Below are positions 1 to 64,000 of a stretch of DNA of 64,000 nucleotides, piece after piece. Position numbers and translations under genes: made by a program. Location: assembly GCF_028867935.1 (NCBI RefSeq), contig NZ_JAPQNS010000001.1, positions 186,001 to 250,000 of the forward strand, read 5' to 3'. Source of the DNA: Flavobacterium sp. SUN052. GTDB lineage: Bacteria > Bacteroidota > Bacteroidia > Flavobacteriales > Flavobacteriaceae. Every line of letters begins with the position of its first letter. Position 1 is the stretch's first letter. The notes beneath the pieces are model-generated. The model was not told the DNA's origin. It worked only from the letters and a program-made list of their open reading frames with translations, and made no database searches.

Positions 1-461
1 AGCACATGATTTACCTCTACAACTATGCAGGTGAGCCCTGGAAAACTCAGTACTGGCTGCGGGAAGTTATGAACCGGCTGTATCTGCCAACGCCCGATGG
101 TTATTGCGGTGATGAAGATAATGGACAGACATCGGCCTGGTATGTGTTCACCGCTATGGGTTTCTATCCCGTTTGTCCGGCAACCGATCAGTACGTGATT
201 GGCGCACCGCTGTTTCGAAAGGTTACGGCAAAGCTGGAAAACGGGAAGCAGATCGTTATCAATGCCGCCAAAAACAATGAACAGAATCGCTACATCAACA
301 CGATTCGCGTCAATAACAAACCGTACACCAAAAACTGGTTCAGTCATCAGGAGCTTTTGCAGGGAGCCACCATCGACTTCGACATGGCACCCGTAGCGAA
401 TAAACAACGGGGCACGCAACCTGCCGATTTCCCATACTCCTTTTCAACTGACAAACGATAA
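1..461 (+). CDS. GH92 alpha-mannosidase, C-terminal end (5' truncated by window)
   Basis: The frame is already open at base 3, so the gene starts outside the window and only about 152 C-terminal residues are present. The stretch GDEDNGQTSAWYVF followed by MGFYPVCPATDQYVIGAPLF is the strongly conserved C-terminal signature of glycoside hydrolase family 92, exo-acting calcium-dependent alpha-mannosidases of the Bacteroidota that trim N-glycan or yeast mannan mannose. The aspartates of the GDEDNG stretch lie in the catalytic domain of known family members. It ends 6 bases before the GH43 gene, which suggests one transcript for a secreted glycan-degrading pair. The signal peptide cannot be seen. 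Linkage specificity cannot be told from this fragment. Confidence 0.93.
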   Translation, partial: HMIYLYNYAGEPWKTQYWLREVMNRLYLPTPDGYCGDEDNGQTSAWYVFTAMGFYPVCPATDQYVIGAPLFRKVTAKLENGKQIVINAAKNNEQNRYINTIRVNNKPYTKNWFSHQELLQGATIDFDMAPVANKQRGTQPADFPYSFSTDKR

Positions 462-467
462 TCAGCA

Positions 468-1517
468 ATGAAATTGCAATTACTAAAAACGGTGTGCCTG
501 CTTCTGCTGGCAACCTTACCCACTATTGCTCAACGCACCTTCACGAATCCAATAAAGTCATCGGGCCCTGATCCCTGGGTTTGGCAAGATAACGGCTGGT
601 ATTATTACATGAATACAACCGGACGCAACCTGACCCTCTGGCGAACTAAAAACATGGCTGATTTGTCAAGCGCGGAGAGTAAAGTAATTTACACTCCACC
701 GAAAGGAACGGCGTATTCTAGAGATTTGTGGGCCCCCGAAATCCACCGCATCAACAACAAGCGTGGCGACGGACCGTGGTACATCTACGTGGCAGCCGAC
801 AGTATCAATAACATGACGCATCGGATCTGGGTGCTCGAAAATACATCGGCCGATCCGTTTCAGGGGGAATGGGTCATGAAAGGAAAGCTAAGCGACCCCG
901 GTGATCACTGGGCCATCGACCTGACTTTGTTACAACACAAAGGCAAGCTTTACGCAGCCTGGTCGGGCTGGGAGGGAGCAAAAAACGGTCGACAAGATAT
1001 TTACATTGCCCGCCTGAAAAACCCCTGGACTATGGCGGGAGATCGCGTCAAAATCTCACAGCCCGATCAGCCCTGGGAGCAACACGGTAAAACCCCCGAT
1101 GAGTGGCAAAAAAATGGAGAGCTGCCTTTGATTCTGGTAAATGAAGGCCCTGAGTTTCTGCAAAATGGTAAGAAAACGTTCCTTGTTTATTCGGCCAATG
1201 CCTGCTGGCTCGACTACTGCATGGGCCTACTCGAACATACAGGTGGCAGCTTTATGAAAGCAAAGAACTGGCGTAAACACCCGCAGCCGGTGTTTACCCA
1301 ATCGCCTGAAAATGGTGTTTGGGCACCCGGCCATGGCGGGTTCTTTACAACCAATAATGGCCAGAAGAACTGGATGATTTACCACGCAAATCCTAATGAG
1401 ACAGATGGTTGTGGAAACAAACGGGCTCCCCATATTCAACCCTTCGACTGGAACACCGATGGAACGCCCAATTTTGCTCGTCCCCTAGCAAAAACACCTA
1501 TGTCCGTACCGGAATAA
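468..1517 (+). CDS. Secreted glycoside hydrolase family 43 protein
   Basis: 349 residues with a Sec signal peptide (about residues 1-22, ending in IAQ). The GH43 five-bladed propeller catalytic residues are recognisable: Asp35 in SGPDPWVW (general base), Asp151 in HWAIDLTLL (pKa modulator) and Glu226 in VNEGPEFL (general acid). Family members act on arabinofuranosides, xylosides or galactans; the specificity is not readable here. The gene follows the GH92 mannosidase by 6 bases and is closed by a strong hairpin terminator 120 bases downstream, so the two hydrolases probably form the end of a polysaccharide or glycoprotein utilisation transcript. Length is typical for a single-domain GH43 without carbohydrate-binding module. 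Confidence 0.88.
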   Translation: MKLQLLKTVCLLLLATLPTIAQRTFTNPIKSSGPDPWVWQDNGWYYYMNTTGRNLTLWRTKNMADLSSAESKVIYTPPKGTAYSRDLWAPEIHRINNKRGDGPWYIYVAADSINNMTHRIWVLENTSADPFQGEWVMKGKLSDPGDHWAIDLTLLQHKGKLYAAWSGWEGAKNGRQDIYIARLKNPWTMAGDRVKISQPDQPWEQHGKTPDEWQKNGELPLILVNEGPEFLQNGKKTFLVYSANACWLDYCMGLLEHTGGSFMKAKNWRKHPQPVFTQSPENGVWAPGHGGFFTTNNGQKNWMIYHANPNETDGCGNKRAPHIQPFDWNTDGTPNFARPLAKTPMSVPE

Positions 1518-1636
1518 TTGTAGAATGCAGCAAATGGAGTGGGTTAATTATATTTTTTTAACATTTTACATGATAATTAATAGTACTCAGTCTTTATACT
1601 AAAAAGCAGTTAATTCCTCATAGGTTGGTATCGCGG

Positions 1637-1671
1637 GCACATGCTGATTGATGATCAGCATGTGCTTTTTT
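1637..1671 (+). terminator. Rho-independent terminator after GH92-GH43
   Basis: A perfect 12-base stem (GCACATGCTGAT, 1637-1648, pairing with 1654-1665) with a 5-base loop is followed directly by six T residues. It closes the glycosidase transcript. Its presence also argues against translating the next gene from 1648, which would lie inside the stem. Confidence 0.9.
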
Positions 1672-1675
1672 ATTC

Positions 1676-1683
1676 TAATTTTG
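1676..1683 (+). promoter_or_regulatory. Candidate Bacteroidota -7 element (TAATTTTG)
   Basis: This matches the TAnnTTTG -7 consensus of the Bacteroidota primary sigma factor, sits just after the terminator and 34 bases before the chosen ATG of the aldose epimerase. No TTG is present at the usual -33 spacing, so this rests on the -7 box and its position only. Confidence 0.45.
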
Positions 1684-1716
1684 TCTATTTACCGATTTGT
1701 TACATCGACTCCTTCT

Positions 1717-2928
1717 ATGCACAAACACCTAATTCCTTTATGCCTGATTGCCCTGCTTTTGGCAGCTGGCTGTCAATCTAAAACACAGTCGAGCGAGTCG
1801 ACCGGAGCTGACTCTACCTCTGCCGATTCCACTACGCCACCCACTACCCAAGCCAGTGCTTTGGATACCACGGCTATTGACTACAAACTCAACGATCCTA
1901 CTGCCTATGACGGAGAAGTGGATGGAAAGAAAGTAGGGCTTTACACCCTAAAAGATGGTAACGTTACGGCTACTATCTCAAGCTTTGGGGCACGAATTGT
2001 ACACCTGCTGGTGCCCGACAAAACAGGTAAGCCAACCGATATTGCACTTGGCTTTGCCAGCCTGGCTGACTATCAAAAAGCGCAGGAAAGCTTCTTTGGG
2101 CCGGTGGTAGGGCGCTTCGGCAATCGCATTGCTAAAGGCCAGTTTATGCTCGATGGAAAGTCATACCAGCTGGCGCTCAATAACAATGGTAACACCCTTC
2201 ACAGTGGTCCCACCGGATTTCATAACCACGCGTGGGACGCCAAGAAAATCAACGATAAAACGGTAGAGATGACATACATATCGAAAGATGGTGAGGGTGG
2301 GTTCCCAGGCACCGTTACTACCAAAGTGACGTTCTCCTTAGAGAACAACGGTCTCAAATTCGACTATGTAGCCACTACCGATAAAGCTACGCCCTACAAC
2401 CCCACAAGTCACGGCTTTTTCAACCTTAACGGCGAAGGCAGCGGTACAATCAATAATCACGTGTTGCAGATCAACGCCGATCGCTACTCGGAAGTGGATA
2501 AAGGACTAATCCCGCAGGGTGAGCCTGTTTCGGTGGCGGGTACTCCGTTCGATTTTCGTAAGGCCACAACCATTGGCGCGCGGGTCGATGAGGAAAATGA
2601 GCAACTTGGCTTCGGTGGTGGATATGACCACAATTGGGTGCTAAACAAAAAAGATAACAAACTCACTGAAGCCTGCACTGTTACGGGTGATAAGTCGGGT
2701 ATTGCAATGACTGTGTTGACTACCGAACTCGCACTTCAGTTCTACGGCGGCAATTTCTTTGCGGGAAAAGATGTCGGGAAATACGGACGGGCCATTGGTA
2801 AACGTGAGGGACTAGCGCTTGAAGCCCAACACTACCCCGATTCGCCTAACCATCCGACCTATCCCAATACAATTCTGCGTCCTGGCCAAACGTACAAACA
2901 AACTACCATTTACCGGTTTGGGAAGTAA
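1717..2928 (+). CDS. galM: Aldose 1-epimerase (mutarotase), lipoprotein
   Basis: 403 residues from the ATG at 1717. That start gives a clean lipoprotein signal (lipobox LAAGC, Cys19) and lies after the terminator, so the longer reading from 1648 is rejected. A low-complexity Ser/Thr/Asp linker (about 20-50) precedes the galactose mutarotase domain. Visible family motifs are GPVVGRFGNRIAKG, HSGPTGFHNHAW, NPTSHGFFNL with a catalytic His, and EAQHYPDSPNHP carrying the catalytic Glu. It interconverts alpha and beta anomers of hexoses. Lipid anchoring places it in the periplasm or on the outer membrane, matching a role in processing sugars released by the upstream glycosidases. Confidence 0.92.
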   Translation: MHKHLIPLCLIALLLAAGCQSKTQSSESTGADSTSADSTTPPTTQASALDTTAIDYKLNDPTAYDGEVDGKKVGLYTLKDGNVTATISSFGARIVHLLVPDKTGKPTDIALGFASLADYQKAQESFFGPVVGRFGNRIAKGQFMLDGKSYQLALNNNGNTLHSGPTGFHNHAWDAKKINDKTVEMTYISKDGEGGFPGTVTTKVTFSLENNGLKFDYVATTDKATPYNPTSHGFFNLNGEGSGTINNHVLQINADRYSEVDKGLIPQGEPVSVAGTPFDFRKATTIGARVDEENEQLGFGGGYDHNWVLNKKDNKLTEACTVTGDKSGIAMTVLTTELALQFYGGNFFAGKDVGKYGRAIGKREGLALEAQHYPDSPNHPTYPNTILRPGQTYKQTTIYRFGK

Positions 2929-2949
2929 TTCACTGAAGCCCCTAGTTGT

Positions 2950-3013
2950 GCCGTTTTAGGTTTCAACAGTCGAGCACAGAAGAGATGTGTTGAAAGTTGA
3001 AACCTGAAACGGC
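2950..3013. repeat. 18-base inverted repeat between galM and Uma2 gene
   Basis: Arms 2950-2967 and 2996-3013 (GCCGTTTTAGGTTTCAAC and its complement) match at 17 of 18 positions, the one difference being a G-U wobble in RNA, with a 28-base loop. There is no T run, so it is not a classical terminator. It is one of several long inverted repeats occupying spacers in this window. Confidence 0.85.
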
Positions 3014-3027
3014 ATTCATTACCTTTA
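2997..3027 (+). promoter_or_regulatory. Candidate promoter for Uma2 gene (TTG-N20-TACCTTTA)
   Basis: TTG at 2997-2999 and TACCTTTA at 3020-3027 match the Bacteroidota -33/-7 pattern with a 20-base spacer and one mismatch in the -7 box. The ATG follows 18 bases later. The -33 part lies inside the right arm of the inverted repeat. Confidence 0.35.
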
Positions 3028-3045
3028 CTCAAAACAACGTTTGTT

Positions 3046-3609
3046 ATGGAAGCTGCCGTCGAACATCGTCTGTACACTGTGGATGAATATCTTGAGCTTG
3101 AAAAACGCTCCGAGGTGAAGCACGAGTATATGGATGGAAACCTGATCGAAATGCCCGGAGAATCTAAGAAAGCCAATCGCATTGCAGTAAACCTGACCGT
3201 TTTGCTGGATCAGAACTTGCCAGATTACGACGTTTACGACCATGATGTTAAATTGCTGACAGTACCCGGCAAACGGTATAGGTATCCCGACGTAATGGTA
3301 GCTTCCGCAAGCGACGCTAACGAAGATGAATACGTAGTATATCAGGCTGTTTTGCTGGCAGAGATTACTTCTGAAAGTTCGATGGAGACGGATCATCACG
3401 TCAAATTGCACGAATACGCATCCATTCAATCGGTACAGACATACCTGATTATCTCCCAGAAAGAAGTATTAGTGGAGGTCTATCAGCGGCAGCGGCAGAG
3501 CAGCAAATGGGAGTTCTCGTTTTATTCTTCTCTAGACGATGTTATTACCTTGACCGAACCAGCTTTGACGTTAAATCTGGCCGATATCTATCGAAAAGTG
3601 AGTTTCTGA
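3046..3609 (+). CDS. Uma2-family (DUF820) PD-(D/E)XK endonuclease-like protein
   Basis: 187 residues, no signal peptide. The Uma2 fold is indicated by the N-terminal YTVDEYLELE plus HEYMDGNLIEM, then RYRYPDVMVAS (the conserved Asp of the nuclease core), VLLAEITSESS (the Glu strand) and the TYLIISQKEVLVEVYQR end. Uma2 proteins have a restriction-endonuclease-like core and are abundant in Cyanobacteria and Bacteroidota; their biological role is unsettled. The gene stands alone and converges on mgtE with only three bases between the stop codons. Assignment to the family is firm; nuclease activity is inferred from the fold. Confidence 0.88.
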   Translation: MEAAVEHRLYTVDEYLELEKRSEVKHEYMDGNLIEMPGESKKANRIAVNLTVLLDQNLPDYDVYDHDVKLLTVPGKRYRYPDVMVASASDANEDEYVVYQAVLLAEITSESSMETDHHVKLHEYASIQSVQTYLIISQKEVLVEVYQRQRQSSKWEFSFYSSLDDVITLTEPALTLNLADIYRKVSF

Positions 3610-3612
3610 AAG

Positions 3613-4965
3613 CTACAACTCCGCCAGCAGTAAATCAGCAATCAGGAAATAGACACCAATACCAATCAGGTCGTTGGCAGTGGTGATGAACGGCCCCGAA
3701 GCCACGGCGGGGTTAATGCCGATTCGGTTGAGGAGTAGGGGGGTAACGGTTCCCATAAACGAAGCCAATAATACCACCGCCAGCAAGGACGTGGCTACTA
3801 CCGGAAACAAACGCGGTTGCCCAATCAGAAATGTGTACGTTCCGGCGATGAGGCCAACTACCAGGCCGTTGATAATCGCCACCAACAGGGTTCGTAACAA
3901 CCGCTGACCAAGGGTTGTACTTAAACCTGATGTATCGGCGAGACTTTGCAGGATAAGCGAAGACGTTTGAATACCCACATTACCGCCTGTGGAGCCGATG
4001 ATCGGAATAAAAGCTGCCAAAGCCGCTACTTTCCCCAGCTCTGCCTGAAAGCCATTAATAACAGTGGCCGCAAGCAAACTACCCACTGCACCCGCAACCA
4101 GCCAGGGCAACTGTACTTTCGACCGCACCCAAACAGTATCATCTTCTTCGACTTCGCCCGAAAGACCGGAGATGACCTGAATGTCCTCCTCGGCTTGTTC
4201 CGTGATTACGTCCAGCACGTCGTCGATGGTGATACGCCCCAACAGTCTACCCTGTACATTTACGACAGGGATAGCGTCTAAATCGTAGCGTTGCATCACT
4301 TCGGCCACCTCATCCACGGGCCGGTAGGTTTCTACGAAAATGATGTCCTTGTCGTAAATATCGGCGATTTTGGCTGTTCTACGGGCCAGTACGATCTTCT
4401 TGAGCGATACTAATCCCAGCAACTTTCCCTGATCATCGACAACGTAAACCGAGTACACCTTTTCTACGTTTTCGGCCTGATCACGAATTTCTTCGATGCA
4501 GCCGTTTACCGTCAGGTTAACGTTGATTTTGATTAACTCTTTCTGCATCAATCCCCCGGCTACGTCCTCGTCGTAGTGGAGCAAGTCAAGAATAAACCGG
4601 GCTTGTTCGCGGTCTTCAAGCAGGCCAATGATTTCTTCCCGAATGCGGATAGGCTGCTCGTTAAGCAAATCCACGGCATCGTCGGAATCCATTACGTTGA
4701 CGAGGGGAGCCAACTCTGCTGAATTGAATGTCGCCAACAAATCGAGCCGTACAGCTGGGTCTAGATTAGCCAGTATTTCAGCCCCAACTTCGTTGTTGAG
4801 CAGGGTTAGCAAATAGTGCGCCTGATCAGTATCTAACTCATAAAGAATACCCGAAATATCGGCGGGGTACAGTCCCTCCATCTCGGTTCGCAACTGCAAA
4901 TCGTCACGAACGTCAATGGCCTCCTGAAGTTGGCCGAGGTATTCTTTAGTGAGCTCAAATGTCAT
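3613..4965 (-). CDS. mgtE: Magnesium transporter MgtE
   Basis: 450 residues with the full MgtE plan: cytoplasmic N domain of helical repeats (about 1-130, including LLATFNSAELAPLVNVM), a tandem CBS pair (about 135-260, with MQKELIKINVNLTVN and FVETYRPVDEVAEVMQRYDLDAIPVVN), then five membrane helices from about 285 to the end, containing the GSTGGNVGIQTSSL signature of the pore. MgtE is a Mg2+-gated channel of the inner membrane. It lies 45 bases downstream of ksgA and is probably cotranscribed with it. The intervening spacer holds an imperfect repeat. Confidence 0.95.
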   Translation of the reverse strand: MTFELTKEYLGQLQEAIDVRDDLQLRTEMEGLYPADISGILYELDTDQAHYLLTLLNNEVGAEILANLDPAVRLDLLATFNSAELAPLVNVMDSDDAVDLLNEQPIRIREEIIGLLEDREQARFILDLLHYDEDVAGGLMQKELIKINVNLTVNGCIEEIRDQAENVEKVYSVYVVDDQGKLLGLVSLKKIVLARRTAKIADIYDKDIIFVETYRPVDEVAEVMQRYDLDAIPVVNVQGRLLGRITIDDVLDVITEQAEEDIQVISGLSGEVEEDDTVWVRSKVQLPWLVAGAVGSLLAATVINGFQAELGKVAALAAFIPIIGSTGGNVGIQTSSLILQSLADTSGLSTTLGQRLLRTLLVAIINGLVVGLIAGTYTFLIGQPRLFPVVATSLLAVVLLASFMGTVTPLLLNRIGINPAVASGPFITTANDLIGIGVYFLIADLLLAEL

Positions 4966-4969
4966 AGGT

Positions 4970-5032
4970 AAAAGAGTAAAAGAGTGAAAGAGTGCCGAAG
5001 ATTCGCTCTTTTATTCATTCGCGCTTTCACTC
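4970..5032. repeat. Imperfect inverted repeat of AAAGAGTG words, ksgA-mgtE spacer
   Basis: The left part (4970-4994) is three tandem copies of the word AAAGAGT(G/A), and the right part (5004-5032) carries the complementary words CTCTTTTATTC and CGCTTTCACTC. Pairing is only partial. The right part runs into ksgA and encodes its last residues, SESANE plus the TAA stop. The architecture is like the CAGTGAGCAGT elements elsewhere in the window. Confidence 0.6.
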
Positions 5033-5847
5033 ATTAAGTTTGTCAATTCAACAAAATCTGCAACACTGAGTTGCTCCGCCCGTAGGTCCATAAACCGGCT
5101 GCCTGCTGCTGCTTCGGTAATGCCAAGCGGCTTGAGCGCATTACGGAGCGTTTTCCGGCGTTGATTGAATCCGTGTTTTACAACCTGAATAAATCGACGT
5201 TCGTTACAACCGAGTTCCTTGACATTATTTCGTCGAACACTGATGACCCCTGAATGAACTTTTGGGGGTGGGTTGAACACTTCCGGAGGAACCGTGAACT
5301 CGTATTTAACGTCGTACCAGGCCTGCAAAAAAACGCTCAAAATGCCATAATGCTTTTTGCCAGGGGGCGATGCCAACCGCTGGGCAACCTCCCGTTGCAA
5401 CATACAAACTACCTCGGTGATGCGGTCGCGATAGTCAAGAACGTTGAAGAAGATTTGAGACGAAATATTATACGGGAAGTTACCGATAATGGCAAATGGC
5501 TCTGACTCGGGAAGGCCGGGTAGATAATCGGCGGGCGTCATTTCCAGGAAATCACCTTCAACCAACCGGCTCGTCAGCGATGGAAACGCTTTTTTTAGAT
5601 ATACAACCGATTCGCTATCAAGTTCAACGGCATGCGTCTCGAAGTTGGTATTGGGCAGCAGGAACCGCGTTAGTACGCCCGTTCCGGGACCAATTTCCAG
5701 CACATGCCGGTACGGTTCAGCGTGCTGACCGCTGTGACCACTTAACAATTCAGCAATATTCTGGGCAATAGAGTCGTCGGTGAGGAAATGCTGTCCGAGA
5801 CTTTTTTTTGGTTTTACGTACACAGGCCGCTTGGTTTCAGGGCGCAA
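5011..5847 (-). CDS. rsmA: 16S rRNA adenine dimethyltransferase KsgA/RsmA
   Basis: 278 residues. It dimethylates two adjacent adenines in the 3' terminal helix of 16S rRNA during small-subunit assembly. Seen motifs: KKSLGQHFLTDD at the N terminus (residues about 13-24), the SAM-binding VLEIGPGTGVLTRFL, and GNFPYNISSQIF, the variant of the NLPYN catalytic motif. The C-terminal domain KHGFNQRRKTLRNAL is typical. It follows the unknown gene 5858-6349 by ten bases and precedes mgtE, an arrangement I recall as common in Bacteroidota. The last residues lie in a repeat element. Confidence 0.95.
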   Translation of the reverse strand: MRPETKRPVYVKPKKSLGQHFLTDDSIAQNIAELLSGHSGQHAEPYRHVLEIGPGTGVLTRFLLPNTNFETHAVELDSESVVYLKKAFPSLTSRLVEGDFLEMTPADYLPGLPESEPFAIIGNFPYNISSQIFFNVLDYRDRITEVVCMLQREVAQRLASPPGKKHYGILSVFLQAWYDVKYEFTVPPEVFNPPPKVHSGVISVRRNNVKELGCNERRFIQVVKHGFNQRRKTLRNALKPLGITEAAAGSRFMDLRAEQLSVADFVELTNLMSESANE

Positions 5848-5857
5848 AGGTACGGCT

Positions 5858-6349
5858 TTAAGAATTAAACAGACCCCAATCGTCGGGAATGTCGTTGGTT
5901 TTGTCGAAGCTATTAATCCATTCTACAAACAGCACCCGGAAATTCTCGATCTCGTCGCGCAGAAGTTTGATGTAAGCTGGTTCGGAGAGCTTTTCGGCGC
6001 GGAGGTAATTGGTTTGGGTGAGCAGTTCGCGGGCGTGAGTTTTAATAATTACTGCGTTTTCCATGCGGAGCGTGTATAGATCAGCACCCTCTGCCCCAAC
6101 AATTTTAGTAGGTAGCATCATGGCATTGGCCATCATCTGCTCACTCATCATAAGCACATCCTCTTCCTCATCGATAGTGCCGACGATAGCCTGAGTAATC
6201 TCCAGAATTTCATTGGCTTTTTTCAGCACAGGGAGTTGCTCAATTCGGCGGTTCTCGGCCTCCATTTCGCGTTGAGCCTCAATGGGGTCATAGTTACGTT
6301 CAAATTCTTCCCAATCAAATCCGTCCTCGTCCTCGTCGTCAAAGTGCAT
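5858..6349 (-). CDS. Conserved hypothetical protein, acidic N terminus
   Basis: 163 residues from the ATG at 6349; a longer reading would need a TTG at 6388 and adds residues without obvious structure. I do not recognise a named family. The first 25 residues are very acidic (HFDDEDEDGFDWEEFE), and the rest is predicted mostly helical, with a Met-rich stretch (VLMMSEQMMANAMML) and a C-terminal WINSFDKTNDIPDDWGLF. No signal peptide or membrane segment. Ten bases separate it from ksgA, so it is likely cotranscribed with a ribosome-assembly gene; a cytoplasmic role is probable. Confidence 0.75.
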   Translation of the reverse strand: MHFDDEDEDGFDWEEFERNYDPIEAQREMEAENRRIEQLPVLKKANEILEITQAIVGTIDEEEDVLMMSEQMMANAMMLPTKIVGAEGADLYTLRMENAVIIKTHARELLTQTNYLRAEKLSEPAYIKLLRDEIENFRVLFVEWINSFDKTNDIPDDWGLFNS

Positions 6350-6631
6350 GTCGCTCAAGTGTTTCGGGTGTACAGTACTACAAAGCAACGCAAATAGAAG
6401 TCATCAGGCAAGCGATTATGGATTTCATTATGTAGTAAATTTTAACATCGTTAATGACAAAATCACCTTAAATTGCCATCTGGTTGAGAAAAGTTGTTAC
6501 GCAATGAGTAATGAATACGCGCAGCGGAATAGTAAAAGCCTTGTGTATGACTTTGCGATTATGTGTCGTTGGTAAGTGAGGAAGCAACCTTGATTGGCGA
6601 AAGTTTGTCAATCAGACAGCAAAGGATATAT

Positions 6632-9205
6632 ATGCAATTAGTTTTCCATAAACGTACCGTATCTGTACTAGGTTTCTGGCTACTGCTGCTCTTGACTACG
6701 CAGAACGCCCTTGCACAAATCGATGCTACGTTCCCATTGAGCCGGATGGTGTTCCAGCGGAGCAACGCCAATCAGGCCACCTTTCAGATTGCCGGTAGTT
6801 TTACAACTGCGCTTGATCGGGTAGAGGTTCAGGTTATCAACCGCGTTACATCCACCACTGTTACTTCCTGGACAACCGTTCAGACTAATCCTACCAATGG
6901 TCAGTTTTCGGGCAGCTTAACTTTAGCTGGGGGCTGGTATCAACTCAACTTTCGGGGTATTCGCAACAGTACCATAGTTGGCACCGATGTGATCGACCGA
7001 GTTGGCGTAGGGGAAGTGTTTGCCATTTTGGGCCATTCCAACGCACAGGGGACGAGTTGTGGAGATGGTACGTGGACATACAACGGCCCCGATTTATGCC
7101 CAACGTTGGATGGCGCCCTAGATGACCGGGTTACCTGTGTACGGCTAAATAATAATAACTCTGCTACCTTTGATAACCCTGCCTTCACTCAATATGAAAA
7201 TACGGCTGACAATAGATACCTGCCGGGATTGACATCTTTCGAAAAATTTAACACCTATGTTGGCGCGTCGCCTTTTTCCCGATTCGCCTGGTATTGGGGC
7301 AAGTTAGGTGATCAGATGGTGCAACAGCTCGGGGTTCCTGTCCTGTTTTTCAATGCTGGATTTGGTGGAACAACCATGGAGCAGGTTTACAAGGCGGCTT
7401 ATGATATCCCGTTCGAACATAGCTTTGTTCGGTATGATCTGAGAATGCCCTACGTGAATCTGCGCAACATTATGAACCTCTATGCTCCATCGACGGGTAT
7501 GCGGGCTGTGCTGGTTCAGCATGGGGTGAACGAACGTGACAACGAAGCTACTATAACCAGACGAAATTATCTTGGTGTAATCGATAAAGTACGAACTGAA
7601 TTCAATCTGCCGAGTTTGGCCTGGATTATAGCTAAGGATTCGTACATAACCATGCCGTTTCCAAAGCCGCGTCTGGCGCAGGATTCAGTCATAAATAGGG
7701 GAGAGTGGGCTACGCCACGGTTTGTCGACAATATATTCAGAGGGCCTGATCTAGATCAGGTGACGATGCTGAATCCCGCAAACCCTAACGAGACCTGGCG
7801 ACCCGATGGCCTTCATTATTCCCAAGCCGGTCAGCTGCAAGTAGCTAACCGCTGGACAGCCGTTCTAACGCAGCAATCTCTACTGGACAGTATTTCTCCC
7901 GTGCTTCCTCTGATGCAACCATTAGCCAGTATTGCCTGCCCAACCAGCGCTACTGGATTGGCGGTTAGCCTTCCGAGTGGCTATGCTGAATATAACTGGA
8001 GCGATGGCGCTAGTAGCCAAACCCGAAACGTAGGCGTAGGTAATTATAGTGCCAGACTACGGGCAACATCGGGTCGAATTTTGTTTCCGCCCGCTGTAAC
8101 GGTGCCTACTTACACGGCCCCGGCTCAACCAACTGTGAGTGCCGTCGGGGGCGTACCCGACTTTTGTACAGTCAACAGTGTCACTCTCACTACCAACGCG
8201 ATTCTTCCGATTCGTTGGAGCACGAACCAGACCACGTCAACAATTTCGGTGACAACGGCCGGTACCTATTCGGCATCGGCAACCGATGCTGTGTATGGAT
8301 GTGTTTCAACGCCCGGCTCATTGTCAGTGGGGGTGGGTCAGGCCGATTTGGCGCTGAGTATGGCTGTCGATAAGAGGGTACCGCGCGTGGGTGAAAATGT
8401 TCAATACGCATTAACCATTACAAACAAAGGTCCTTGTGATCCCGGAACGCTCAGCTGGCGCAATCGCCTTCCGGCCAATGTGCAGTTTATTTCTTCGACG
8501 GATAATTTGTCGGTATCCAACAATATTTTGAGTAGTACACTGGCTGCGGGCTTGCCTCCAAATTCATCCATCACGCAACGGTTCACAGTTCGGTTGCAAC
8601 AACCCGGCTACTACCAGAATGCAGCTGAAATTTCGGGGGCAGGCAAAACCGACCCGAACAGCATTCCTGACTCGGGCACTGGCGACGGGCAGGATGATGC
8701 AACATACACCGATTTGCGCACCATTGAAAGCAGCACGGCCACCTATGCTTCGCCCAACCCAAACCAGACACCCCTGCCAGGTGTGCAGTCGAATCAACCC
8801 ACGCCTGACCCGCAAACGGTTGATTTGAGCTTGCAAATATTTGTCAATCAACGCGTTGCTCGTTTAAGCCAGGCTGTCACATTTTCAATAGTGGTGAGCA
8901 ACAGAGGTGGGGCCAATGCCAGTAGTGTGGTTGTAATTCAACCGTTGCCAGCAGGTCTTCAGTTTGCGTCATCGGCCAGCGGAATGGACCTGAACAACGG
9001 GAGTGCTCGTGGGATTATTAACAGCGTTCCGGCGGGTGGATCGGTCACGCTCACATTTATTGCAACAGCTACAGCCGTTGGCCTACAATCGACGGCTGCT
9101 CAGATAACCTTCGCTAACCCCGCTGATTCTGACTCTGTTTACGCCAATGGCTACGATAACGGAGAGGATGATACTGCACGGGTTGACGTACGGGTTGAGA
9201 ATTAA
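6632..9205 (+). CDS. Secreted SGNH/sialate O-acetylesterase-like protein with two DUF11 domains
   Basis: 857 residues from ATG 6632, preceded by AAAGGA; the GTG at 6563 is less likely because residues 1-29 from 6632 form a clean Sec signal peptide ending LAQ. After a beta-rich segment (30-120) comes an esterase domain: the GHSNAQG nucleophile block with Ser136, Gly and Asn positions in NAGFGGT and QHGVNER, and the DGLHYSQAG block with Asp392 and His395. Two immunoglobulin-like segments follow (about 425-570), then two DUF11 repeats (about 571-690 and 730-855), found in surface proteins. No type IX sorting domain is evident at the C terminus. The substrate is unknown; deacetylation of polysaccharide is a guess from the fold. 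Confidence 0.75.
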   Translation: MQLVFHKRTVSVLGFWLLLLLTTQNALAQIDATFPLSRMVFQRSNANQATFQIAGSFTTALDRVEVQVINRVTSTTVTSWTTVQTNPTNGQFSGSLTLAGGWYQLNFRGIRNSTIVGTDVIDRVGVGEVFAILGHSNAQGTSCGDGTWTYNGPDLCPTLDGALDDRVTCVRLNNNNSATFDNPAFTQYENTADNRYLPGLTSFEKFNTYVGASPFSRFAWYWGKLGDQMVQQLGVPVLFFNAGFGGTTMEQVYKAAYDIPFEHSFVRYDLRMPYVNLRNIMNLYAPSTGMRAVLVQHGVNERDNEATITRRNYLGVIDKVRTEFNLPSLAWIIAKDSYITMPFPKPRLAQDSVINRGEWATPRFVDNIFRGPDLDQVTMLNPANPNETWRPDGLHYSQAGQLQVANRWTAVLTQQSLLDSISPVLPLMQPLASIACPTSATGLAVSLPSGYAEYNWSDGASSQTRNVGVGNYSARLRATSGRILFPPAVTVPTYTAPAQPTVSAVGGVPDFCTVNSVTLTTNAILPIRWSTNQTTSTISVTTAGTYSASATDAVYGCVSTPGSLSVGVGQADLALSMAVDKRVPRVGENVQYALTITNKGPCDPGTLSWRNRLPANVQFISSTDNLSVSNNILSSTLAAGLPPNSSITQRFTVRLQQPGYYQNAAEISGAGKTDPNSIPDSGTGDGQDDATYTDLRTIESSTATYASPNPNQTPLPGVQSNQPTPDPQTVDLSLQIFVNQRVARLSQAVTFSIVVSNRGGANASSVVVIQPLPAGLQFASSASGMDLNNGSARGIINSVPAGGSVTLTFIATATAVGLQSTAAQITFANPADSDSVYANGYDNGEDDTARVDVRVEN

Positions 9206-9261
9206 AGTTTGAGTTCTGAGCTACTTTGTCGACTTTTGGCTTTCGCATCTGATCAATTCCT

Positions 9262-9999
9262 ATGACCTATTGTCTGGGCATCAAGGTTCGTTCGGGCCTT
9301 GTTGCCATTGCTGATACCCGCCTAACTTCCGGCACTGAAGTGTCGAGTAACCGTAAAATTACCGTTCACGAGGTAGAGAACCACTCTCTCTTCGTTATGA
9401 CCTCGGGTCTTCGATCCGTGCGCGACAAGGCAATTACTTATTTTCGAGAAGTACTGCTTGAACAGGATCGCTCGTTCAACAAGCTCTACAAAGCAGTCAA
9501 TGCGTTTGGTGAACAGGTAAAACGCGTGGCCAAAGAAGATAAGGAGTCGATTATTGCCAGCGGTTTGTCGTTCAACCTCAATGCCATTGTTGGTGGCCAA
9601 CTTGAAGACGACAACGAACACAAGCTTTATCAACTCTATCCCGAGGGCAATTGGGTGGAGGTTGATAGTGGATCATTGTTTAAAGTCATTGGTAATTCCG
9701 GGTATGGAAAGCCATTGCTCTTTCGAAATCTCACCTACGAGACCAGTTTGGCCGAAGCGCTCAAAATTGGGTTTTTGGCGTTCGATGCTACCCGCGTTAG
9801 TGCCAACGATGTCGATTACCCGCTGGATGTAGTTATCTATCCCGACAGCAGTTTCCACATGACGGAGTATCGGCTCGAAAAGGACGATATGGATGAGATT
9901 TCGCACCAATGGAGCGCATTGCTCAATAATTCTGTTCGAAAGCTTCCTACGTACTGGATGGATCCTATATTTGAAAAAATCAAAGCTGGGAAACAGTGA
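9262..9999 (+). CDS. Anbu-type proteasome-like protease (ancestral beta subunit)
   Basis: 245 residues. Anbu proteins are Ntn hydrolases homologous to proteasome beta subunits. The N terminus MTYCLGI places the catalytic Thr immediately after the initiator Met, and Asp18 (IADTRL) and Lys32 (SNRKIT) occupy the positions expected for the active-site network. GNSGYGKPLL and FDATRVSANDVDYPLDVVIY are typical of the family. In many genomes Anbu sits with a transglutaminase, an alpha-E protein and a circularly permuted ATP-grasp protein; only the transglutaminase is present here. The last codons AAA CAG TGA are part of the left arm of a repeat element. Confidence 0.92.
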   Translation: MTYCLGIKVRSGLVAIADTRLTSGTEVSSNRKITVHEVENHSLFVMTSGLRSVRDKAITYFREVLLEQDRSFNKLYKAVNAFGEQVKRVAKEDKESIIASGLSFNLNAIVGGQLEDDNEHKLYQLYPEGNWVEVDSGSLFKVIGNSGYGKPLLFRNLTYETSLAEALKIGFLAFDATRVSANDVDYPLDVVIYPDSSFHMTEYRLEKDDMDEISHQWSALLNNSVRKLPTYWMDPIFEKIKAGKQ

Positions 10000-10131
10000 G
10001 CAGTAGCAGTAAGCAGTGAACAGTATAGCACAAGCAACTGTTACTCATGTGTGATTTCCTCGCTCAAGCGTATAGGCCGGGACTGTTCACTGCTACTGCC
10101 TACTGTTTCCCACTGCTCATTCTGTTCACTG
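9988..10131. repeat. Spacer-filling inverted repeat, CAGTGAGCAGT family (copy 1)
   Basis: Left arm 9988-10024 and right arm 10082-10111 pair as GGGAAACAGT, GCAGTAGCAGT and GAACAGT blocks, interrupted by one 7-base insertion; a further complementary tail runs to 10131. The arms consist of the reiterated word CAGT(G)A(G/A). The Anbu stop codon TGA (9997-9999) is inside the left arm, and the right arm ends six bases before the transglutaminase ATG. Confidence 0.85.
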
Positions 10132-10137
10132 AAAAAA

Positions 10138-10992
10138 ATGCTTCTTCACGTTCGCCATACCTCGACATACACGTACGACGGCCCGGTTGCTCTGAATCCT
10201 CATACGCTCTATCTGTACCCGCGTACGTATCCGTATCAGCGGCTGATGGCCTATGAACTGATCATCGACCCTGTTCCTTCAAAAATAGTGAGGAACGTAG
10301 ATGCAGAGGGAAATGTGCAGCAGGTGGTCTTTTTTCACGGTCCAACTCACCATCTAAGTGTTACGGCAGACATGAGCTTGCAATCAGACGATTTTAATTC
10401 GTTTGATTTCGTAATCTTTCCCTTTGAGAGCAAAAAGCTACCGGGCTTTCGTTATGAACCGGGTGTGGAAGCGCTGTTACATCCGCATTTAGATCGGAGT
10501 ACAGTAACCGCAGAAATTGAGTTATGGGCTCGCAGAATGGCCGCTGGTGCCAATTGGGACACCATTGAGTTTTTGTCAGTGCTGAACCGCACGATTCGGA
10601 GTTTTACCTACGAAACCCGCGAGCACGGTGCTCCTTTGCCTCCCGAACAGACGTTGATGAACCGGCACGGTTCCTGCCGCGATTATACTGTTCTGTTTAT
10701 GGCCGCCTGCCGGAGTCTGGGTCTGGCAGCGCGCTTTGTAAGCGGTTATCTCTTTGGTAACCCTCAACAGGAACACGAGTTGCACGCCTGGGCAGAAGTG
10801 TATTTGCCAGGCGCAGGCTGGCGCGGCTACGACCCCACCGAAGGATCAGTGGTGAACAACCGGCATATTTTTCTGACCAGCACCGCCCGCCCCGAGCTGG
10901 CTGCTCCCATCACTGGCTCCTACAGTGGCTCGGCTTCGGCCACGTTCACGAATGAACTGATGATTTCGAGCGATAATGCGGTGGAGATTTAG
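10138..10992 (+). CDS. Transglutaminase-like protein, Anbu partner
   Basis: 284 residues from ATG 10138; the frame is open further upstream but that part is repeat sequence. The N-terminal region (1-85, HVRHTSTYTYDGPV and HTLYLYPR) is the bacterial transglutaminase-like N domain, followed by the transglutaminase core. The catalytic triad is complete: Cys180 in HGSCRDYTVLF, His216 in ELHAWAEVYL and Asp232 in GYDPTEG. No signal peptide, so cytoplasmic. This family is a regular neighbour of Anbu, where it may act as a protease or as a peptide ligase or modifier; the substrate is unknown. The shared orientation with Anbu supports cotranscription across the repeat. Confidence 0.92.
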   Translation: MLLHVRHTSTYTYDGPVALNPHTLYLYPRTYPYQRLMAYELIIDPVPSKIVRNVDAEGNVQQVVFFHGPTHHLSVTADMSLQSDDFNSFDFVIFPFESKKLPGFRYEPGVEALLHPHLDRSTVTAEIELWARRMAAGANWDTIEFLSVLNRTIRSFTYETREHGAPLPPEQTLMNRHGSCRDYTVLFMAACRSLGLAARFVSGYLFGNPQQEHELHAWAEVYLPGAGWRGYDPTEGSVVNNRHIFLTSTARPELAAPITGSYSGSASATFTNELMISSDNAVEI

Positions 10993-11137
10993 GGGGAGCG
11001 TAAGGGGCGGGAAAGTAGTAGATAAGTCGTATAGGTTGGATAATAGCCGAAAAGCAGGTCCAATCTACTTAATACGTAGATAATTTGACTTTACTTCTCC
11101 ACCAACGCCCGTTTTTTCTCCACTAACTCCTGTTTTA

Positions 11138-11168
11138 TTGCGCTTTGCGTGCTGAATGCGTAAGTTTA
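11138..11168 (+). promoter_or_regulatory. Candidate promoter of histidine kinase operon
   Basis: TTG (11138-11140), a 20-base spacer and TAAGTTTA (11161-11168) fit the Bacteroidota -33/-7 pattern with one mismatch. The ATG is 26 bases downstream. The spacer 10993-11137 otherwise shows only a weak hairpin (TAGGTTGGA pairing with TCCAATCTA around 11032-11085). Confidence 0.4.
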
Positions 11169-11193
11169 TGGACTGTCACATCTGCCACGCTCA

Positions 11194-12927
11194 ATGAAGC
11201 TAATTGCATTATTGTTGTTCTTACTGTTGACACCGGCGATTGTGCAGGCTCAACAACCATCCCCACTTACTGTTGCTCAGGCTAAAGCTCAATACGATCA
11301 GACGGTAGTTCGACATGATACGCTGGCTATGGCTGATGCTGCATATCTGTTAGGCAAACGGTACCGCGCAGCAGGCGATTATGTATCAGGAAGACGATGG
11401 TTGCTGTTTGCCCTTCGGATCTGGGAAAAACGGGGTCCATCTGTTGAACTTAATAGAGTATATATTCAGTTGGTGGGCGACGTGTTGGGTGTGGCTAATT
11501 ACCCTCAGGCGTTCAATTATGCATACCGGGCACTGGATAACAGCCGGAAATTAAACCACGCCCACAGCCTGATGAGTGCATACAGTTGCCTGGGAGGGCT
11601 GCACTGGGGCGTTGCAGAGGGGCAGGCTGCCATGCATAGTCAATGGGAGGGGAAGAAAGACCGGAAAGCGGCTGAAGACAGTGCAATCTGGTATTATAAG
11701 CAGGCAGCAACTATTGCTGCGCAGTTGCCTAACCCCAAAGAACTGGCTATCATAAGAGGGTCTCAGGGAGGTATGCTGGTGGATCGTGATCCGCAAAAGG
11801 CAATTCCTTTGCTTACCTATGCGCTGAACATCTTTGATAAACAGGGGCCTGACCAAAGCCGGGTAAATTCTAATCTGGCACTAGCTATTGCCCATACTAA
11901 CCTCAACCAATTAGCCAACGCTCACGAACATTTGTTGGCTGTGGAGGCTATATTCCGAAAGTCGACTCAAATTGATGCGCATGTTCCAGCCGATGTTCAC
12001 TACGCCTGGGCTAAATGGCATCGGGCATCGGGGCACTGGCAACAAGCCTATTTGTATCTGCACAAAGCTGATTCTTTGCGTCAGACTGCCATGAGAGTAG
12101 CTCAACAGGCCACCATTGCCCGACTTAATGTGGCTTATGAAACCGACCATCGTGAAAATTTGCTGAAAACTAAACAGGCCGAGCTGGCACTGAAAGAAAA
12201 CAAATTACAGGTACAGGAACGTCAAAACTGGATGATATTAGGCCTGCTGGCAGTGGCGGTGTTGGTCGGTGGAAAGTTCTACCGGCTCAGCAAGGAAAAT
12301 CAGCGTATTAGTATCCAGAATGCTGAATTACGCGAGGAGCAGAATCATCGTTTCAACAATAACTTACAGGCTATTTCGGGCATGCTGAGTTTGCAATCGA
12401 ATCGGTTGTCGGACGAAGGTGCCCGCCAGGCGGTTGAAGAAAGCGGATTACGGGTGCAGACAATGGCCCTCCTGAACCGCAAACTTTACGATACCAACCG
12501 GCTGGTTACTATGGGGTTACCGGCATTCATTCCCGACTTGATTCAGTCTATTCTGGAAAGCTATGGCTATGATACCATCAAGCCCGGCTATGAACTAGAA
12601 CCTATTCCACTACAGCCCGATCAGGCCATTCCCATTGCCTTAATAATAAACGAGTTAGTGACCAACGCCTGTAAATACGCTTTCCCCAACAACCCTTCGC
12701 CGACCTTACGGGTAAGTTGTTGGCGCGAAAAGAATAAAATGCATTTACGGCTGGAGGATAACGGTCCGGGCATGACACTAAGCCCCAATACAACTGGTTT
12801 TGGCCTATATCTGATCGCTCTGCAGGTGCGGCAGTTGGAGGGAGAATTTGCCATCAGCGAACCGCCTGGTGTTACATTCAACCTATCCGCTGACATTAAG
12901 GCTAAAACGTTGCTTAACGCGATATGA
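11194..12927 (+). CDS. TPR-containing membrane histidine kinase (HisKA_2 type)
   Basis: 577 residues. A signal peptide (1-19, ending VQAQ) leads to a periplasmic tetratricopeptide-type helical sensor (about 25-320), a coiled segment, one membrane helix (about 347-365, MILGLLAVAVLVGG) and a cytoplasmic kinase core. The phosphoacceptor is His385 in EEQNHRFNNNLQAISGML, the HisKA_2 variant of the dimerisation box, followed by an HATPase domain with the N box INELVTNACKYAF and DNGPGM, GFGLYLI. It overlaps its regulator gene by four bases (ATGA), showing translational coupling. The periplasmic ligand is unknown. Confidence 0.92.
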   Translation: MKLIALLLFLLLTPAIVQAQQPSPLTVAQAKAQYDQTVVRHDTLAMADAAYLLGKRYRAAGDYVSGRRWLLFALRIWEKRGPSVELNRVYIQLVGDVLGVANYPQAFNYAYRALDNSRKLNHAHSLMSAYSCLGGLHWGVAEGQAAMHSQWEGKKDRKAAEDSAIWYYKQAATIAAQLPNPKELAIIRGSQGGMLVDRDPQKAIPLLTYALNIFDKQGPDQSRVNSNLALAIAHTNLNQLANAHEHLLAVEAIFRKSTQIDAHVPADVHYAWAKWHRASGHWQQAYLYLHKADSLRQTAMRVAQQATIARLNVAYETDHRENLLKTKQAELALKENKLQVQERQNWMILGLLAVAVLVGGKFYRLSKENQRISIQNAELREEQNHRFNNNLQAISGMLSLQSNRLSDEGARQAVEESGLRVQTMALLNRKLYDTNRLVTMGLPAFIPDLIQSILESYGYDTIKPGYELEPIPLQPDQAIPIALIINELVTNACKYAFPNNPSPTLRVSCWREKNKMHLRLEDNGPGMTLSPNTTGFGLYLIALQVRQLEGEFAISEPPGVTFNLSADIKAKTLLNAI

Positions 12928-13688
12928 AGCCTGTCCATATTCTGATTGTTGAAGATGACGTGATGGTGTCAGCAGCTATCGAAGAAGCGCTGCTTGGAGC
13001 AGGATTCAGTATTTCGGGAATTGCTCGCACCTACGATGAGGCCATAGTGCTGATAAAACGTAAAATGGTGAATCTGGCCATCATTGATGTCGGATTAGGC
13101 AACGACGTTCGGGATGGGGTGACCACCGCTGAAGCTTTGCTACAGTACCAATGGGTGCCACTCATTTATCTGACGGGTACAACCGACGATAAAACCTTTG
13201 ATCGAGCTAAAGCTACTAATCCATTTGCCTTTCTAAACAAGCCGCTGAGAACGCGGGAATTGGTACAGCAGGTGCAATTAGCGCTCCACCATTTTCAGCA
13301 CGGTAGCCTCGCAAACGCTACTGCCAATACGGAACCACTTTTCTGGCCCACGGAATTGGGTTACGCCCGGGTAGAACCGTCGGATATATGCTATCTCGAA
13401 GCAGCTAAAAACTTCACTACTGTTTATCTGACAAACGAAGCTGCGTTGCGTATAATGCCTAAGGGTAAGCACGATCAGCCTCTGATGCTTACTGGTAATC
13501 TGGGCTATTGGGCTAAAGATTTATCACCCCAAATTTTTTGCCGGTTGTCTAAATCGTTGATCATCAATCTAACCTTCATCGACCGAATAGAGACGAATCA
13601 GGTTATTCTGGGCAGTTATTCTGTTACCCTTGCCGACGGAGCCCGTAAAACGCTCATGAACCGATTGCGTGTGGTTGGCACCCGCTAA
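12924..13688 (+). CDS. LytTR-family response regulator
   Basis: 254 residues. Receiver domain (1-120) with the acidic pair Asp11-Asp12, phosphoacceptor Asp55 in AIIDVGLG, Thr in YLTGTT and Lys in FLNKPL. After a short linker comes a LytTR DNA-binding domain (about 150-250), with DICYLEAAKNFTTVYL and FCRLSKSLIINLTFIDRIE. LytTR regulators bind DNA through loops and often control envelope or surface functions. The gene overlaps the upstream kinase by four bases, so the two form a cognate pair. Confidence 0.93.
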   Translation: MKPVHILIVEDDVMVSAAIEEALLGAGFSISGIARTYDEAIVLIKRKMVNLAIIDVGLGNDVRDGVTTAEALLQYQWVPLIYLTGTTDDKTFDRAKATNPFAFLNKPLRTRELVQQVQLALHHFQHGSLANATANTEPLFWPTELGYARVEPSDICYLEAAKNFTTVYLTNEAALRIMPKGKHDQPLMLTGNLGYWAKDLSPQIFCRLSKSLIINLTFIDRIETNQVILGSYSVTLADGARKTLMNRLRVVGTR

Positions 13689-13740
13689 GAACTCCGCATT
13701 TTTTATGGCCAACGGTACGCAGCCTAACCCACCGAATGGT

Positions 13741-13748
13741 TATCTTTG
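13741..13748 (+). promoter_or_regulatory. Candidate -7 element of glmM (TATCTTTG)
   Basis: An exact TAnnTTTG match 34 bases before the GTG start of glmM. No TTG is found at the usual -33 distance. Confidence 0.45.
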
Positions 13749-13782
13749 CGGGATTACTTAACGAGTTCTTTACCCGATTCAC

Positions 13783-15207
13783 GTGGCATTAATTAAATCT
13801 ATCTCCGGTATTCGTGGGACGATTGGGGGGCGTAGCGGAGAAGGTCTGACACCGTTGGACGTTGTAAAATTTTCAGCAGCATTTGGACAATGGCTTCGGC
13901 AACGAGCTGCCGTACAGGGAGTGACCAAGGCTCCTACAGTTGTAATTGGTCGTGACGCCCGCTTGTCGGGACAAATGGTGTCTGGCCTAGTGTCGGCAAC
14001 ATTGCAGGGTCTGGGCATCAACGTAGTGGACTTAGGACTTTCGACTACCCCAACCGTCGAACTGGCTGTTGCTGCTGAAGGGGCAGTGGGCGGTATTATT
14101 CTGACGGCGAGCCATAACCCGATTCAGTGGAATGCGCTAAAACTACTCAACGAAAAAGGTGAGTTTATCTCTGGCGACGACGGAGCTGAAGTGTTAGCTA
14201 TTGCCGAAGCCGAGGCTATCGACTTTGCTGAAGTTCGCAAACTAGGGACCTACCGCACCGACGATACGTATCTGCAAAAGCACATCGATCAAATTCTGGC
14301 GCTCCCTCTGGTAGATCGCGAGGCCATTGCCGGCCGTAATTTTCGGGTTGTGGTCGATGCCGTAAACTCCACAGGCGGATTGGCTGTGCCAATGTTGCTC
14401 GAAGCGCTTGGTGTGGAGCAGATCACCAAAATACACTGCGAGCCTACCGGTAACTTTGCGCATAACCCTGAACCACTTCCCGAAAACCTCACCGATATTA
14501 TCAACATTGCCAAAAAAGATAATATTGATCTGGGTATTGTTGTGGACCCCGATGTTGATCGGCTGGCGCTTATTTGTGAGGACGGTTCACCCTTTGGTGA
14601 GGAATATACGCTGGTGGCTGTAGCCGATTACGTGTTGAAAAACCGGCCAGCGGATTCACCTTCAGGCAATACCGTCTCAAATCTGTCGAGCACTGTTGCT
14701 CTGCGCGATGTGACACGCAAAGCAGGGGGCGAACATTTTGCTTCGGCTGTGGGCGAAGTGAACGTGGTGGAGATGATGAAGGCGCATAATGCCCTAATAG
14801 GGGGCGAAGGCAATGGGGGAATCATCTTCCCCGAACTGCACTACGGTCGCGACGCGCTGGTAGGTATTGCCCTGTTTCTAACCCATTTGGCTAAGTTTGG
14901 TAAGTCGGCATCGATGTTACGCCGGATATATCCGAACTATTACATTTCGAAAAACAAGATTGAACTTACTCCTACCATTAATGTAGATGCGGTATTGGAA
15001 CGCATCAAACTGAAGTACGCCCGTAACCCGATCAACACCATCGACGGCGTCAAAATTGAGTTCGACCGGGAGTGGGTTCATCTCCGCAAGTCGAACACGG
15101 AGCCAATTATCCGAATCTATTCAGAATCCGACACGCTTTCTACGGCCGAGCACCTGGCCAGCAAGATCATCTCAGATATTAGAGAGGTGATTAACGAAAC
15201 CAGATAG
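13783..15207 (+). CDS. glmM: Phosphoglucosamine mutase
   Basis: 474 residues from a GTG start, which fits the conserved beginning ALIKSISGIRGTIGG. Alpha-D-phosphohexomutase of four domains: the phosphoserine loop TASHNP with Ser110, the metal-binding DPDVDR (residues 255-260), the sugar loop GGEGNGG and the phosphate-binding end RKSNTEPIIRIYSES. The enzyme converts glucosamine 6-phosphate to glucosamine 1-phosphate for peptidoglycan and lipopolysaccharide precursors. A phosphomannomutase role cannot be excluded, but the sequence is of the Bacteroidota GlmM type. It ends where a spacer repeat begins. Confidence 0.9.
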   Translation: MALIKSISGIRGTIGGRSGEGLTPLDVVKFSAAFGQWLRQRAAVQGVTKAPTVVIGRDARLSGQMVSGLVSATLQGLGINVVDLGLSTTPTVELAVAAEGAVGGIILTASHNPIQWNALKLLNEKGEFISGDDGAEVLAIAEAEAIDFAEVRKLGTYRTDDTYLQKHIDQILALPLVDREAIAGRNFRVVVDAVNSTGGLAVPMLLEALGVEQITKIHCEPTGNFAHNPEPLPENLTDIINIAKKDNIDLGIVVDPDVDRLALICEDGSPFGEEYTLVAVADYVLKNRPADSPSGNTVSNLSSTVALRDVTRKAGGEHFASAVGEVNVVEMMKAHNALIGGEGNGGIIFPELHYGRDALVGIALFLTHLAKFGKSASMLRRIYPNYYISKNKIELTPTINVDAVLERIKLKYARNPINTIDGVKIEFDREWVHLRKSNTEPIIRIYSESDTLSTAEHLASKIISDIREVINETR

Positions 15208-15208
15208 T

Positions 15209-15323
15209 CGATAAACAGTGAACAATTAGCAGCCAACAGTGACCAGTTTGCTTACGCTACGGGAGTTTTGTATAAGCAAGCTGTTCACTGCTGGCTGTTC
15301 GTTGATACCTGCTCACTGTTTCG
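15209..15323. repeat. Spacer-filling inverted repeat, CAGTGAGCAGT family (copy 2)
   Basis: The inner arms 15230-15254 and 15272-15296 (CAGCCAACAGTGACCAGTTTGCTTA and complement) match at 22 of 25 positions, and the outer AAACAGTGA words at 15213 and 15313 also pair. It occupies the whole gap between glmM and the convergent gene and contains that gene's stop codon. No T run. Confidence 0.85.
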
Positions 15324-15621
15324 TGTATTTCCTTAGCCCGTACATATACCCCACCATTGCCAGTTGGGCTCCCACAACGAATAGGATCATGACGGCAATC
15401 TGACCACTTTTTGTGGTAGTCTGCTGCGCGAAATAGCCGCAGAGGATGGCATAAACCCCTAAGCCAATCAGGAACAAGCCAGCGTAGCGGGCCAATCCGG
15501 CGTGGTCAGTTACGTCCAGATTATTTACATTAGAAAGCCAGGTTGTCAGCTTGAACCGCCAGACGGCAACCCCCAGTAACGCAATCAGGATACCAATGAT
15601 GGAGTAGGCGAGGAGAAGCAT
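15313..15621 (-). CDS. Small membrane protein, DUF3784-like
   Basis: 102 residues with three hydrophobic segments: about 3-23 (LAYSIIGILIALLGVAVW), 47-65 (YAGLFLIGLGVYAILCGYF) and 74-94 (IAVMILFVVGAQLAMVGYM). The layout resembles small DUF3784-type integral membrane proteins, but this is a resemblance in length and topology and not a firm family call. The last three codons AAA CAG TGA (KQ-stop) come from the right arm of the neighbouring repeat. Function unknown. Confidence 0.7.
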   Translation of the reverse strand: MLLLAYSIIGILIALLGVAVWRFKLTTWLSNVNNLDVTDHAGLARYAGLFLIGLGVYAILCGYFAQQTTTKSGQIAVMILFVVGAQLAMVGYMYGLRKYTKQ

Positions 15622-15649
15622 TGTGTAAATTGTCCGTTGAATAGCTTTA
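15621..15649 (+). promoter_or_regulatory. Candidate promoter for small membrane protein gene
   Basis: TTG (15621-15623), an 18-base spacer and TAGCTTTA (15642-15649) approximate the Bacteroidota pattern. It lies between two divergent small genes. This is a weak call. Confidence 0.3.
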
Positions 15650-15729
15650 GTAATAGCATCGCCGAAATAGATGTTCTTGTGAGTAAATTAATGAAACAGT
15701 ATTCACTCACAAAAACTCAACACAACGGT

Positions 15730-15915
15730 ATGAATGTTAAGCGCATTTTCGGCGTAGTCCTAACCCTACTTGGCCTGGTTGGCCTTCTTATGGGTGGCAA
15801 AGATATGATGGCAGGGGGTGTAGCCCAGTCATCTTGGGTATATCTTGGCCTCGGTGCCATTTTCTTCTTCACAGGCATTAGCCTGATCCGTACTACGGGA
15901 GATACAGCAAAATAA
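15730..15915 (+). CDS. Small membrane protein, unknown
   Basis: 61 residues from ATG 15730 with two membrane segments (about 5-22, FGVVLTLLGLVGLLMGG, and 34-53, VYLGLGAIFFFTGISLI) and a short polar tail. An in-frame ATG at 15691 would add 13 polar residues and cannot be excluded. Family not recognised. It is divergent from the gene at 15313-15621 and convergent with the nucleotidyltransferase, with a repeat element filling the convergent gap. Confidence 0.6.
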   Translation: MNVKRIFGVVLTLLGLVGLLMGGKDMMAGGVAQSSWVYLGLGAIFFFTGISLIRTTGDTAK

Positions 15916-15919
15916 CTTT

Positions 15920-16023
15920 TCAGTAAACAGTGAGCAGCCAACAATGAACAGTTTGCTCGTGCAAAACTCTTAAAGCGTAAGTAAACTTTTCACTGTTGGC
16001 TGCTCGTTGCTCATTATTCACTG
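15920..16023. repeat. Spacer-filling inverted repeat, CAGTGAGCAGT family (copy 3)
   Basis: GAGCAGCCAACAATGAACAGTTT on the left (about 15932-15954) pairs with a right segment at about 15983-16005, with two or three mismatches; the flanking AAACAGTGA (15925-15933) and TTCACTG words extend the pairing. The right end runs into the convergent nucleotidyltransferase gene and encodes its last residues (ISE) and the TAA stop. Confidence 0.8.
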
Positions 16024-16934
16024 ATCCACAATCCCGCCGGATACGCGCCTTCGTCGTGTAATTTTTGTAGAGCCGCCTGAACGGTCGGTTTATCTTCGGG
16101 ATACGTAACGCCAAACCAGGCTGAATGACTGCGAAAGACTTTACAGTGTCCTGTATCGGTCTGAATCAGCGTTGACATGATAGTCGGTATATAAAATTCA
16201 GCTTTAGGGGAGTCAATATTGGCTATAGCATAGCTTTCAAACTGCTTTTGCACCAGCGGGAAAACCGATGGCTTAAAGCCCCAGAAATTCATTGACACTG
16301 GGGTGTCGGGGGCTAACTCGTTTTTGTTTTCAGCTTCCTCAAATACAATTCGTCGGTCGGTCTCGCCGGTTTCTTCCTCGTAAATTTTGGTGCGCTCAAT
16401 CACCGATAGCAGGTTGCCATTTGGCCCTACAGAACATACTCCCCTCGATACTGAGCCGTTTTCCGACAGCGTATTCTTGACTTCATAACCCACCATCGCG
16501 TGGAGCCGGTCGTCGGTATCGGTGCGGAGAAAATCGCCTAATACCTGGAACGCTTCCTGTCCGTAGAAATCGTCGGCATTGATCACAGCAAAAGGTGTTG
16601 TTGTGTGGTCTTTAGCGCACAACATGGCATGCCCTGTTCCCCAGGGCTTTGTCCGTTTCACTTCGCCCGCTTCTTCAGGAACGTAAGAGCTTAACGCCTG
16701 AATTGCAAAGTCAACGTCAATTTTGCCTTTGAGTTTGGGCAGAAAAATTTCTTCAAAATCGGCCCGGAGTTCTTCCCGGATAATAAAAACGACTTTGCCA
16801 AAACCGGCGCGGATGGCGTCGAAGAGGGAATAGTCGATGATGGTTTCGCCGTGTGGACCAAACTGGTCGAGTTGCTTCACGCCACCATAGCGGCTGCCCA
16901 TACCGGCTGCCAGAATCAAGAGTGTTGGTTGCAT
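16014..16934 (-). CDS. Sugar nucleotidyltransferase-like protein
   Basis: 306 residues from ATG 16934; a longer upstream reading adds residues that do not match the family start. The N terminus PTLLILAAGMGSRYGG is the nucleotide-binding signature of NTP-transferase domains, with AVINADDFYG supplying the metal-binding aspartates. The related enzymes attach a nucleotide to sugar phosphates. It is shorter than glucose-1-phosphate thymidylyl or uridylyl transferases and has no acyltransferase extension. Its substrate cannot be deduced. It shares a 202-base divergent region with hmgA, which holds two palindromes. Confidence 0.8.
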   Translation of the reverse strand: MQPTLLILAAGMGSRYGGVKQLDQFGPHGETIIDYSLFDAIRAGFGKVVFIIREELRADFEEIFLPKLKGKIDVDFAIQALSSYVPEEAGEVKRTKPWGTGHAMLCAKDHTTTPFAVINADDFYGQEAFQVLGDFLRTDTDDRLHAMVGYEVKNTLSENGSVSRGVCSVGPNGNLLSVIERTKIYEEETGETDRRIVFEEAENKNELAPDTPVSMNFWGFKPSVFPLVQKQFESYAIANIDSPKAEFYIPTIMSTLIQTDTGHCKVFRSHSAWFGVTYPEDKPTVQAALQKLHDEGAYPAGLWISE

Positions 16935-16998
16935 TCGGTTGTTAATAAGCTCAATTCGCGAAAGTAAGAAAAAGGGCAACGTACCCGTATACAAATGG

Positions 16999-17016
16999 CA
17001 AATGGCTAGCCATTTG
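16999..17016. promoter_or_regulatory. 18-base perfect palindrome, candidate operator
   Basis: CAAATGGCTAGCCATTTG is a perfect palindrome centred 130 bases before the hmgA start and 75 bases before the divergent nucleotidyltransferase start. Its size and symmetry fit a dimeric regulator such as the MarR-type protein encoded at 20568-20999. Binding is inferred only. Confidence 0.45.
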
Positions 17017-17081
17017 ACCGTTCAATCAACTTAACATCAAGTTTTTTCCCGCTTTTGTTCAATAATTTAAAAATTGTTAGT

Positions 17082-17104
17082 ATAATTGTACGTTAAACAA
17101 TTAT
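17082..17104. promoter_or_regulatory. ATAATTGT-N7-ACAATTAT operator candidate upstream of hmgA
   Basis: Two perfect 8-base inverted half-sites (17082-17089 and 17097-17104) are separated by 7 bases and lie 33 bases before the hmgA ATG, overlapping the AT-rich promoter zone. AATTGT/ACAATT half-sites of this size are common among MarR-family operators, so repression of the tyrosine cluster by the local MarR protein is plausible. Confidence 0.5.
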
Positions 17105-17136
17105 TGTCTTAGCAATTAAATTGTAGCAATCCTATT

Positions 17137-18330
17137 ATGTTTTACCATACGCTCGGTCGCATTCCGCCAAAACGGCACACACAATTCGAGAAACCAACGA
17201 ATGCAGTGGGGGAGTCGTCGGGGCTATACTACGAACAGTTATTCGGGACCATTGGATTCGATGGCATGTCGTCGCTATTGTACCATGTTCACCGGCCAAC
17301 ACAAGTGAAGGCATTGCTCGATTCGGTGGATGTTGCCCCCAAGGTGGCCGTAGACAAAAACATGCTGGCTCGTAAATTATTGGGTTTTCAGGCGCAACCT
17401 GCTGAGGATGCTGGTCGTGCAGACTACCTGACTAGTCGGGTTCCCTTGCTGTTTAACAATGATTTGATTGTGGGTGTGGCGGCACCGCGTCAGTCGATGA
17501 CCGACTATTTCTACAAAAATGCCGATTCTGACGAACTGCTGTTTGTGCATCGCGGATCGGGTCGGTTACGAACCTTGCTGGGCACGATTCAATTTGGTTA
17601 CGGTGACTATCTGGTGATTCCGCGCGGTATGATTTATCAGATCGAGTTTGATACGACTGACGAAGAATGCCGCTTGTTATATGTGGAGTCGCACTCGCCG
17701 ATTTACACGCCCAAGCGCTACCGAAATCATTTTGGGCAATTATTGGAGCACTCGCCGTTTTGTGAGCGCGATATTCGCCGTCCGCAGGATCTGGAAACCC
17801 ACGATGAAACGGGCGATTTCATGATGAAAATCAAGAAGCAAGGCTCGCTGCACACGCTCGTGTACGCTACGCATCCGTTCGATGTGGTAGGGTGGGATGG
17901 CTACAATTTTCCGTACGCGTTCAACATTCAGAACTTTGAACCCATTACGGGTCGGGTGCATCAGCCACCGCCGGTTCATCAAACGTTTCAGACCGAAACA
18001 TTTGTGGTGTGTTCGTTTTGCCCACGACTGTACGATTACCACCCGAAGGCAATTCCGGCTCCGTATAATCACTCTAATATTGATTCTGACGAGGTGATCT
18101 ACTATGTGGATGGTGATTTTATGTCGCGCAACGACATTGCTCCCGGACACATTACCCTGCATCCCGGCGGCATTCCCCACGGTCCGGCACCAGGCGCTAT
18201 GGAACGCAGCATTGGCAAAACATCAACCGAAGAATACGCCGTGATGGTCGACACATTCCGGCCCCTGCAACTCACCGAACAGGCCCTGGCTGTAGACGAC
18301 GGGGTGTATTGGAAATCGTGGCTGGGGTAG
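17137..18330 (+). CDS. hmgA: Homogentisate 1,2-dioxygenase
   Basis: 397 residues. It opens the ring of homogentisate to maleylacetoacetate with a non-haem iron. The two-cupin core is visible, with the C-terminal metal-binding region NHSNIDSDEVIYYVDGDFM and HPGGIPHGPAPGAMERSIG, which carry the histidine and glutamate ligands. Length is that of short bacterial homologues; the first residues MFYHTLGRIPPKRHTQF are typical. It heads the phenylalanine/tyrosine degradation cluster and is followed by hppD, phhA, a MarR regulator and fahA in the same direction. Confidence 0.95.
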   Translation: MFYHTLGRIPPKRHTQFEKPTNAVGESSGLYYEQLFGTIGFDGMSSLLYHVHRPTQVKALLDSVDVAPKVAVDKNMLARKLLGFQAQPAEDAGRADYLTSRVPLLFNNDLIVGVAAPRQSMTDYFYKNADSDELLFVHRGSGRLRTLLGTIQFGYGDYLVIPRGMIYQIEFDTTDEECRLLYVESHSPIYTPKRYRNHFGQLLEHSPFCERDIRRPQDLETHDETGDFMMKIKKQGSLHTLVYATHPFDVVGWDGYNFPYAFNIQNFEPITGRVHQPPPVHQTFQTETFVVCSFCPRLYDYHPKAIPAPYNHSNIDSDEVIYYVDGDFMSRNDIAPGHITLHPGGIPHGPAPGAMERSIGKTSTEEYAVMVDTFRPLQLTEQALAVDDGVYWKSWLG

Positions 18331-18335
18331 ATGCA

Positions 18336-18419
18336 CTGGCGCGGGCATTTGCCCGTACCCACACATAAAAGCGAGCGTATGCTCGCATGATTTTAGGCAC
18401 GGGCAAATGCCCGCGCCAG
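18336..18419. repeat. 21-base perfect inverted repeat, hmgA-hppD spacer
   Basis: Arms 18336-18356 and 18399-18419 pair perfectly. Each arm contains the self-complementary GGGCATTTGCCC, so a cruciform or two separate hairpins are possible. The loop contains another hairpin, GCGAGC-GTAT-GCTCGC (18371-18386). The element fills the spacer between two cotranscribed genes. It has no T run. Confidence 0.95.
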
Positions 18420-18434
18420 AAAACATCAACAAAC

Positions 18435-19577
18435 ATGGAAACTCTCGAACTTATTGAACCACAAACTGCGGTGCCTAATGTGGCCCCCAACGACTTTTTG
18501 CCGCTCAACGGCACCGATTACCTCGAACTGTATGTGAGTAACGCCCGGCAGGCAGCTCATTATTTTCAAACGGCGTTTGGTTTTCAACCGCTGGCCTATG
18601 CCGGTTTGGAGACGGGACTGAAAGACCGTGAATCGTATGTAGTGGTGGAGGACAAAATTCGCCTGATTTTGACATCGCCCCTGCATAGCAATACCGACAT
18701 TGGGCGGCATATCGACCAGCATGGCGATGGGGTTCGGGTGGTGGCGTTGTGGGTTGATGATGCTACGTCGGCGTTTGAAGAAACGACCAGTCGGGGAGCA
18801 AAGCCGTTTATGAAACCAACCCGCGAAGAGGATGAGCACGGCTATGTAGTGCGGTCGGGCATTCATACCTACGGTGATACGGTACACATTTTTGTGGAGA
18901 GGAGCCACTATGAGGGGGTGTTTTTACCCGGATTTAAATCTTGGAATCCATACTATCAGCCGCCCGTGACGGGCCTGAAATACGTGGACCACATGGTAGG
19001 CAACGTGGGCTGGAATGAAATGAACACCTGGACGAAATTTTACGGCGAGGTAATGGGTTTCAACCAGTTGGTTTCGTTTGATGATAAAGACATTTCAACG
19101 GATTACACCGCTCTGATGAGTAAGGTAATGAGTAACGGTAACGGCCGTATCAAATTCCCCATCAATGAGCCAGCTGAAGGCAAGAAAAAGTCGCAAATTG
19201 AGGAGTACATCAACTTTTACGAGGGTTCCGGGATACAGCATATTGCTGTGGCAACCGATAACATTATCGAAACAGTGGTGGCCCTGCGCGACCGGGGTGT
19301 TGAGTTTTTGCGGGTGCCTGAAGCCTATTACGATGATCTGAAAGGCCGCATTGGTAAGATCGACGAAGAAATTGAAACGCTTCGTCCACTAGGTATTCTG
19401 GTTGACCGCGATGAAGAAGGTTATCTGCTTCAGATTTTCACCAAACCTGTTACTCCTCGCCCGACCTTATTCTTTGAAATCATTCAACGCAAAGGAGCCA
19501 AATCATTCGGCAAAGGCAATTTCAAAGCCCTTTTCGAAGCCATCGAACGCGAACAGGAACTGCGGGGAACATTGTAA
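18435..19577 (+). CDS. hppD: 4-hydroxyphenylpyruvate dioxygenase
   Basis: 380 residues from ATG 18435; upstream in-frame codons belong to the spacer repeat. It converts 4-hydroxyphenylpyruvate to homogentisate. Two vicinal-oxygen-chelate domains are present. The iron ligands are seen as His in KYVDHMVGNV, His in GIQHIAVAT and Glu in PTLFFEIIQRKGAKSFG, the C-terminal signature of the family. It lies directly downstream of hmgA, so both consecutive steps of the pathway are encoded together. Confidence 0.95.
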   Translation: METLELIEPQTAVPNVAPNDFLPLNGTDYLELYVSNARQAAHYFQTAFGFQPLAYAGLETGLKDRESYVVVEDKIRLILTSPLHSNTDIGRHIDQHGDGVRVVALWVDDATSAFEETTSRGAKPFMKPTREEDEHGYVVRSGIHTYGDTVHIFVERSHYEGVFLPGFKSWNPYYQPPVTGLKYVDHMVGNVGWNEMNTWTKFYGEVMGFNQLVSFDDKDISTDYTALMSKVMSNGNGRIKFPINEPAEGKKKSQIEEYINFYEGSGIQHIAVATDNIIETVVALRDRGVEFLRVPEAYYDDLKGRIGKIDEEIETLRPLGILVDRDEEGYLLQIFTKPVTPRPTLFFEIIQRKGAKSFGKGNFKALFEAIEREQELRGTL

Positions 19578-19585
19578 AAATTTAT

Positions 19586-19673
19586 GATTTTGGATGTCGG
19601 ATTTTGGATTTGTTGCTTGCACCAAATAGGGCTGTCGTATAAGCAACAAATCCAAAATCCGACATCCAAAATC
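19586..19673. repeat. 33-base perfect inverted repeat, hppD-phhA spacer
   Basis: Arms 19586-19618 and 19641-19673 are perfectly complementary over 33 bases with a 22-base loop. Each arm contains the word GGATTTTGGAT(G/T) twice, and one further copy of the complementary word continues to 19680. The element fills the gap between the hppD stop and the phhA ATG at 19683. As RNA it would form an exceptionally stable stem within the operon message. Confidence 0.97.
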
Positions 19674-19682
19674 CGACATCAA

Positions 19683-20453
19683 ATGAACCAAGCGTACAAT
19701 AAATATACCCCCGACGATCAGGCGGTTTGGAAACTGCTTTTTGAGCGTCAAATGGCTCAACTGCCCGGCCGGGCTAGTCAGGCCTACATGGATGGGATTG
19801 TGGCGACGGGTTTCCCGAACAGTGCCATTCCGAACTTTGATAAGGATCTGAACCCGCGTCTGCTGCCCCTGACGGGCTGGCGAGTGGTGGCGGTGCCGGG
19901 CCTGATTGGGAACCGTGAGTTTTTTGAGCTGATGGCCGACCGCCAATTTCCGGCTACGACCTGGCTCCGCACCCGCGACCAACTCGACTATATACAGGAA
20001 CCCGACATGTTTCACGACACGTTTGGTCATGTACCGGTACTAACCAATCAGCATTTTTGTAATTTTCTGGCCGCCCTAAGCTGGATTGCGTTGAACCACG
20101 TTGACCATGAAGAAGCGATTCAGATGATCGCTCAGCTGTATTGGTACACCGTTGAGTTTGGGTTGATTCAGGAGAAAGATGAATCGGGGAAACTAGCGTT
20201 GCGGATTTATGGCGGAGGTATTCTGTCGTCGCCGGGTGAGACGGTGTATGCACTGGAAAGCGACATTCCGAAGAGGATACCATATGACGTGGCAACCTTG
20301 CTACAAACCCCCTACGTCATCGACCATTTTCAGGAGCAGTATTTCGTGATCGACTCGTACGAACAACTGTATCACTCGGTACCCGAGATTGAAGCAAAAC
20401 TGGAAGAACTGTTGGCAGTGAGCAGTGAGCAGCGAACAGTTATCAGCAAGTGA
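19683..20453 (+). CDS. phhA: Phenylalanine 4-monooxygenase
   Basis: 256 residues from ATG 19683; the open frame upstream is repeat sequence. It hydroxylates phenylalanine to tyrosine with tetrahydropterin and non-haem iron. The iron ligands are in PDMFHDTFGHVPVL (two His) and YWYTVEFGLI (Glu), and ADRQFPATTWLRTRDQLDYIQEPD is the usual pterin-side motif. It supplies the entry step to the tyrosine pathway. The last twelve residues (AVSSEQRTVISK) are encoded by a CAGTGAGCAGT repeat arm and are unlikely to be part of the conserved fold. Confidence 0.95.
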   Translation: MNQAYNKYTPDDQAVWKLLFERQMAQLPGRASQAYMDGIVATGFPNSAIPNFDKDLNPRLLPLTGWRVVAVPGLIGNREFFELMADRQFPATTWLRTRDQLDYIQEPDMFHDTFGHVPVLTNQHFCNFLAALSWIALNHVDHEEAIQMIAQLYWYTVEFGLIQEKDESGKLALRIYGGGILSSPGETVYALESDIPKRIPYDVATLLQTPYVIDHFQEQYFVIDSYEQLYHSVPEIEAKLEELLAVSSEQRTVISK

Positions 20454-20566
20454 TTAATAGAGTAGGTAAAATTCAATATCTTTCCGGCTAATTGTAAACT
20501 ATTGGCTGCTCGCTAGTAAACTACTCATTGCTTACTGTTGGCTGCTCGCTGTTCACTGCTCACTGT
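20416..20566. repeat. Spacer-filling inverted repeat, CAGTGAGCAGT family (copy 4)
   Basis: The left arm (about 20416-20450) lies entirely inside the phhA coding end and pairs with 20531-20566 through CAGTGAGCAGTGA, CAGCGA and CAG blocks; the middle contains another partial complementary copy (20503-20529). The right arm stops just before the marR ATG (20568). Confidence 0.85.
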
Positions 20567-20567
20567 A

Positions 20568-20999
20568 ATGACGCACCCTTCAGACTCACGGGCGTACTTT
20601 TTTAAGATTGATACCACGATCAAGAAAATACGCAATGCCCTTCAAAAGCGCTTTTCCGATGCCGGTTTCGATCTCACTGTTGACCAGTGGGTAGTAATTG
20701 ATCATTTGCATCGGAACCCCGGTATTGCCCAGAGCACACTAGCTGAGTTAACTACCAAAGACGCGCCTACGGTGACGCGCATCATTGACCTATTAGCTAA
20801 AAAAGGATTGGTAGAACGACGCATGGCTGGCGACGACCGGCGTAAGTTTTTGGTGTTTCTGACGCCTGAAGGCGAAAAACTCTACGAACAAATGCTGCCT
20901 GACGTGGTTGAAATCAGGCGGCAGGGGTGGGGCAACCTCAGCGACGATGACTACCAGCATTTCGTTCGGATTATGGATGAGATCTATAACAACTTCTGA
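20568..20999 (+). CDS. MarR-family transcriptional regulator
   Basis: 143 residues from ATG 20568. Winged helix-turn-helix of the MarR type: dimerisation helices at both ends, recognition region GIAQSTLAELTTKDAPTVTRIIDLLAKKGLVER and the wing RRMAGDDRRKFLVFLTPEG. MarR proteins bind short palindromes as dimers and are released by small, often phenolic ligands. Its stop overlaps the fahA start by one base (TGATG), so it is embedded in the phenylalanine/tyrosine operon and likely autoregulates it, perhaps through the palindromes before hmgA. That link is inferred from position. Confidence 0.92.
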   Translation: MTHPSDSRAYFFKIDTTIKKIRNALQKRFSDAGFDLTVDQWVVIDHLHRNPGIAQSTLAELTTKDAPTVTRIIDLLAKKGLVERRMAGDDRRKFLVFLTPEGEKLYEQMLPDVVEIRRQGWGNLSDDDYQHFVRIMDEIYNNF

Positions 21000-22159
21000 T
21001 GTACGGCATCTTCTCATACGACATTGCCAGCCCCCGCGTGGGCTACAAACACGGCGATTATATTCTTGACCTGGAGCTGGTTTCGCTGCTAGGCTATTTC
21101 GAAGGCCTGAATGTTGGTCCAGCTATATTTGGTCAACCATTTCTCAACGATTTCATGGCCCTTGGTCGGGCCACCTGCCGGGCCGTTACTGAGCGGATAC
21201 GCAGTCTGCTAACGGACAATGAGAAGGGAGTCGTAATCTTTCACGATCAGGTGTTGATTCTGGCATCGCGGGCAACTCTGCATCTGCCCATCCGCGTGGG
21301 CGACTACACCGATTTTTATGCGGGCATCCACCATGCCGAAAATGTCGGGCGTATGTTTCGACCTAATGCCGAGCCACTTCTGCCTAATTACCGACACATG
21401 CCCATTGCTTACCACGGTCGCGCATCGAGTATCGTGGTATCGGGGACGCCCATTCGCCGACCAATGGGGCAGGGATTGGATGCTGATAATAAACCGGAGT
21501 TTCGGGCGTCGCAGTCGTTGGATTTTGAACTGGAACTGGGCTTGGTAATCGGAAAATCGTCACGGCTGGGCGAGCCAGTTCCGGTAGGAGAGGCTGAGGA
21601 GTACATTTTTGGTGTAGTGCTATTCAATGACTGGTCGGCCCGCGACATTCAACGGTGGGAATACCAGCCATTGGGCCCGTTTCTGGGTAAGAGCTTTGGC
21701 TCATCCATCTCGGCCTGGGTGTTGCCCTTTGATGATCTTGAACCTGCCCGCAATGCTGGTATGGAGCAAACGCCAACTCCCTTGCCGTATTTGCGGCAAA
21801 CAAAGCCAGCTAGCTTCGACGTTAGCCTGGAGGTTTTATTGAACGACACCGTTATTAGCCGAAGCAACGCCCGCTACCTGTATTGGTCGTTTGCCCAGAT
21901 GATAGCCCACCACACCAGCAACGGCTGCAACCTGAACGTGGGGGATGTTATGGCCACCGGCACCATCTCGGGGGCAGAAGATGGCTCCCTCGGATCATTA
22001 CTAGAAGTAAGCTGGAACGGCACCCGCCCCCTGAAACTATCTGATGGTTCTGAACGGACATTCTTACAGGATGGCGATACCGTGACAATGCGGGGATGGG
22101 TAGGTAAGGTAGAGCTAGGTGAGGTTAGTGGAGAAATTTTGCCCTTGTTCCAACTGTAG
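20999..22159 (+). CDS. fahA: Fumarylacetoacetase
   Basis: 386 residues. It hydrolyses fumarylacetoacetate to fumarate and acetoacetate, the final step of tyrosine degradation. Seen motifs: DFYAGIHHAENVGRMFRP, PIAYHGRASSIVVSG with the catalytic His, the metal site SLDFELELGLVIG with Glu ligands, FNDWSARDIQRWEYQPLGPFLGKSF and the C-terminal GTISGAEDGSLGSLLE. The start overlaps the MarR gene stop by one base. No maleylacetoacetate isomerase gene is visible in the cluster, so that step is encoded elsewhere or is non-enzymatic. Confidence 0.95.
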   Translation: MYGIFSYDIASPRVGYKHGDYILDLELVSLLGYFEGLNVGPAIFGQPFLNDFMALGRATCRAVTERIRSLLTDNEKGVVIFHDQVLILASRATLHLPIRVGDYTDFYAGIHHAENVGRMFRPNAEPLLPNYRHMPIAYHGRASSIVVSGTPIRRPMGQGLDADNKPEFRASQSLDFELELGLVIGKSSRLGEPVPVGEAEEYIFGVVLFNDWSARDIQRWEYQPLGPFLGKSFGSSISAWVLPFDDLEPARNAGMEQTPTPLPYLRQTKPASFDVSLEVLLNDTVISRSNARYLYWSFAQMIAHHTSNGCNLNVGDVMATGTISGAEDGSLGSLLEVSWNGTRPLKLSDGSERTFLQDGDTVTMRGWVGKVELGEVSGEILPLFQL

Positions 22160-22221
22160 AGCTGTATTATTGCTCCTGTTAGAAACGGAAATAGTAACCA
22201 CATCAAAAGCAAAGCTTACTC

Positions 22222-22701
22222 ATGAAATACATCTGCCTGTTGCTTGCCTGTTTTCTGAGTTTGATTCTTTGGTCGTGCGAAGATTGTGGTGTGCGAGGGG
22301 AGCCAATGGCTTATGTAAGTATTATTTCTAACACTCAGACACCATTTAGATTAGATACGGTTTTTGCTCTTCGATCTAGTCGCCCTTTCTTTTTGAGAAC
22401 AACTGCAGGAAGTGCATCAGCGAATTTTTATGCACCGCTTGATCTCAATGCTGATAGCACTCAATACGTGCTTTTGATTAACGGTCAGCGAGGCATTCTG
22501 ACAGTCCGATACAGACGAGAGTTCACCTATCGCAGTGAAACTTGTGGTTATGTGGTTGAATTAAGAGATCCAAAGTTACCCAAAAACGCAAGTTTTACAC
22601 TGGGCGACGCTTATTATGTGGCATATATGCAAAATTCGTTTACCCGCTCTATTTTAAGTCAGGGCTCCGAAACAGGCATCAATTTAAGTATTCGGTTATG
22701 A
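22222..22701 (+). CDS. Lipoprotein of unknown function, DUF6452-like
   Basis: 159 residues with a lipoprotein signal (lipobox WSC, Cys19), followed by EDCGVRGEPMAYVSI. The short signal, the Cys-rich start after the lipid-modified cysteine and pairing with an outer-membrane-like gene recall the Bacteroidota DUF6452/DUF6048 pair, but this is recognition by pattern and not a confirmed match. The body looks all-beta. It overlaps the next gene by four bases, so the two products are probably made together. It interrupts the tyrosine cluster, with no evident link to amino acid catabolism. Confidence 0.6.
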   Translation: MKYICLLLACFLSLILWSCEDCGVRGEPMAYVSIISNTQTPFRLDTVFALRSSRPFFLRTTAGSASANFYAPLDLNADSTQYVLLINGQRGILTVRYRREFTYRSETCGYVVELRDPKLPKNASFTLGDAYYVAYMQNSFTRSILSQGSETGINLSIRL

Positions 22702-23357
22702 ATAGAATCCTGTTGTTAATTGGCCTTTCGCTTTTCGCTTCTGCCATATGTGCTCAACCAGTCGATTCAATTCGTGCGCGTCCTCAAATCGGCATTGAGA
22801 TTTTACAGATGCCCTTCAACGCTATTTTGAATAAAAACTCCCGATCATTTCAATCGTTGATTGCCATTGAGCCGACGGTTTATATTGGGCTGAGAAATGC
22901 TACCCGGCGACTACTAATCCGGGGCGGTTATATTCAGTATTCAGATGCTAAGGGATTAGGAAACATTGAAATATCAGGTACGGGTGGTTATCTCAAAGCA
23001 GGTATAATAAGCCAACGTGCTAAATGGGTCAGCTTCGGGTTGTTAGGGACGATGTCCATTTGGGAGAGCAAAGGCGTTTATCGATTCGATGGCCCTATTT
23101 TTGGTGATTATCTTGGCCCTTTAGAGCCTAAAACAAACGTTAGTATGGGTGTTGAAGGGATAACCGAATTGTACGCCAGATTGGGAAGCCGGTTGTCGTT
23201 GGCAATTCCAATTCACTTAAACGTAGCTATTACGAGTTCACCAAGAGAATTTGTCGAACCGTATATACCGGGCGCTGCCTTCACTGCTGGCCTCTTTGGG
23301 GCGCCTTCGCTACGCATAGGCGCAGGCTTAAACCTGTACCTGCTCTACAAATTGTAA
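22698..23357 (+). CDS. Probable outer-membrane beta-barrel protein, DUF6048-like
   Basis: 219 residues, signal peptide 1-19 (ending ICAQ). The mature part has alternating amphipathic strands (AIEPTVYIGLRNATRRLLIRG, GYLKAGIISQRAKWVSFGLLG) and ends in aromatic-hydrophobic LNLYLLYKL, the usual signal for an outer-membrane barrel. Start ATGA overlaps the upstream lipoprotein gene. The two probably form an envelope pair. The function is unknown; the flavin reductase gene begins six bases downstream, so all may share one message. Confidence 0.65.
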   Translation: MNRILLLIGLSLFASAICAQPVDSIRARPQIGIEILQMPFNAILNKNSRSFQSLIAIEPTVYIGLRNATRRLLIRGGYIQYSDAKGLGNIEISGTGGYLKAGIISQRAKWVSFGLLGTMSIWESKGVYRFDGPIFGDYLGPLEPKTNVSMGVEGITELYARLGSRLSLAIPIHLNVAITSSPREFVEPYIPGAAFTAGLFGAPSLRIGAGLNLYLLYKL

Positions 23358-23362
23358 ACTTA

Positions 23363-24241
23363 ATGAAAACCATCTCACCGCAGGACATTCCATTCCAGGC
23401 TTTTTATCGGCTTCTCAACAGCTCGGTGGCACCCCGGCCCATTGCGTTTGTAAGTACTATCAGTCAGGAAGGCCATGTTAATCTAGCTCCGTACAGCTTT
23501 TTCAATATTGTTGGGTTCAATCCGCCGATGTTGGTTTTTTCGCCTAGTCGCAATCGGCATGGCGACAAAAAACATTCGCTGCTGAACGTGGAAGAAGTGC
23601 CGGAAGTGACTATCAACCTGGTGAACCACCAGATTGTTGAGCAAATGTCGCTGGCGAGTGCGGAGTTCGACCGACACGTTAACGAGTTCGAAAAGGCGGG
23701 TTTCACGGCCGTCCCTTCCGAGCGTGTCAAGCCACCCCGTGTGGCCGAAGCACCCGTTGCTTATGAGTGCCTGGTCCGGCAACTGGTGCCTCTGGGAGAT
23801 CAGGCTGGAGCCGGAACAATGGTGGTTTGCGAAGTGGTACTGGCTCATTTTCAGGACCACATTTTCAGTGACGATGGAGCTATCGATCCTCATAAAATCG
23901 ACCTGGTTGGTCGTTTGGGGGCCGATTGGTACGTGCGGGCGAATGATGCTGCTCTGTTCGACGTTGCCCGCCCTCAGATTGGCGTTGGTGTTGATCAGCT
24001 ACCCGTGGCTGTCCGCAATAGCAACATCCTGACAGGCAACGACCTTGGTAAATTGGGTAGCGCCAAAACCATGCCTACACCCGATGAAATCACTGCCTAC
24101 TCCCAATCTGAGGCCATGCTGGCTCTCCGCGACGAAGCCCGCTATGGTTGCCAGTACCTCCCCGATTTGCTGCACCTACGAGCCAAGCAACTGCTGGCAG
24201 CGGGGAAAGTGGAGGAAGCGTGGCTGGTAATTAGTCAGTAG
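23363..24241 (+). CDS. Flavin reductase-like FMN-binding protein
   Basis: 292 residues. The N-terminal half is a split-barrel flavin reductase-like domain (YRLLNSSVAPRPIAFVSTIS, NLAPYSFFNIVGFNPPMLVFSPS), and a C-terminal helical part follows (about 220-292). No signal peptide. It probably binds FMN and transfers electrons from NAD(P)H or acts as a flavoenzyme on its own. It closes the tyrosine degradation run, and similar genes accompany such clusters in related bacteria as I recall; a link to homogentisate chemistry is unproven. The stop codon abuts the inverted repeat at 24242. Confidence 0.8.
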   Translation: MKTISPQDIPFQAFYRLLNSSVAPRPIAFVSTISQEGHVNLAPYSFFNIVGFNPPMLVFSPSRNRHGDKKHSLLNVEEVPEVTINLVNHQIVEQMSLASAEFDRHVNEFEKAGFTAVPSERVKPPRVAEAPVAYECLVRQLVPLGDQAGAGTMVVCEVVLAHFQDHIFSDDGAIDPHKIDLVGRLGADWYVRANDAALFDVARPQIGVGVDQLPVAVRNSNILTGNDLGKLGSAKTMPTPDEITAYSQSEAMLALRDEARYGCQYLPDLLHLRAKQLLAAGKVEEAWLVISQ

Positions 24242-24386
24242 TAACCTCACCCCCGACCCCTCTCCTTCGCAAGGAGAGGGGAGACGTCAACGATAAACTT
24301 TTTTGTGAAGATTGCTTGAACGAGAGGAGTATGGACTGGTGAAACTCCCCTCTCCTTGTGAAGGAGAGGGGCAGGGGGTGAGGTTA
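24242..24386. repeat. 42-base inverted repeat spanning the whole convergent gap
   Basis: Arms 24242-24283 and 24345-24386 match at 39 of 42 positions. Each arm contains its own hairpin, CCCCTCTCCTT paired with AAGGAGAGGGG, giving a four-armed structure. The left arm starts on the base after the flavin reductase stop, and the right arm ends with the stop codon of the convergent lactonase gene. Confidence 0.97.
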
Positions 24387-25499
24387 CTGAATGGCTAAAC
24401 ACACCGGCGATGGCACCTTTGCCCGTTCTCCGGTATCGGTGAGGAGGCCTGTTTTTGGGTCGCGCTTGAGCACTACGATGTTGTCAGTATCCTGATTCGC
24501 TACCAGCACATAAGCTCCGCTCGGATGAATCATGAAGTTGCGGGGCTTGGCTCCCTTAATGGGCTGTTGGCCAATGAGTTTGATGCTTCCGTTTTGGGCA
24601 ATACTAAAAATGCTCAGCGAATTGTGGCCTCGATTCGATACGTACAAATGCTTGCCAGCGGGGTCAGTGTGAATGTCGGCGTGGGTGTTTTCGCCCTTGA
24701 AATTGGCGGGGAGGCTTGCCACTCGCTCTTGCATCAGAGTTAGCGAGCCGGTTTGGGGATCGCGACTAAACACGGCTACCGACGAACTTAACTCTTCGGC
24801 TAAATACGCAAACCGACCGTTGGGATGAATCGTGAAATGGCGCGGACCTGAGCCCGGTTTCAGCGACATTACCGGCGTTTTATTGGGCGTTAGTTTCCCC
24901 GTTTGCGCGTTTAGATTGTAGCAATGTAGTTTATCCGTCCCTAAATCGGCAATGTACACGAACTTGTTGTCGGCCGAAATTGTCGCTGAATGCACGTGTG
25001 ATTTCTCCTGCCGCACCTTATTGGGACCTTTTCCCGAAAACGACAAACTGTCGACCAGCGACCCCAGCGAACCATTGGGTTGAATTGCATACACTAACCA
25101 GCCTGCTCCGTAATTAGAAACGATAGCCCAACGCCCTGTTTTGTCAATGCTGATATGACAAGGAGCCTGCCCGAATGAGGATTTTTCGTTGATGGGCGTT
25201 AGAGCACCTGTTTTTGAATTACGACTATAAGCACTGATCGACCCGGCTTTTGTTGGTCCTGGCCCATCGGCTTCGTTGACTGAGTAGAGAAAACTACCCC
25301 CTGGCCGAATCGCTACAAACGACGGACTTTTTTCATTTTTAACACTACCTGCGGGTGTGAGTTTTCCGGTTTTTGGATCGAAACGAAGCGTATAAATGCC
25401 TTCGCTACCGCGTACGGAATACGTACCAACGTGAATCAGCTGGGCAGAAGCAGCCTGAAGGGTAAACATAAAAAGGGACAGCGCAAAAAAGCGTTTCAT
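24384..25499 (-). CDS. Secreted lactonase family (YbhE-type) beta-propeller
   Basis: 371 residues from ATG 25499; this start gives a Sec signal peptide (1-19, ending ASAQ), and the longer reading does not. Seven-bladed propeller of the bacterial 6-phosphogluconolactonase/muconate cycloisomerase family, shown by repeated blade motifs such as KSPSFVAIRPGGSFLYSVNE, PCHISIDKTGRWAIVSNYGAG and GPRHFTIHPNGRFAYLAEE. The exported location makes a role in the pentose phosphate pathway unlikely; it may hydrolyse other lactones. The stop codon lies in the arm of the 24242-24386 repeat. Confidence 0.85.
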   Translation of the reverse strand: MKRFFALSLFMFTLQAASAQLIHVGTYSVRGSEGIYTLRFDPKTGKLTPAGSVKNEKSPSFVAIRPGGSFLYSVNEADGPGPTKAGSISAYSRNSKTGALTPINEKSSFGQAPCHISIDKTGRWAIVSNYGAGWLVYAIQPNGSLGSLVDSLSFSGKGPNKVRQEKSHVHSATISADNKFVYIADLGTDKLHCYNLNAQTGKLTPNKTPVMSLKPGSGPRHFTIHPNGRFAYLAEELSSSVAVFSRDPQTGSLTLMQERVASLPANFKGENTHADIHTDPAGKHLYVSNRGHNSLSIFSIAQNGSIKLIGQQPIKGAKPRNFMIHPSGAYVLVANQDTDNIVVLKRDPKTGLLTDTGERAKVPSPVCLAIQ

Positions 25500-25582
25500 G
25501 GTTATTGGTCTAGCAGTTGGAAATAAGGGCAAGAATTGGACACTACAGACTGATGATGTGCATAGATTAATCCTTACGCTCA

Positions 25583-25590
25583 CAAAATTA
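25583..25590 (-). promoter_or_regulatory. Candidate -7 element of lactonase gene (TAATTTTG)
   Basis: Exact TAnnTTTG on the minus strand, 84 bases before the lactonase ATG, in the divergent region shared with mlaE. No TTG at the -33 position. Confidence 0.35.
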
Positions 25591-25658
25591 AACCACTGTT
25601 CGGGATTCCGGTTGTGTACTACGAACTACGTCAGTAAGTCCCACTCAATAAATCCTAA

Positions 25659-26459
25659 ATGAACACTAGCACCACCGCGCCAGACGCTCCTGCTACGCCC
25701 AGTCGTTTCACTCGAATGTTGATAACACTGAGCGACGTAGCCCGGTTTGTCGGCCAGTTTTTTAAAGAAGTTCTGCAACCCCCTTACGAGTTCAAAGAGA
25801 TTATCCGGCAATGCTACGAAGTTGGTGTCAGGTCGTTGCCCCTGATTTCGCTGACGGGTTTTATCACGGGGATCGTTTTTACCAACCAGTCGCGACCTTC
25901 GTTGGCGGAGTTTGGTGCTACCTCCTGGTTGCCTTCGCTGATCGCTATTGCACTGGTTCGGGCATTAGCTCCACTGGTCACGGCGCTGATTGCGGCCGGG
26001 CGGGTTGGCTCTAATATCGGTGCAGAATTAGGGTCAATGCGGGTAACCGAGCAGATCGATGCGATGGAAGTATCGGCCACCAATCCATTTAAATTTTTGG
26101 TCGTCAGCCGAGTGTTGGCAACCACGTTCATGTTGCCCACGCTAATGGTTTATACCGTTTTTGTGGGCTTGCTCGGGGCCTTTGTCAACGTGACGCAGAA
26201 CGAATCGACCAGCTTCTTTACGTTCATCAATGACGTGTTCGAAGCTATTTCGTTCCTGGACATTTTCGCATCGCTTATCAAAACATTTGTTTTTGGGTTT
26301 ACCATCGGCATGGTTGGTTGTTACAAGGGGTACAATTCATCGAAGGGCACCGAAGGGGTAGGTAAAGCGGCTAACTCGGCTGTGGTAACAACCATGTTTC
26401 TGGTGTTTATTGAAGAGTTACTATCCCTGCAAATCGTGAATGCGATTCGTGGGACGTAG
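25659..26459 (+). CDS. mlaE: MlaE-type ABC transporter permease
   Basis: 266 residues. It is the inner-membrane permease of a Mla-type phospholipid transport complex. After a polar N terminus there are five or six membrane segments, and the family motif ALVTALIAAGRVGSNIGAELGSMRVTEQIDAME (shortened here: GRVGSNIGAELG at about 125) is clear, as is EGVGKAANSAVV near the end. It is followed by genes for the ATPase and the MCE-domain protein, which gives a complete inner-membrane module. No MlaC or MlaA homologue is present next to it. Confidence 0.93.
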   Translation: MNTSTTAPDAPATPSRFTRMLITLSDVARFVGQFFKEVLQPPYEFKEIIRQCYEVGVRSLPLISLTGFITGIVFTNQSRPSLAEFGATSWLPSLIAIALVRALAPLVTALIAAGRVGSNIGAELGSMRVTEQIDAMEVSATNPFKFLVVSRVLATTFMLPTLMVYTVFVGLLGAFVNVTQNESTSFFTFINDVFEAISFLDIFASLIKTFVFGFTIGMVGCYKGYNSSKGTEGVGKAANSAVVTTMFLVFIEELLSLQIVNAIRGT

Positions 26460-26490
26460 TTTATAGTTATATCCCTTGGTCGTCGGTATA

Positions 26491-26550
26491 CCAAATGAAT
26501 GACAAATTATCACTACTATCAATGAATGACTACCAATGACCACCAATGAC
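26491..26550. repeat. AATGAC-CACC word repeat before mlaF
   Basis: Tandem copies of AATGA(A/C) and AATGACTACC / AATGACCACC fill this stretch. The last copies contain the mlaF start codon and encode its first residues, MTTND. Partial complementary words TTGGTCGTCGG lie at 26476-26487. The same word recurs around the MFS start at 40071. Confidence 0.7.
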
Positions 26551-27339
26551 TCAATTGCCAAAATGCCCCGAAAGGAATCAACCAATATCCCCGACGGAGA
26601 GGCTTTAATTACTATCCGCGACCTGAAGATTGCTTTTGGCGATTTTGAGGTTTTACGCGGAGCTGACCTCGACCTGTACAAAGGTGAAAACCTCGTTGTA
26701 CTTGGGCGGTCGGGAACGGGGAAGTCGGTACTGATTAAGATACTGGTCGGCTTACTCAAAGCTGATTCGGGTTCCATCACAGCTTTTGGGCAGCGAGTGG
26801 AAGAAATGTCCAAGAAAGAACTGGATGAGTTGCGGCTAAAAATCGGCTTCTCGTTTCAGAATAGTGCCTTGTACGACAGTATGACAGTACGCGAAAATCT
26901 GGAATTTCCGCTCGTTCGAAACCAGCGGAATCTGGGCAGGAGTGAGATCGATGCGGCTGTAGAAGAAGCGCTGGATAACGTTGGACTGAGCCAGACTATC
27001 AATCAAATGCCTTCTGAACTATCGGGAGGCCAGCGCAAGCGAATTGGCATTGCCCGGACCCTTATTCTGAAGCCCGAAGTCATGCTCTACGATGAACCCA
27101 CGGCCGGTCTTGACCCGATTACGTGCATTGAAATTAACAACCTGATTAACGAAGTCAAGGAACGGTACAACACCTCATCTATTGTCATTACCCACGACCT
27201 CACGTGCGCCAAAACGGTGGGAGATCGGGTAGCAATACTATTCGATGGGAAGTTTGGCCATGCAGGGACGTTTGACGAGGTATTTAGCTCGAAAGATGAA
27301 CGTGTACAACAATTTTATCACTACAATTTTGTCGAATAA
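26536..27339 (+). CDS. mlaF: MlaF-type ABC transporter ATPase
   Basis: 267 residues. ATPase of the Mla-type lipid transporter. Walker A GRSGTGKS, signature LSGGQRKR, Walker B VMLYDEPTAGLDP and the switch His in VITHDL are intact; the short stretch SFQNSALYDSMTVREN is typical of MlaF. The first residues MTTNDSIAKMPRK come partly from the upstream repeat; an alternative ATG at residue 10 would also leave the domain intact. It is seven bases upstream of the MCE protein gene. Confidence 0.93.
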   Translation: MTTNDSIAKMPRKESTNIPDGEALITIRDLKIAFGDFEVLRGADLDLYKGENLVVLGRSGTGKSVLIKILVGLLKADSGSITAFGQRVEEMSKKELDELRLKIGFSFQNSALYDSMTVRENLEFPLVRNQRNLGRSEIDAAVEEALDNVGLSQTINQMPSELSGGQRKRIGIARTLILKPEVMLYDEPTAGLDPITCIEINNLINEVKERYNTSSIVITHDLTCAKTVGDRVAILFDGKFGHAGTFDEVFSSKDERVQQFYHYNFVE

Positions 27340-27345
27340 GACGTT

Positions 27346-28398
27346 ATGAACGCAACAGATAATAAACGATCCATCACCGTCGGCATATTCGTGCTGATTG
27401 GTATAGTAGTATTCGTGCTGGGGGTAATGATCCTTGGTGGTCAACAGAAACGCTTTGTGAGAACCGTTCAGATCAAAGCGATTTTCAACGACGTTGGTGG
27501 CCTTAAAGTGGGCAACAACGTCTGGTTTTCGGGCGTAAAAATTGGCACTGTTCGGCGCATCAGTTTCTTTGGTAGTTCACAGGTTGAAGTGGATATGAAC
27601 ATCGAAGAAAAGTCGCAGCAATACATTCGGAAAGACGCAGCTGCTACCATCAGTTCGGATGGGTTGATTGGTAACAAGATTGTGATGATCGTGGGTGGCA
27701 CTACCCGTGTAGAACCCGTAGAAGATGGCGACCGGCTGGCTGTTCGTACCGCGCTCAGCTCGGATCAACTGATGGCTACTCTTCAGGAAAATAACAACAA
27801 CCTGCTCCGTATCACTACGGATGTAAAGGGCATCATTGGCCAAATCAAACAGGGCAAGGGTGTCGCTGGGGCCGTTCTAACCGACTCAACGCTGGCTTAC
27901 CGGTTCGAGAGTATGGTGGCGAACTTACAGGCTGCCTCGGGCAGTGCCGCCAAAGCATCGGGCTCGCTCTCGCTGTTTGCAGCTAAAATGAACGATAAGA
28001 ACAGCTTGCCAAATCAACTGGTAACCGACACGGCTGTTTACAGCAACATCCGGCTTTCTTCTGTGCGGCTCCGCCAGGCGGCTAACACCGCCAACGAGAT
28101 TACTGCCGACGCAAAGCTCGTATCAGCCGATGTGAAAAAAGCCAGCGACCGGCTCAATAGCAAAGACAACCTTGTCGGCCTTTTGCTCAACGATCCCAGC
28201 GTGAACAGTGACATTAAAGGTACGTTGAGCAACCTGAACCAAGGGACCAAAAAATTAGACGAGAACATGGAAGCCTTGCAGCATAACTTCCTGTTACGTG
28301 GCTTTTTCCGCCGTCGTGAAAAGGAAAAAGAGAAAGCTGCCCAAACGGCTCCTGCTTCGGCAGACAGTATGCAGCGGCAGACTAACGCGGGGCAGTAA
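27346..28398 (+). CDS. mlaD: MlaD-type MCE-domain protein
   Basis: 350 residues. One N-terminal membrane helix (about 10-28, VGIFVLIGIVVFVLGVMIL) anchors the protein; the MCE domain follows (about 38-120, with KAIFNDVGGLKVGNNVWFSGVKIGTV and VGGTTRVEPVEDGDRL). The C-terminal part (about 150-320) is helical and looks coiled-coil. MCE proteins form hexameric rings that bind lipid between the membranes. It is the last gene of the mlaEFD set and is followed by a strong terminator. Confidence 0.93.
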   Translation: MNATDNKRSITVGIFVLIGIVVFVLGVMILGGQQKRFVRTVQIKAIFNDVGGLKVGNNVWFSGVKIGTVRRISFFGSSQVEVDMNIEEKSQQYIRKDAAATISSDGLIGNKIVMIVGGTTRVEPVEDGDRLAVRTALSSDQLMATLQENNNNLLRITTDVKGIIGQIKQGKGVAGAVLTDSTLAYRFESMVANLQAASGSAAKASGSLSLFAAKMNDKNSLPNQLVTDTAVYSNIRLSSVRLRQAANTANEITADAKLVSADVKKASDRLNSKDNLVGLLLNDPSVNSDIKGTLSNLNQGTKKLDENMEALQHNFLLRGFFRRREKEKEKAAQTAPASADSMQRQTNAGQ

Positions 28399-28414
28399 TA
28401 ATTGAATTTGTAGA

Positions 28415-28464
28415 GAGCACCCAGGACGCAGTTGTGAAATTGTTGATCCTGGGTGCTCCTTTTT
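28415..28464 (+). terminator. Rho-independent terminator after mlaD
   Basis: A perfect 12-base stem (GAGCACCCAGGA at 28415-28426 with 28447-28458), a 20-base loop and a T run at 28460-28464. It closes the mlaEFD transcript. Confidence 0.85.
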
Positions 28465-28553
28465 AGGAATACTACATAAAACTTGGTGCGTTACGAGCCC
28501 GACCGAGTCCCTTTACCGCCCAACGCGAAATTATTATCCTGTTGAAGGTCGTG

Positions 28554-28790
28554 TTAGTCGTGTTCCGGCACTCCAGTTGGGTCGCCATCTTCATCATAAG
28601 GCTCTTCTTCCAGATCTTCATCGTCAATCCCAAACGAATCATCGTCATCATCATCGTCGATAGCGGCACCGCTTTGATCGACAATTGTCGGGTTGATGCG
28701 GGCAACGCGAGATCCCACCAATTCGGTATCATCATCGGATACCATTGTGCCAATAAGGCCCTCTTTCTGGGTTTCATTTGTCGTGTTCAT
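28554..28790 (-). CDS. Small highly acidic protein, unknown
   Basis: 78 residues from ATG 28790; a longer frame starts further upstream, but the ATG gives the compact NTTNETQKEGLIGTMVSDDDTE start. The C-terminal half is dominated by Asp and Glu, including an uninterrupted run of seven Asp, so the protein is probably disordered and strongly negative. No signal peptide or membrane segment. It is divergent from the amidohydrolase gene. I do not recognise a family; the call rests on an intact start, a strong composition bias and no competing gene. Confidence 0.6.
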   Translation of the reverse strand: MNTTNETQKEGLIGTMVSDDDTELVGSRVARINPTIVDQSGAAIDDDDDDDSFGIDDEDLEEEPYDEDGDPTGVPEHD

Positions 28791-28883
28791 GGCGTTGAGG
28801 TTTTGATTTATAGAATCAACTGAGGTTGCGTAGAGAAGGTTTTTTCGGTTTATTGTGCATATTCGTACAAACCAATACCCACT

Positions 28884-30473
28884 ATGCAGCACGTCTCCAA
28901 ACTTTTTGCGCTTCTTGCTTTCCTACCCCTATTGAGTCAGGCACAAACGTATGACCTCGTGATACGCAATGGGCGTGTGGTCGATGGATCGGGAAATCCC
29001 TGGCAACGAGCTGATGTTGGCATTCAGAATGGTAAAATTGTGCGCATTGGCATAATTCCCGCTTCGGAAGGGCGTGCTGTAATTGATGCGAAAAATCAGA
29101 TTGTTGCACCCGGTTTTATCGATGTGCATACGCATGTGGAAGGCGATTTAGAGGTACGCCCCGGTGCCGAAAATTTCATTTACGACGGCGTAACAACACT
29201 TGTTTCGGGCAACTGTGGAGGTTCACAAACCAACCTCCGCACCATGTTCGATTCGCTCCGAGTACGGGGATTTACCCCTAATCTAGCCTCGATGGTAGGG
29301 CACAACTCAGTGCGGATGAAGGTGATGAAAGCGGCTTTTCGCGAACCGACCGTCCGGGAGCAGACCGAAATGGAAGCACTCGTCGAACAGGCGATGAAAG
29401 ACGGCGCGGTAGGTTTGTCTACGGGCCTGATTTACACCCCTGGAACCTATGCCAAAACGGCTGAAGTGGTCGGACTGGCCCGAAAAGCCGCTCAATACGG
29501 GGGCGTGTATGCCTCACATATCCGCAACGAAGGACAGGAGGTTCAGAAAGCCATTGAAGAAGCCATCCAGATTGGCCGGGAAGCCGGGATTCCAGTTGAA
29601 ATTTCTCACTTCAAAGTAGCCAGCAAACCCATTTGGGGTTTCAGCAAAACAACAGTCGGGTTGGTAGAAGCCGCCCGGCGTGAAGGTATCGACGTTACGG
29701 TTGACCAATATCCATACACCGCTTCGAGTACGTCGTTGCAGAGTATTGTACCCTCCTGGGCTCTGGCAGATAGTGATTCAGCCGTATTAGCCCGATTTCG
29801 AGACCCGGCTACCCGCGCCAAAATCCGCAAGGAAATGCTGACTTCGCTGAAGAAAAACGGCCGTACCAATTATGAGTACGCCGTGGTGTCGCGCTACGAA
29901 CCCGATACGACTTACAACGGCAAAAGCATTGCCAAAATTAACCAGTTGCAAGGCCGTAAAGCCAACGCCGAAACCGAAACGGAGCTGATCATGAACCTGA
30001 TGGAACGGGCCAGCATGAAACGGATTCAGATGGTGTATCATACCATGTCGGAGGAGGATGTAGCCACGATTCTGCGCTACCCCAATACCATGATCGCATC
30101 AGATGCGGGCGTGGCTAGTTTCGGAAAAAATATGCCCCATCCGCGCGCCTACGGCACCAATGCCCGTGTGTTGGGCCGTTATGTGCGCGAGTTGAAAGTG
30201 ATTCCACTAGAAGAAGCCATCCGGCGGATGAGTTCGTTGCCTGCCCAGCGGTTCCACTTCGCCGATCGGGGTTTGCTGGCACCGGGCTATGCTGCCGACG
30301 TAGTTATTTTCGATGAAAACACGGTTGGCGATGCGGCTACTTACGAGGCACCACATGCTTACTCGACAGGCCTTAGTTACGTGCTCGTAAACGGTGTGAC
30401 TGTGGTTGAAAACGGCAAACACACCTATAAAAAACCGGGGCAAATATTGCTGGGAAGCGGGGCTGTAAAATGA
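28884..30473 (+). CDS. Secreted N-acyl-D-amino acid deacylase-like amidohydrolase
   Basis: 529 residues with a signal peptide (1-21, ending SQAQ). The amidohydrolase layout is clear: N-terminal beta domain YDLVIRNGRVVDGSGNPW, the metal-binding GFIDVHTHVEGD, the D-aminoacylase-like loop SGNCGGS, EISHFKVA, and the C-terminal ADVVIFDENTVGD. Family members hydrolyse N-acyl-D-amino acids or related amides and carbamoyl compounds; the exact substrate is not readable. Export suggests action on peptidoglycan-derived or environmental D-amino acid derivatives. An amino acid permease gene lies two genes downstream. Confidence 0.87.
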   Translation: MQHVSKLFALLAFLPLLSQAQTYDLVIRNGRVVDGSGNPWQRADVGIQNGKIVRIGIIPASEGRAVIDAKNQIVAPGFIDVHTHVEGDLEVRPGAENFIYDGVTTLVSGNCGGSQTNLRTMFDSLRVRGFTPNLASMVGHNSVRMKVMKAAFREPTVREQTEMEALVEQAMKDGAVGLSTGLIYTPGTYAKTAEVVGLARKAAQYGGVYASHIRNEGQEVQKAIEEAIQIGREAGIPVEISHFKVASKPIWGFSKTTVGLVEAARREGIDVTVDQYPYTASSTSLQSIVPSWALADSDSAVLARFRDPATRAKIRKEMLTSLKKNGRTNYEYAVVSRYEPDTTYNGKSIAKINQLQGRKANAETETELIMNLMERASMKRIQMVYHTMSEEDVATILRYPNTMIASDAGVASFGKNMPHPRAYGTNARVLGRYVRELKVIPLEEAIRRMSSLPAQRFHFADRGLLAPGYAADVVIFDENTVGDAATYEAPHAYSTGLSYVLVNGVTVVENGKHTYKKPGQILLGSGAVK

Positions 30474-30495
30474 TCGCATAATGCATTAGTTGAGC

Positions 30496-30526
30496 TTGGA
30501 AAGATGTCGTCGTATGATTATTTTTC
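30496..30526 (+). promoter_or_regulatory. Candidate promoter of thioredoxin-like gene
   Basis: TTG (30496-30498), a 20-base spacer and TATTTTTC (30519-30526) approximate the Bacteroidota -33/-7 pattern, 33 bases before the ATG at 30560. Confidence 0.4.
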
Positions 30527-30559
30527 GCGACAAAATTTAACCTCCATACCAGGCACAGC

Positions 30560-31882
30560 ATGAAAAAGATGAGTTTGCTTCTGTTCTTTCAATTTGTAGG
30601 CCTTACACTTTTTGCACAGGGCGTTGTTTTTGAGAAAGGTCCGTTCGAAAAAGTGCTGAAAAAGGCTGATAAAGAACGAAAGCTGGTTTTTCTACACATT
30701 GATAGTCAAAACTGCGGTCAGTGTACCGAGGTGGCCACGAAAGGGTTGACAGACCCAGCTTTAACTGAAAAATTCGCCATTAATTTTGTGAGTTACCGGG
30801 TAGCGGGTAATTCCGAAGAGGGTAAAATATTGCTGGCTCGCTTTGAATTACAAAATGGTCCCGTATCGCTGTTTCTACAACCTGATGGCTCGCTGATCAA
30901 TCGGTATGATGGATCCACGACTTTTTCATACACGTACCTGAAAGAGGCTGACAAATCGCTGTCAATGCGTAAGCAACAGCCTTTGTTAGAACTGGATAAA
31001 CAGTATGCCAAAGGGGATCGCTCTATCTCGTTCCTGCAAACGTATATCAATCGCCGTCGCGCCCTGAACTTGTCCACCGACAATTTACTGGATGCCTACG
31101 TCAGGCAACTTCCTGCTGACTCACTTAAAGCGCTGAGTACGTTCCAATTTTTGTTCGATCAGGTGCCCCACCTTGGTTCGTATGCCGATAGCGTAATGCG
31201 GTTTGACAACAGAATCTGGAATGAACGTTTCTTTACGTACTCGCTCGATAAGCGAATCGCTTTCAACCGAACGCTCAACCGCAAAACCATGCAAAAGGCT
31301 ATTGCCACAAAAAACGAACTATTGGCCCTTCGCGCAGCTCAGTACAATGCGGGCACCTATGGTAACGACCGATATAACCGTCAGTGGGCCTACGAATCGA
31401 ACTTGATGAGTTATTACTCCGGTGTCAAAGATACGTCGATGTATATCCGAACTGCCCGACGGTTCTACGATAAATACATTATGCCAATCGACCCTGATTC
31501 GGTGAATCGGGTGGAGCAACAAAAACGATTCCAAACAGCCAAACCAATCCCCGGTGAAACCCAGACAGTGGTTCAGTTTGGGCCGTCTATTTATGGCCGT
31601 AATCTGAATGAGGTGGCCTGGCGATTCTGGCAGTTGGCCACTAAACCAGAAGATCTGGAAAAGGCGCTGGCCTGGTCGAAACGATCGTTGGAATACAGCC
31701 TTGACCCAAGCTGGATTGATACGCAGGCTCACTTGTTGTATAAGCTGGGACGGCGGGATGAAGCCATAAAGGAGCAGGAAAGGGCCCTTGCACTACTAAA
31801 GTCCAGATCTTCGCCCTCCGCTGCGTTTGAACGAACTCTCCAGAGAATGAAGGACGGGACGCTAGTACCCGAACCGGATTGA
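30560..31882 (+). CDS. Secreted thioredoxin-like protein with helical repeat domain
   Basis: 440 residues, signal peptide 1-20 (ending LFAQ). The first 130 residues are a thioredoxin-fold domain with a NCGQC redox motif (Cys52 and Cys55), followed by a long helical region. The C terminus (about 360-430, LEKALAWSKRSLEYSLDPSWIDTQAHLLYKLGRRDEAIKEQERAL) is a TPR-like repeat. Such proteins occur in the Bacteroidota periplasm, where they may reduce disulfides or act as scaffolds. The partner is unknown. The permease ATG lies 39 bases after its stop codon, in the same direction. Confidence 0.8.
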   Translation: MKKMSLLLFFQFVGLTLFAQGVVFEKGPFEKVLKKADKERKLVFLHIDSQNCGQCTEVATKGLTDPALTEKFAINFVSYRVAGNSEEGKILLARFELQNGPVSLFLQPDGSLINRYDGSTTFSYTYLKEADKSLSMRKQQPLLELDKQYAKGDRSISFLQTYINRRRALNLSTDNLLDAYVRQLPADSLKALSTFQFLFDQVPHLGSYADSVMRFDNRIWNERFFTYSLDKRIAFNRTLNRKTMQKAIATKNELLALRAAQYNAGTYGNDRYNRQWAYESNLMSYYSGVKDTSMYIRTARRFYDKYIMPIDPDSVNRVEQQKRFQTAKPIPGETQTVVQFGPSIYGRNLNEVAWRFWQLATKPEDLEKALAWSKRSLEYSLDPSWIDTQAHLLYKLGRRDEAIKEQERALALLKSRSSPSAAFERTLQRMKDGTLVPEPD

Positions 31883-31921
31883 GTTTTGTGGCGTATTTTC
31901 GCCCAACTCTCATCATTCAGC

Positions 31922-33205
31922 ATGACCAAACCGCTACACAAGATTTCGTGGCTTACGGCGCTGGCGCTGGTTATTTCCAACATGGTCGGCACGGGTGTGT
32001 TTACCAGTTTGGGGTATCAACTGCTGGCCGTACAGAACACCTGGTCCATTTTGCTATTGTGGCTGCTAGGTGGTGTTTTGGCACTGATTGGTGCGTTTAC
32101 CTTCGCTGAGTTGGGCACCCACTACCATGACCAGAGCGGGGGCGATTACGTGTTTATTTCGAAAGGATTGCATCCATTTTTGGGTTACTTAACGGCCTGG
32201 GTATCGCTGGTGGGCGGTTTTTCGGCACCAGTGGCCATTGCTGCAATGGCGATGGAAGCGTACCTGAGTCCATTCGATGTGCCTTATGTAAGGGTACTGA
32301 CGGTGGTTCTGATCATCGCTATTGGTCTGTTGCATTCATTCAGTCTGAAACATAGCAGCTGGTTTCAGAACGTAACAACAATTGTGAAAGTCGCCTTTAT
32401 TGGCGTAGTGCTGGCCGTTGGGTTCTATGTAGCTCCCCCCGCCGTGAACAGTTTGCGTTGGGATACCAGTTATCAGGGCGAAGTATTCACCAGTGCCTTT
32501 GCGGTCTCGCTTCTCTACGTCACCTACGCTTATACCGGCTGGAACGCGGCCGCTTACATTGTCTCCGAAATTGATGAACCCCGGCGTAACCTGCCAAAAG
32601 CGTTGTTGCTCGGTACCGGCATCGTGACCGCCATATATATTTGCCTGCAACTGGTTTTTCTGAAACTGGCGGCTCCAGATGGGTTAAAGGGGCAGGCTGA
32701 TGTAGCGGTGATTGCCTTCACTAATCGATTTGGACCAACGGCGGGTAAATGGATTAGCATCGGCATTGCGTTTCAGTTGGTGGCAACCATGAGTTCGTAC
32801 GTCTGGATTGGTGGCCGCATTACGAGCCGCATGGCGCTCGATTTTCCATTATGGCGGTTTTTTAGCCGACAAAATTCGCACCATATTCCCGTTCGGGCCA
32901 TTTGGTTGCAAGTTGCCATTACGCTATGCCTTCTGTTTTCGGGTACGCTGCAACAAGTGCTGCTTTGTACTTCATTTGTGCTTCAACTGATGGGTACGCT
33001 GGCCGTGGCAAGTCTGCTCCGAACCCCGCGTCACCCGTCTGATTTCCCAAGCCCATTCCGCCCCTGGTTGCAATGGACCTACATCCTTTTCAGCATTGGC
33101 GTGCTAATCTTTATCGCCATTGATAAGCCTGTTGAGAGCTTTGTTGGACTGGGAATCGTTCTTGTCGGTGGACTTACGTATTTTGCGCGCTTGCCGGTGA
33201 AATAA
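31922..33205 (+). CDS. APC-family amino acid permease
   Basis: 427 residues from ATG 31922; the GTG- or TTG-type earlier start would add twelve atypical residues. Twelve membrane segments are expected. The first helix LALVISNMVGTGVFTSLG contains the unwound substrate-binding motif GTGVF of the APC superfamily, and EIDEPRRNLPKALLLG is a typical cytoplasmic loop. It most likely imports amino acids with a coupling ion. The amidohydrolase two genes upstream might supply its substrates, an inference from position. Confidence 0.87.
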   Translation: MTKPLHKISWLTALALVISNMVGTGVFTSLGYQLLAVQNTWSILLLWLLGGVLALIGAFTFAELGTHYHDQSGGDYVFISKGLHPFLGYLTAWVSLVGGFSAPVAIAAMAMEAYLSPFDVPYVRVLTVVLIIAIGLLHSFSLKHSSWFQNVTTIVKVAFIGVVLAVGFYVAPPAVNSLRWDTSYQGEVFTSAFAVSLLYVTYAYTGWNAAAYIVSEIDEPRRNLPKALLLGTGIVTAIYICLQLVFLKLAAPDGLKGQADVAVIAFTNRFGPTAGKWISIGIAFQLVATMSSYVWIGGRITSRMALDFPLWRFFSRQNSHHIPVRAIWLQVAITLCLLFSGTLQQVLLCTSFVLQLMGTLAVASLLRTPRHPSDFPSPFRPWLQWTYILFSIGVLIFIAIDKPVESFVGLGIVLVGGLTYFARLPVK

Positions 33206-33248
33206 GGAATTGGAACCTTGTGTATACCGTTGAGTAAGAACCAAACTT

Positions 33249-34196
33249 ATGCAGTTCATGACATACAATCTGGCGTTTAAACGGGGCTGGCTGTGGCTAT
33301 TCCTGATCACAATTTCGTTCTCGTCTTACGGCTGGAACAAGGCAACCCACATGGCCATTGGAGCCATTGCCTACCGCGACCTACAGGCAAAATCGCCTAA
33401 GACACTCGCCAGGGTAGTAGCGCTCTTACGCCAACACCCTGATGTTAAAACGTACTGGGCACCGATGTTGCGTGATTCATCGCTCTCAGAAGACGAAAGA
33501 AACCGGTATCTGTTTATGATGGCTGCGCGTTGGCCCGATGATATTCGGGGGCAGAAAAACCCCAACGATCATGCAACCTGGCATTATATCAATTACGTGT
33601 ATAATCCGGCAAAGGGAATTGCCCGAACCGATTCGACATTAGCCACGGGAGAGGATATTCTGCAAGCCTTTGAACTGAACCGGAACATACTGAAAAGCGA
33701 TGCCCCTGACAGTAGCAAAGCCATTGCCCTATGCTGGTTGTTTCACCTGGCGGGCGATGTGCACATGCCCCTACACACTGCGGCACTGATTAGCCCGCAG
33801 TTTCCAGAAGGCGACCGGGGCGGAAACCTGTTCAAGATCAAAGTGTCTATGAGCAACCCTACTCTGAATCTTCACTCGTTTTGGGATGGGATGCTGCTAG
33901 GAAAAGATGATTTCCGGGCGGCCGATCAACTGGCTATCCAATTGATTCAAAATAATCCCAATCGCAAAACCTTTCGCCGACGGAAACCAGTCATCAAAGA
34001 TTGGTCGATGGAGAGCTTTGACATAGCCCGCTCCCTAGCCTACCGTGAAGGAAAACTAGTTGCTGGAACCGGAAACGATGGTGTTGTTCTCCCCCCCGAC
34101 TACATAGCTACCGTGAAACCCATTGCCGAACAACAGGCCGCCTGGGCGGGTCATCGGCTGGCGGGTGAGCTAAAGACCGACGTGAGCAAAAAGTAG
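33249..34196 (+). CDS. S1/P1-type zinc nuclease, secreted
   Basis: 315 residues. A signal peptide of about 28 residues ends before a Trp (SYG-WNKATHMAIG), which in this family is the mature N terminus and a zinc ligand. Other ligands appear in AARWPDDIR, HATWHYINYVY, WLFHLAGDVHMPLHT and NLHSFWDGM, matching the three-zinc site. The enzyme degrades single-stranded DNA and RNA outside the cytoplasm, probably to obtain phosphate and nucleosides. It ends nine bases before the convergent hypothetical gene. Confidence 0.92.
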   Translation: MQFMTYNLAFKRGWLWLFLITISFSSYGWNKATHMAIGAIAYRDLQAKSPKTLARVVALLRQHPDVKTYWAPMLRDSSLSEDERNRYLFMMAARWPDDIRGQKNPNDHATWHYINYVYNPAKGIARTDSTLATGEDILQAFELNRNILKSDAPDSSKAIALCWLFHLAGDVHMPLHTAALISPQFPEGDRGGNLFKIKVSMSNPTLNLHSFWDGMLLGKDDFRAADQLAIQLIQNNPNRKTFRRRKPVIKDWSMESFDIARSLAYREGKLVAGTGNDGVVLPPDYIATVKPIAEQQAAWAGHRLAGELKTDVSKK

Positions 34197-34205
34197 TGGC
34201 CTGTC

Positions 34206-34652
34206 TTAGCGAATGAATGAATCCACAATGGCAAAGGCTTCTTCGGGTTCATTGGCGCAAACGGCACAGTAAGTTCCTCGGCCATCAATTGGCCCCTCGT
34301 ATCCGAGCGGAAAACTTTTTTTGTACGTTCCATCCTCACTCATCATAATCACCTTCTGGTTTTTACGATCTTTGAGGATGACGTACGTTTTATCTGTTTT
34401 AGGCATTCTGACCCTCAACCCTTTCAGATTGCCTACAGTTTTGGTCCCCATTGGCTCCAGTTTGTGGCCCTGCTCGTTCTTACGGTATGAATAGGTAATG
34501 ACCTTTCCCGAATCCGTAAAGTCAAACGCAATTTTCTCCCAGTTTGGGCTGGCGTAATTGCCAATCATAAAAAAGGCATACGTCTTTTTGTCCTGCGAAT
34601 AGCCGCTGGTTGTAATCAGAACAAAAAAGAATATCGAAACAAGATTCCCCAT
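34206..34652 (-). CDS. Secreted protein of unknown function
   Basis: 148 residues with a signal peptide (about 1-20, ending GYSQ). The mature part is probably beta-rich, with a Cys pair in GRGTYCAVCANEPEEA near the C terminus. No family recognised. It is the last gene of the long minus-strand run and converges with the nuclease gene. Confidence 0.6.
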   Translation of the reverse strand: MGNLVSIFFFVLITTSGYSQDKKTYAFFMIGNYASPNWEKIAFDFTDSGKVITYSYRKNEQGHKLEPMGTKTVGNLKGLRVRMPKTDKTYVILKDRKNQKVIMMSEDGTYKKSFPLGYEGPIDGRGTYCAVCANEPEEAFAIVDSFIR

Positions 34653-34716
34653 TTTAGTCGAGATTTTCTATCTCAACGCCCGGAAAGGCTGATAGTTTGA
34701 TTCGACTATTGTTTGG

Positions 34717-36936
34717 TCACTTGTCTCCTGGATGATACGTTTTTTCAACATGCTTCTGAACATCTTCGGGATAGAACAGAACATCCTTGAATTTCCCCTC
34801 GCAATACAACGGGGCCTGATCTGTAAAATGTTTATCGCCAGGTATACTGCTCTGTCCACCGGTCACCACTGATCGGGCTCTTACTCGATCTTTGCCAAAC
34901 TCAACAACGGCCACAAAGCTATTCCCCACACTTCCGTAGCGTTTTTTGGTGCCGGGGTACGTTCTGGCCGAAAAAGCAGCCAGCGATCCCCAGGCCGACG
35001 ACGTGAAGCCAACGGGAATACTCTGCTTGTTATCGTCATACGTTTCCTGCGTTTTGCCGGTCAGGCGCTGGTAGCGATTAATATCTCCCCAGGGTGTTTT
35101 CCAGGTACCAAAGTCGCGGGTGAGGTCTTTCAGAACCTCGGCCAGAGCAGTTACTTTTTCCTGGGGTGTGGTGCTTTTGTTCGTAAAAGCAGTTAATCCC
35201 TGATTGTCGAAACGCTGGTTTGCAGCAGCACGGCTACGGGCTAAGCGCTGGATTTTTTCGCCCCACATAATGGCCAGCGTTTGGCCAATCGAGTTCACAC
35301 CATATGTTTTGTTCCAGTCTTTCAGCACCTGAATAGCGTCGGCCAGGTCTTTCGATTGGTTTGCAGCATCACTCGAGACCGTTTGGTAGGCGCTTAAAAG
35401 GGGCGGGAGCATCTCGTCGAAGGCAGGTAGGTGCGGGTCGTTGGCGGCTGCAATCAGGGTGTCGAGCGTGTATTTGGATTTGCTGCTAAGGACGCGCGCG
35501 GCATTGATACCCCGGTAATTCTGGGCGTCGGGAGCCATATATTCCGGGTATTTGCTTTTGTCGGGGCTGCTACTGCCCGATACCGTAAAGGGCGTTGAGT
35601 TGCAATTCTGAATCCAGCCACTCGCCGGGTTCTTTACCTGTACAATTTCATCGATGGGGTGTAATCCCTTCCAGTCGGTTTCGGGGTTGCTTCCGTCAAC
35701 GGGCTCTTCCCAATCAAATTTGGGGTTCCGCCGTGGCATAAAATTGCCGTGCCAGTAAGCGATTGTCCCGTTGCGGTCGGCGAAAATGGTGTTGTTCGAC
35801 GCATTTCCATTCAACTTCATCACTTCTTTGTAGCTATCATACCCGGTTGCTTTCGTACGCAGATACGACTGCGACAGAGCATTCAAAGGCGTATTCATCA
35901 TGTCGATAGCAATCCATTTGCCGTCTTTTTCGCCAGCGATGGGCCCATGCTGCGTGAAATACATGGTAAACTCTTTGTACTGAACGCCGTTCCCCGCTTT
36001 GTAGAGTAATCGTACTTTTTGCGTTCGAACAGGCTTTAGGGCAGTACCGTGTTTATAATAGAGATCGTTTCCTTTCTTCTCGATGGTTTCCAGATACTCG
36101 TCCATCGAGTCGGCATAGCTGGTGGTGTGCATCCAGCCGCAGTTTTCGTTAAAGCCCTGATAAATAAAGAACTGCCCCCAGGTTACGGCTCCGTACGCAT
36201 TTAATCCGGCCTGGCTAATCATGTGCACCTCCGACCGAAAATAGAACGAGGTGTGCGGATTAATGAGCAATAGGGCATTTTTAGTGGCACTTTTAGCCGG
36301 AGCAATGGCGAACCCGTTCGATCCAATGGACTCGCGTTCGTAATGGTCGAACTTCTCGTTCCAGGAGGTGGATTTGCGCTGTTCGTAAAAGGCTTTCAGA
36401 CGTTCCGTCGAGACCACGCTAATGTTACCGCCAATGCTACCTTCGCTGAACATCAGTGGCATCCAGGGCTGAAAACGCGTCAGTAGCTGCGGTTTTACTT
36501 CCGGATGGGTGTAGAGATAATAGTTGGCCCCATCGGCGAAAGCATCCAGCAGTTGTTTCATCCAGACCGGGCTCTTTTTGTAAATGGCAATCGCCTGGGT
36601 TGTGTCCATGAACAGCCGTGCCCGTAAATCATGATACAGGGCTGATTCGCCTTCTACCTCGGCCAACCGCCCCGTGGAGGTGATGTAATTTTCTTCGACC
36701 CGGCCAAAATCATCTTCGCACTGCGTGAAAAGGAGGCCAAACACCACATCGGCATCGGTTTTTCCATAAATATGGGGAACACCCCAGGTATCACGGGTGA
36801 TGGTAACCTGTTTGGCCCGTTGCTGCCAGCGGGCAATGTCGGCCTTAGTAAAAGACTGGGCATTGACCAGGGCTGAATTCAGCAAAATAACCAGGCTAAA
36901 AGCGAAGCTGACAAACTGCGATGTAAAATGACGCAT
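34717..36936 (-). CDS. Penicillin acylase family N-terminal-serine hydrolase
   Basis: 739 residues from ATG 36936; the longer reading starts 20 residues earlier without a signal-like start. A signal peptide (about 1-27, ending VNAQ) precedes the alpha chain. The self-cleavage site is at Ser206 in ESIGSNGFAIAP, which would become the catalytic N-terminal Ser of the beta chain; the NPHTSFYF and QHGPIAG motifs follow as in penicillin and homoserine-lactone acylases. The amide substrate is not deducible. The next gene upstream on the same strand is an amidase, so these two amide hydrolases may be expressed together. Confidence 0.9.
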   Translation of the reverse strand: MRHFTSQFVSFAFSLVILLNSALVNAQSFTKADIARWQQRAKQVTITRDTWGVPHIYGKTDADVVFGLLFTQCEDDFGRVEENYITSTGRLAEVEGESALYHDLRARLFMDTTQAIAIYKKSPVWMKQLLDAFADGANYYLYTHPEVKPQLLTRFQPWMPLMFSEGSIGGNISVVSTERLKAFYEQRKSTSWNEKFDHYERESIGSNGFAIAPAKSATKNALLLINPHTSFYFRSEVHMISQAGLNAYGAVTWGQFFIYQGFNENCGWMHTTSYADSMDEYLETIEKKGNDLYYKHGTALKPVRTQKVRLLYKAGNGVQYKEFTMYFTQHGPIAGEKDGKWIAIDMMNTPLNALSQSYLRTKATGYDSYKEVMKLNGNASNNTIFADRNGTIAYWHGNFMPRRNPKFDWEEPVDGSNPETDWKGLHPIDEIVQVKNPASGWIQNCNSTPFTVSGSSSPDKSKYPEYMAPDAQNYRGINAARVLSSKSKYTLDTLIAAANDPHLPAFDEMLPPLLSAYQTVSSDAANQSKDLADAIQVLKDWNKTYGVNSIGQTLAIMWGEKIQRLARSRAAANQRFDNQGLTAFTNKSTTPQEKVTALAEVLKDLTRDFGTWKTPWGDINRYQRLTGKTQETYDDNKQSIPVGFTSSAWGSLAAFSARTYPGTKKRYGSVGNSFVAVVEFGKDRVRARSVVTGGQSSIPGDKHFTDQAPLYCEGKFKDVLFYPEDVQKHVEKTYHPGDK

Positions 36937-36964
36937 TGAAACTAGTTTTTTTAGAGAAGTAGAC

Positions 36965-37062
36965 TGGAACACAGATGAGACGGACGTCCGCAACACGGAT
37001 TGAAACGGATTATTCTATCTGTGTAAATCAGCGATGTGTACATCAGCGTCATCCGCGTTCCA
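36965..37062. repeat. Imperfect inverted repeat with ACGGATT-type words, amidase-acylase spacer
   Basis: TGGAACACAGATGA (36965-36978) pairs with 37049-37062 at 12 of 14 positions. Between them are ACGGATTGAAACGGAT and ATCTGTGTAAATCAGCG words. The element occupies most of the 143-base spacer and ends 17 bases before the amidase stop. Confidence 0.65.
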
Positions 37063-37079
37063 TTAATAATTATACAGTT

Positions 37080-38672
37080 TTATTTCACAATGGCCACAAA
37101 CCGCTTTGGGGCCACCCGGTGATGCGTGGCCTGTTCGTAGCTATAGGTGAGCCGAATGAGTGTTGGTTCGGCAAACAACCGTCCCAGAAACTGAACACCA
37201 GCGGGTAAATCGCCGGTAGTATAACCCATGGGGATCGTAAAGGCGGGCAAACCGGTAGCCGGAGCCACCAGTTGACTATTATCGCCTTTGTAACCTTTGG
37301 CGTCGCCAACCAGAGCAGGCGGATAGTTCCAGGTTGGGTAAATCAGCGCATCAACGTTTAGGCGGTCCATTTCGGCTTCGACGGCCTTGCGGTACTTGAT
37401 TCGAAGGGGGTCGGTGTAGGCGTCGCCACACGGAATTTCGGGGTGATTGTACCGACCCTGACGGTTTTTCTGCCCCTCCAGCCGATTGCGCACGATCTCG
37501 GAGTATCCTCCAATTCGAATAATATCGTCGAGGGTTTTAAGGGTATCCCGTTTTACAAAGGTTCTGAGATACAGTTCGATATCTTCTTTAAAGGTAGCGC
37601 ATCCCTGATTTGCCCGCAGGGAGTCGAAATCGGCGATCGTAACGTCGATGACCATAGCCCCCGCCTTTTTCATGTCGGCAATGGCCTGATCGAAAAGCTG
37701 TCTGATTTCGGGGTGTATGTTGTTATCGCTCAGTTGGCGCATCACCCCGATACGTGCGCCTTTGAGGCCATCTTTATTCAGGAACTGGGTGTATGTTTTC
37801 GGGATTTTACCCTGACTGTTTTTCGTGATCGGATCGTGTGGATCGTATCCGGCTGTGACGTCGAGCAGTCGTACGGCATCTTCGACCGTGCGGCACATTG
37901 GCCCACCAACATCGTTGCGCGTGTAAAGCGGAATAATGCCGTAACGGCTAATCAACCCCAGCGATGTACGAAAACCAACCAGCGCATTGTGCGACGACGG
38001 CCCCCGAATGGAATTACCCGTATCGGACCCTAAGCCAACCGTGCCCAGATTAGCGGCCACGGCTGCCGCCGTTCCACCACTCGAACCGGCCGGAACGTGG
38101 GCCAGATTGTAGGGGTTGAGTGTTTCGCCCGCCATCGAACTCTGCGAGTGCATGGGAGTAAAGGCCCACTCGGCCATGTTCGATTTGGCCAGCACAATGG
38201 CACCAGCTTCGCGCAGTTTTTGCACCTGCCAGGCATCTTCAGACGGGATAAAACCTTTCAGCGCAATGGAGCCGCCCGTTGTTTGAAGTCCCTTTGTATT
38301 GAAATTATCTTTCACAATAACCGGAATACCGTGCAACGGACGGAGCTTACCCGTTTTTCGGAATTCCGCATCCAGCGTCCGTGCTGTAGTGATAGCCTCC
38401 GGGTTTACCAGAATAATCGAATTCAGTTTGGTTGGTTGGTCGTAAGCTTTTATGCGGTCGAGATACGCCTTTACCAGTTGCTCGCTCGTCAGTGTTCCCG
38501 CTCGAAATGCTTGATGAATATCGCTGATTGTCGTTTCGAGTACCTCAAATTTGTCTGCCGAAGGCGCGTTCGCTTTAGGCTGAGCCCAAGCTGACTGGAA
38601 CAGGAACTGGCTGGCCAGCAGAAGAAAAATAGGGATTAATGACGGAGGGAGAAAACGGCTTGTTGATGACAT
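37080..38672 (-). CDS. Secreted amidase (amidase signature family)
   Basis: 530 residues with a signal peptide (about 1-30, ending AWAQ). The amidase signature is intact: the catalytic Lys in HGIPVIVKDNF and the Ser pair in GSDTGNSIRGPSSHN, preceded by the Gly-rich GSSGGTAAAVAANLG. The Ser-cisSer-Lys triad hydrolyses carboxamides. Because it is exported, it is not the glutamyl-tRNA amidotransferase subunit, and it more likely acts on environmental amides or peptide amides. It is in tandem with the acylase gene downstream. Confidence 0.9.
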   Translation of the reverse strand: MSSTSRFLPPSLIPIFLLLASQFLFQSAWAQPKANAPSADKFEVLETTISDIHQAFRAGTLTSEQLVKAYLDRIKAYDQPTKLNSIILVNPEAITTARTLDAEFRKTGKLRPLHGIPVIVKDNFNTKGLQTTGGSIALKGFIPSEDAWQVQKLREAGAIVLAKSNMAEWAFTPMHSQSSMAGETLNPYNLAHVPAGSSGGTAAAVAANLGTVGLGSDTGNSIRGPSSHNALVGFRTSLGLISRYGIIPLYTRNDVGGPMCRTVEDAVRLLDVTAGYDPHDPITKNSQGKIPKTYTQFLNKDGLKGARIGVMRQLSDNNIHPEIRQLFDQAIADMKKAGAMVIDVTIADFDSLRANQGCATFKEDIELYLRTFVKRDTLKTLDDIIRIGGYSEIVRNRLEGQKNRQGRYNHPEIPCGDAYTDPLRIKYRKAVEAEMDRLNVDALIYPTWNYPPALVGDAKGYKGDNSQLVAPATGLPAFTIPMGYTTGDLPAGVQFLGRLFAEPTLIRLTYSYEQATHHRVAPKRFVAIVK

Positions 38673-38823
38673 ACGGTAATTGACGAAACGGAATAGTCGT
38701 ATGGTAAAAATAGCTTTTTCTGCCAGAAATAAGCGAAAATTAAGAACTAGAAGAAGTGTTTATTTTGAGTTTTGCCTGACTGACAGAATTAATTTAACCA
38801 TATCCAGAAGTTTGGGAATGCAC

Positions 38824-40071
38824 TCACCCCTCCACATAATTCATATCCTTACTAAACGTCTCCTCCAGAAAATGCAGGGCAATCAGGGAACACAGTACAA
38901 TGACGCCACCAATGAGCAAGGGGCCGTAGGTGAGGCCCAGCGATGGTTTGAGTGATACGAATAGCCAGGTTAACGGTACGGTTGCACCCCGCACAAAATT
39001 AGGGACTGAAGTTGCTACTGTAGCGCGCAGGTTCGTACCGAATAGTTCGGCCGCCAGCACGATGAACAATGTCCAGTAGCCATTGCAAAAGCCCAGGCAG
39101 ACACAGATAAAGTAGAATTGACTCGTTTCGCTAACAGGGGCCAGCAAGTAGACCAGCATCATGGCAAACGACAGGAGAATGAAAACCCGGATGGCCTTTT
39201 TGCGGCTTTTCAGGCGCTGGCTGAGCAATCCACTCACAATGTCGCCGAGCGATTGTCCGGCAAACGCAAGCATCACCGCTTTACCGGCAATAATGGGTTC
39301 TGCCAGTCCTGCGTGACGCCCAAATTCTGGCGAGAACGTAATCAGGATGCCAACCACAAACCACAAGGGTATACCCATCACAATAGCCAGACCATATTTG
39401 CGACGGCTTTGGGGGCTGGTTAACAGCTTCAGGAAATTGCCGCGCTCTATGTGTTTTGTTTTAAGATTTTCGAAAAGGCCCGATTCAAACACGTTGAACC
39501 GTAAAACTAGCAACAGCAAACCTAACCCGCCACCCACATAATACGACATTCGCCAGGCGAACAAATCAGCTACGAAATAGGCGAGAATGGCTCCCAAAAC
39601 GCCCATAGTAGCCACTAAAATAGACCCGTAGCTCCGTAATTGCTTTGGTAAAATTTCGGCCACCAGCGTAATGCCGGCCCCCAGTTCCCCAGCAAGACCC
39701 ACACCCGCAATGAAGCGGAGGATGGCATATTGATTCAGGTTTTGAACCATTCCGTTGGCAATATTGGCTAATGAATACAGCAAAATGGACCCAAACAACA
39801 CCGACAGTCGTCCCCGTTTATCGCCCAGGATTCCCCATAAAACGCCCCCCAGCAGCAAACCAACCAATTGCATGTCCAGCAGGAAAATGCCCTCGGGGAG
39901 GAGCCTGTCGTCGGTAACGCCCAGGGCTTTCAGGCTTGGAACCCGAACAACGCTGAACAAAAACAAGTCGTACATGTCCACGAAATAGCCAAGTGCGGCC
40001 ACTAAAACAGGAAGCTGAACAAGGTACTGAAGGGTAGATTTTTGGGGGACTAAAGTGTCTTTGGTAGTCAT
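38824..40071 (-). CDS. MFS transporter, sugar-type
   Basis: 415 residues, about 12 membrane segments. MFS features include GILGDKRGRLSVLFG between helices 2 and 3, RFIAGVGLAGELGAGITLVAE and GFCNGYWTLFIVLAAELFGTNLRATVATS. The substrate may be a sugar acid or organic anion, suggested by the GH88/SDR/Gfo genes upstream. The start codon and first residues MTTKD belong to the AATGACTACC repeat, as in mlaF. The 151-base gap to the amidase gene downstream shows nothing beyond AT-rich sequence. Confidence 0.87.
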   Translation of the reverse strand: MTTKDTLVPQKSTLQYLVQLPVLVAALGYFVDMYDLFLFSVVRVPSLKALGVTDDRLLPEGIFLLDMQLVGLLLGGVLWGILGDKRGRLSVLFGSILLYSLANIANGMVQNLNQYAILRFIAGVGLAGELGAGITLVAEILPKQLRSYGSILVATMGVLGAILAYFVADLFAWRMSYYVGGGLGLLLLVLRFNVFESGLFENLKTKHIERGNFLKLLTSPQSRRKYGLAIVMGIPLWFVVGILITFSPEFGRHAGLAEPIIAGKAVMLAFAGQSLGDIVSGLLSQRLKSRKKAIRVFILLSFAMMLVYLLAPVSETSQFYFICVCLGFCNGYWTLFIVLAAELFGTNLRATVATSVPNFVRGATVPLTWLFVSLKPSLGLTYGPLLIGGVIVLCSLIALHFLEETFSKDMNYVEG

Positions 40072-40180
40072 TGGTCAATAGGGTCATTAAATGGTCATTG
40101 ATAGCCATTGATGGTCAGTAATAATCATTTTGTAAAAGCTACGAATGACAATTAACGACTACCAACGCCCACTTAATGAC
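40062..40180. repeat. Spacer-filling inverted repeat of AATGAC words, Gfo-MFS gap
   Basis: Arms 40083-40117 and 40146-40180 match at 27 of 35 positions; most mismatches are transitions spread evenly along the arms. The flank 40062-40078 is the word GACCAATGACTACCAAA on the minus strand and contains the MFS start codon. The right end stops seven bases before the stop of the Gfo/Idh gene. Confidence 0.75.
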
Positions 40181-40186
40181 AATTAA

Positions 40187-41488
40187 TTATACGGTAGTAG
40201 TAATCAGATAAGGTGCTCTGTACTTGCGGGTAAGCATGGCGTTTGCCTGTTTGTCACCAACGAACATTTCTTTCTGAGGATCGAACTCGAGGGTGCGACC
40301 CAGACGATACGCTATGTTGCCCAAATGCGCCAGCGAAGAGGCTAGATGCGCCGTTTCAACAGGGCCATTGAGCATTTTTTTGTCACGCGCCCGTGCCGCA
40401 TCGGCGAAGTTCTTGTAGTGATCACCACCGGCATTCCGAGCGGGGCCGGGTTCCCGATTGCGGCCCAGATACGTTTTGTAATCGGCATAACCGTTGATGA
40501 CCATGTAACCCTTGTCGCCGTAGAAAATGTTACCTACTTCAACGCCATCTTCCTTATTTGTCATCCAGGGGCGTACCTCAAACTCGATGATTTTGCCCTG
40601 TTTCGGATAGTGGTAGGTCGAGGTCAGAACTTCGGGGGTTTCTTTACAGTCGTTCCATAAAAACTTGCCACCCGCCGAGGTGATCTTTTCGGGTAAGCCA
40701 ACATCAAGACCCCACATACACAGGTCAGTTTCGTGGATACCCTGATTGCCAATGTCGCCGTTGCCATAGTCCCAGAACCAGTGCCAGTTGTAATGCACGT
40801 AGTTTTTGCTGAACTCACGCGCCTGTGCTGGTCCCTGCCACAGGTCCCAGTTCAACCCCTGAGGCACGGGTGAGTTTCCCAGATTACCGATGTCGGCCCG
40901 CCACTTATAAACCGTTCCGCGAGCCATATACACTTTCCCGATCAGCCCATCGCGGAGGTGCTGAATGGCTTCCTGAATGGCCACCGAACTCCGTAACTGC
41001 ACGCCGTGCTGCACAATTCGGTTGTATTTGGTGGCGGCTTCGATTAGTTTCCGACCTTCGAACAGGTTATGACAACCCGGTTTCTCCACGTATACATCCT
41101 TCCCCGCCTGACACGCCCAGATGGCTGCCAACGCATGCCAGTGATTCGGAGTGGCAATACTCACCGCGTCAATGTCTTTATCGTCGTAGACTTTGCGTAA
41201 GTCCTGCTCGGTTTTTACCTTCCGTTTGTACTTCGTTTCAAAGTCGGTAGCCGATTTTTGCAGCACCACATCGTCTACATCGCACAGGGTAGCGATTTCC
41301 ACATTTTCCAGCTTCGAAAAGCCAGCAATGTGGTCTTTGCCGCGGCCGTTTAGTCCAATCACAGCCACACGCAGCCGATCGTTAGCACCAAAGGCACTGC
41401 TCGGAATAATGGTTGGTAATCCTAAAACAGCTGTGCCTGCAACAGCGGTCTGGATAAATTTTCGTCGGGAATAAGGGGTGTTTTCCAT
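40187..41488 (-). CDS. Gfo/Idh/MocA-family oxidoreductase, Tat-exported
   Basis: 433 residues. The N terminus RRKFIQTAVAGTAVLGLPTI is a twin-arginine signal, so the protein is exported with its cofactor. The Rossmann domain starts at RVAVIGLNGRGKDHI and the family motif VEKPGCHNLFEGR (EKP) is present, with the C-terminal sheet containing YKNFADAARARD and the HLGNIAYRLGR end. These enzymes oxidise or reduce sugars with NAD(P). Exported members are common in Bacteroidota sugar-use loci. It lies downstream of the GH88-OYE-SDR genes. Confidence 0.9.
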   Translation of the reverse strand: MENTPYSRRKFIQTAVAGTAVLGLPTIIPSSAFGANDRLRVAVIGLNGRGKDHIAGFSKLENVEIATLCDVDDVVLQKSATDFETKYKRKVKTEQDLRKVYDDKDIDAVSIATPNHWHALAAIWACQAGKDVYVEKPGCHNLFEGRKLIEAATKYNRIVQHGVQLRSSVAIQEAIQHLRDGLIGKVYMARGTVYKWRADIGNLGNSPVPQGLNWDLWQGPAQAREFSKNYVHYNWHWFWDYGNGDIGNQGIHETDLCMWGLDVGLPEKITSAGGKFLWNDCKETPEVLTSTYHYPKQGKIIEFEVRPWMTNKEDGVEVGNIFYGDKGYMVINGYADYKTYLGRNREPGPARNAGGDHYKNFADAARARDKKMLNGPVETAHLASSLAHLGNIAYRLGRTLEFDPQKEMFVGDKQANAMLTRKYRAPYLITTTV

Positions 41489-41506
41489 TGTTTGGTAAGG
41501 TATCTA

Positions 41507-41590
41507 GGAGATTAGGTAAATGGGTGACTTATGATTGGATAAAGAAGGGTATTTCAGGGACTATTTACCCAATTTCCTATTTACCCATTT
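41507..41590. repeat. Inverted repeat of GGTAAATGGG words, SDR-Gfo spacer
   Basis: GGAGATTAGGTAAA (41507-41520) pairs with TTTACCCAATTTCC (41564-41577) at 12 of 14 positions, and TAAATGGGTGA on the left pairs with a second TATTTACCCATTT word (41579-41590). The repeat ends one base before the SDR stop codon at 41592. It fills most of the 103-base spacer. Confidence 0.75.
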
Positions 41591-41591
41591 A

Positions 41592-42362
41592 TCAAAGTCG
41601 CGCCAGCGTTAAACCACCGTCAACCATAAACACCTGCCCGGTCGAGTACAGAAAACCGCCTTCTGCAATGGCCGCTACCGCCCGACCTACATCGTCGGGG
41701 AAACCCCAGCGAGGTTGCACAGTCAGGCCATCGGCAATAAGTTTGTCGTACTTGCCGGAAACCCCCGCTGTCATGTCGGTTTTAATGATACCCGGACGTA
41801 CTTCATAAACCGGAATACCAAACTCCCCCAGCCGCACGGCAAACAACTGCGTCGCCATGCTCAGACCCGCTTTCGAGATACAATAATCACCCCGATTCAC
41901 CGAGGCCACCGTAGCCGAAATAGACGAAACGGTGATGATACTAGCCTGAAAATCGGTGTTCGCGGCCTTTTGCTGGATCATCCAATTGGCCACTGCCTGG
42001 GTCAGAAAATACGCCCCTTTCAGGTTGATGTTTATTAACTGATCAAAGCTTTCTTCAGTGGCTTCCAAAATGTCGGCACGGACGCTGGGGGCGACCCCGG
42101 CGTTGTTGACCAACAGATTCAGTTGACCAAAGTGAGCCTCAATTTTGGCGATCATAGCTGCCCGCGCATCAGCGTCGGCAATGCTGCCCTGACAATAAAT
42201 TACTTCGACCCCTAACTGCCGTAACTGATCGAGAACTGCCGTAACTGACGACTCATCGCGAACCCCGTTGATGGCTAGATCAAACCCCTTTTTGGCGAGG
42301 TGTTCGGCAATGCCCAGACCAATGCCCCGGCTGCTTCCGGTGACAAACGCAACCTTTCTCAC
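41592..42362 (-). CDS. Short-chain dehydrogenase/reductase
   Basis: 256 residues from a GTG start. Classical SDR: cofactor motif TGSSRGIGLGIAEHL, NNAGVAPSVR, and the catalytic Tyr-Lys in DYCISKAGLS. It closely resembles 3-ketoacyl-ACP reductases, but its neighbours suggest a sugar-derived carbonyl as substrate. The gene overlaps the upstream Old Yellow Enzyme gene by four bases (GTGA), so the two are translationally coupled. Confidence 0.9.
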   Translation of the reverse strand: MRKVAFVTGSSRGIGLGIAEHLAKKGFDLAINGVRDESSVTAVLDQLRQLGVEVIYCQGSIADADARAAMIAKIEAHFGQLNLLVNNAGVAPSVRADILEATEESFDQLININLKGAYFLTQAVANWMIQQKAANTDFQASIITVSSISATVASVNRGDYCISKAGLSMATQLFAVRLGEFGIPVYEVRPGIIKTDMTAGVSGKYDKLIADGLTVQPRWGFPDDVGRAVAAIAEGGFLYSTGQVFMVDGGLTLARL

Positions 42363-43804
42363 AGCGTTTCCTTAATAGCTTTTAACTCCTCAGCTTCGGG
42401 TAATTTCTTGTACAGCGGATCGAGCGGATAACAGCCTGATACCAGCCCGTTACGGGGGGCAGTGGTGCAGTCCGAAAACGTCCGGCAAATCAGGTTACGG
42501 GTCAATGTTCGTCCGGCCGACATATCAGCGGGCATGGTCGGGTAGGAGAGTACCATGCGGCCAAAGCCCACGCTGTCGGCCATGCCGTTGCTGAGCACAT
42601 TTTGAGCCACATTGGGGAGCCATTCCTGAAGATATGAATACCCCGACCCAATGATAACGAGTTCTGGAAAAGCCTTTTTCAACTCGGCTGTCACATCGAT
42701 CTGCCGTTTCACGCCCAGCAGCGGATCTTCGGGGGGAAGGTAGCCGTCGGAGGGGGGGAACAGGGCGGGGCGCATCAAATGCGGATTGTAATAAGGACTT
42801 CCACCCGTAATGCAAATCATCTGAATGCCCAGCGATTGCGCCAGCGCCAGAAATGCTTTCGGCTCTTCCAAATCTATGGTCAATCCTGATTCTTGGCCCC
42901 CAAAAGCAAACGGATAGGTCTCCGCCGATTCGGGTTCGCCAACATCGCTTGGCCCCTTTTTGAACGGTAACAGGTCGAAAGCGCTCAGTCGAATACCCAT
43001 TTCCAGACCGGGCGCGGCTTGCTTAATACCCTCGACAATATTCCGCAGAAACCGGGTGCGGTTCTCGAAACTGCCGCCGTATTTGCCTTCCCGGTTCACG
43101 GCGCTTAAAAACTCATGGCCCAGATAACCGTGGCAGTGTTTAATATCGACGAAATCGAAACCAGCTTTTTGAGCCAGCACAGCCGCAGCAATATACTTTT
43201 CAATAATGCCGTCGATTTCTTCGTCGGTCAAGGTTGGATAATCATCGTCCATCCCAAACTTCTGGTTGAGGTAGGGGTGGGCATAGAGTATTTGTGACTC
43301 GAATTTTTTGTGACTGTTAGGCTTACAAAACCGCCCCGAGTGGGTAAGTTGTAACCCAATGACAAGGCCTTCGGTGCTCCCGAATTGTTCGGTATGATGG
43401 TCTAGAATTAATTGCCGGAGGCTGACAAACTCATCGAAGTTGTCGGGGTTCATGACCAACTGGTTGGGGTTGGCTTTCCCAGAATGGCATACAGCCACGG
43501 CTTCGCAGCCGAACAGCAGCTTGGCCCCACTTACGGCAAACTTTACCCAACGCTTTCGGGTAAAGTCCGACGGTTTTCCGTCTAGCGTGCCGTCCCAGCC
43601 TTCCATAGGTAATATGCACAGGCTGTTTCCAATCGTCTTGCCTGATTTTAACGGGATAGGTTGGTTAAAGGGACTTTCGTCTGGGGGCAGCAGCGTTTCA
43701 TCAAAAGCAAGGTCAATGGCATGCGTTTGGAGGTATTTGGTAAGGTCCAAGGCCGTTTTGACTTGGGCCATTCGGGTGTATTTTGGTTTGTATTTACCGC
43801 TCAT
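42359..43804 (-). CDS. NADH:flavin oxidoreductase (Old Yellow Enzyme family)
   Basis: 481 residues from ATG 43804; a second ATG at 43771 would also keep the barrel. The FMN barrel shows GLVIGLQLTHSGR, GFDFVDIKHCHGYLGHEFLS with the substrate-binding His pair, and VIIGSGYSYLQE near the phosphate site. The C terminus is longer than simple OYEs and carries three Cys in ICRTFSDCTTAPRNGLVSGC, reminiscent of iron-sulfur subtypes, but I cannot confirm a cluster. It overlaps the SDR gene and follows a GH88 gene; a role in reducing unsaturated sugar-derived carbonyls is a hypothesis. Confidence 0.87.
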   Translation of the reverse strand: MSGKYKPKYTRMAQVKTALDLTKYLQTHAIDLAFDETLLPPDESPFNQPIPLKSGKTIGNSLCILPMEGWDGTLDGKPSDFTRKRWVKFAVSGAKLLFGCEAVAVCHSGKANPNQLVMNPDNFDEFVSLRQLILDHHTEQFGSTEGLVIGLQLTHSGRFCKPNSHKKFESQILYAHPYLNQKFGMDDDYPTLTDEEIDGIIEKYIAAAVLAQKAGFDFVDIKHCHGYLGHEFLSAVNREGKYGGSFENRTRFLRNIVEGIKQAAPGLEMGIRLSAFDLLPFKKGPSDVGEPESAETYPFAFGGQESGLTIDLEEPKAFLALAQSLGIQMICITGGSPYYNPHLMRPALFPPSDGYLPPEDPLLGVKRQIDVTAELKKAFPELVIIGSGYSYLQEWLPNVAQNVLSNGMADSVGFGRMVLSYPTMPADMSAGRTLTRNLICRTFSDCTTAPRNGLVSGCYPLDPLYKKLPEAEELKAIKETL

Positions 43805-43874
43805 GTTAGAAAATACGGTTGGGCGTAAAGAGATGCCATTTTTTTGTTGCTTGTATGTAAAAAGATGTCATCTC

Positions 43875-45296
43875 TCAAATGTGGTTAAAAAACGTGTAAT
43901 AGGGGGCTTGGTCAATGATTCGCTGAACGTATAACGCGACTTCCCGAAAATGATAATCACCCCACATGCTCGACTCGCCATAGGGTATTTTGCTGCCTTC
44001 GGGTATGTAGTCCCAACCATTGGGGCGGTGATAAATCGAGTGTAAAAGCAAACCCTGATGATCGGGGTTGGTACTCAGATAAGGCTCATCCAGTAAGGTA
44101 TCCAACACGGTCAATCCGGCCTGCCAGTAGCGCTGGCCTAGGCTCTGGCTGTCTGTGCCGTCCGCCAAAGTCCGGGGATTGTTTATTAGATAATGCCCCA
44201 GTCGAAGTAGGCCCTGTGCCGCAATCGCAGCTGCTGAACTGTCGGCGGGTTCGTGATCATTATAGGGATTGGCGGGCTCGCTGAGGTAGTCCCCTAGTTT
44301 ATATAGGTTCGGAGCGCCAGTATCCCAGTACGGAACCCCGTCGGTAGGGGTATTGTCGATGTAAAAATCGCAGGTAGCGCGGGCACCTTTGAGCATCATC
44401 GCTTCGAGGCTTTCGCGACCGCCCAAACCCGCTAATTCAGCATCTGAGATCGTGGCTAGTGCTTCGAGTTCTTCGGAGAAACCACACATGGCCCAGGCCA
44501 GGCCGCGCGTCCAGGTGCTGAAACCAGTGTAGCCCTGCTGCGAATTCGGGCAGCGATAATTGCCATCGGTAACATTGAAAACACTCTCGTGAGCGGTGCG
44601 TCCCCAGGTATCATACGAATCACGCCCTTCGCCGTAATACACCGAATAGTCGGCGGTGGCTTTGATGTGCAACAAAGCCCGTTCGAGCAGATTGATCACT
44701 GCATCGCCTTCGCCCTGAAAGGTATGGCCCAGCAAATGACTTACCACCAACGCCCGGCACGACCGGATGGTATCGACAAACAGCGAGTGTGGCCCGTTGA
44801 ACGAATGGATAAAGCCCGCCGGAGTGCCTGCAACCTTACTCTTGATGGGTGTCCAGCGATTAGCCTGCACAGCGCCCGAAATTTTTAGGGCTAACTCATA
44901 GAAGTTTTTCTCCCATTCATTAAATGGAATTTTACCTTCCTGCATAAGCCGTAGCAAATTCCCGTAGGTGCTGACGTTGTTGAATCCGTGATCGTGTACA
45001 CCAACGTGGCTCACGTGCGGAGCCATAGCGTTGAGCGTTTTCTGGCGACCCATTTCCAGGAACTCGGTTTCACCTGTAGCGTCGAACTGTAAAATAGCAG
45101 AACCGTACTGAAAACCCTGCGTCCATTCGGTCCAGCCACGGGTTGTGTATTGGCCTTTTATGGTGAAAACAGGTGACCCCTTTGCTGGGTCATATTGCTG
45201 ATCGATCAGACGGATTTTTTGTGCCGAAATGTCCCAGAATCGCTGGAGCTTGGAAGATAAGTCAGACGGTTTAAGCGAAGAGTTGAATTGAACCAT
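43875..45296 (-). CDS. GH88 unsaturated glucuronyl hydrolase-like protein
   Basis: 473 residues from ATG 45296; the only longer reading begins with TTG. Glycoside hydrolase family 88 alpha/alpha-barrel, shown by SHVGVHDHGFNNVSTYGN (with the conserved Asp), DTWGRTAHESVFNVTDGNYRCPNSQQGY and GFSTWTRGLAWAMCGF, and by EPADSSAAAIAAQGLL with the second conserved Asp. These enzymes remove the unsaturated uronic acid left by polysaccharide lyases. No signal peptide is seen. It is first in the OYE-SDR-Gfo-MFS run, which suggests use of lyase-derived oligouronides. Confidence 0.9.
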   Translation of the reverse strand: MVQFNSSLKPSDLSSKLQRFWDISAQKIRLIDQQYDPAKGSPVFTIKGQYTTRGWTEWTQGFQYGSAILQFDATGETEFLEMGRQKTLNAMAPHVSHVGVHDHGFNNVSTYGNLLRLMQEGKIPFNEWEKNFYELALKISGAVQANRWTPIKSKVAGTPAGFIHSFNGPHSLFVDTIRSCRALVVSHLLGHTFQGEGDAVINLLERALLHIKATADYSVYYGEGRDSYDTWGRTAHESVFNVTDGNYRCPNSQQGYTGFSTWTRGLAWAMCGFSEELEALATISDAELAGLGGRESLEAMMLKGARATCDFYIDNTPTDGVPYWDTGAPNLYKLGDYLSEPANPYNDHEPADSSAAAIAAQGLLRLGHYLINNPRTLADGTDSQSLGQRYWQAGLTVLDTLLDEPYLSTNPDHQGLLLHSIYHRPNGWDYIPEGSKIPYGESSMWGDYHFREVALYVQRIIDQAPYYTFFNHI

Positions 45297-45461
45297 ACTA
45301 ATTGAAATGTCGAGATAGGGGTTGGCCTTGCTGCTCAAGGCTGAAAACGGGCATTATTGTCGATTCTACTTTCAAGGATGGCTTCAATCAGAAACTTACC
45401 GCCTAAGTGATGTAAATTGAGCTGTTTTTTACACCCTACTACTAGTTCCTTCACAATCACA

Positions 45462-46040
45462 ATGAAACAAACTGCTTTACTTTTCGGATTGCTTTTGCTG
45501 GCTCTGACAAGCGCCAAGGCTCAAATTACCTTCCGTGGGCTCGATAAAACGCCCATGGATATGGCCTATTACCCGGACGATTATGCCCATGACCGCAAGT
45601 TTGCCCCGGCCAAAATTGGCACCGACAAGGCTATGGTGCGGGTGATCTATAGTCGGCCTTTTAAGAATGGTCGTGAGATTTTTGGGACCAAGTTGGCGCC
45701 CTACGGCAAAGTTTGGAGAGCAGGAGCTAATGAAGCGCCTGAGATCAAATTCTATCAGGATGTTACCTTCGGTGGTAAAAAGATCCCGGCGGGTACCTAC
45801 GCGCTACTGACCATTCCGACTGAAACAGAATGGACCATTATTCTTAGCTCTGACCTTGATCAGTGGGGAGCCTACAGCTATAACGAAGCCCTTGATGTTG
45901 CCCGCGTGACGGTGCCGGTGCAGAAATCGGAAACTGTACTTGAAAACTTCTCGATTCAGTTTGCGAAGAAAGACGCCAAAACGGCTACTATGTACATGGG
46001 CTGGGATACTGCGATGGTCGCCGTTCCGATTTCGTTGTAA
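45462..46040 (+). CDS. DUF2911 secreted protein
   Basis: 192 residues from ATG 45462, with a signal peptide 1-20 (ending AKAQ). The DUF2911 motifs are clear: VRVIYSRPFKNGREIFG, APYGKVWRAGANEAPEIKF, GGKKIPAGTYALLTIPTETEWTIILS and GWDTAMVAVP. The domain is common in Bacteroidota periplasmic proteins; function unknown. It is divergent from the GH88 gene with a 165-base region in which no clear promoter was recognised, and is followed by a terminator-like hairpin. Confidence 0.9.
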   Translation: MKQTALLFGLLLLALTSAKAQITFRGLDKTPMDMAYYPDDYAHDRKFAPAKIGTDKAMVRVIYSRPFKNGREIFGTKLAPYGKVWRAGANEAPEIKFYQDVTFGGKKIPAGTYALLTIPTETEWTIILSSDLDQWGAYSYNEALDVARVTVPVQKSETVLENFSIQFAKKDAKTATMYMGWDTAMVAVPISL

Positions 46041-46061
46041 AGTCCCCCAATGTCGTTAACT

Positions 46062-46100
46062 AAAGCGGGGATGCCAGATTGCATCCTCGCTTTGTTATTA
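46062..46100 (+). terminator. Probable terminator after DUF2911 gene
   Basis: AAAGCGGGGATGC (46062-46074) pairs with 46081-46093 at 12 of 13 positions (one G-U), loop of six bases, followed by a T-rich stretch TTTGTTATTATT. It could also stop transcripts from the minus strand. Confidence 0.7.
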
Positions 46101-46148
46101 TTAGGCACAGCTATTGCAACTATATTCAAAGTTGGCAAAGGAGTAGTT

Positions 46149-46430
46149 CTAGTTGTTATCCGTTCGCCTACTGGATAAAATGGCTACCACTTCAATATCG
46201 TTGCTGCCTATTCTATAGTATAAAATTGTCTGGCGGTTAATGATGCATTCACGGAGACCGGGTCTCTTTTCTGATTTACGATACAATTCCGGCATCTGAC
46301 TAATTCGCTCCAGTTTATCAGAGAGCAATGCCAAAAAATCAGTCTTCACGCGCTGCGACCACGCATCACTGAGGTATGAAATCAGTTCTTCTAATTGACC
46401 CTCTGCTTCTTTCGAGAAATAAACGGTCAT
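46149..46430 (-). CDS. RelE/ParE-family toxin
   Basis: 93 residues. The ParE-type fold is indicated by FSKEAEGQLEELISYLSDAWSQRVKTDF at the N terminus, LERISQMPELYRKSEKRPGLRECIINRQTILYYRIG and the final EVVAILSSRR. ParE toxins poison gyrase; RelE-type relatives cut mRNA on the ribosome, and this sequence looks closer to ParE. The start overlaps the stop of the upstream antitoxin gene by one base, the usual tight coupling. Confidence 0.88.
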   Translation of the reverse strand: MTVYFSKEAEGQLEELISYLSDAWSQRVKTDFLALLSDKLERISQMPELYRKSEKRPGLRECIINRQTILYYRIGSNDIEVVAILSSRRTDNN

Positions 46431-46660
46431 TATTGATACTTCTTCAGGATTTCTGAAAAAGGCTTCCGGCGTCCAAGCTCCAAATCGGCCAGGCCACGGT
46501 CTATAGAGGCTTGTTGATCGGATGACAGCTCATCCCAGAAATCTTCGGTGGGATCAGCGGCTACCCGACTTAGAAGCACTAAGTGAGCTTGTAAAACTGC
46601 ATCATCCTGTATTTTATCGATAAGCTGGTGCAACTGGCTTCTGAGTTCAATTGTGCTCAT
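46430..46660 (-). CDS. Antitoxin of ParE-type module
   Basis: 76 residues from ATG 46660; a TTG nine bases earlier is possible but weaker. Helical protein with MSTIELRSQLHQLIDKIQDDAVLQAHLVLL and a C-terminal tail DLELGRRKPFSEILKKYQ that probably wraps the toxin. No ribbon-helix-helix DNA-binding motif is obvious, as in many Bacteroidota ParE antitoxins. It precedes and overlaps the toxin gene by one base, which supports the assignment more than the sequence itself. Confidence 0.8.
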   Translation of the reverse strand: MSTIELRSQLHQLIDKIQDDAVLQAHLVLLSRVAADPTEDFWDELSSDQQASIDRGLADLELGRRKPFSEILKKYQ

Positions 46661-46740
46661 GGTTGTCAATAGTTGAGGTATAAAGATAACGGCCGTCTAC
46701 AATGATTCGTTTTTAAAGCTGCGTAATCAATACACATTAA

Positions 46741-48603
46741 TTACTTTCTCAGCTCCAGAACCAGAGCGGTTTGGCCCGGAACTTTCACTGTTGCCAGGCC
46801 AGTGATGATCTCGTCTGTGAGTACGTTGCGGGCGCTGTTGAAGCCTTTCATGCGTTCTGCAAAACGGTCGGTGTCGAGCGAGACTTCTTTCTTCTGGCTA
46901 TTCATAATTACCATCACCGTTTGTGATCCGTTGTAACGGGCATAGGCATAGACGCCATTCTGGGAAAGAAACTGCATCAGCTTACCCGTTTGCAAAACCG
47001 GCGACTGTTTACGGTAATTGGCCAGTTTCCGTACGAAGTTGAAAACCTCGTTTTCGGTTTTGTTGCGCCCCTCAACAGTGAACTTGTTCTCCTTGTCACC
47101 AGGAAAACCACCTGGAAAATCGCGCCGAACTTCCGCATCGGAGGGATTTTTGAAGTTCTTCATCAAAAACTCGGTGCCGTAGTACAACTGCGGAATGCCC
47201 CGCGTTGTGAGCGTAAAGATCACGCCCATTTTAAACTTATCCAGGTCTTCGCCGATGACCGAGAAATAGCGGTCCGTGTCGTGGTTATCCAAAAAAACGA
47301 GGTTGCGGCTGGCATCTTTGTACAGATAATCCTGCGCCAGCACCTGATACGTGATCTCAGGATTATTCTGCTTCAGCGTCTCGTTGATAGCGTTGTAAAC
47401 CTGGAAATCCATACCGCCCGGCAAGTTGCATTTGAACTTACTCTCGATATTATTGCGCGTAAAATAGGCCTGATTGGGTACGTTACTCACCCACGACTCA
47501 CCAAAGAGGTGAATGTTCGGATAATTGTCGATCAAAGCCTGGTTGCATCGGTTCATGAAAGCCAGGTCATTGTAAATGTAGGTATCGATACGCCAGGCGT
47601 CGATGCCAAACTCTTCCACTGTCCAGAGCGCGTGCTGAATCAGGTAATTGGCCAGCACAGGGTTCGTCTGGTTCAGGTCGGGCAGATGCGGTACAAACCA
47701 CCCATTCGACGTTACTTTTTTGTCCAGCTCCGAAGCGTAAGGATCGAGTAGAGGCTGATCTTTATACGAAGTGTTAGTGTACTTTGGCCACTGGTTTAGC
47801 CAGTCTTTCGACGGCATATCCTTCAAAAACCAGTGATTGGCCCCCGCGTGGTTATACACGGCATCCTGAATAATTTTGATGCCTTTTTTGTGGGCTTCCT
47901 GCACCAGTTTTTTGTATGCCTCGTTGCCGCCTAAACGCCGGTCAACCTGATAATGATCAGTAAACCCATAGCCGTGATAAGCTGAGCGCATGGCACCGCC
48001 TTCATCGGTGAGTGGTTGGTCGTTTTCGATAACTGGGTTAAGCCACAAGGCGGTTATGCCGAGGTCTTTGAGGTAGTCGAGGTGGTCTATAATGCCCTGT
48101 AAATCGCCCCCGTGCCGGTAATACGGATTGTTGCGATCAGCATTAGGATCGGCCATGCTGGTATACTTGTCGTTGCTGGGGTCGCCGTTGGCAAACCGAT
48201 CAGGTAGAATCAGGTATACCAAATCGGCGGAGGTCAGGCCCTGCGCCCGTTTGTTGGGGTCGTGGCGATACCCAATGCGATAGGTGTGGGTTAACTCCTG
48301 TTGGCCAACTCGAAATTTGATGGGAAATGTACCGGGTTTCGCCGTTTCCGAGATCGTTAGATCAACAGCCAAATAGTTTGGATTTTCGAGTGGGGTCACT
48401 TTATCAATCTTCACTCCCGGATACCGGATGCTTACGTTCGCTTTACTCAGGTTCTTTCCATAGACAAGCAACTGAACGGTCGGGTTTTTCATGCCAATCC
48501 ACCAGTTTGTCGGATCAACCCGTTTAACCTCGGCATCCTGCGCCAGTACCGGTAAACTAATAAGGCTCCACAGACAAAGTAGAGCAACACGCAATTTCTT
48601 CAT
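46741..48603 (-). CDS. Secreted GH13 amylase with N-terminal Ig-like domain (neopullulanase-like)
   Basis: 620 residues from ATG 48603 (another ATG lies nine bases earlier). Signal peptide 1-20 (ending VLAQ), then an immunoglobulin-like N domain (about 22-115) as in cyclomaltodextrinases and SusA-type neopullulanases, and the GH13 barrel. Catalytic residues: Asp340 in AWRIDTY, Glu369 in LFGESW and Asp442 in LDNHDTDR. A C-terminal beta domain closes the protein. It hydrolyses alpha-1,4-glucans or cyclic dextrins in the periplasm. It is divergent from a cytoplasmic GH13 with only 44 bases between starts; no SusC/SusD pair is adjacent. Confidence 0.92.
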   Translation of the reverse strand: MKKLRVALLCLWSLISLPVLAQDAEVKRVDPTNWWIGMKNPTVQLLVYGKNLSKANVSIRYPGVKIDKVTPLENPNYLAVDLTISETAKPGTFPIKFRVGQQELTHTYRIGYRHDPNKRAQGLTSADLVYLILPDRFANGDPSNDKYTSMADPNADRNNPYYRHGGDLQGIIDHLDYLKDLGITALWLNPVIENDQPLTDEGGAMRSAYHGYGFTDHYQVDRRLGGNEAYKKLVQEAHKKGIKIIQDAVYNHAGANHWFLKDMPSKDWLNQWPKYTNTSYKDQPLLDPYASELDKKVTSNGWFVPHLPDLNQTNPVLANYLIQHALWTVEEFGIDAWRIDTYIYNDLAFMNRCNQALIDNYPNIHLFGESWVSNVPNQAYFTRNNIESKFKCNLPGGMDFQVYNAINETLKQNNPEITYQVLAQDYLYKDASRNLVFLDNHDTDRYFSVIGEDLDKFKMGVIFTLTTRGIPQLYYGTEFLMKNFKNPSDAEVRRDFPGGFPGDKENKFTVEGRNKTENEVFNFVRKLANYRKQSPVLQTGKLMQFLSQNGVYAYARYNGSQTVMVIMNSQKKEVSLDTDRFAERMKGFNSARNVLTDEIITGLATVKVPGQTALVLELRK

Positions 48604-48647
48604 AGGAATCATGAGGGGATAATTAACAAATGTAATAGTTTAGCAGA

Positions 48648-50360
48648 ATGAATACCACCGTCACTAAACCCAAGCTCGACAAGCTAGTAGTCTATCAAAT
48701 TTTTACCCGGCTGTTCGGCAATCAAAATACAACAAACCTGCCCAATGGCACCCTTGCTCAGAACGGAACGGGTAAATTCAATGACATCAATGACCATGCC
48801 TTAAATGACCTGAAGCGTTTTGGAGCAACGCATATCTGGTTTACGGGTATCCTTGAGCATGCAACTGCCACGGACTATTCAGCATTTGGAATTCGGCCCG
48901 ACGATCCAGCGGTGGTAAAGGGCCTGGCCGGTTCACCCTATGCCGTAAAAGACTATTACGATGTAGATCCCGATCTGGCAGTCGATGTTCCTAACCGTAT
49001 GGCCGAATTTGAGAATCTGGTTCAGCGTACCCACGCCAGTGGGCTTAAAGTTATCATCGACTTTATTCCGAACCACGTTGCCCGGCAATACCATTCCGAT
49101 CAGAAACCCACTGGCGTTATTGATCTGGGTCAAAACGACGACACTTCGGTTGGCTTTTCAACCAACAACAATTTTTATTACCTGCCCGGCAAGTCATTTG
49201 TAACCCCGGCTTGTGAATCTGACCAGCAAACAATCAGTGAGTTTCCTGCCAAAATAACTGGTTCTGGGTCGCTCACCGAAGCCCCCGACATCAACGACTG
49301 GTACGAAACAGTAAAGCTTAACTACGGAGTCGATGTGTTCAATGGCTGGGCAGGTCATTTCGACCCGGTCCCGACTACCTGGCATCAGATGCTTGACATT
49401 CTGCTGTTCTGGGCCGACAAAGGTATCGATGGATTCCGGTGCGACATGGCGCATTTGGTACCGGTTGAGTTTTGGGGCTGGGCAACAAGGCAGGTAAAGC
49501 AACGCTATCCTGACCTCTTTTTCATTGCTGAAATTTACGATCCCGGCTTGTACCGACGTTTCATTTTCGAGGGCGGTTTTGATTATCTCTACGATAAAGT
49601 AGGCTTATATGACTCGCTACGGCGGCTAATGGAAGGTCACGGCTCCTGCCACGATATTACCCGCGTCTGGCAGCAGGAGTCCGGCGACTTTAGCGAGCAC
49701 ATGCTCCGGTTTCTTGAAACCCACGACGAGCAACGCATTGCTTCCCGGTTCTTTGCCAACGACCCTTGGGTAGCTGTTCCGGCCATGGTTATTACAGCTA
49801 CCCTGCATACGGGGCCTTTGCTGTTGTACTTCGGGCAGGAGATAGGGGTTCGGGCAGAGGGAAGCGAAGGATTCAGTGGTGATGATGGCCGCACCACTAT
49901 TTTTGATTATTGGGGAATCCCCGAATGGCAGGGCTATCTAAATAGCCAACGTGCAAAATCGGGAGCAGGGTTGTCAACTGATCAGCAACAGTTAAGGGCT
50001 TTTTATCAGCGGTTAAATTATTTAGTAAGCCAGTCCGACGCCATTCAGAATGGTGCCTTTTATGACCTGCAATGGGCTAATCGGGACGTCGCAGGCTACA
50101 ATGGCGATCGTTTGTTTTCGTATCTCCGATACACAACCCGGCAACGTTTACTGATTATCTGTAATTTCGACCGCTATCAAACTGCCGAAACGTCCGTTGT
50201 AGTCCCTGCACATGCCTGGCAAATGATGGGACTTGATGAATCACGGGTGTACCAGTTTAGCGATGTATTCAATACCTCGTTCCAAGCTGAAATAGCTGGC
50301 ATAATGTCACTTTCAGTGACTTTACAACCGTTAAGCGTCTTAATCCTGGAGATTCGGTAA
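48648..50360 (+). CDS. Cytoplasmic GH13 alpha-amylase family protein
   Basis: 570 residues with no signal peptide. GH13 barrel from the start (LDKLVVYQIFTRLFGNQ), region I DFIPNHVARQ, nucleophile Asp266 in GFRCDMAH, acid/base Glu295 in FIAEIYDPG and Asp360 in FLETHDEQR. Because it lacks an export signal it likely processes imported maltodextrins or acts in trehalose or glycogen turnover; the particular subfamily cannot be told from memory. It is followed 23 bases later by the DUF1460 gene in the same direction. Confidence 0.87.
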   Translation: MNTTVTKPKLDKLVVYQIFTRLFGNQNTTNLPNGTLAQNGTGKFNDINDHALNDLKRFGATHIWFTGILEHATATDYSAFGIRPDDPAVVKGLAGSPYAVKDYYDVDPDLAVDVPNRMAEFENLVQRTHASGLKVIIDFIPNHVARQYHSDQKPTGVIDLGQNDDTSVGFSTNNNFYYLPGKSFVTPACESDQQTISEFPAKITGSGSLTEAPDINDWYETVKLNYGVDVFNGWAGHFDPVPTTWHQMLDILLFWADKGIDGFRCDMAHLVPVEFWGWATRQVKQRYPDLFFIAEIYDPGLYRRFIFEGGFDYLYDKVGLYDSLRRLMEGHGSCHDITRVWQQESGDFSEHMLRFLETHDEQRIASRFFANDPWVAVPAMVITATLHTGPLLLYFGQEIGVRAEGSEGFSGDDGRTTIFDYWGIPEWQGYLNSQRAKSGAGLSTDQQQLRAFYQRLNYLVSQSDAIQNGAFYDLQWANRDVAGYNGDRLFSYLRYTTRQRLLIICNFDRYQTAETSVVVPAHAWQMMGLDESRVYQFSDVFNTSFQAEIAGIMSLSVTLQPLSVLILEIR

Positions 50361-50383
50361 CGGATTTCTCAACCCACCACTCT

Positions 50384-51247
50384 ATGCGTAAACTATACTT
50401 TATCCTTACCCTGATTTTGACTGCCCCTGCGCTATTGGCGCAACCCCAAAAATTTCTGGAAGGTTGTGATCTGGCTGCTGCTGGCGGGAAATCCGTTGCC
50501 GAGACAGCCGTAGGCATGGGGCGGGTATTTTTGGGGAAGCCCTACGTACCCCATACACTCGAAGAAAATCAAACAGAGCAACTGGTAGTTAATCTTAACC
50601 AATTCGACTGCACCACGTTTGTGGAGACAATGTCGGCTCTGTCATTTGCCTGGCATGAGTTAGCCGATAAAAAAAATACTGCTCAGTTAGAAACGCTGTT
50701 TCGGAAATACCTGACCAAAGTACGCTACCGGAATGGGCAGATTGATGGTTATGGTAGCCGGTTGCATTATTTCTCGGAATGGCTCCGCGACAACGAGCGG
50801 AAAGGGCTCTTGCAAGATATTACACCCCTTCTGGCGGGCAACGTGACTGTATCGAAGCCCTTGTCGTATATGACAACAAAAACGTTCCGGTATCCAGCGA
50901 TGAATGATCCGGCCGTGTACAAGCAAATTGCCCAGATTGAGACTAGTTTAAGTCAGGAACCGTTTGCGTTTGTTCCCAAGAAAAACCTTCGCAAGGCCGA
51001 AGCTGACCTTCGCGATGGCGACATTGTTATGCTGTCAGCCGCTCGTCCAGGACTCGATATGAAGCATTGCGGCTTTGTGATCTGGCAAAACAACCGGGTT
51101 CATCTGCTTCATGCATCCTCTGATCATGGTCGGGTGGTGATTACCAGCCAGCCGCTGACCGACTATGTTCTGGCCAAAAAGCATTTATCAGGCATCCGCG
51201 TGGCCCGTTTTCGGACAGGAACGAGCTTGCTTACTGCCAAAAAGTGA
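50384..51247 (+). CDS. DUF1460 N-acetylmuramoyl-L-alanine amidase-like protein
   Basis: 287 residues with a signal peptide (1-19, ending LLAQ). DUF1460 belongs to the NlpC/P60-like cysteine peptidase fold. The putative catalytic Cys is in NQFDCTTFVETMSAL and the His in DMKHCGFVIW; LHASSDHGRVVI is a further conserved block. Characterised relatives cleave the amide between muramic acid and L-alanine in peptidoglycan fragments. The protein is probably periplasmic. A strong bidirectional terminator follows, facing sucC. Confidence 0.88.
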   Translation: MRKLYFILTLILTAPALLAQPQKFLEGCDLAAAGGKSVAETAVGMGRVFLGKPYVPHTLEENQTEQLVVNLNQFDCTTFVETMSALSFAWHELADKKNTAQLETLFRKYLTKVRYRNGQIDGYGSRLHYFSEWLRDNERKGLLQDITPLLAGNVTVSKPLSYMTTKTFRYPAMNDPAVYKQIAQIETSLSQEPFAFVPKKNLRKAEADLRDGDIVMLSAARPGLDMKHCGFVIWQNNRVHLLHASSDHGRVVITSQPLTDYVLAKKHLSGIRVARFRTGTSLLTAKK

Positions 51248-51281
51248 GTATTTATTAGTAATCGTGATGTAGGTAGAAACA

Positions 51282-51315
51282 AAAAGGGAACAACCGTATG
51301 GTCGTCCCCTTTTTT
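51282..51315. terminator. Bidirectional terminator between DUF1460 gene and sucC
   Basis: AAAAGGGAACAACC (51282-51295) and 51300-51313 pair at 12 of 14 positions with the two others wobble-compatible, with a 4-base loop, and T runs on both strands (51310-51315 on plus, 51281-51285 on minus). It can end both convergent transcripts. Confidence 0.88.
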
Positions 51316-51333
51316 ATTGATGTTCGAAGCTGA

Positions 51334-52551
51334 TTATAAGCTAGCTACTACCGCTTTTACTTTTTCGGCAGCCTCTTTCAACTCAACGGCCGACTGAACT
51401 TTCAGACCCGACTCGTCGATGATGCGGGCACCTTCGGCCGCATTAGTGCCCTGTAAACGGACAATGATTGGCACCGGAATATCGCCGATAGCTTTGTACG
51501 CTTCTACTACACCCGTTGCTACGCGGTCGCACCGAACAATACCACCGAAGATATTGATCAGGATGGCCTTCACGTTCGGGTCTTTCAAAATAATACGGAA
51601 ACCAGCTTCTACCGTCTTGGCATTGGCTCCACCCCCAACATCGAGGAAGTTGGCCGGCTCACCACCCGATAATTTGATAATGTCCATGGTAGCCATCGCC
51701 AAACCTGCTCCGTTTACCATGCAACCCACGTTGCCGTCGAGTTTCACATAGTTAAGGTCGTTTGAAGACGCTTCAACTTCGAGCGGATCTTCCTCCGTAA
51801 TGTCGCGAAGGCTAGCCAGATCGCTGTGCCGATAAAGGGCGTTATCGTCGATGCTTACTTTGGCATCAACCGCCAGAATTTTATTGTCCGATGTTTTCAG
51901 GACTGGGTTAATCTCGAACATGGCGGCATCCGTATCTACATACGCCTTATAAAGCGCCGTCACGAACTTTACCATTTCTTTGAAGGCCTCACCCGTCAAG
52001 CCCAACCCAAAGGCTACTTTGCGAGCCTGAAAGGGCTGCAAACCAACCGCAGGGTCGATCCACTCCTTCACAATTTTCTCAGGTGAATGCTCAGCTACTT
52101 CTTCAATGTCCATACCGCCTTCGGTGCTTGCCATAATTACGTTACAAGCTTTACCACGATCGAGCAGAATACCAATGTACATTTCCTTTGGCTCCGATTC
52201 GCCGGGGTAATACACATCTTGTGCAACCAGGATTTTATTGACTTTCTTGCCTTCAGGGCCAGTCTGGTGCGTCACCAGTATGTTACCAATCAGGTTCTTG
52301 GCAATATCGCGTACTTCATCAACTGACTTGGCGAGTTTCACACCGCGTTGCTCTGACCCTACTATTTGTCCTTTACCCCGTCCTCCGGCGTGAATTTGTG
52401 ATTTCACTACGACGAACTTCGAGTTGGTTTGCGCCATGATTAGCTTAGCGGCTTCCACAGCTTTCTCGGGCGATTCGGCTACGATGCCCTCCTGAATCCG
52501 AACGCCGTAGCGCTTCAGTATTTCTTTACCCTGATACTCGTGTATATTCAT
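51334..52551 (-). CDS. sucC: Succinyl-CoA synthetase beta subunit
   Basis: 405 residues. ATP-grasp N domain starting MNIHEYQGKEILKRYGV, with the nucleotide-binding VVVKSQIHAGGRGKGQIVG, and the C-terminal ligase domain with VNGAGLAMATMD, FLDVGGGANA and INIFGGIVRCDRVATG. It forms the ADP- or GDP-phosphorylating step of the citric acid cycle with the alpha subunit, which is not adjacent here. The length is slightly above the usual, due to insertions in the N domain. Confidence 0.96.
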   Translation of the reverse strand: MNIHEYQGKEILKRYGVRIQEGIVAESPEKAVEAAKLIMAQTNSKFVVVKSQIHAGGRGKGQIVGSEQRGVKLAKSVDEVRDIAKNLIGNILVTHQTGPEGKKVNKILVAQDVYYPGESEPKEMYIGILLDRGKACNVIMASTEGGMDIEEVAEHSPEKIVKEWIDPAVGLQPFQARKVAFGLGLTGEAFKEMVKFVTALYKAYVDTDAAMFEINPVLKTSDNKILAVDAKVSIDDNALYRHSDLASLRDITEEDPLEVEASSNDLNYVKLDGNVGCMVNGAGLAMATMDIIKLSGGEPANFLDVGGGANAKTVEAGFRIILKDPNVKAILINIFGGIVRCDRVATGVVEAYKAIGDIPVPIIVRLQGTNAAEGARIIDESGLKVQSAVELKEAAEKVKAVVASL

Positions 52552-52597
52552 GTCGGTTGTAACCGCATTGGCGGTCCGAAAAGAATGTAGAAAATAG

Positions 52598-52605
52598 TAA
52601 TTTTG
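52598..52605 (+). promoter_or_regulatory. Candidate -7 element TAATTTTG upstream of LolD-like gene
   Basis: Exact TAnnTTTG on the plus strand, 128 bases before the LolD-like ATG and in the divergent region with sucC. No TTG lies at normal spacing, so this is a weak call. Confidence 0.3.
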
Positions 52606-52623
52606 CGCGGCAAGTTAGCAAGG

Positions 52624-52730
52624 AGTTAGCAGTTAGCAGTAGCAGCAGACAGAAAAAGTGAGCTGCACATAAGGCTGATTACTACCAACACTATTCATAA
52701 CTGCTCACTGCTACTGCCAATTATCACTAC
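52624..52730. repeat. Spacer-filling inverted repeat, CAGTGAGCAGT family (copy 5)
   Basis: TTAGCAGTTAGCAGTAGCAG on the left (about 52626-52645) pairs with a right part near 52700-52722 made of CTGCTCACTGCTACTGCC. Pairing is less complete than in copies 1-4. The element ends just before the ATG at 52733 and does not extend into sucC. Confidence 0.65.
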
Positions 52731-52732
52731 TT

Positions 52733-53392
52733 ATGACCCCCTTACTATCCGCTACCAATCTTCAACGTTCTTACGGTACGCTGCCCGTTTTGCGGGACAT
52801 CAACCTCACTATTGCTACGGGTGAAATTGTTTCAATTGTAGGCGCATCGGGCGCTGGTAAAAGTACGCTCCTGCATATTTTGGGTACGCTGGATAGGCCG
52901 GATGCCGGGCAGGTACGCCTTGCCGATCAGGATGTATTTACACTGAACGATAAACAATTGGCTCGTTTCAGAAACGAAAAGATTGGTTTTGTCTTTCAGT
53001 TCAACAACCTGCTGCCCGAATTTACAGCTTTAGAAAATGTCTGTTTGCCCGGCTTCATTGCGGGCAAGCCAGAACGTGACGTGCGCCAACGGGCTAAAAT
53101 GCTGCTCGAAACCCTCGGCTTACCCGACCGTACGGATCATTTTCCGTCGCAAATGTCGGGTGGCGAACAACAACGGACGGCGGTGGCTCGTGCGCTAATT
53201 AATCAGCCGGCCGTTGTATTTGCCGACGAGCCCAGCGGTAACCTCGATTCTCATAACGCCGAAGAACTTCACAAGTTGTTTTTTAGACTCCGCGACGAAT
53301 TTGGCCAAACCTTCATCATCGTAACCCACAATGAGATGTTGGCCGACCTGGCCGATCGAAAAGTGACAATACGGGATGGTTTGATTGGCTAG
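52733..53392 (+). CDS. lolD: LolD-type ABC transporter ATPase
   Basis: 219 residues. Walker [11 protein letters not shown] loop [16 protein letters not shown], signature [15 protein letters not shown], Walker [14 protein letters not shown] and switch His in VTHNEM. This matches the MacB/LolD class (the stretch [13 protein letters not shown] is typical of LolD). The permease partner is not next to it, so the transporter is encoded at separate loci, as often for lipoprotein release systems in the phylum. Confidence 0.87.
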
Positions 53393-53618
53393 AGAGAAAA
53401 TGGCAAGCCAAAAAAATTGCAGAGGATTTTCTTTTTTATGTACAATTTTACACGTATATTTCGTTTTAACTATATTTTAACTGATGCTTATCCGTTGATT
53501 TCTAGCCATTTACTTGAATGATGAAAAATTTCCACAGTGTGGAAAACCATTCATAGTAACTTTTGTTATATCATTGCGTCGAAAAGAAAAGTTTTTCATA
53601 ACGTTGAGTAAATCAGAA

Positions 53619-53648
53619 AGCCAAGAGAGAGTCTCGCTTGGCTTTTTT
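53619..53648 (+). terminator. Rho-independent terminator in intergenic region
   Basis: AGCCAAGAGAGA pairs with TCTCGCTTGGCT (one mismatch, tight loop), and six T residues follow (53643-53648). It lies 227 bases after the LolD-like stop codon, further than normal for that gene. Confidence 0.8.
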
Positions 53649-53674
53649 GTTTGCCCTAAATTCTGGAATACCAA

Positions 53675-53745
53675 TAGCTCCAACTACGAAGTCCCACAAT
53701 ACACAGAGATTTTCTGTTTACTGTGGGACTTCGTAGTTGGAGCTA
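53675..53745. repeat. 24-base perfect inverted repeat
   Basis: Arms 53675-53698 and 53722-53745 are perfectly complementary; the 23-base loop contains a further ACAGA/TCTGT pairing. It ends 26 bases before the stop codon of the convergent GH13 gene. Confidence 0.95.
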
Positions 53746-53770
53746 GTTCGTTGTTCTGTCTTTAAAACAG

Positions 53771-55192
53771 TTAATTCGTGTAAACCCGATACTCCCAGGG
53801 TTTCAGTGTGATATTCATACCGGGCTTCAATTCTGACGAGGTACGAGTGAAGATTTCCATAAACGTCCCTTCGTATCCTTCCCCCTCAAGGCGAGTGGTT
53901 ATTGTCTGATCAGACAGGTTCAGAATAACCGAAACCCGGTCGTTATCTTTCTGACGATAGAATGCATAGACATTAGCATCGTCGGCGGTCGGAATTTTTA
54001 CCGCCTTGCCTCCTGCCTGTCCATTCCACAAAGCCCGGTTCCGGTGCTTAAGGGTTAGAAGCGACTTGAAAAAGTCTGTTTTAGCGTACGTTCCCCATGG
54101 AATTGTGTCTTTCTCAAAAAACAGCAGTCGCTTGTTCAGATTCGATTCCATGCCGTTGTACACTAGCGGCATTCCTTCCAACGTACTGCTTAACACGATG
54201 AAGGCATCAGCACCATCTTTAAACGACTCTTTGAGCGTGCCGTTCCAGGTGTTTTCGTCGTGGTTTTGGGTGAATATCATCTGGTAGTACCAAGCCGGGA
54301 ACCGCTGCCGATTTAGCGTTACCATGGAGTCGATAACGGTGGCGGGTTTGGCACCCTGAGCAACGGCTTTCATAACCGTATGCATGCCCCAGCCGTAGGT
54401 CATATTGAAGCAGTTCTTGAAATGCTCTGGATCGGCTTCCCACTCCGATAACATGAATACCGTCTTGATTTTGTCGAGGGCGGGGCGGAGTTCCTTCCAA
54501 AAATCGTCGGGTACAAAGCCAGCCACATCACACCGAAACCCGTCGATGTCGCACTCGCGTAACCAGTACGACATGGCGTCGATCATAGCCTTGCGCATAT
54601 CTGGGTTGTCGTAATTAAGATCGGCAACATCCGTCCAATCGGTTGGTTTTCCGGTACCGGGGTCGATGGGAGCCGTCATTTTGCCGTTCACCTTCGTGTA
54701 ATATTCGGGGTGTTCGGTAATCCATTTGTGGTCCCAGCCAGTGTGATTTGGTACCCAGTCGAGAATCACTTTCAACCCAAGTCCATGGGCTCGTTGCACC
54801 AGCGTTTTCAAATCGTCAAGAGTACCATAGCTAGGATTAACGGCTTTGTAATCGGCAACGGCATATGGGCTACCAAGTGTTCCTTTTTTGTTTTTCTGGC
54901 TGATTGGATAAATTGGCATCAGCCAGACAATATCAACCCCTAGTTCTTTCAAACGGGGTAATTGTTCAGTCACTGCATTGAACGTTCCAGCTGGCGAGAA
55001 CTGGCGTGTATTTACTTCGTAGATGGTTGCATTTTTGGCCCATTCAGGAGCGGGGGGAGCTTGTCCGTTTTTAACAGCGGTAGAATCGCTGGTAACGGCC
55101 GGATTTTCAGTTTGATTATCCTGGGTCTGGGTTCGGCAGGCTCCAGTCAGCAGAAGCAGGCTCAATGCACTTGCCAGCAGGGACTTTGTCAT
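53771..55192 (-). CDS. GH13 alpha-amylase, lipoprotein
   Basis: 473 residues from ATG 55192, giving a lipoprotein signal (lipobox LTGAC). The GH13 barrel starts at ATIYEVNTRQFSPAG. Region I DWVPNHTGWDH, nucleophile Asp222 in DGFRCDVAG, acid/base Glu250 in LSEWEADP and Asp312 in TQNHDENTW are in place. The C-terminal domain is beta-rich. Membrane anchoring suggests surface or periplasmic hydrolysis of starch-like glucans. It lies 40 bases downstream of rpe on the same strand, so cotranscription is likely. Confidence 0.92.
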   Translation of the reverse strand: MTKSLLASALSLLLLTGACRTQTQDNQTENPAVTSDSTAVKNGQAPPAPEWAKNATIYEVNTRQFSPAGTFNAVTEQLPRLKELGVDIVWLMPIYPISQKNKKGTLGSPYAVADYKAVNPSYGTLDDLKTLVQRAHGLGLKVILDWVPNHTGWDHKWITEHPEYYTKVNGKMTAPIDPGTGKPTDWTDVADLNYDNPDMRKAMIDAMSYWLRECDIDGFRCDVAGFVPDDFWKELRPALDKIKTVFMLSEWEADPEHFKNCFNMTYGWGMHTVMKAVAQGAKPATVIDSMVTLNRQRFPAWYYQMIFTQNHDENTWNGTLKESFKDGADAFIVLSSTLEGMPLVYNGMESNLNKRLLFFEKDTIPWGTYAKTDFFKSLLTLKHRNRALWNGQAGGKAVKIPTADDANVYAFYRQKDNDRVSVILNLSDQTITTRLEGEGYEGTFMEIFTRTSSELKPGMNITLKPWEYRVYTN

Positions 55193-55232
55193 ATAGGTTT
55201 GTCGCAATGTCATTCTAAATATGAAACAACTA

Positions 55233-55916
55233 TCAAGCCATTGAGGACGACCGTTTGCTAAACGGTTGTTCTTTTAATTGGCGGATAGCCAAGGCCGGGT
55301 CGCTGGCTTTAAAAACAGACGTACCTGCTACAAATACGTCGGCACCGGCTTCTGCCAGTTCGGCAATAGTATTCATATCAACGCCCCCGTCCACCTCTAT
55401 GAGGGCTGTACTCTGATGCTCGGCTAGAAGACGGCGCATCTTGCGAACTTTCTGAATAGATGAAGGGACTAGTTTTTGCCCCCCGAAACCAGGGTTTATT
55501 GTCATTATTAACACCTGATCAACGGCATCCAGAATATCTTCCAGCGCCGTAACGGGCGTTTGCAGATTCAGGGCTACCCCAGCTCGACAACCCAGTTCAC
55601 GAATACGCGTGAGGGTGCGGTGCAGGTGGGTGCAGGCTTCATAATGAACGATAATGGTATCGGCACCGGCTTTTGCAAACTGCTCCAGATACCGGTCAGG
55701 CTGTACGATCATCAGGTGAACGTCGAGCGGTTTTTGGGCGTGCCGACGAATGGCTTCCAGTACGGGGAAACCAAATGAGATGTTGGGAACAAACTCGCCG
55801 TCCATAATGTCGATATGAAACCAGTCGGCTTCGCTGTGGTTTATCATTTCCACATCGCGTTGCAAATTGGCAAAATCAGCCGCCAGGACAGACGGGGCAA
55901 TAATCGGATGGTTCAT
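55233..55916 (-). CDS. rpe: Ribulose-phosphate 3-epimerase
   Basis: 227 residues. TIM barrel of the pentose phosphate pathway enzyme interconverting ribulose 5-phosphate and xylulose 5-phosphate. Seen motifs: IAPSVLAADFANL, WFHIDIMDGEFVPNISFG with the catalytic Asp and metal site, LDVHLMIVQPD, MTINPGFGGQKL and IEVDGGVDMNTI. Slightly longer than usual at the C terminus (PFSKRSSSMA). It is divergent from ligA with a 274-base intergenic region. Confidence 0.95.
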   Translation of the reverse strand: MNHPIIAPSVLAADFANLQRDVEMINHSEADWFHIDIMDGEFVPNISFGFPVLEAIRRHAQKPLDVHLMIVQPDRYLEQFAKAGADTIIVHYEACTHLHRTLTRIRELGCRAGVALNLQTPVTALEDILDAVDQVLIMTINPGFGGQKLVPSSIQKVRKMRRLLAEHQSTALIEVDGGVDMNTIAELAEAGADVFVAGTSVFKASDPALAIRQLKEQPFSKRSSSMA

Positions 55917-56090
55917 AGCTCAGAAAAGGGTAGCGGTTAGTTGAAGCAAACCGTTTGCCCTGAAAACATGACTGATTTACTATAGTCGGTTTTCCGTCGG
56001 TAAAGCTAACTTTTTTTGCTCGAAAGCCGAAACAAAAGCATCTTCGCCAAAACGTTATTAAGTAGAACAAAGGATCATGAATGGTACGGA

Positions 56091-56134
56091 TTAAATGGAT
56101 TGATACTATTAAAAAGCTGTAACAATCCATTTAA
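56091..56134. promoter_or_regulatory. 12-base perfect inverted repeat upstream of ligA
   Basis: TTAAATGGATTG (56091-56102) pairs perfectly with CAATCCATTTAA (56123-56134), loop 20 bases, ending 57 bases before the ligA ATG. It has no T run and may be an operator, a leader hairpin or another spacer element. Function unknown. Confidence 0.5.
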
Positions 56135-56184
56135 GTAGTGCTTTCTGTATTCCTGTTATTTTGTGAACACACACGAACCATTGA

Positions 56185-58269
<2,085 letters not shown>

Positions 58270-58298
58270 CTTTGTGGTAATACAACTCCGTTAACTTA

Positions 58299-59195
58299 AT
58301 GAATACTCGCTTTCATGGCGTTGGTGTGGCCATTGTCACCCCTTTCAATGCCGACCACTCTATTGATTTCGACGGTTACGGCCGTGTCATTCAGCATATA
58401 TCCGATGGGGGTGTGCGTTACATTGTGCTTCAGGGCACAACAGGTGAGTCGCCGACGGTGACGAAAGCGGAGAAGAAACAGTTGCTGAACTACACCAAGG
58501 AAAACAATCCCAAGAATCTTCCGATTGTGTACGGAGTAGGGGGCAATGTTACGCCGGAAGTTGTTAACTACATAAAAGAGACTGATTTTGATGGTATCGA
58601 CGCGATCCTTTCGGTATGCCCATATTATAACAAACCCGGTCAGCGGGGTGTGATTGAACATTTCACCCGTATTGCCGATGCCTCGCCCGTACCGGTAATT
58701 CTGTATAATATTCCTCCCCGGACGGGCATAAACATGACTGCCGAAACAGTATGTACGCTGGCTGAACATCCGAATATCATTGGCGTGAAAGAGGCTTCGT
58801 GTATTATTGAGCAGTGTATGGAAATTGCCCGCGATAAACCCGAAGATTTTCTCTTGATCTCCGGCGACGACGTGCAAGGAGTTCCCATTATCAGTATTGG
58901 CGGGGTAGGCGTTATGTCGGTAATTGCCAACGCGTTCCCATCTCGTTTCTGCGGTATAATCGACGCTGCTCTGGAGGGTGATTTCAAGCTTGCCTCGCGT
59001 GAGTTGAGCCATTTCCTCCGCATTGATCCTTTACTGTACGAAGAAGGAAATCCCGTGGGTATCAAGAATATTATGGAGATTATGGGCCTAATTGAAGGCC
59101 ACGTACGCTTGCCATTAATGAAAGCATCAGAAAGTTTGAGCGAGCGCCAGCGTATCGTTTTACAACAGGATCAGTTGCTGGAATTAGTAGCGTAG
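58299..59195 (+). CDS. dapA: 4-hydroxy-tetrahydrodipicolinate synthase
   Basis: 298 residues. It condenses pyruvate with aspartate semialdehyde in lysine and diaminopimelate synthesis. TIM barrel with GTTGESPTVTKAEK, catalytic Tyr in VILYNIPPRTG and the Schiff-base Lys in IIGVKEASC. The chemistry is shared with other pyruvate lyases, but the motif spacing is that of DapA. It follows ligA closely and is closed by a strong terminator. Confidence 0.93.
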   Translation: MNTRFHGVGVAIVTPFNADHSIDFDGYGRVIQHISDGGVRYIVLQGTTGESPTVTKAEKKQLLNYTKENNPKNLPIVYGVGGNVTPEVVNYIKETDFDGIDAILSVCPYYNKPGQRGVIEHFTRIADASPVPVILYNIPPRTGINMTAETVCTLAEHPNIIGVKEASCIIEQCMEIARDKPEDFLLISGDDVQGVPIISIGGVGVMSVIANAFPSRFCGIIDAALEGDFKLASRELSHFLRIDPLLYEEGNPVGIKNIMEIMGLIEGHVRLPLMKASESLSERQRIVLQQDQLLELVA

Positions 59196-59209
59196 AGTTC
59201 ATCTACTAA

Positions 59210-59260
59210 AAAATGGCCAGTGTTTGTCAGGAATTTACTCCTACGAACACTGGCCATTTT
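59210..59260. terminator. Bidirectional terminator after dapA
   Basis: AAAATGGCCAGTGTTTGT (59210-59227) pairs with 59243-59260 at 17 of 18 positions, with A and T tails. It serves both dapA and the convergent gene at 59275-59883. Confidence 0.85.
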
Positions 59261-59274
59261 GGTTTCAGGCGGTT

Positions 59275-59883
59275 TTATTGATTTGCTTTACGATTAGGAA
59301 AGGTATAGCCTAAATGAAAATCGTTGATAGGTAATAAACCAGTTCTCCCAACTTCAATGCCAAGGGTGAGATTCAGGTAGAAGTTACGCCGGTAGGTACG
59401 TTGAAAGCCCCAGAGTGCATTTACGTACATGCCATCAAGCCTTCTCAGCGGGGCGCGTACGTCTTCTTTTTTCCAGAAAGAGGGAGTTTTGTATTTGGCC
59501 TGTAGCGAAATATAATTACCTGAATTGTACCGGATACTTTTCTGCTTTTGAAGCCGCCGTTCGAAGTTGTAAAAGTAGCGTACCCCTGTTCGAACTACTG
59601 TTAGTAACCCAAATGACTGGGCTAAATCGCTTCTGCTGGGGTCACCAACAGGAACAGCCCTGGTGTCTGCTACCCGTGCATCGTAAGCGAAGCTAATGGC
59701 AGAAGCAAGCGTTGTTTTTTGCCCCAGCCGAATTTCGTTATGAACCCCCGGTCCCAGAAACGTAACTCGCCATGTCGATGGAACAAGGTAGGAGGTTGGG
59801 GCTGGTGGCGCTTCCTGAATTTCCTGAGCCTGACACAGGAAAGGCAATACACTCAAACTGAGCAGATAGAAGCACTTTTTCAT
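59275..59883 (-). CDS. Outer-membrane beta-barrel-type protein, unknown
   Basis: 202 residues, signal peptide 1-19 (ending CQAQ). Alternating strands such as TWRVTFLGPGVHNEIRLG, VRTGVRYFYNFER and NFYLNLTLGIEVGRTG, with an end in LGYTFPN, suggest an outer-membrane barrel. No known family recognised. It is 54 bases downstream of the large DUF5916 gene on the same strand and may be cotranscribed with it. Confidence 0.65.
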   Translation of the reverse strand: MKKCFYLLSLSVLPFLCQAQEIQEAPPAPTSYLVPSTWRVTFLGPGVHNEIRLGQKTTLASAISFAYDARVADTRAVPVGDPSRSDLAQSFGLLTVVRTGVRYFYNFERRLQKQKSIRYNSGNYISLQAKYKTPSFWKKEDVRAPLRRLDGMYVNALWGFQRTYRRNFYLNLTLGIEVGRTGLLPINDFHLGYTFPNRKANQ

Positions 59884-59937
59884 AGAAAGTTGCTGATAAA
59901 GGTAAAAGTGTAGATTTGTTGGTAAACATATAACAAA

Positions 59938-62160
59938 CTACACATTCCACCAATACGTTAGCTTAAAAACAATTGCCCGGTTCTTCACCCGAAAATTTTC
60001 GGGAAGGTAATTGTCCGTATAAACGATAAACAGGTCAGAGGCTGGCTTGTAGCGCCATTGCAGACGGGTATTCAAGTTCACATTTTTGGCCTGTTGGTTG
60101 TACTGCATAAAGGCTGTGATGAACAGCGAGTTGGTCATGGTCAGATCCAGACGCGGTCCAACAAGCCAAAACGTAGTCAGACCAGACAATTCGGGCAGGC
60201 TAATGCGGTTGAAGCTCGACGAAACGGCCAAACTAGCATAGGGTTGAACCCGGTATGCCAGATCGGTTGTAATGTTCAGACGGGTGCCGTTATCATAAAA
60301 ACCACCGTAACGCGTCGAAAAGCCGTAGGTGAACAGGCTTTGTGGTCGCGAAATGAACTCGGTTCCCCAGGATTGCCAACCGTGCTGACTCCCGGCTTTC
60401 AATTTAGCTTTGCCACTATTGGTAGGGTCGAGGTCGGCCAATAGGCGGACATAATCGGTCGCCACCCAGCCCGTAAAGGTACTCTTACTGCGAAACTGAA
60501 GTCCATAGGCCAGATAGCTCGTGTTGTCGAGTCGCTGACTTAGCTTCGTGTTCATAAAAATGGTGCTGTTGAGAATGGGCCCGTGACTCAACACCGAGCT
60601 GCCTTTCGGAAAGAACAGGTAAGCCAGTTGCCCGTTTAATTTCTGGTAACCCCGGCGTGGTACGTAACCTACTTCGGGATTGTAATTGGTGCCCACATAC
60701 TCATATTGGCCTCCCACAATCCATTTACGGTCATTATACAATAGATTGCCAGCCATCACTTTATTGTCGGCTGGGCTTCCCGGCGAAAACGATTGTAAGT
60801 ACAGTGCCTTGCCCGTCCAGAGGTTATTGGCCGACTGTAGGTTATATTCCATACCTACGTTGCGGTTATATTGCGAATAAGTCGGGAAACCCTCACGGGG
60901 GGTGTAGTTCATCGACTGCTTGTTCACCAGCATAAGTCCCACATTTGAGCGTACGCCCACTCGCCGTTGAAAAGCCGCCACCGTAAAATTCTGGCGGGGT
61001 AAATCCGTCTCTTCTACATCGGCCGTTTGCATGTGCATCAGGCCAACACGCCAGTCTTTGTTCAGCTTACCACTAACCCGTGCCCCGTACCGAATAGGCA
61101 CTCCAAGGCCAATCCGTCGGCTGAAAAAAGGCCGGATGGTGGCATAGCCGAAGTTGGCGAACAGGTCGCCGTTTTCCAGGAAAAACTGACGCCGTTCGGG
61201 GAAGAACAGCTCGAAGCGGTCGAGGTTCGTGACTTGCCGGTCCACTTCCACCTGCGAAAAATCAGGGTTTACCGTGAGGTCGAGGTTCATCGACGACGTA
61301 AGTGCAACTTTGGCATCGCCCCCGATTGTGCCGGTTGGGGCGGGGCGCTCAACAGTAGCGAAATTGCGGGCGGTACTGCCCAGTACATACGGAATCACCG
61401 AGATGTTTGGCCCTGCCTGAGGTGGTGCCTGGTCCCAAACCAACTGACCAGTGTAAGCCAGCGATGCCGTTGGAAACTGCCGTGGAATAGGTGTCCACGA
61501 TGATTTCTCTGTACTGGTTAAATCTTGCCGACTGAAATTGACACCCCAATGCGTAATTCCTTTTTTATACCGGATCGACTTGAACGGAATGGCAGCTTCG
61601 AACACATACCGATCGGGGTAATTACGAACCACGGAGGTCCACTTATTATCCCAACTGGTGTTTATTTTGCCGCCTTCATACATGAGCCCATCCCATTGGG
61701 CTCCCACGGCGTTGGCTCCAAAACTGAAGCCGTTCGTCTGATCTTCGAACGTGTCGAGAAACAGCAGAAAGTTGTCGTTTTTGCCGAAATTCCAGTCGCG
61801 CCGGAGCGACTCAACCACATAAGGCTGGTTTTTAGGGTAATAACAGATGGCAATGATATACAGGTTCTGATTATCGTAGGCCATGCGAACATCGGTCGAT
61901 ACCCGGGCACGGCTGGTGTCCATCGGCAACACCATGTAAAAATCAGAGGCTGACTGCGCCGTTTGCCAGGCGGCCTCGTCAGCAACTCCATCAATGCGGA
62001 TGGGCGAAGTTGCTTGATAAATGTTGTACTTAAAAGTGTCGTTCTTTTTCTGAGCAAAGGCGGGAGAAGCCAGCCAGAAAAGCGGGAGTAGTAGAAGTAA
62101 GCGGGTCACAGAAATCGAGATTATTGCGGAGGGTAGATGTACAATCTCCCGTACATGCAT
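59938..62160 (-). CDS. DUF5916 / CBM9-like outer-membrane protein
   Basis: 740 residues with a signal-like N terminus (ending AFAQ at about 36); a GTG at 62109 giving MTRLLLLLPLFW would also fit and shorten the signal. The N-terminal third (about 45-240) resembles the family 9 carbohydrate-binding-like domain, including IRIDGVADEAAWQTA and FLLFLDTFEDQTNGFSFGANAVGAQWDG. The rest is DUF5916, an outer-membrane barrel with ERRQFFLENGDLF and FFSRRIGLG. The C terminus ends in aromatic residues (FKLTYWWNV). Function unknown; surface glycan handling is a guess. Confidence 0.9.
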   Translation of the reverse strand: MHVREIVHLPSAIISISVTRLLLLLPLFWLASPAFAQKKNDTFKYNIYQATSPIRIDGVADEAAWQTAQSASDFYMVLPMDTSRARVSTDVRMAYDNQNLYIIAICYYPKNQPYVVESLRRDWNFGKNDNFLLFLDTFEDQTNGFSFGANAVGAQWDGLMYEGGKINTSWDNKWTSVVRNYPDRYVFEAAIPFKSIRYKKGITHWGVNFSRQDLTSTEKSSWTPIPRQFPTASLAYTGQLVWDQAPPQAGPNISVIPYVLGSTARNFATVERPAPTGTIGGDAKVALTSSMNLDLTVNPDFSQVEVDRQVTNLDRFELFFPERRQFFLENGDLFANFGYATIRPFFSRRIGLGVPIRYGARVSGKLNKDWRVGLMHMQTADVEETDLPRQNFTVAAFQRRVGVRSNVGLMLVNKQSMNYTPREGFPTYSQYNRNVGMEYNLQSANNLWTGKALYLQSFSPGSPADNKVMAGNLLYNDRKWIVGGQYEYVGTNYNPEVGYVPRRGYQKLNGQLAYLFFPKGSSVLSHGPILNSTIFMNTKLSQRLDNTSYLAYGLQFRSKSTFTGWVATDYVRLLADLDPTNSGKAKLKAGSQHGWQSWGTEFISRPQSLFTYGFSTRYGGFYDNGTRLNITTDLAYRVQPYASLAVSSSFNRISLPELSGLTTFWLVGPRLDLTMTNSLFITAFMQYNQQAKNVNLNTRLQWRYKPASDLFIVYTDNYLPENFRVKNRAIVFKLTYWWNV

Positions 62161-62198
62161 AAAAGAAAAGGCGGCTGGGTCATACTGACCAAGTCGCC
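62161..62198 (-). terminator. Terminator after DEAD-box helicase gene
   Basis: GGCGACTTGGTCA (minus strand, 62198-62186) pairs with TGACCCAGCCGCC at 11 of 13 positions with wobbles, followed on the minus strand by TTTTCTTTT. It lies 22 bases after the helicase stop codon and reaches the start region of the next minus-strand gene, so that gene may depend on its own promoter. Confidence 0.7.
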
Positions 62199-62219
62199 CT
62201 AAATAGTGGAGTAAATCAA

Positions 62220-63830
62220 TTATTCTGCAACGTTCACTGGCTGTTGCTGGGTTTCGCCTGCCTGATCGGGCTTGCGACCTCGTCCTCTGTTTCGCTTACG
62301 TGGTTTTTTGGCCTCTCCATTCGGTTGCCCCTCGGCGTTTAAAACAGGTACTGGTGGTGATTCGACTGAACCATTTTCAGGATTGGTGCTGGACTCTGCC
62401 GCTGCTGAGTCCGGGCGCGGTCCACGACCTCCCCGATTATTCCGACTCCGGTTTCTATCCTGGGATTTTGCAGTCGGTTGGCCTTCGGTTGTTACGGGCG
62501 TTCCTTCAGCTGGTGGGGCGCTATTGAGTTGACCATTTTGCGCCGGGCGCTCATTATTCCGGCTCTCGTTTCGGGGTTTGCGTTCACCCTTTGCGTTGCC
62601 TCGTTTCTCGTCCTTTCCGCGCCCACCACCTCGGGGGGCGTTACCACGGCCACCATCCCGGCGTGGATCAGTGGCACCACCTTCAGATGAGGGTGCCGGA
62701 CCAAGCCCAAGTTCTTCCGTAATTGACCGTTTTTCTATTTTCTTCTCTAACAGCCGCTCAATCTTCTTGACCCGGTACAGATCCATTTCGTTGACAAACG
62801 TGATGGCTGTGCCCGTATTTTCAGCGCGCGCTGTGCGGCCAATCCGGTGAACGTAATCTTCAGCATCGCGGGGAACGTCGTAGTTGACTACGTGGCTCAG
62901 GCTGTCGATGTCGATGCCACGCGATAGTACGTCGGTGGCTACCAGAATGGGGAACTGCTTGTTTTTGAAGCCTCGGAGCACTTTTTCGCGTTGATCCTGC
63001 TCAATATCCGACGAGATACCGTGCGATTCGTAGCCTAACTTGGTCAACGCTCGAACAATCGGGTTCACCTCCGATTTGCGTGAGGTAAATAAGACCATGC
63101 TCTGGGCATTGGCTTGCTGAATAAGATGCATCAACAGCGGCAGTTTCTGGTGGTCTTTAGCCATGTAGAACTGCTGGTCGATTTTCTCGGCGGGTTTCGA
63201 TACGGCAAGCGTAATTTCGTCGGGATTCTTAAGAAGTTTCTTGGCGAAGTCCCGAATTTTTCCGGGCATTGTTGCCGAGAACATCAGCGTCTGTCGGTTT
63301 GCCGGAATGTCGCGAACGATCTTCAGAATATCGTCTGAAAAGCCCATGTCGAGCATCTTATCGGCCTCATCCAGAACGAGGTAATTCAATTGGTCGAACT
63401 TCACATAGCCCATCTGCATGTGGGCCATCAGACGACCGGGCGTAGCAATAATAATGTCGGCTCCGGTGGTGAGGGCTTTGCGTTGCTGATCCCAGTTTTC
63501 GCCTTTGCCCCCTCCGTACAGGGCAATGCTCGTGGCCGAAACAAAATAGGCAAACCCTTCAACCTGTTCATCGATTTGCTTAGCCAACTCGCGGGTAGGC
63601 ACCAGAATCAGCGTGCTGGTATGCTGGTGACCGGCGTGAGAAATTTTGTCGAGGAGTGGAATCAGATAAGCCGCTGTTTTACCCGTACCGGTTTGGGCAC
63701 AGGCGATAAGGTCTTTACCCTCGATGATTTTAGGAATAGCCATCTCCTGAATGGGAGTAGCCTGCTGGTAATTCATGGCGTCCACACCCGACAGTACGTC
63801 GTCGTGCAGGTTGAAGTCGTGAAAGGTCAC
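62220..63830 (-). CDS. DEAD-box RNA helicase with disordered basic tail
   Basis: 536 residues from a GTG at 63830, which gives the family-typical start TFHDFNLHDDVL; the longer frame would begin with TTG. Motifs: Q motif YQQATPIQ, ACAQTGTGKTAA (I), PTRELAKQ (Ia), TPGRL (Ib), VLDEADKML (II), FSATMPGK (III), VLFTSRKSEV (IV), VATDVLSRGIDI (V) and HRIGRTARAE (VI). From about 385 on, the tail is disordered and rich in Arg, Gly, Lys and Glu, with RGG-like groups. It probably remodels RNA at low temperature or in ribosome assembly. Confidence 0.93.
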   Translation of the reverse strand: MTFHDFNLHDDVLSGVDAMNYQQATPIQEMAIPKIIEGKDLIACAQTGTGKTAAYLIPLLDKISHAGHQHTSTLILVPTRELAKQIDEQVEGFAYFVSATSIALYGGGKGENWDQQRKALTTGADIIIATPGRLMAHMQMGYVKFDQLNYLVLDEADKMLDMGFSDDILKIVRDIPANRQTLMFSATMPGKIRDFAKKLLKNPDEITLAVSKPAEKIDQQFYMAKDHQKLPLLMHLIQQANAQSMVLFTSRKSEVNPIVRALTKLGYESHGISSDIEQDQREKVLRGFKNKQFPILVATDVLSRGIDIDSLSHVVNYDVPRDAEDYVHRIGRTARAENTGTAITFVNEMDLYRVKKIERLLEKKIEKRSITEELGLGPAPSSEGGATDPRRDGGRGNAPRGGGRGKDEKRGNAKGERKPRNESRNNERPAQNGQLNSAPPAEGTPVTTEGQPTAKSQDRNRSRNNRGGRGPRPDSAAAESSTNPENGSVESPPVPVLNAEGQPNGEAKKPRKRNRGRGRKPDQAGETQQQPVNVAE

Positions 63831-63895
63831 GTGCAGTGAAATAAATTGTGAATGCAACTGACCAATTCGCCCGGCCAGTATACCGCTATTTTTGT

Positions 63896-63903
63896 CAAAT
63901 ATA
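63896..63903 (-). promoter_or_regulatory. Candidate -7 element of helicase gene (TATATTTG)
   Basis: Exact TAnnTTTG on the minus strand, 66 bases before the GTG start. No TTG at the -33 position. It is the only match in the divergent region with the gene at 63968. Confidence 0.4.
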
Positions 63904-63967
63904 CTATTTTTTAACGCGATATGCCGTATAATCGTTCTACGTTGCTTCTACGCCCACTTACCCGTTT

Positions 63968-64000
63968 ATGAAACCACTCTTTCTGACTACAATTCTCCTC
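63968..64000 (+). CDS. Start of a putative secreted protein (truncated by window)
   Basis: Only 11 codons are present (MKPLFLTTILL). The Met-Lys start followed by hydrophobic residues looks like the beginning of a signal peptide, and the start is divergent from the helicase gene. Nothing can be said about the product. Confidence 0.4.
   Translation, partial: MKPLFLTTILL

Follow-up and report, generated by a model that had tools for sequence, protein, structure and literature searches.

Long palindromes behind stop codons in a Spirosomataceae genome: possible hairpin slots with arms rewritten by template switching

In a genome that is a Spirosomataceae relative of Rudanella, long palindromes are concentrated behind the stop codons of genes, and at one gene end a palindrome is kept across species while the words that build it change. 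We give roughly even odds (about 0.5) to the reading that such gene 3′ ends hold a hairpin slot, possibly an RNA 3′-end element, whose letters are renewed by template switching together with the exchange of words. A preliminary description of the window, the whole 64,000-nucleotide stretch of DNA analysed here, had reported inverted repeats in 14 spacers and read them as mobile palindromic elements or as products of template switching during replication; that interpretation is partly supported by our results.

The inverted repeats were confirmed by a gapped hairpin search of each spacer against 200 dinucleotide shuffles of the same spacer. No shuffle reached the observed score in 11 of the 14 spacers (starting at 2950, 9988, 15209, 15920, 18336, 19586, 20416, 24242, 40062, 41507 and 53675), and one shuffle did so in each of the other three (4970, 36965 and 52624), which are marginal taken alone. 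A repeat finder recovered nine spacers as pairs of at least 18 bases, missing 4970, 36965, 40062, 41507 and 52624. One palindrome, at 59210-59260, was absent from the original list. As had been claimed, T runs are lacking: TTTT occurs within about 10 bases past the right arm in none of the 14 on the + strand (the − strand was judged by eye only). An Rfam scan of the window gave no match at the gathering score.

The reiterated words claimed for several arms are real, as with GATTTTGGATGTCGGATTTTGG at 19586, CAGTGAGCAGTGAGCAG and variants at 20416, 9987 and 15932, and GTCATT at 40083. The 14 palindromes are nevertheless of more than one kind, those at 24242 and 18336 being G+C-rich and 53675 being without clear reiteration. 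Behind an aldose epimerase gene (1648-2928, + strand) lies an inverted repeat with no clear word (2949-3014, score 34). A AAAGAGTGAAAGAGTG word palindrome (4971-5019, score 21, marginal) between two − strand genes reaches into the last part of the RrnaAD gene (5011-5847), and the left arm of a CAGTGAGCAGTAGCAGTAAGCAGT palindrome (9987-10112) overlaps the end of the gene at 9262-9999. Further word palindromes follow a phosphomannomutase-like gene (AACAGTGAACAATTAGCAGCCAACAGTG, 15213-15321) and fill a gap between convergent genes (GAGCAGCCAACAATGAACAG, 15932-16005) in which genome G588 has another palindrome. The G+C-rich palindrome at 18336-18419 lies between the HgmA-like and HPPD genes, an orthologous gap that has an inverted repeat in 7 of 18 loci. 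The HPPD gene is followed by a perfect GATTTTGGATGTCGG palindrome with 33-base arms (19586-19673, score 66), and the left arm of a CAGTGAGCAGTGAGCAGCGAACAG palindrome (20416-20565) reaches into the last part of the Biopterin_H gene. Between convergent genes we find a C-rich palindrome, CCTCACCCCCGACCCCTCTCC...GGAGAGGGG (24240-24388), which belongs to a set of 14 C-rich palindromes that a regular expression lumps together in the window's own contig (C1), and a TAGCTCCAACTACGAAGTCCC palindrome with 33-base arms (53675-53745). Gaps between − strand genes hold a degenerate palindrome with CACGGATTGAAACGGATT words (36965-37062, score 22, marginal), the GTCATT palindrome (40083-40180, score 30) and a weak palindrome of GGTAAATGGGT words (41505-41579, score 24). 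A weak word palindrome (AGTTAGCAGTAGCAG, 52626-52720, score 25, marginal) lies between divergent genes and is an exception to the rule of position described below.

The census covered C1 up to position 1,640,000 (1.64 Mb of the 8.1-Mb genome). The expected further copies were found: a gapped search detected a long hairpin in 179 of 834 gaps versus 0 of 834 shuffled gaps, and a strict search gave 116 inverted repeats versus none in one Markov-3 control. These are not merely coding sequence, 111 of the 116 being less than half coding. Among 918 gaps of at least 20 bases, a hairpin is found in 62 of the 139 that are convergent and in 128 of the 586 that are co-directional, compared with 15 of the 193 that are divergent. 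In co-directional gaps, 107 of the 128 hairpins lie nearer the upstream stop codon, at a median distance of 10 bases. In a descriptive sense, therefore, the palindromes are indeed "targeted to gene ends". The divergent gap 16994/17137, with an inverted repeat at score 24 in 6 of 17 loci, is a counter-example.

The view of several families sharing one architecture was also correct. About seven reiterated words supply the arms of the word palindromes; others belong to fixed families or are terminators of the ordinary sort. Arm reiteration reached p ≤ 0.05 in 69 of 205 palindromes and p ≤ 0.02 in 46, with best periods of 8 (13 palindromes), 7 (9), 10 (9) and others among the 46. Word classes were assigned by loose regular expressions and the author's eye; a first sorting of 90, at least four of them misplaced, underlies the figures given here for T runs, loop length, stop-codon supply, loop motif and T fraction, and a recount left 86. 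The 86 comprise 59 co-directional, 21 convergent and 6 divergent cases, and gene 3′ ends within 15 bases of word palindromes number 85 of 101 in the recounted set. The left arm has more G than C in 77 of the 86 and more C than G in four, while GGG is by sight absent from GTGAAAGAG, CAGTGAGCAG, GTCATT and ATGAGTGA and present in GGTAATTGGG. For two words tested the polarity is fixed: GTGAAAGAG..CTCTTTCAC was matched about 507 times, in 45 of the 222 genomes, and the reverse order in none of the 222, and ATGAGTGA..TCACTCAT was matched about 489 times, across all 36 genomes, and the reverse order in none of the 36. Supply of stop codons was considered as a cause of polarity (7.8 stops per 100 bases in 5′ arms versus 3.9 in 3′ arms) and rejected, since base composition largely accounts for the difference (7.0 and 4.0 after shuffling) and three of seven word families are opposite. 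The loop motif GCTGACGC had seemed widespread on inspection, but it occurs in 3 of the 90 word loops from C1 and in 8 of 35 loops of the HPPD slot and was likewise not retained as general. A comparison of each arm with the best arm of another locus, in which the own arm won in 6/14 to 13/15 by family, was dropped because free end gaps and the choice of the best among many arms bias it.

The best-documented slot lies between an HPPD-like gene with Glyoxalase domains (18387-19577, + strand) and the Biopterin_H (aromatic amino acid hydroxylase) gene (19584-20453, + strand), whose true start is probably behind the palindrome because most relatives align from about residue 20-36 onward. An inverted repeat is present in this gap in 35 of 40 distinct orthologous loci (3 of 400 shuffles). 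The palindromes are drawn from about 11 vocabularies, and the HPPD tree requires at least 22 changes of word class at the slot. Compared with the next gap of like length, inverted repeats were found in 20/22 versus 4/22 under one automatic cut, and in 22/22 versus 7/22 when the two and three palindromes missed by the cut are included (Fisher p = 1.5e-6, with species not independent). The slot keeps a palindrome while its letters are swapped or rewritten jointly in both arms, and hairpin shape therefore seems weightier than sequence.

Orthologous spacers were found to differ between species, with near-empty and replaced sites. Presence of an inverted repeat is shared in the close pairs G588/G589 (both 16, one 10, neither 56; 82 gaps) and G612/G632 (both 23, one 16, neither 68; 107 gaps). 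Over the larger distances G000-G588 (both 4, one 8, neither 18; 30 gaps, p = 0.16) and G000-G589 (both 5, one 6, neither 14; 25 gaps, p = 0.06) sharing is not significant, and slot conservation is therefore established for the HPPD gap only. At the 16 sites shared by G588 and G589, the arms within a site match at 0.90, the same arm across species at 0.60 and shuffled arms at 0.50, the within-site match being the higher in 14 of 16. Substitutions in 30 alignable site pairs fall into 30 mirrored and 93 one-sided columns, five of the mirrored ones really being a single 7-base insertion that appears in mirror image in the two arms; at another site seven changes are mirrored and none is one-sided. 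Among related loops, 3 of 14 are inverted in G612/G632 and 0 of 5 in G588/G589, together 3/19 versus 1/558 matched 14-mers in gaps without an inverted repeat (Fisher p = 1e-4), so that arm homogenisation is accompanied by spacer inversion in only one of the two pairs of species. Five loops were recorded as one-sided; two of these score higher when inverted, one of them clearly. The inverted loop of L009/L010 (score 0.67) is too weak to be included, and loops are mostly unrelated in seven additional pairs of 20-kb loci. Judged from sequence, mirrored changes and inverted loops are the signatures reported for template switching, and with the mirrored insertion they argue that this process, one of the two proposed at the outset, keeps arms matched and rewrites them. 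The three outcomes named as refuting the preliminary description did not occur: the palindromes are mostly non-coding, further copies exist and orthologous spacers are variable.

We propose that certain gene 3′ ends of Spirosomataceae are hairpin slots, in which a long palindrome behind the stop codon would, when transcribed, fold as a stable RNA hairpin. The hairpin would most likely mark or protect the 3′ end of the message and insulate neighbours, as a terminator or 3′-end stabiliser without a U tract. Selection, possibly genome-wide, would act on the hairpin and be blind to its letters. DNA synthesis within the palindrome may switch template between the arms, copying one onto the other and sometimes inverting the loop; a change in the word string of one arm would be mirrored in the other because of this arm-to-arm copying. 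Occasionally a whole palindrome may be replaced by one of another word family from a vocabulary common to several genera, presumably through exchange between slots. The shared vocabulary and its polarity are not created by template switching alone. A more specific version is rather unlikely in our judgement: elements agnostic to sequence, with only the hairpin selected, arms rewritten by template switching, and cross-genus words, always in the 5′ arm, exchanged between slots by a copying machinery that writes a fixed strand polarity at gene 3′ ends.

The strongest competitor of the hairpin slot, possible but less likely, is that the palindromes are small selfish elements resembling REP/REPIN or MITE, which a transposase spreads, which are found at gene ends because insertion elsewhere is harmful, and which bring the host no benefit. 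The mobile reading has support in fixed families: in L057 an ORF with a weak, partial match to Y1_Tnp (24.8 bits, cut-off 23) has the GTACGRTGGATTTG palindrome on either side, the genome contains four Y1_Tnp matches, and GACTCCGCTCAG elements occur as 120-base copies, the best at 84-90% identity. The occupation of the HPPD slot by GTAGAGACGC palindromes in four loci (five with a looser one), the shortness of three of the five HPPD gaps without an inverted repeat (11, 22 and 32 bases) and a fixed polarity compatible with common descent of each word family also speak for it. The word families lack such support: although near-empty and replaced sites occur, among the best inter-locus matches listed for word palindromes in C1 none of at least 35 bases reaches 85% identity, and no transposase is tied to any word. 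The four Y1_Tnp loci examined have no word palindrome nearby. Tolerance alone would moreover leave the 22 versus 7 of 22 gaps of like length unexplained, unless insertion were drawn to hairpins already present or to one of the gaps. We consider it improbable that the palindromes are instead neutral products, born through template switching and slippage in untranslated spacers and matched by the mutation process only. Mirrored changes and inverted loops speak for this reading, template switching in yeast is described as homogenising the arms of inverted repeats and inverting spacers (PMC8604942), and presence is not significantly shared over larger distance; yet the absolute polarity of two words, the bias to the stop-codon side, the cross-genus vocabulary and the HPPD slot are all unexpected from blind local mutation.

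Very unlikely, in our estimate, is that they are ordinary intrinsic terminators with unusually long stems. Their location behind stop codons and between convergent genes would fit, poly-U trails are given as unnecessary for hairpin termination in the 13 genomes covered by one study (PMC8355165), and part of the census is ordinary, a T run following 13 of 32 unclassified convergent palindromes. Among word palindromes, by contrast, a T run accompanies 4/81 with long gaps left out (2 of the 59 co-directional, 2 of the 22 convergent). Under a looser test 6 of 46 reiterated palindromes have TTTT near the end, the T fraction behind word hairpins is 0.323 and equals that before them, and median loops measure 14-29 bases in four of seven word families.

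Some observations bear on the hairpin slot itself. Convergent gaps contain a terminator in 2/22 with a word palindrome versus 13/72 without an inverted repeat, with no clear mutual exclusion. A function as RNA is weakly suggested by arm mismatches on the transcribed strand, where G-U exceeds A-C in co-directional palindromes of all kinds (118 versus 79, p = 0.007). For word palindromes after the recount, which weakened the test, the counts are 72 versus 51 (p = 0.07), or 27 versus 12 per palindrome (p = 0.02), and in relatives the excess is absent (50 versus 46). The excess is small, and C-to-T change linked to transcription could also produce it.

As far as the cited accounts describe them, the systems most like this one are the heptameric inverted repeats that Xanthomonas (GGGAATC) and Nostoc sp. 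(GGGGA(C/T)T) carry close to stop codons, G-rich repeats that differ in length and sequence among close species (PMC4692102, 2015). They share with the present palindromes a tandem short word of about 7 bases (here best periods 8, 7 and 10), a position near the stop codon, rarity in divergent gaps and a G-richer word in the left arm. That account gives one word type per genome and reads it as a quadruplex former, whereas here about seven vocabularies occur in one contig, with swapping at one slot, arm-to-arm copying and loop inversion. The REP, BIME and REPIN elements with RAYT transposases are likewise spacer palindromes mostly downstream of genes in co-directional or convergent gaps (PMC3733652, PMC3116915), and one fixed family here flanks the ORF with the weak Y1_Tnp match; unlike them, our word palindromes are without conserved core, tag or near-identical units. 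The TAACTGA heptamers of Beggiatoaceae, Cyanobacteria and Bacteroidetes are also intergenic reiterated 7-base words, but direct repeats, placed mostly just 5′ of start codons in the main genome which that source treats (PMC4679880). Template switching at imperfect inverted repeats, with homogenisation of arms and inversion of spacers, is presented in yeast (PMC8604942) and Escherichia coli (PMC7202029) as mutation at inverted repeats inside genes or reporters; here it seems to operate persistently at numerous gene ends.

In conclusion, sister species with a median protein identity of 96-98% can differ so far that one gap contains palindromes with no relation to each other. That words have a fixed polarity limits the models by which the spread of such repeats can be explained, and ties these elements to the unexplained heptamers of Xanthomonas and Nostoc. 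Gene ends of this kind offer many natural, replicated sites for measuring template switching at bacterial palindromes. The usual guides to non-coding function are sequence conservation and slow compensatory change; here the shape at a gene end can outlast its sequence. If the hairpin acts as RNA, these palindromes are a large class of 3′-end elements that would escape searches based on alignment.

As the best example of a slot, that is, a gap behind a gene's stop codon, we compared the HPPD-phhA gap (window 19586-19673) among 40 distinct loci, which remained from 85 after removal of 30 without a visible neighboring gene, 5 without an HPPD match, and 10 duplicates; phhA encodes a Biopterin_H aromatic amino acid hydroxylase. 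A palindrome scoring at least 24 was present in 35 of the 40 loci, compared with 3 of 400 mononucleotide shuffles. Of the five loci below the cut, the gap measures just 11, 22, and 32 bases in three; the fourth has a stem of 9 bases, and the fifth reaches a score of 23. The words that build the arms vary (GGATTTCGG, GTAGAGACGC, GGAGGAAAGGG, GAAAGAGCG, GAATGAGTGATTGA, CAGTTTCCAG, CACAGAGACACGGAG, and others) and fall into about 11 classes by eye. On a quick HPPD gene tree, at least 22 changes of word class are needed, with "none" and "short" counted as classes, and sister loci can differ (GTAGAGACGC in L003, GAAAGAGCG in L084).

Gaps of the same block were compared at an automatic score cut of 24, with some alignments beginning inside the gap. 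Palindromes were found in 7 of 18 gaps between the HgmA-like gene and HPPD, 20 of 22 HPPD-phhA gaps, 4 of 22 phhA-marR gaps, and 4 of 16 gaps between marR and the next gene. None of 14 loci had one in a gap with a median of -4 bases, and a divergent gap was occupied in 6 of 17; of two gaps represented by three loci each, one was occupied in all three and the other in none. The cut missed two palindromes in HPPD-phhA (window, L001) and three in phhA-marR (window, the Rudanella genome G588, and L002 from the Rudanella genome G589). Corrected counts are 22 of 22 versus 7 of 22 (Fisher p = 1.5e-6, for draws that are not independent because the species are related), at similar median lengths of 81 and 83 bases, respectively. 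Genome-wide, sharing in orthologous gaps was strong for the Rudanella pair G588/G589 (palindrome in both 16, one 10, neither 56) and for the Spirosoma pair G612/G632 (23, 16, and 68). Between G000, the genome containing the window, and Rudanella, sharing was not significant in either of two comparisons (4, 8, and 18, p = 0.16; 5, 6, and 14, p = 0.06). A long-lived slot is therefore established for one gap, HPPD-phhA, and long-lived slots elsewhere in the genome are only suggested.

The census covered contig C1 of the 8.1-Mb genome G000 up to position 1,640,000, including the window at positions 186001-250000, with 1248 genes called by a simple codon model (90% coding). A strict search returned 116 inverted repeats, versus none in one Markov-3 control; in 111 of the 116, coding sequence makes up less than half. 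Gapped hairpins scoring at least 28 occupied 179 of 834 gaps and 0 of 834 shuffled gaps; addition of longer gaps by tiling gave 205 of 918, made up of 62 of 139 gaps between convergent genes, 128 of 586 between co-directional genes, and 15 of 193 between divergent genes. The upstream stop is the nearer gene end for 107 of the 128 co-directional hairpins (median distance 10 bases), and in gaps longer than 150 bases 58 of 71 lie closer to it. On recount, 86 are word palindromes, with arms of reiterated short words (seven families, words picked by eye after the arms had been inspected), 31 are fixed in sequence or REP-like, and 88 were left unassigned, some of these being terminator-like. Of the word palindromes, 59 lie in co-directional gaps, 21 in convergent, and 6 in divergent ones; among 101 adjacent gene 3' ends, 36 abut or overlap a palindrome and 85 lie within 15 bases of one.

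The census is partly REP-like, since copies of one fixed family lie on both sides of an ORF that weakly matches Y1_Tnp. These GTACGGTGGATTTGTAATCCGCCGTGA palindromes, a family that also occurs in C1, are at 1125-1215 and 1816-1888 of locus L057, with the ORF at 1180-1815 between them, and the three together could represent a RAYT and its REPIN. An array with GGTCGCTWAVGCGAC-like cores (L055:651-1282) adjoins another Y1_Tnp gene. Fixed palindromes GGGCTTCGACTCCGCTCAGCCTGAC occur in C1 near 431587, 487063, 497345, 564643, 839295, 849748, and elsewhere, and several carry TTGCTGACGC at their outer end; that sequence is intergenic 20 times and coding 6 times in C1.

In the window, the preliminary description had reported inverted repeats without T runs in 14 spacers. 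In eleven the hairpin is reached by 0 of 200 dinucleotide shuffles, and three are marginal (1 of 200); TTTT follows none of the 14 on the + strand, as described. At window 20416-20453 a palindrome arm extends into a coding end, and the repeat word therefore spells the protein's last residues. A further palindrome, AAAATGGCCAGTGTTTGT..., outside that list (window 59210-59260), is bounded by A and T runs, separates two convergent genes, and looks like an ordinary bidirectional terminator. Window proteins and gene order around HPPD fit Spirosomataceae, and the HPPD block is common to Rudanella paleaurantiibacter (L002) and a Cytophagales MAG (L008) at about 73-94% protein identity. G000 may be misfiled. 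Its HPPD has 64-71% identity to 2.4-5.7 Mb genomes classed as the same genus and 88-92% to Rudanella-group genomes.

A W-loop-W' palindrome is identical on both strands, and the order of the word halves is therefore a real property. The pattern GTGAAAGAG N10-40 CTCTTTCAC was matched about 507 times, in 45 of the 222 genomes of the family (overlapping matches within one palindrome counted separately), versus 0 for the opposite order in the 222. Similarly, ATGAGTGA N10-40 TCACTCAT was matched about 489 times, with hits in every one of 36 genomes from a single genus, and the opposite order 0 times in the same 36; the backward-read control of that pattern gave 21. Left arms of the C1 word palindromes have G>C in 77 of 86 and C>G in 4 of 86. 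Stop-codon content explains little of the polarity beyond base composition. Random foldback of word arrays would yield either order; thus, either words are inherited as existing palindromes are copied, or a polar process or selection is at work.

In the 16 gaps with a palindrome in both G588 and G589 (median protein identity 97.6%), arms match within a site at 0.90, a value biased upward by arm choice in the hairpin search, compared with 0.60 for the same arm across species, 0.50 for shuffled arms, and 0.88 for 30-base flanks; the within-site match is the higher in 14 of 16. The Spirosoma pair (95.9% protein identity) displays individual events: at one site a 7-base insertion, TGATATA, in the left arm has its mirror image in the right, and at another all 7 of 7 substitutions are mirrored, with near-perfect palindromes in both species. 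Among 39 site pairs with a palindrome in both species, 30 were alignable and contained 30 mirrored columns (5 being the TGATATA insertion misaligned as substitutions), 93 one-sided, and 10 other; about 1 mirrored column is expected under independent change, as estimated from the 93 one-sided over about 821 columns. Loops of at least 8 bases were direct in 11, inverted in 3 (one a short 8-base loop of a fixed palindrome), and unrelated in 7 cases for G612/G632, and 5, 0, and 8 for G588/G589; an additional clear inverted loop occurs where the palindrome passes the cut in one species only. Control 14-mers from palindrome-free gaps (stricter cut, 1103 tried) gave 557 direct matches and 1 inverted. 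Arm homogenization and spacer inversion are reported effects of template switching in yeast (PMC8604942).

Small dispersed repeats of cyanobacteria have been studied. In a search that covered subscription journals thinly, swapping of words at conserved slots was not the subject of any title or abstract we saw. Among published repeats, those closest to the word palindromes are GGGAATC in Xanthomonas and GGGGA(C/T)T in Nostoc, which have the same location and, on our reading, the same polarity; inverted pairs numbered 70 and 75, and the authors were unable to identify a regulatory role (PMC4692102). TAACTGA repeats are direct (PMC4679880) and REPs are mainly situated downstream of genes (PMC3733652).

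Of 81 word palindromes in co-directional and convergent gaps, 4 are followed by a T run; U tracts are reported unnecessary in 13 genomes of one study (PMC8355165). On the transcribed strand, arm mismatches in co-directional palindromes of all kinds are G-U 118 and A-C 79 (p = 0.007); recounted for co-directional word palindromes they are 72 versus 51 (p = 0.07), or 27 versus 12 per palindrome (p = 0.02). Convergent palindromes have 17 versus 14, and those of relatives 50 versus 46. Position and the small G-U over A-C excess lend weak support to a role in RNA, and we put the odds that the palindromes function at RNA 3' ends at about even.
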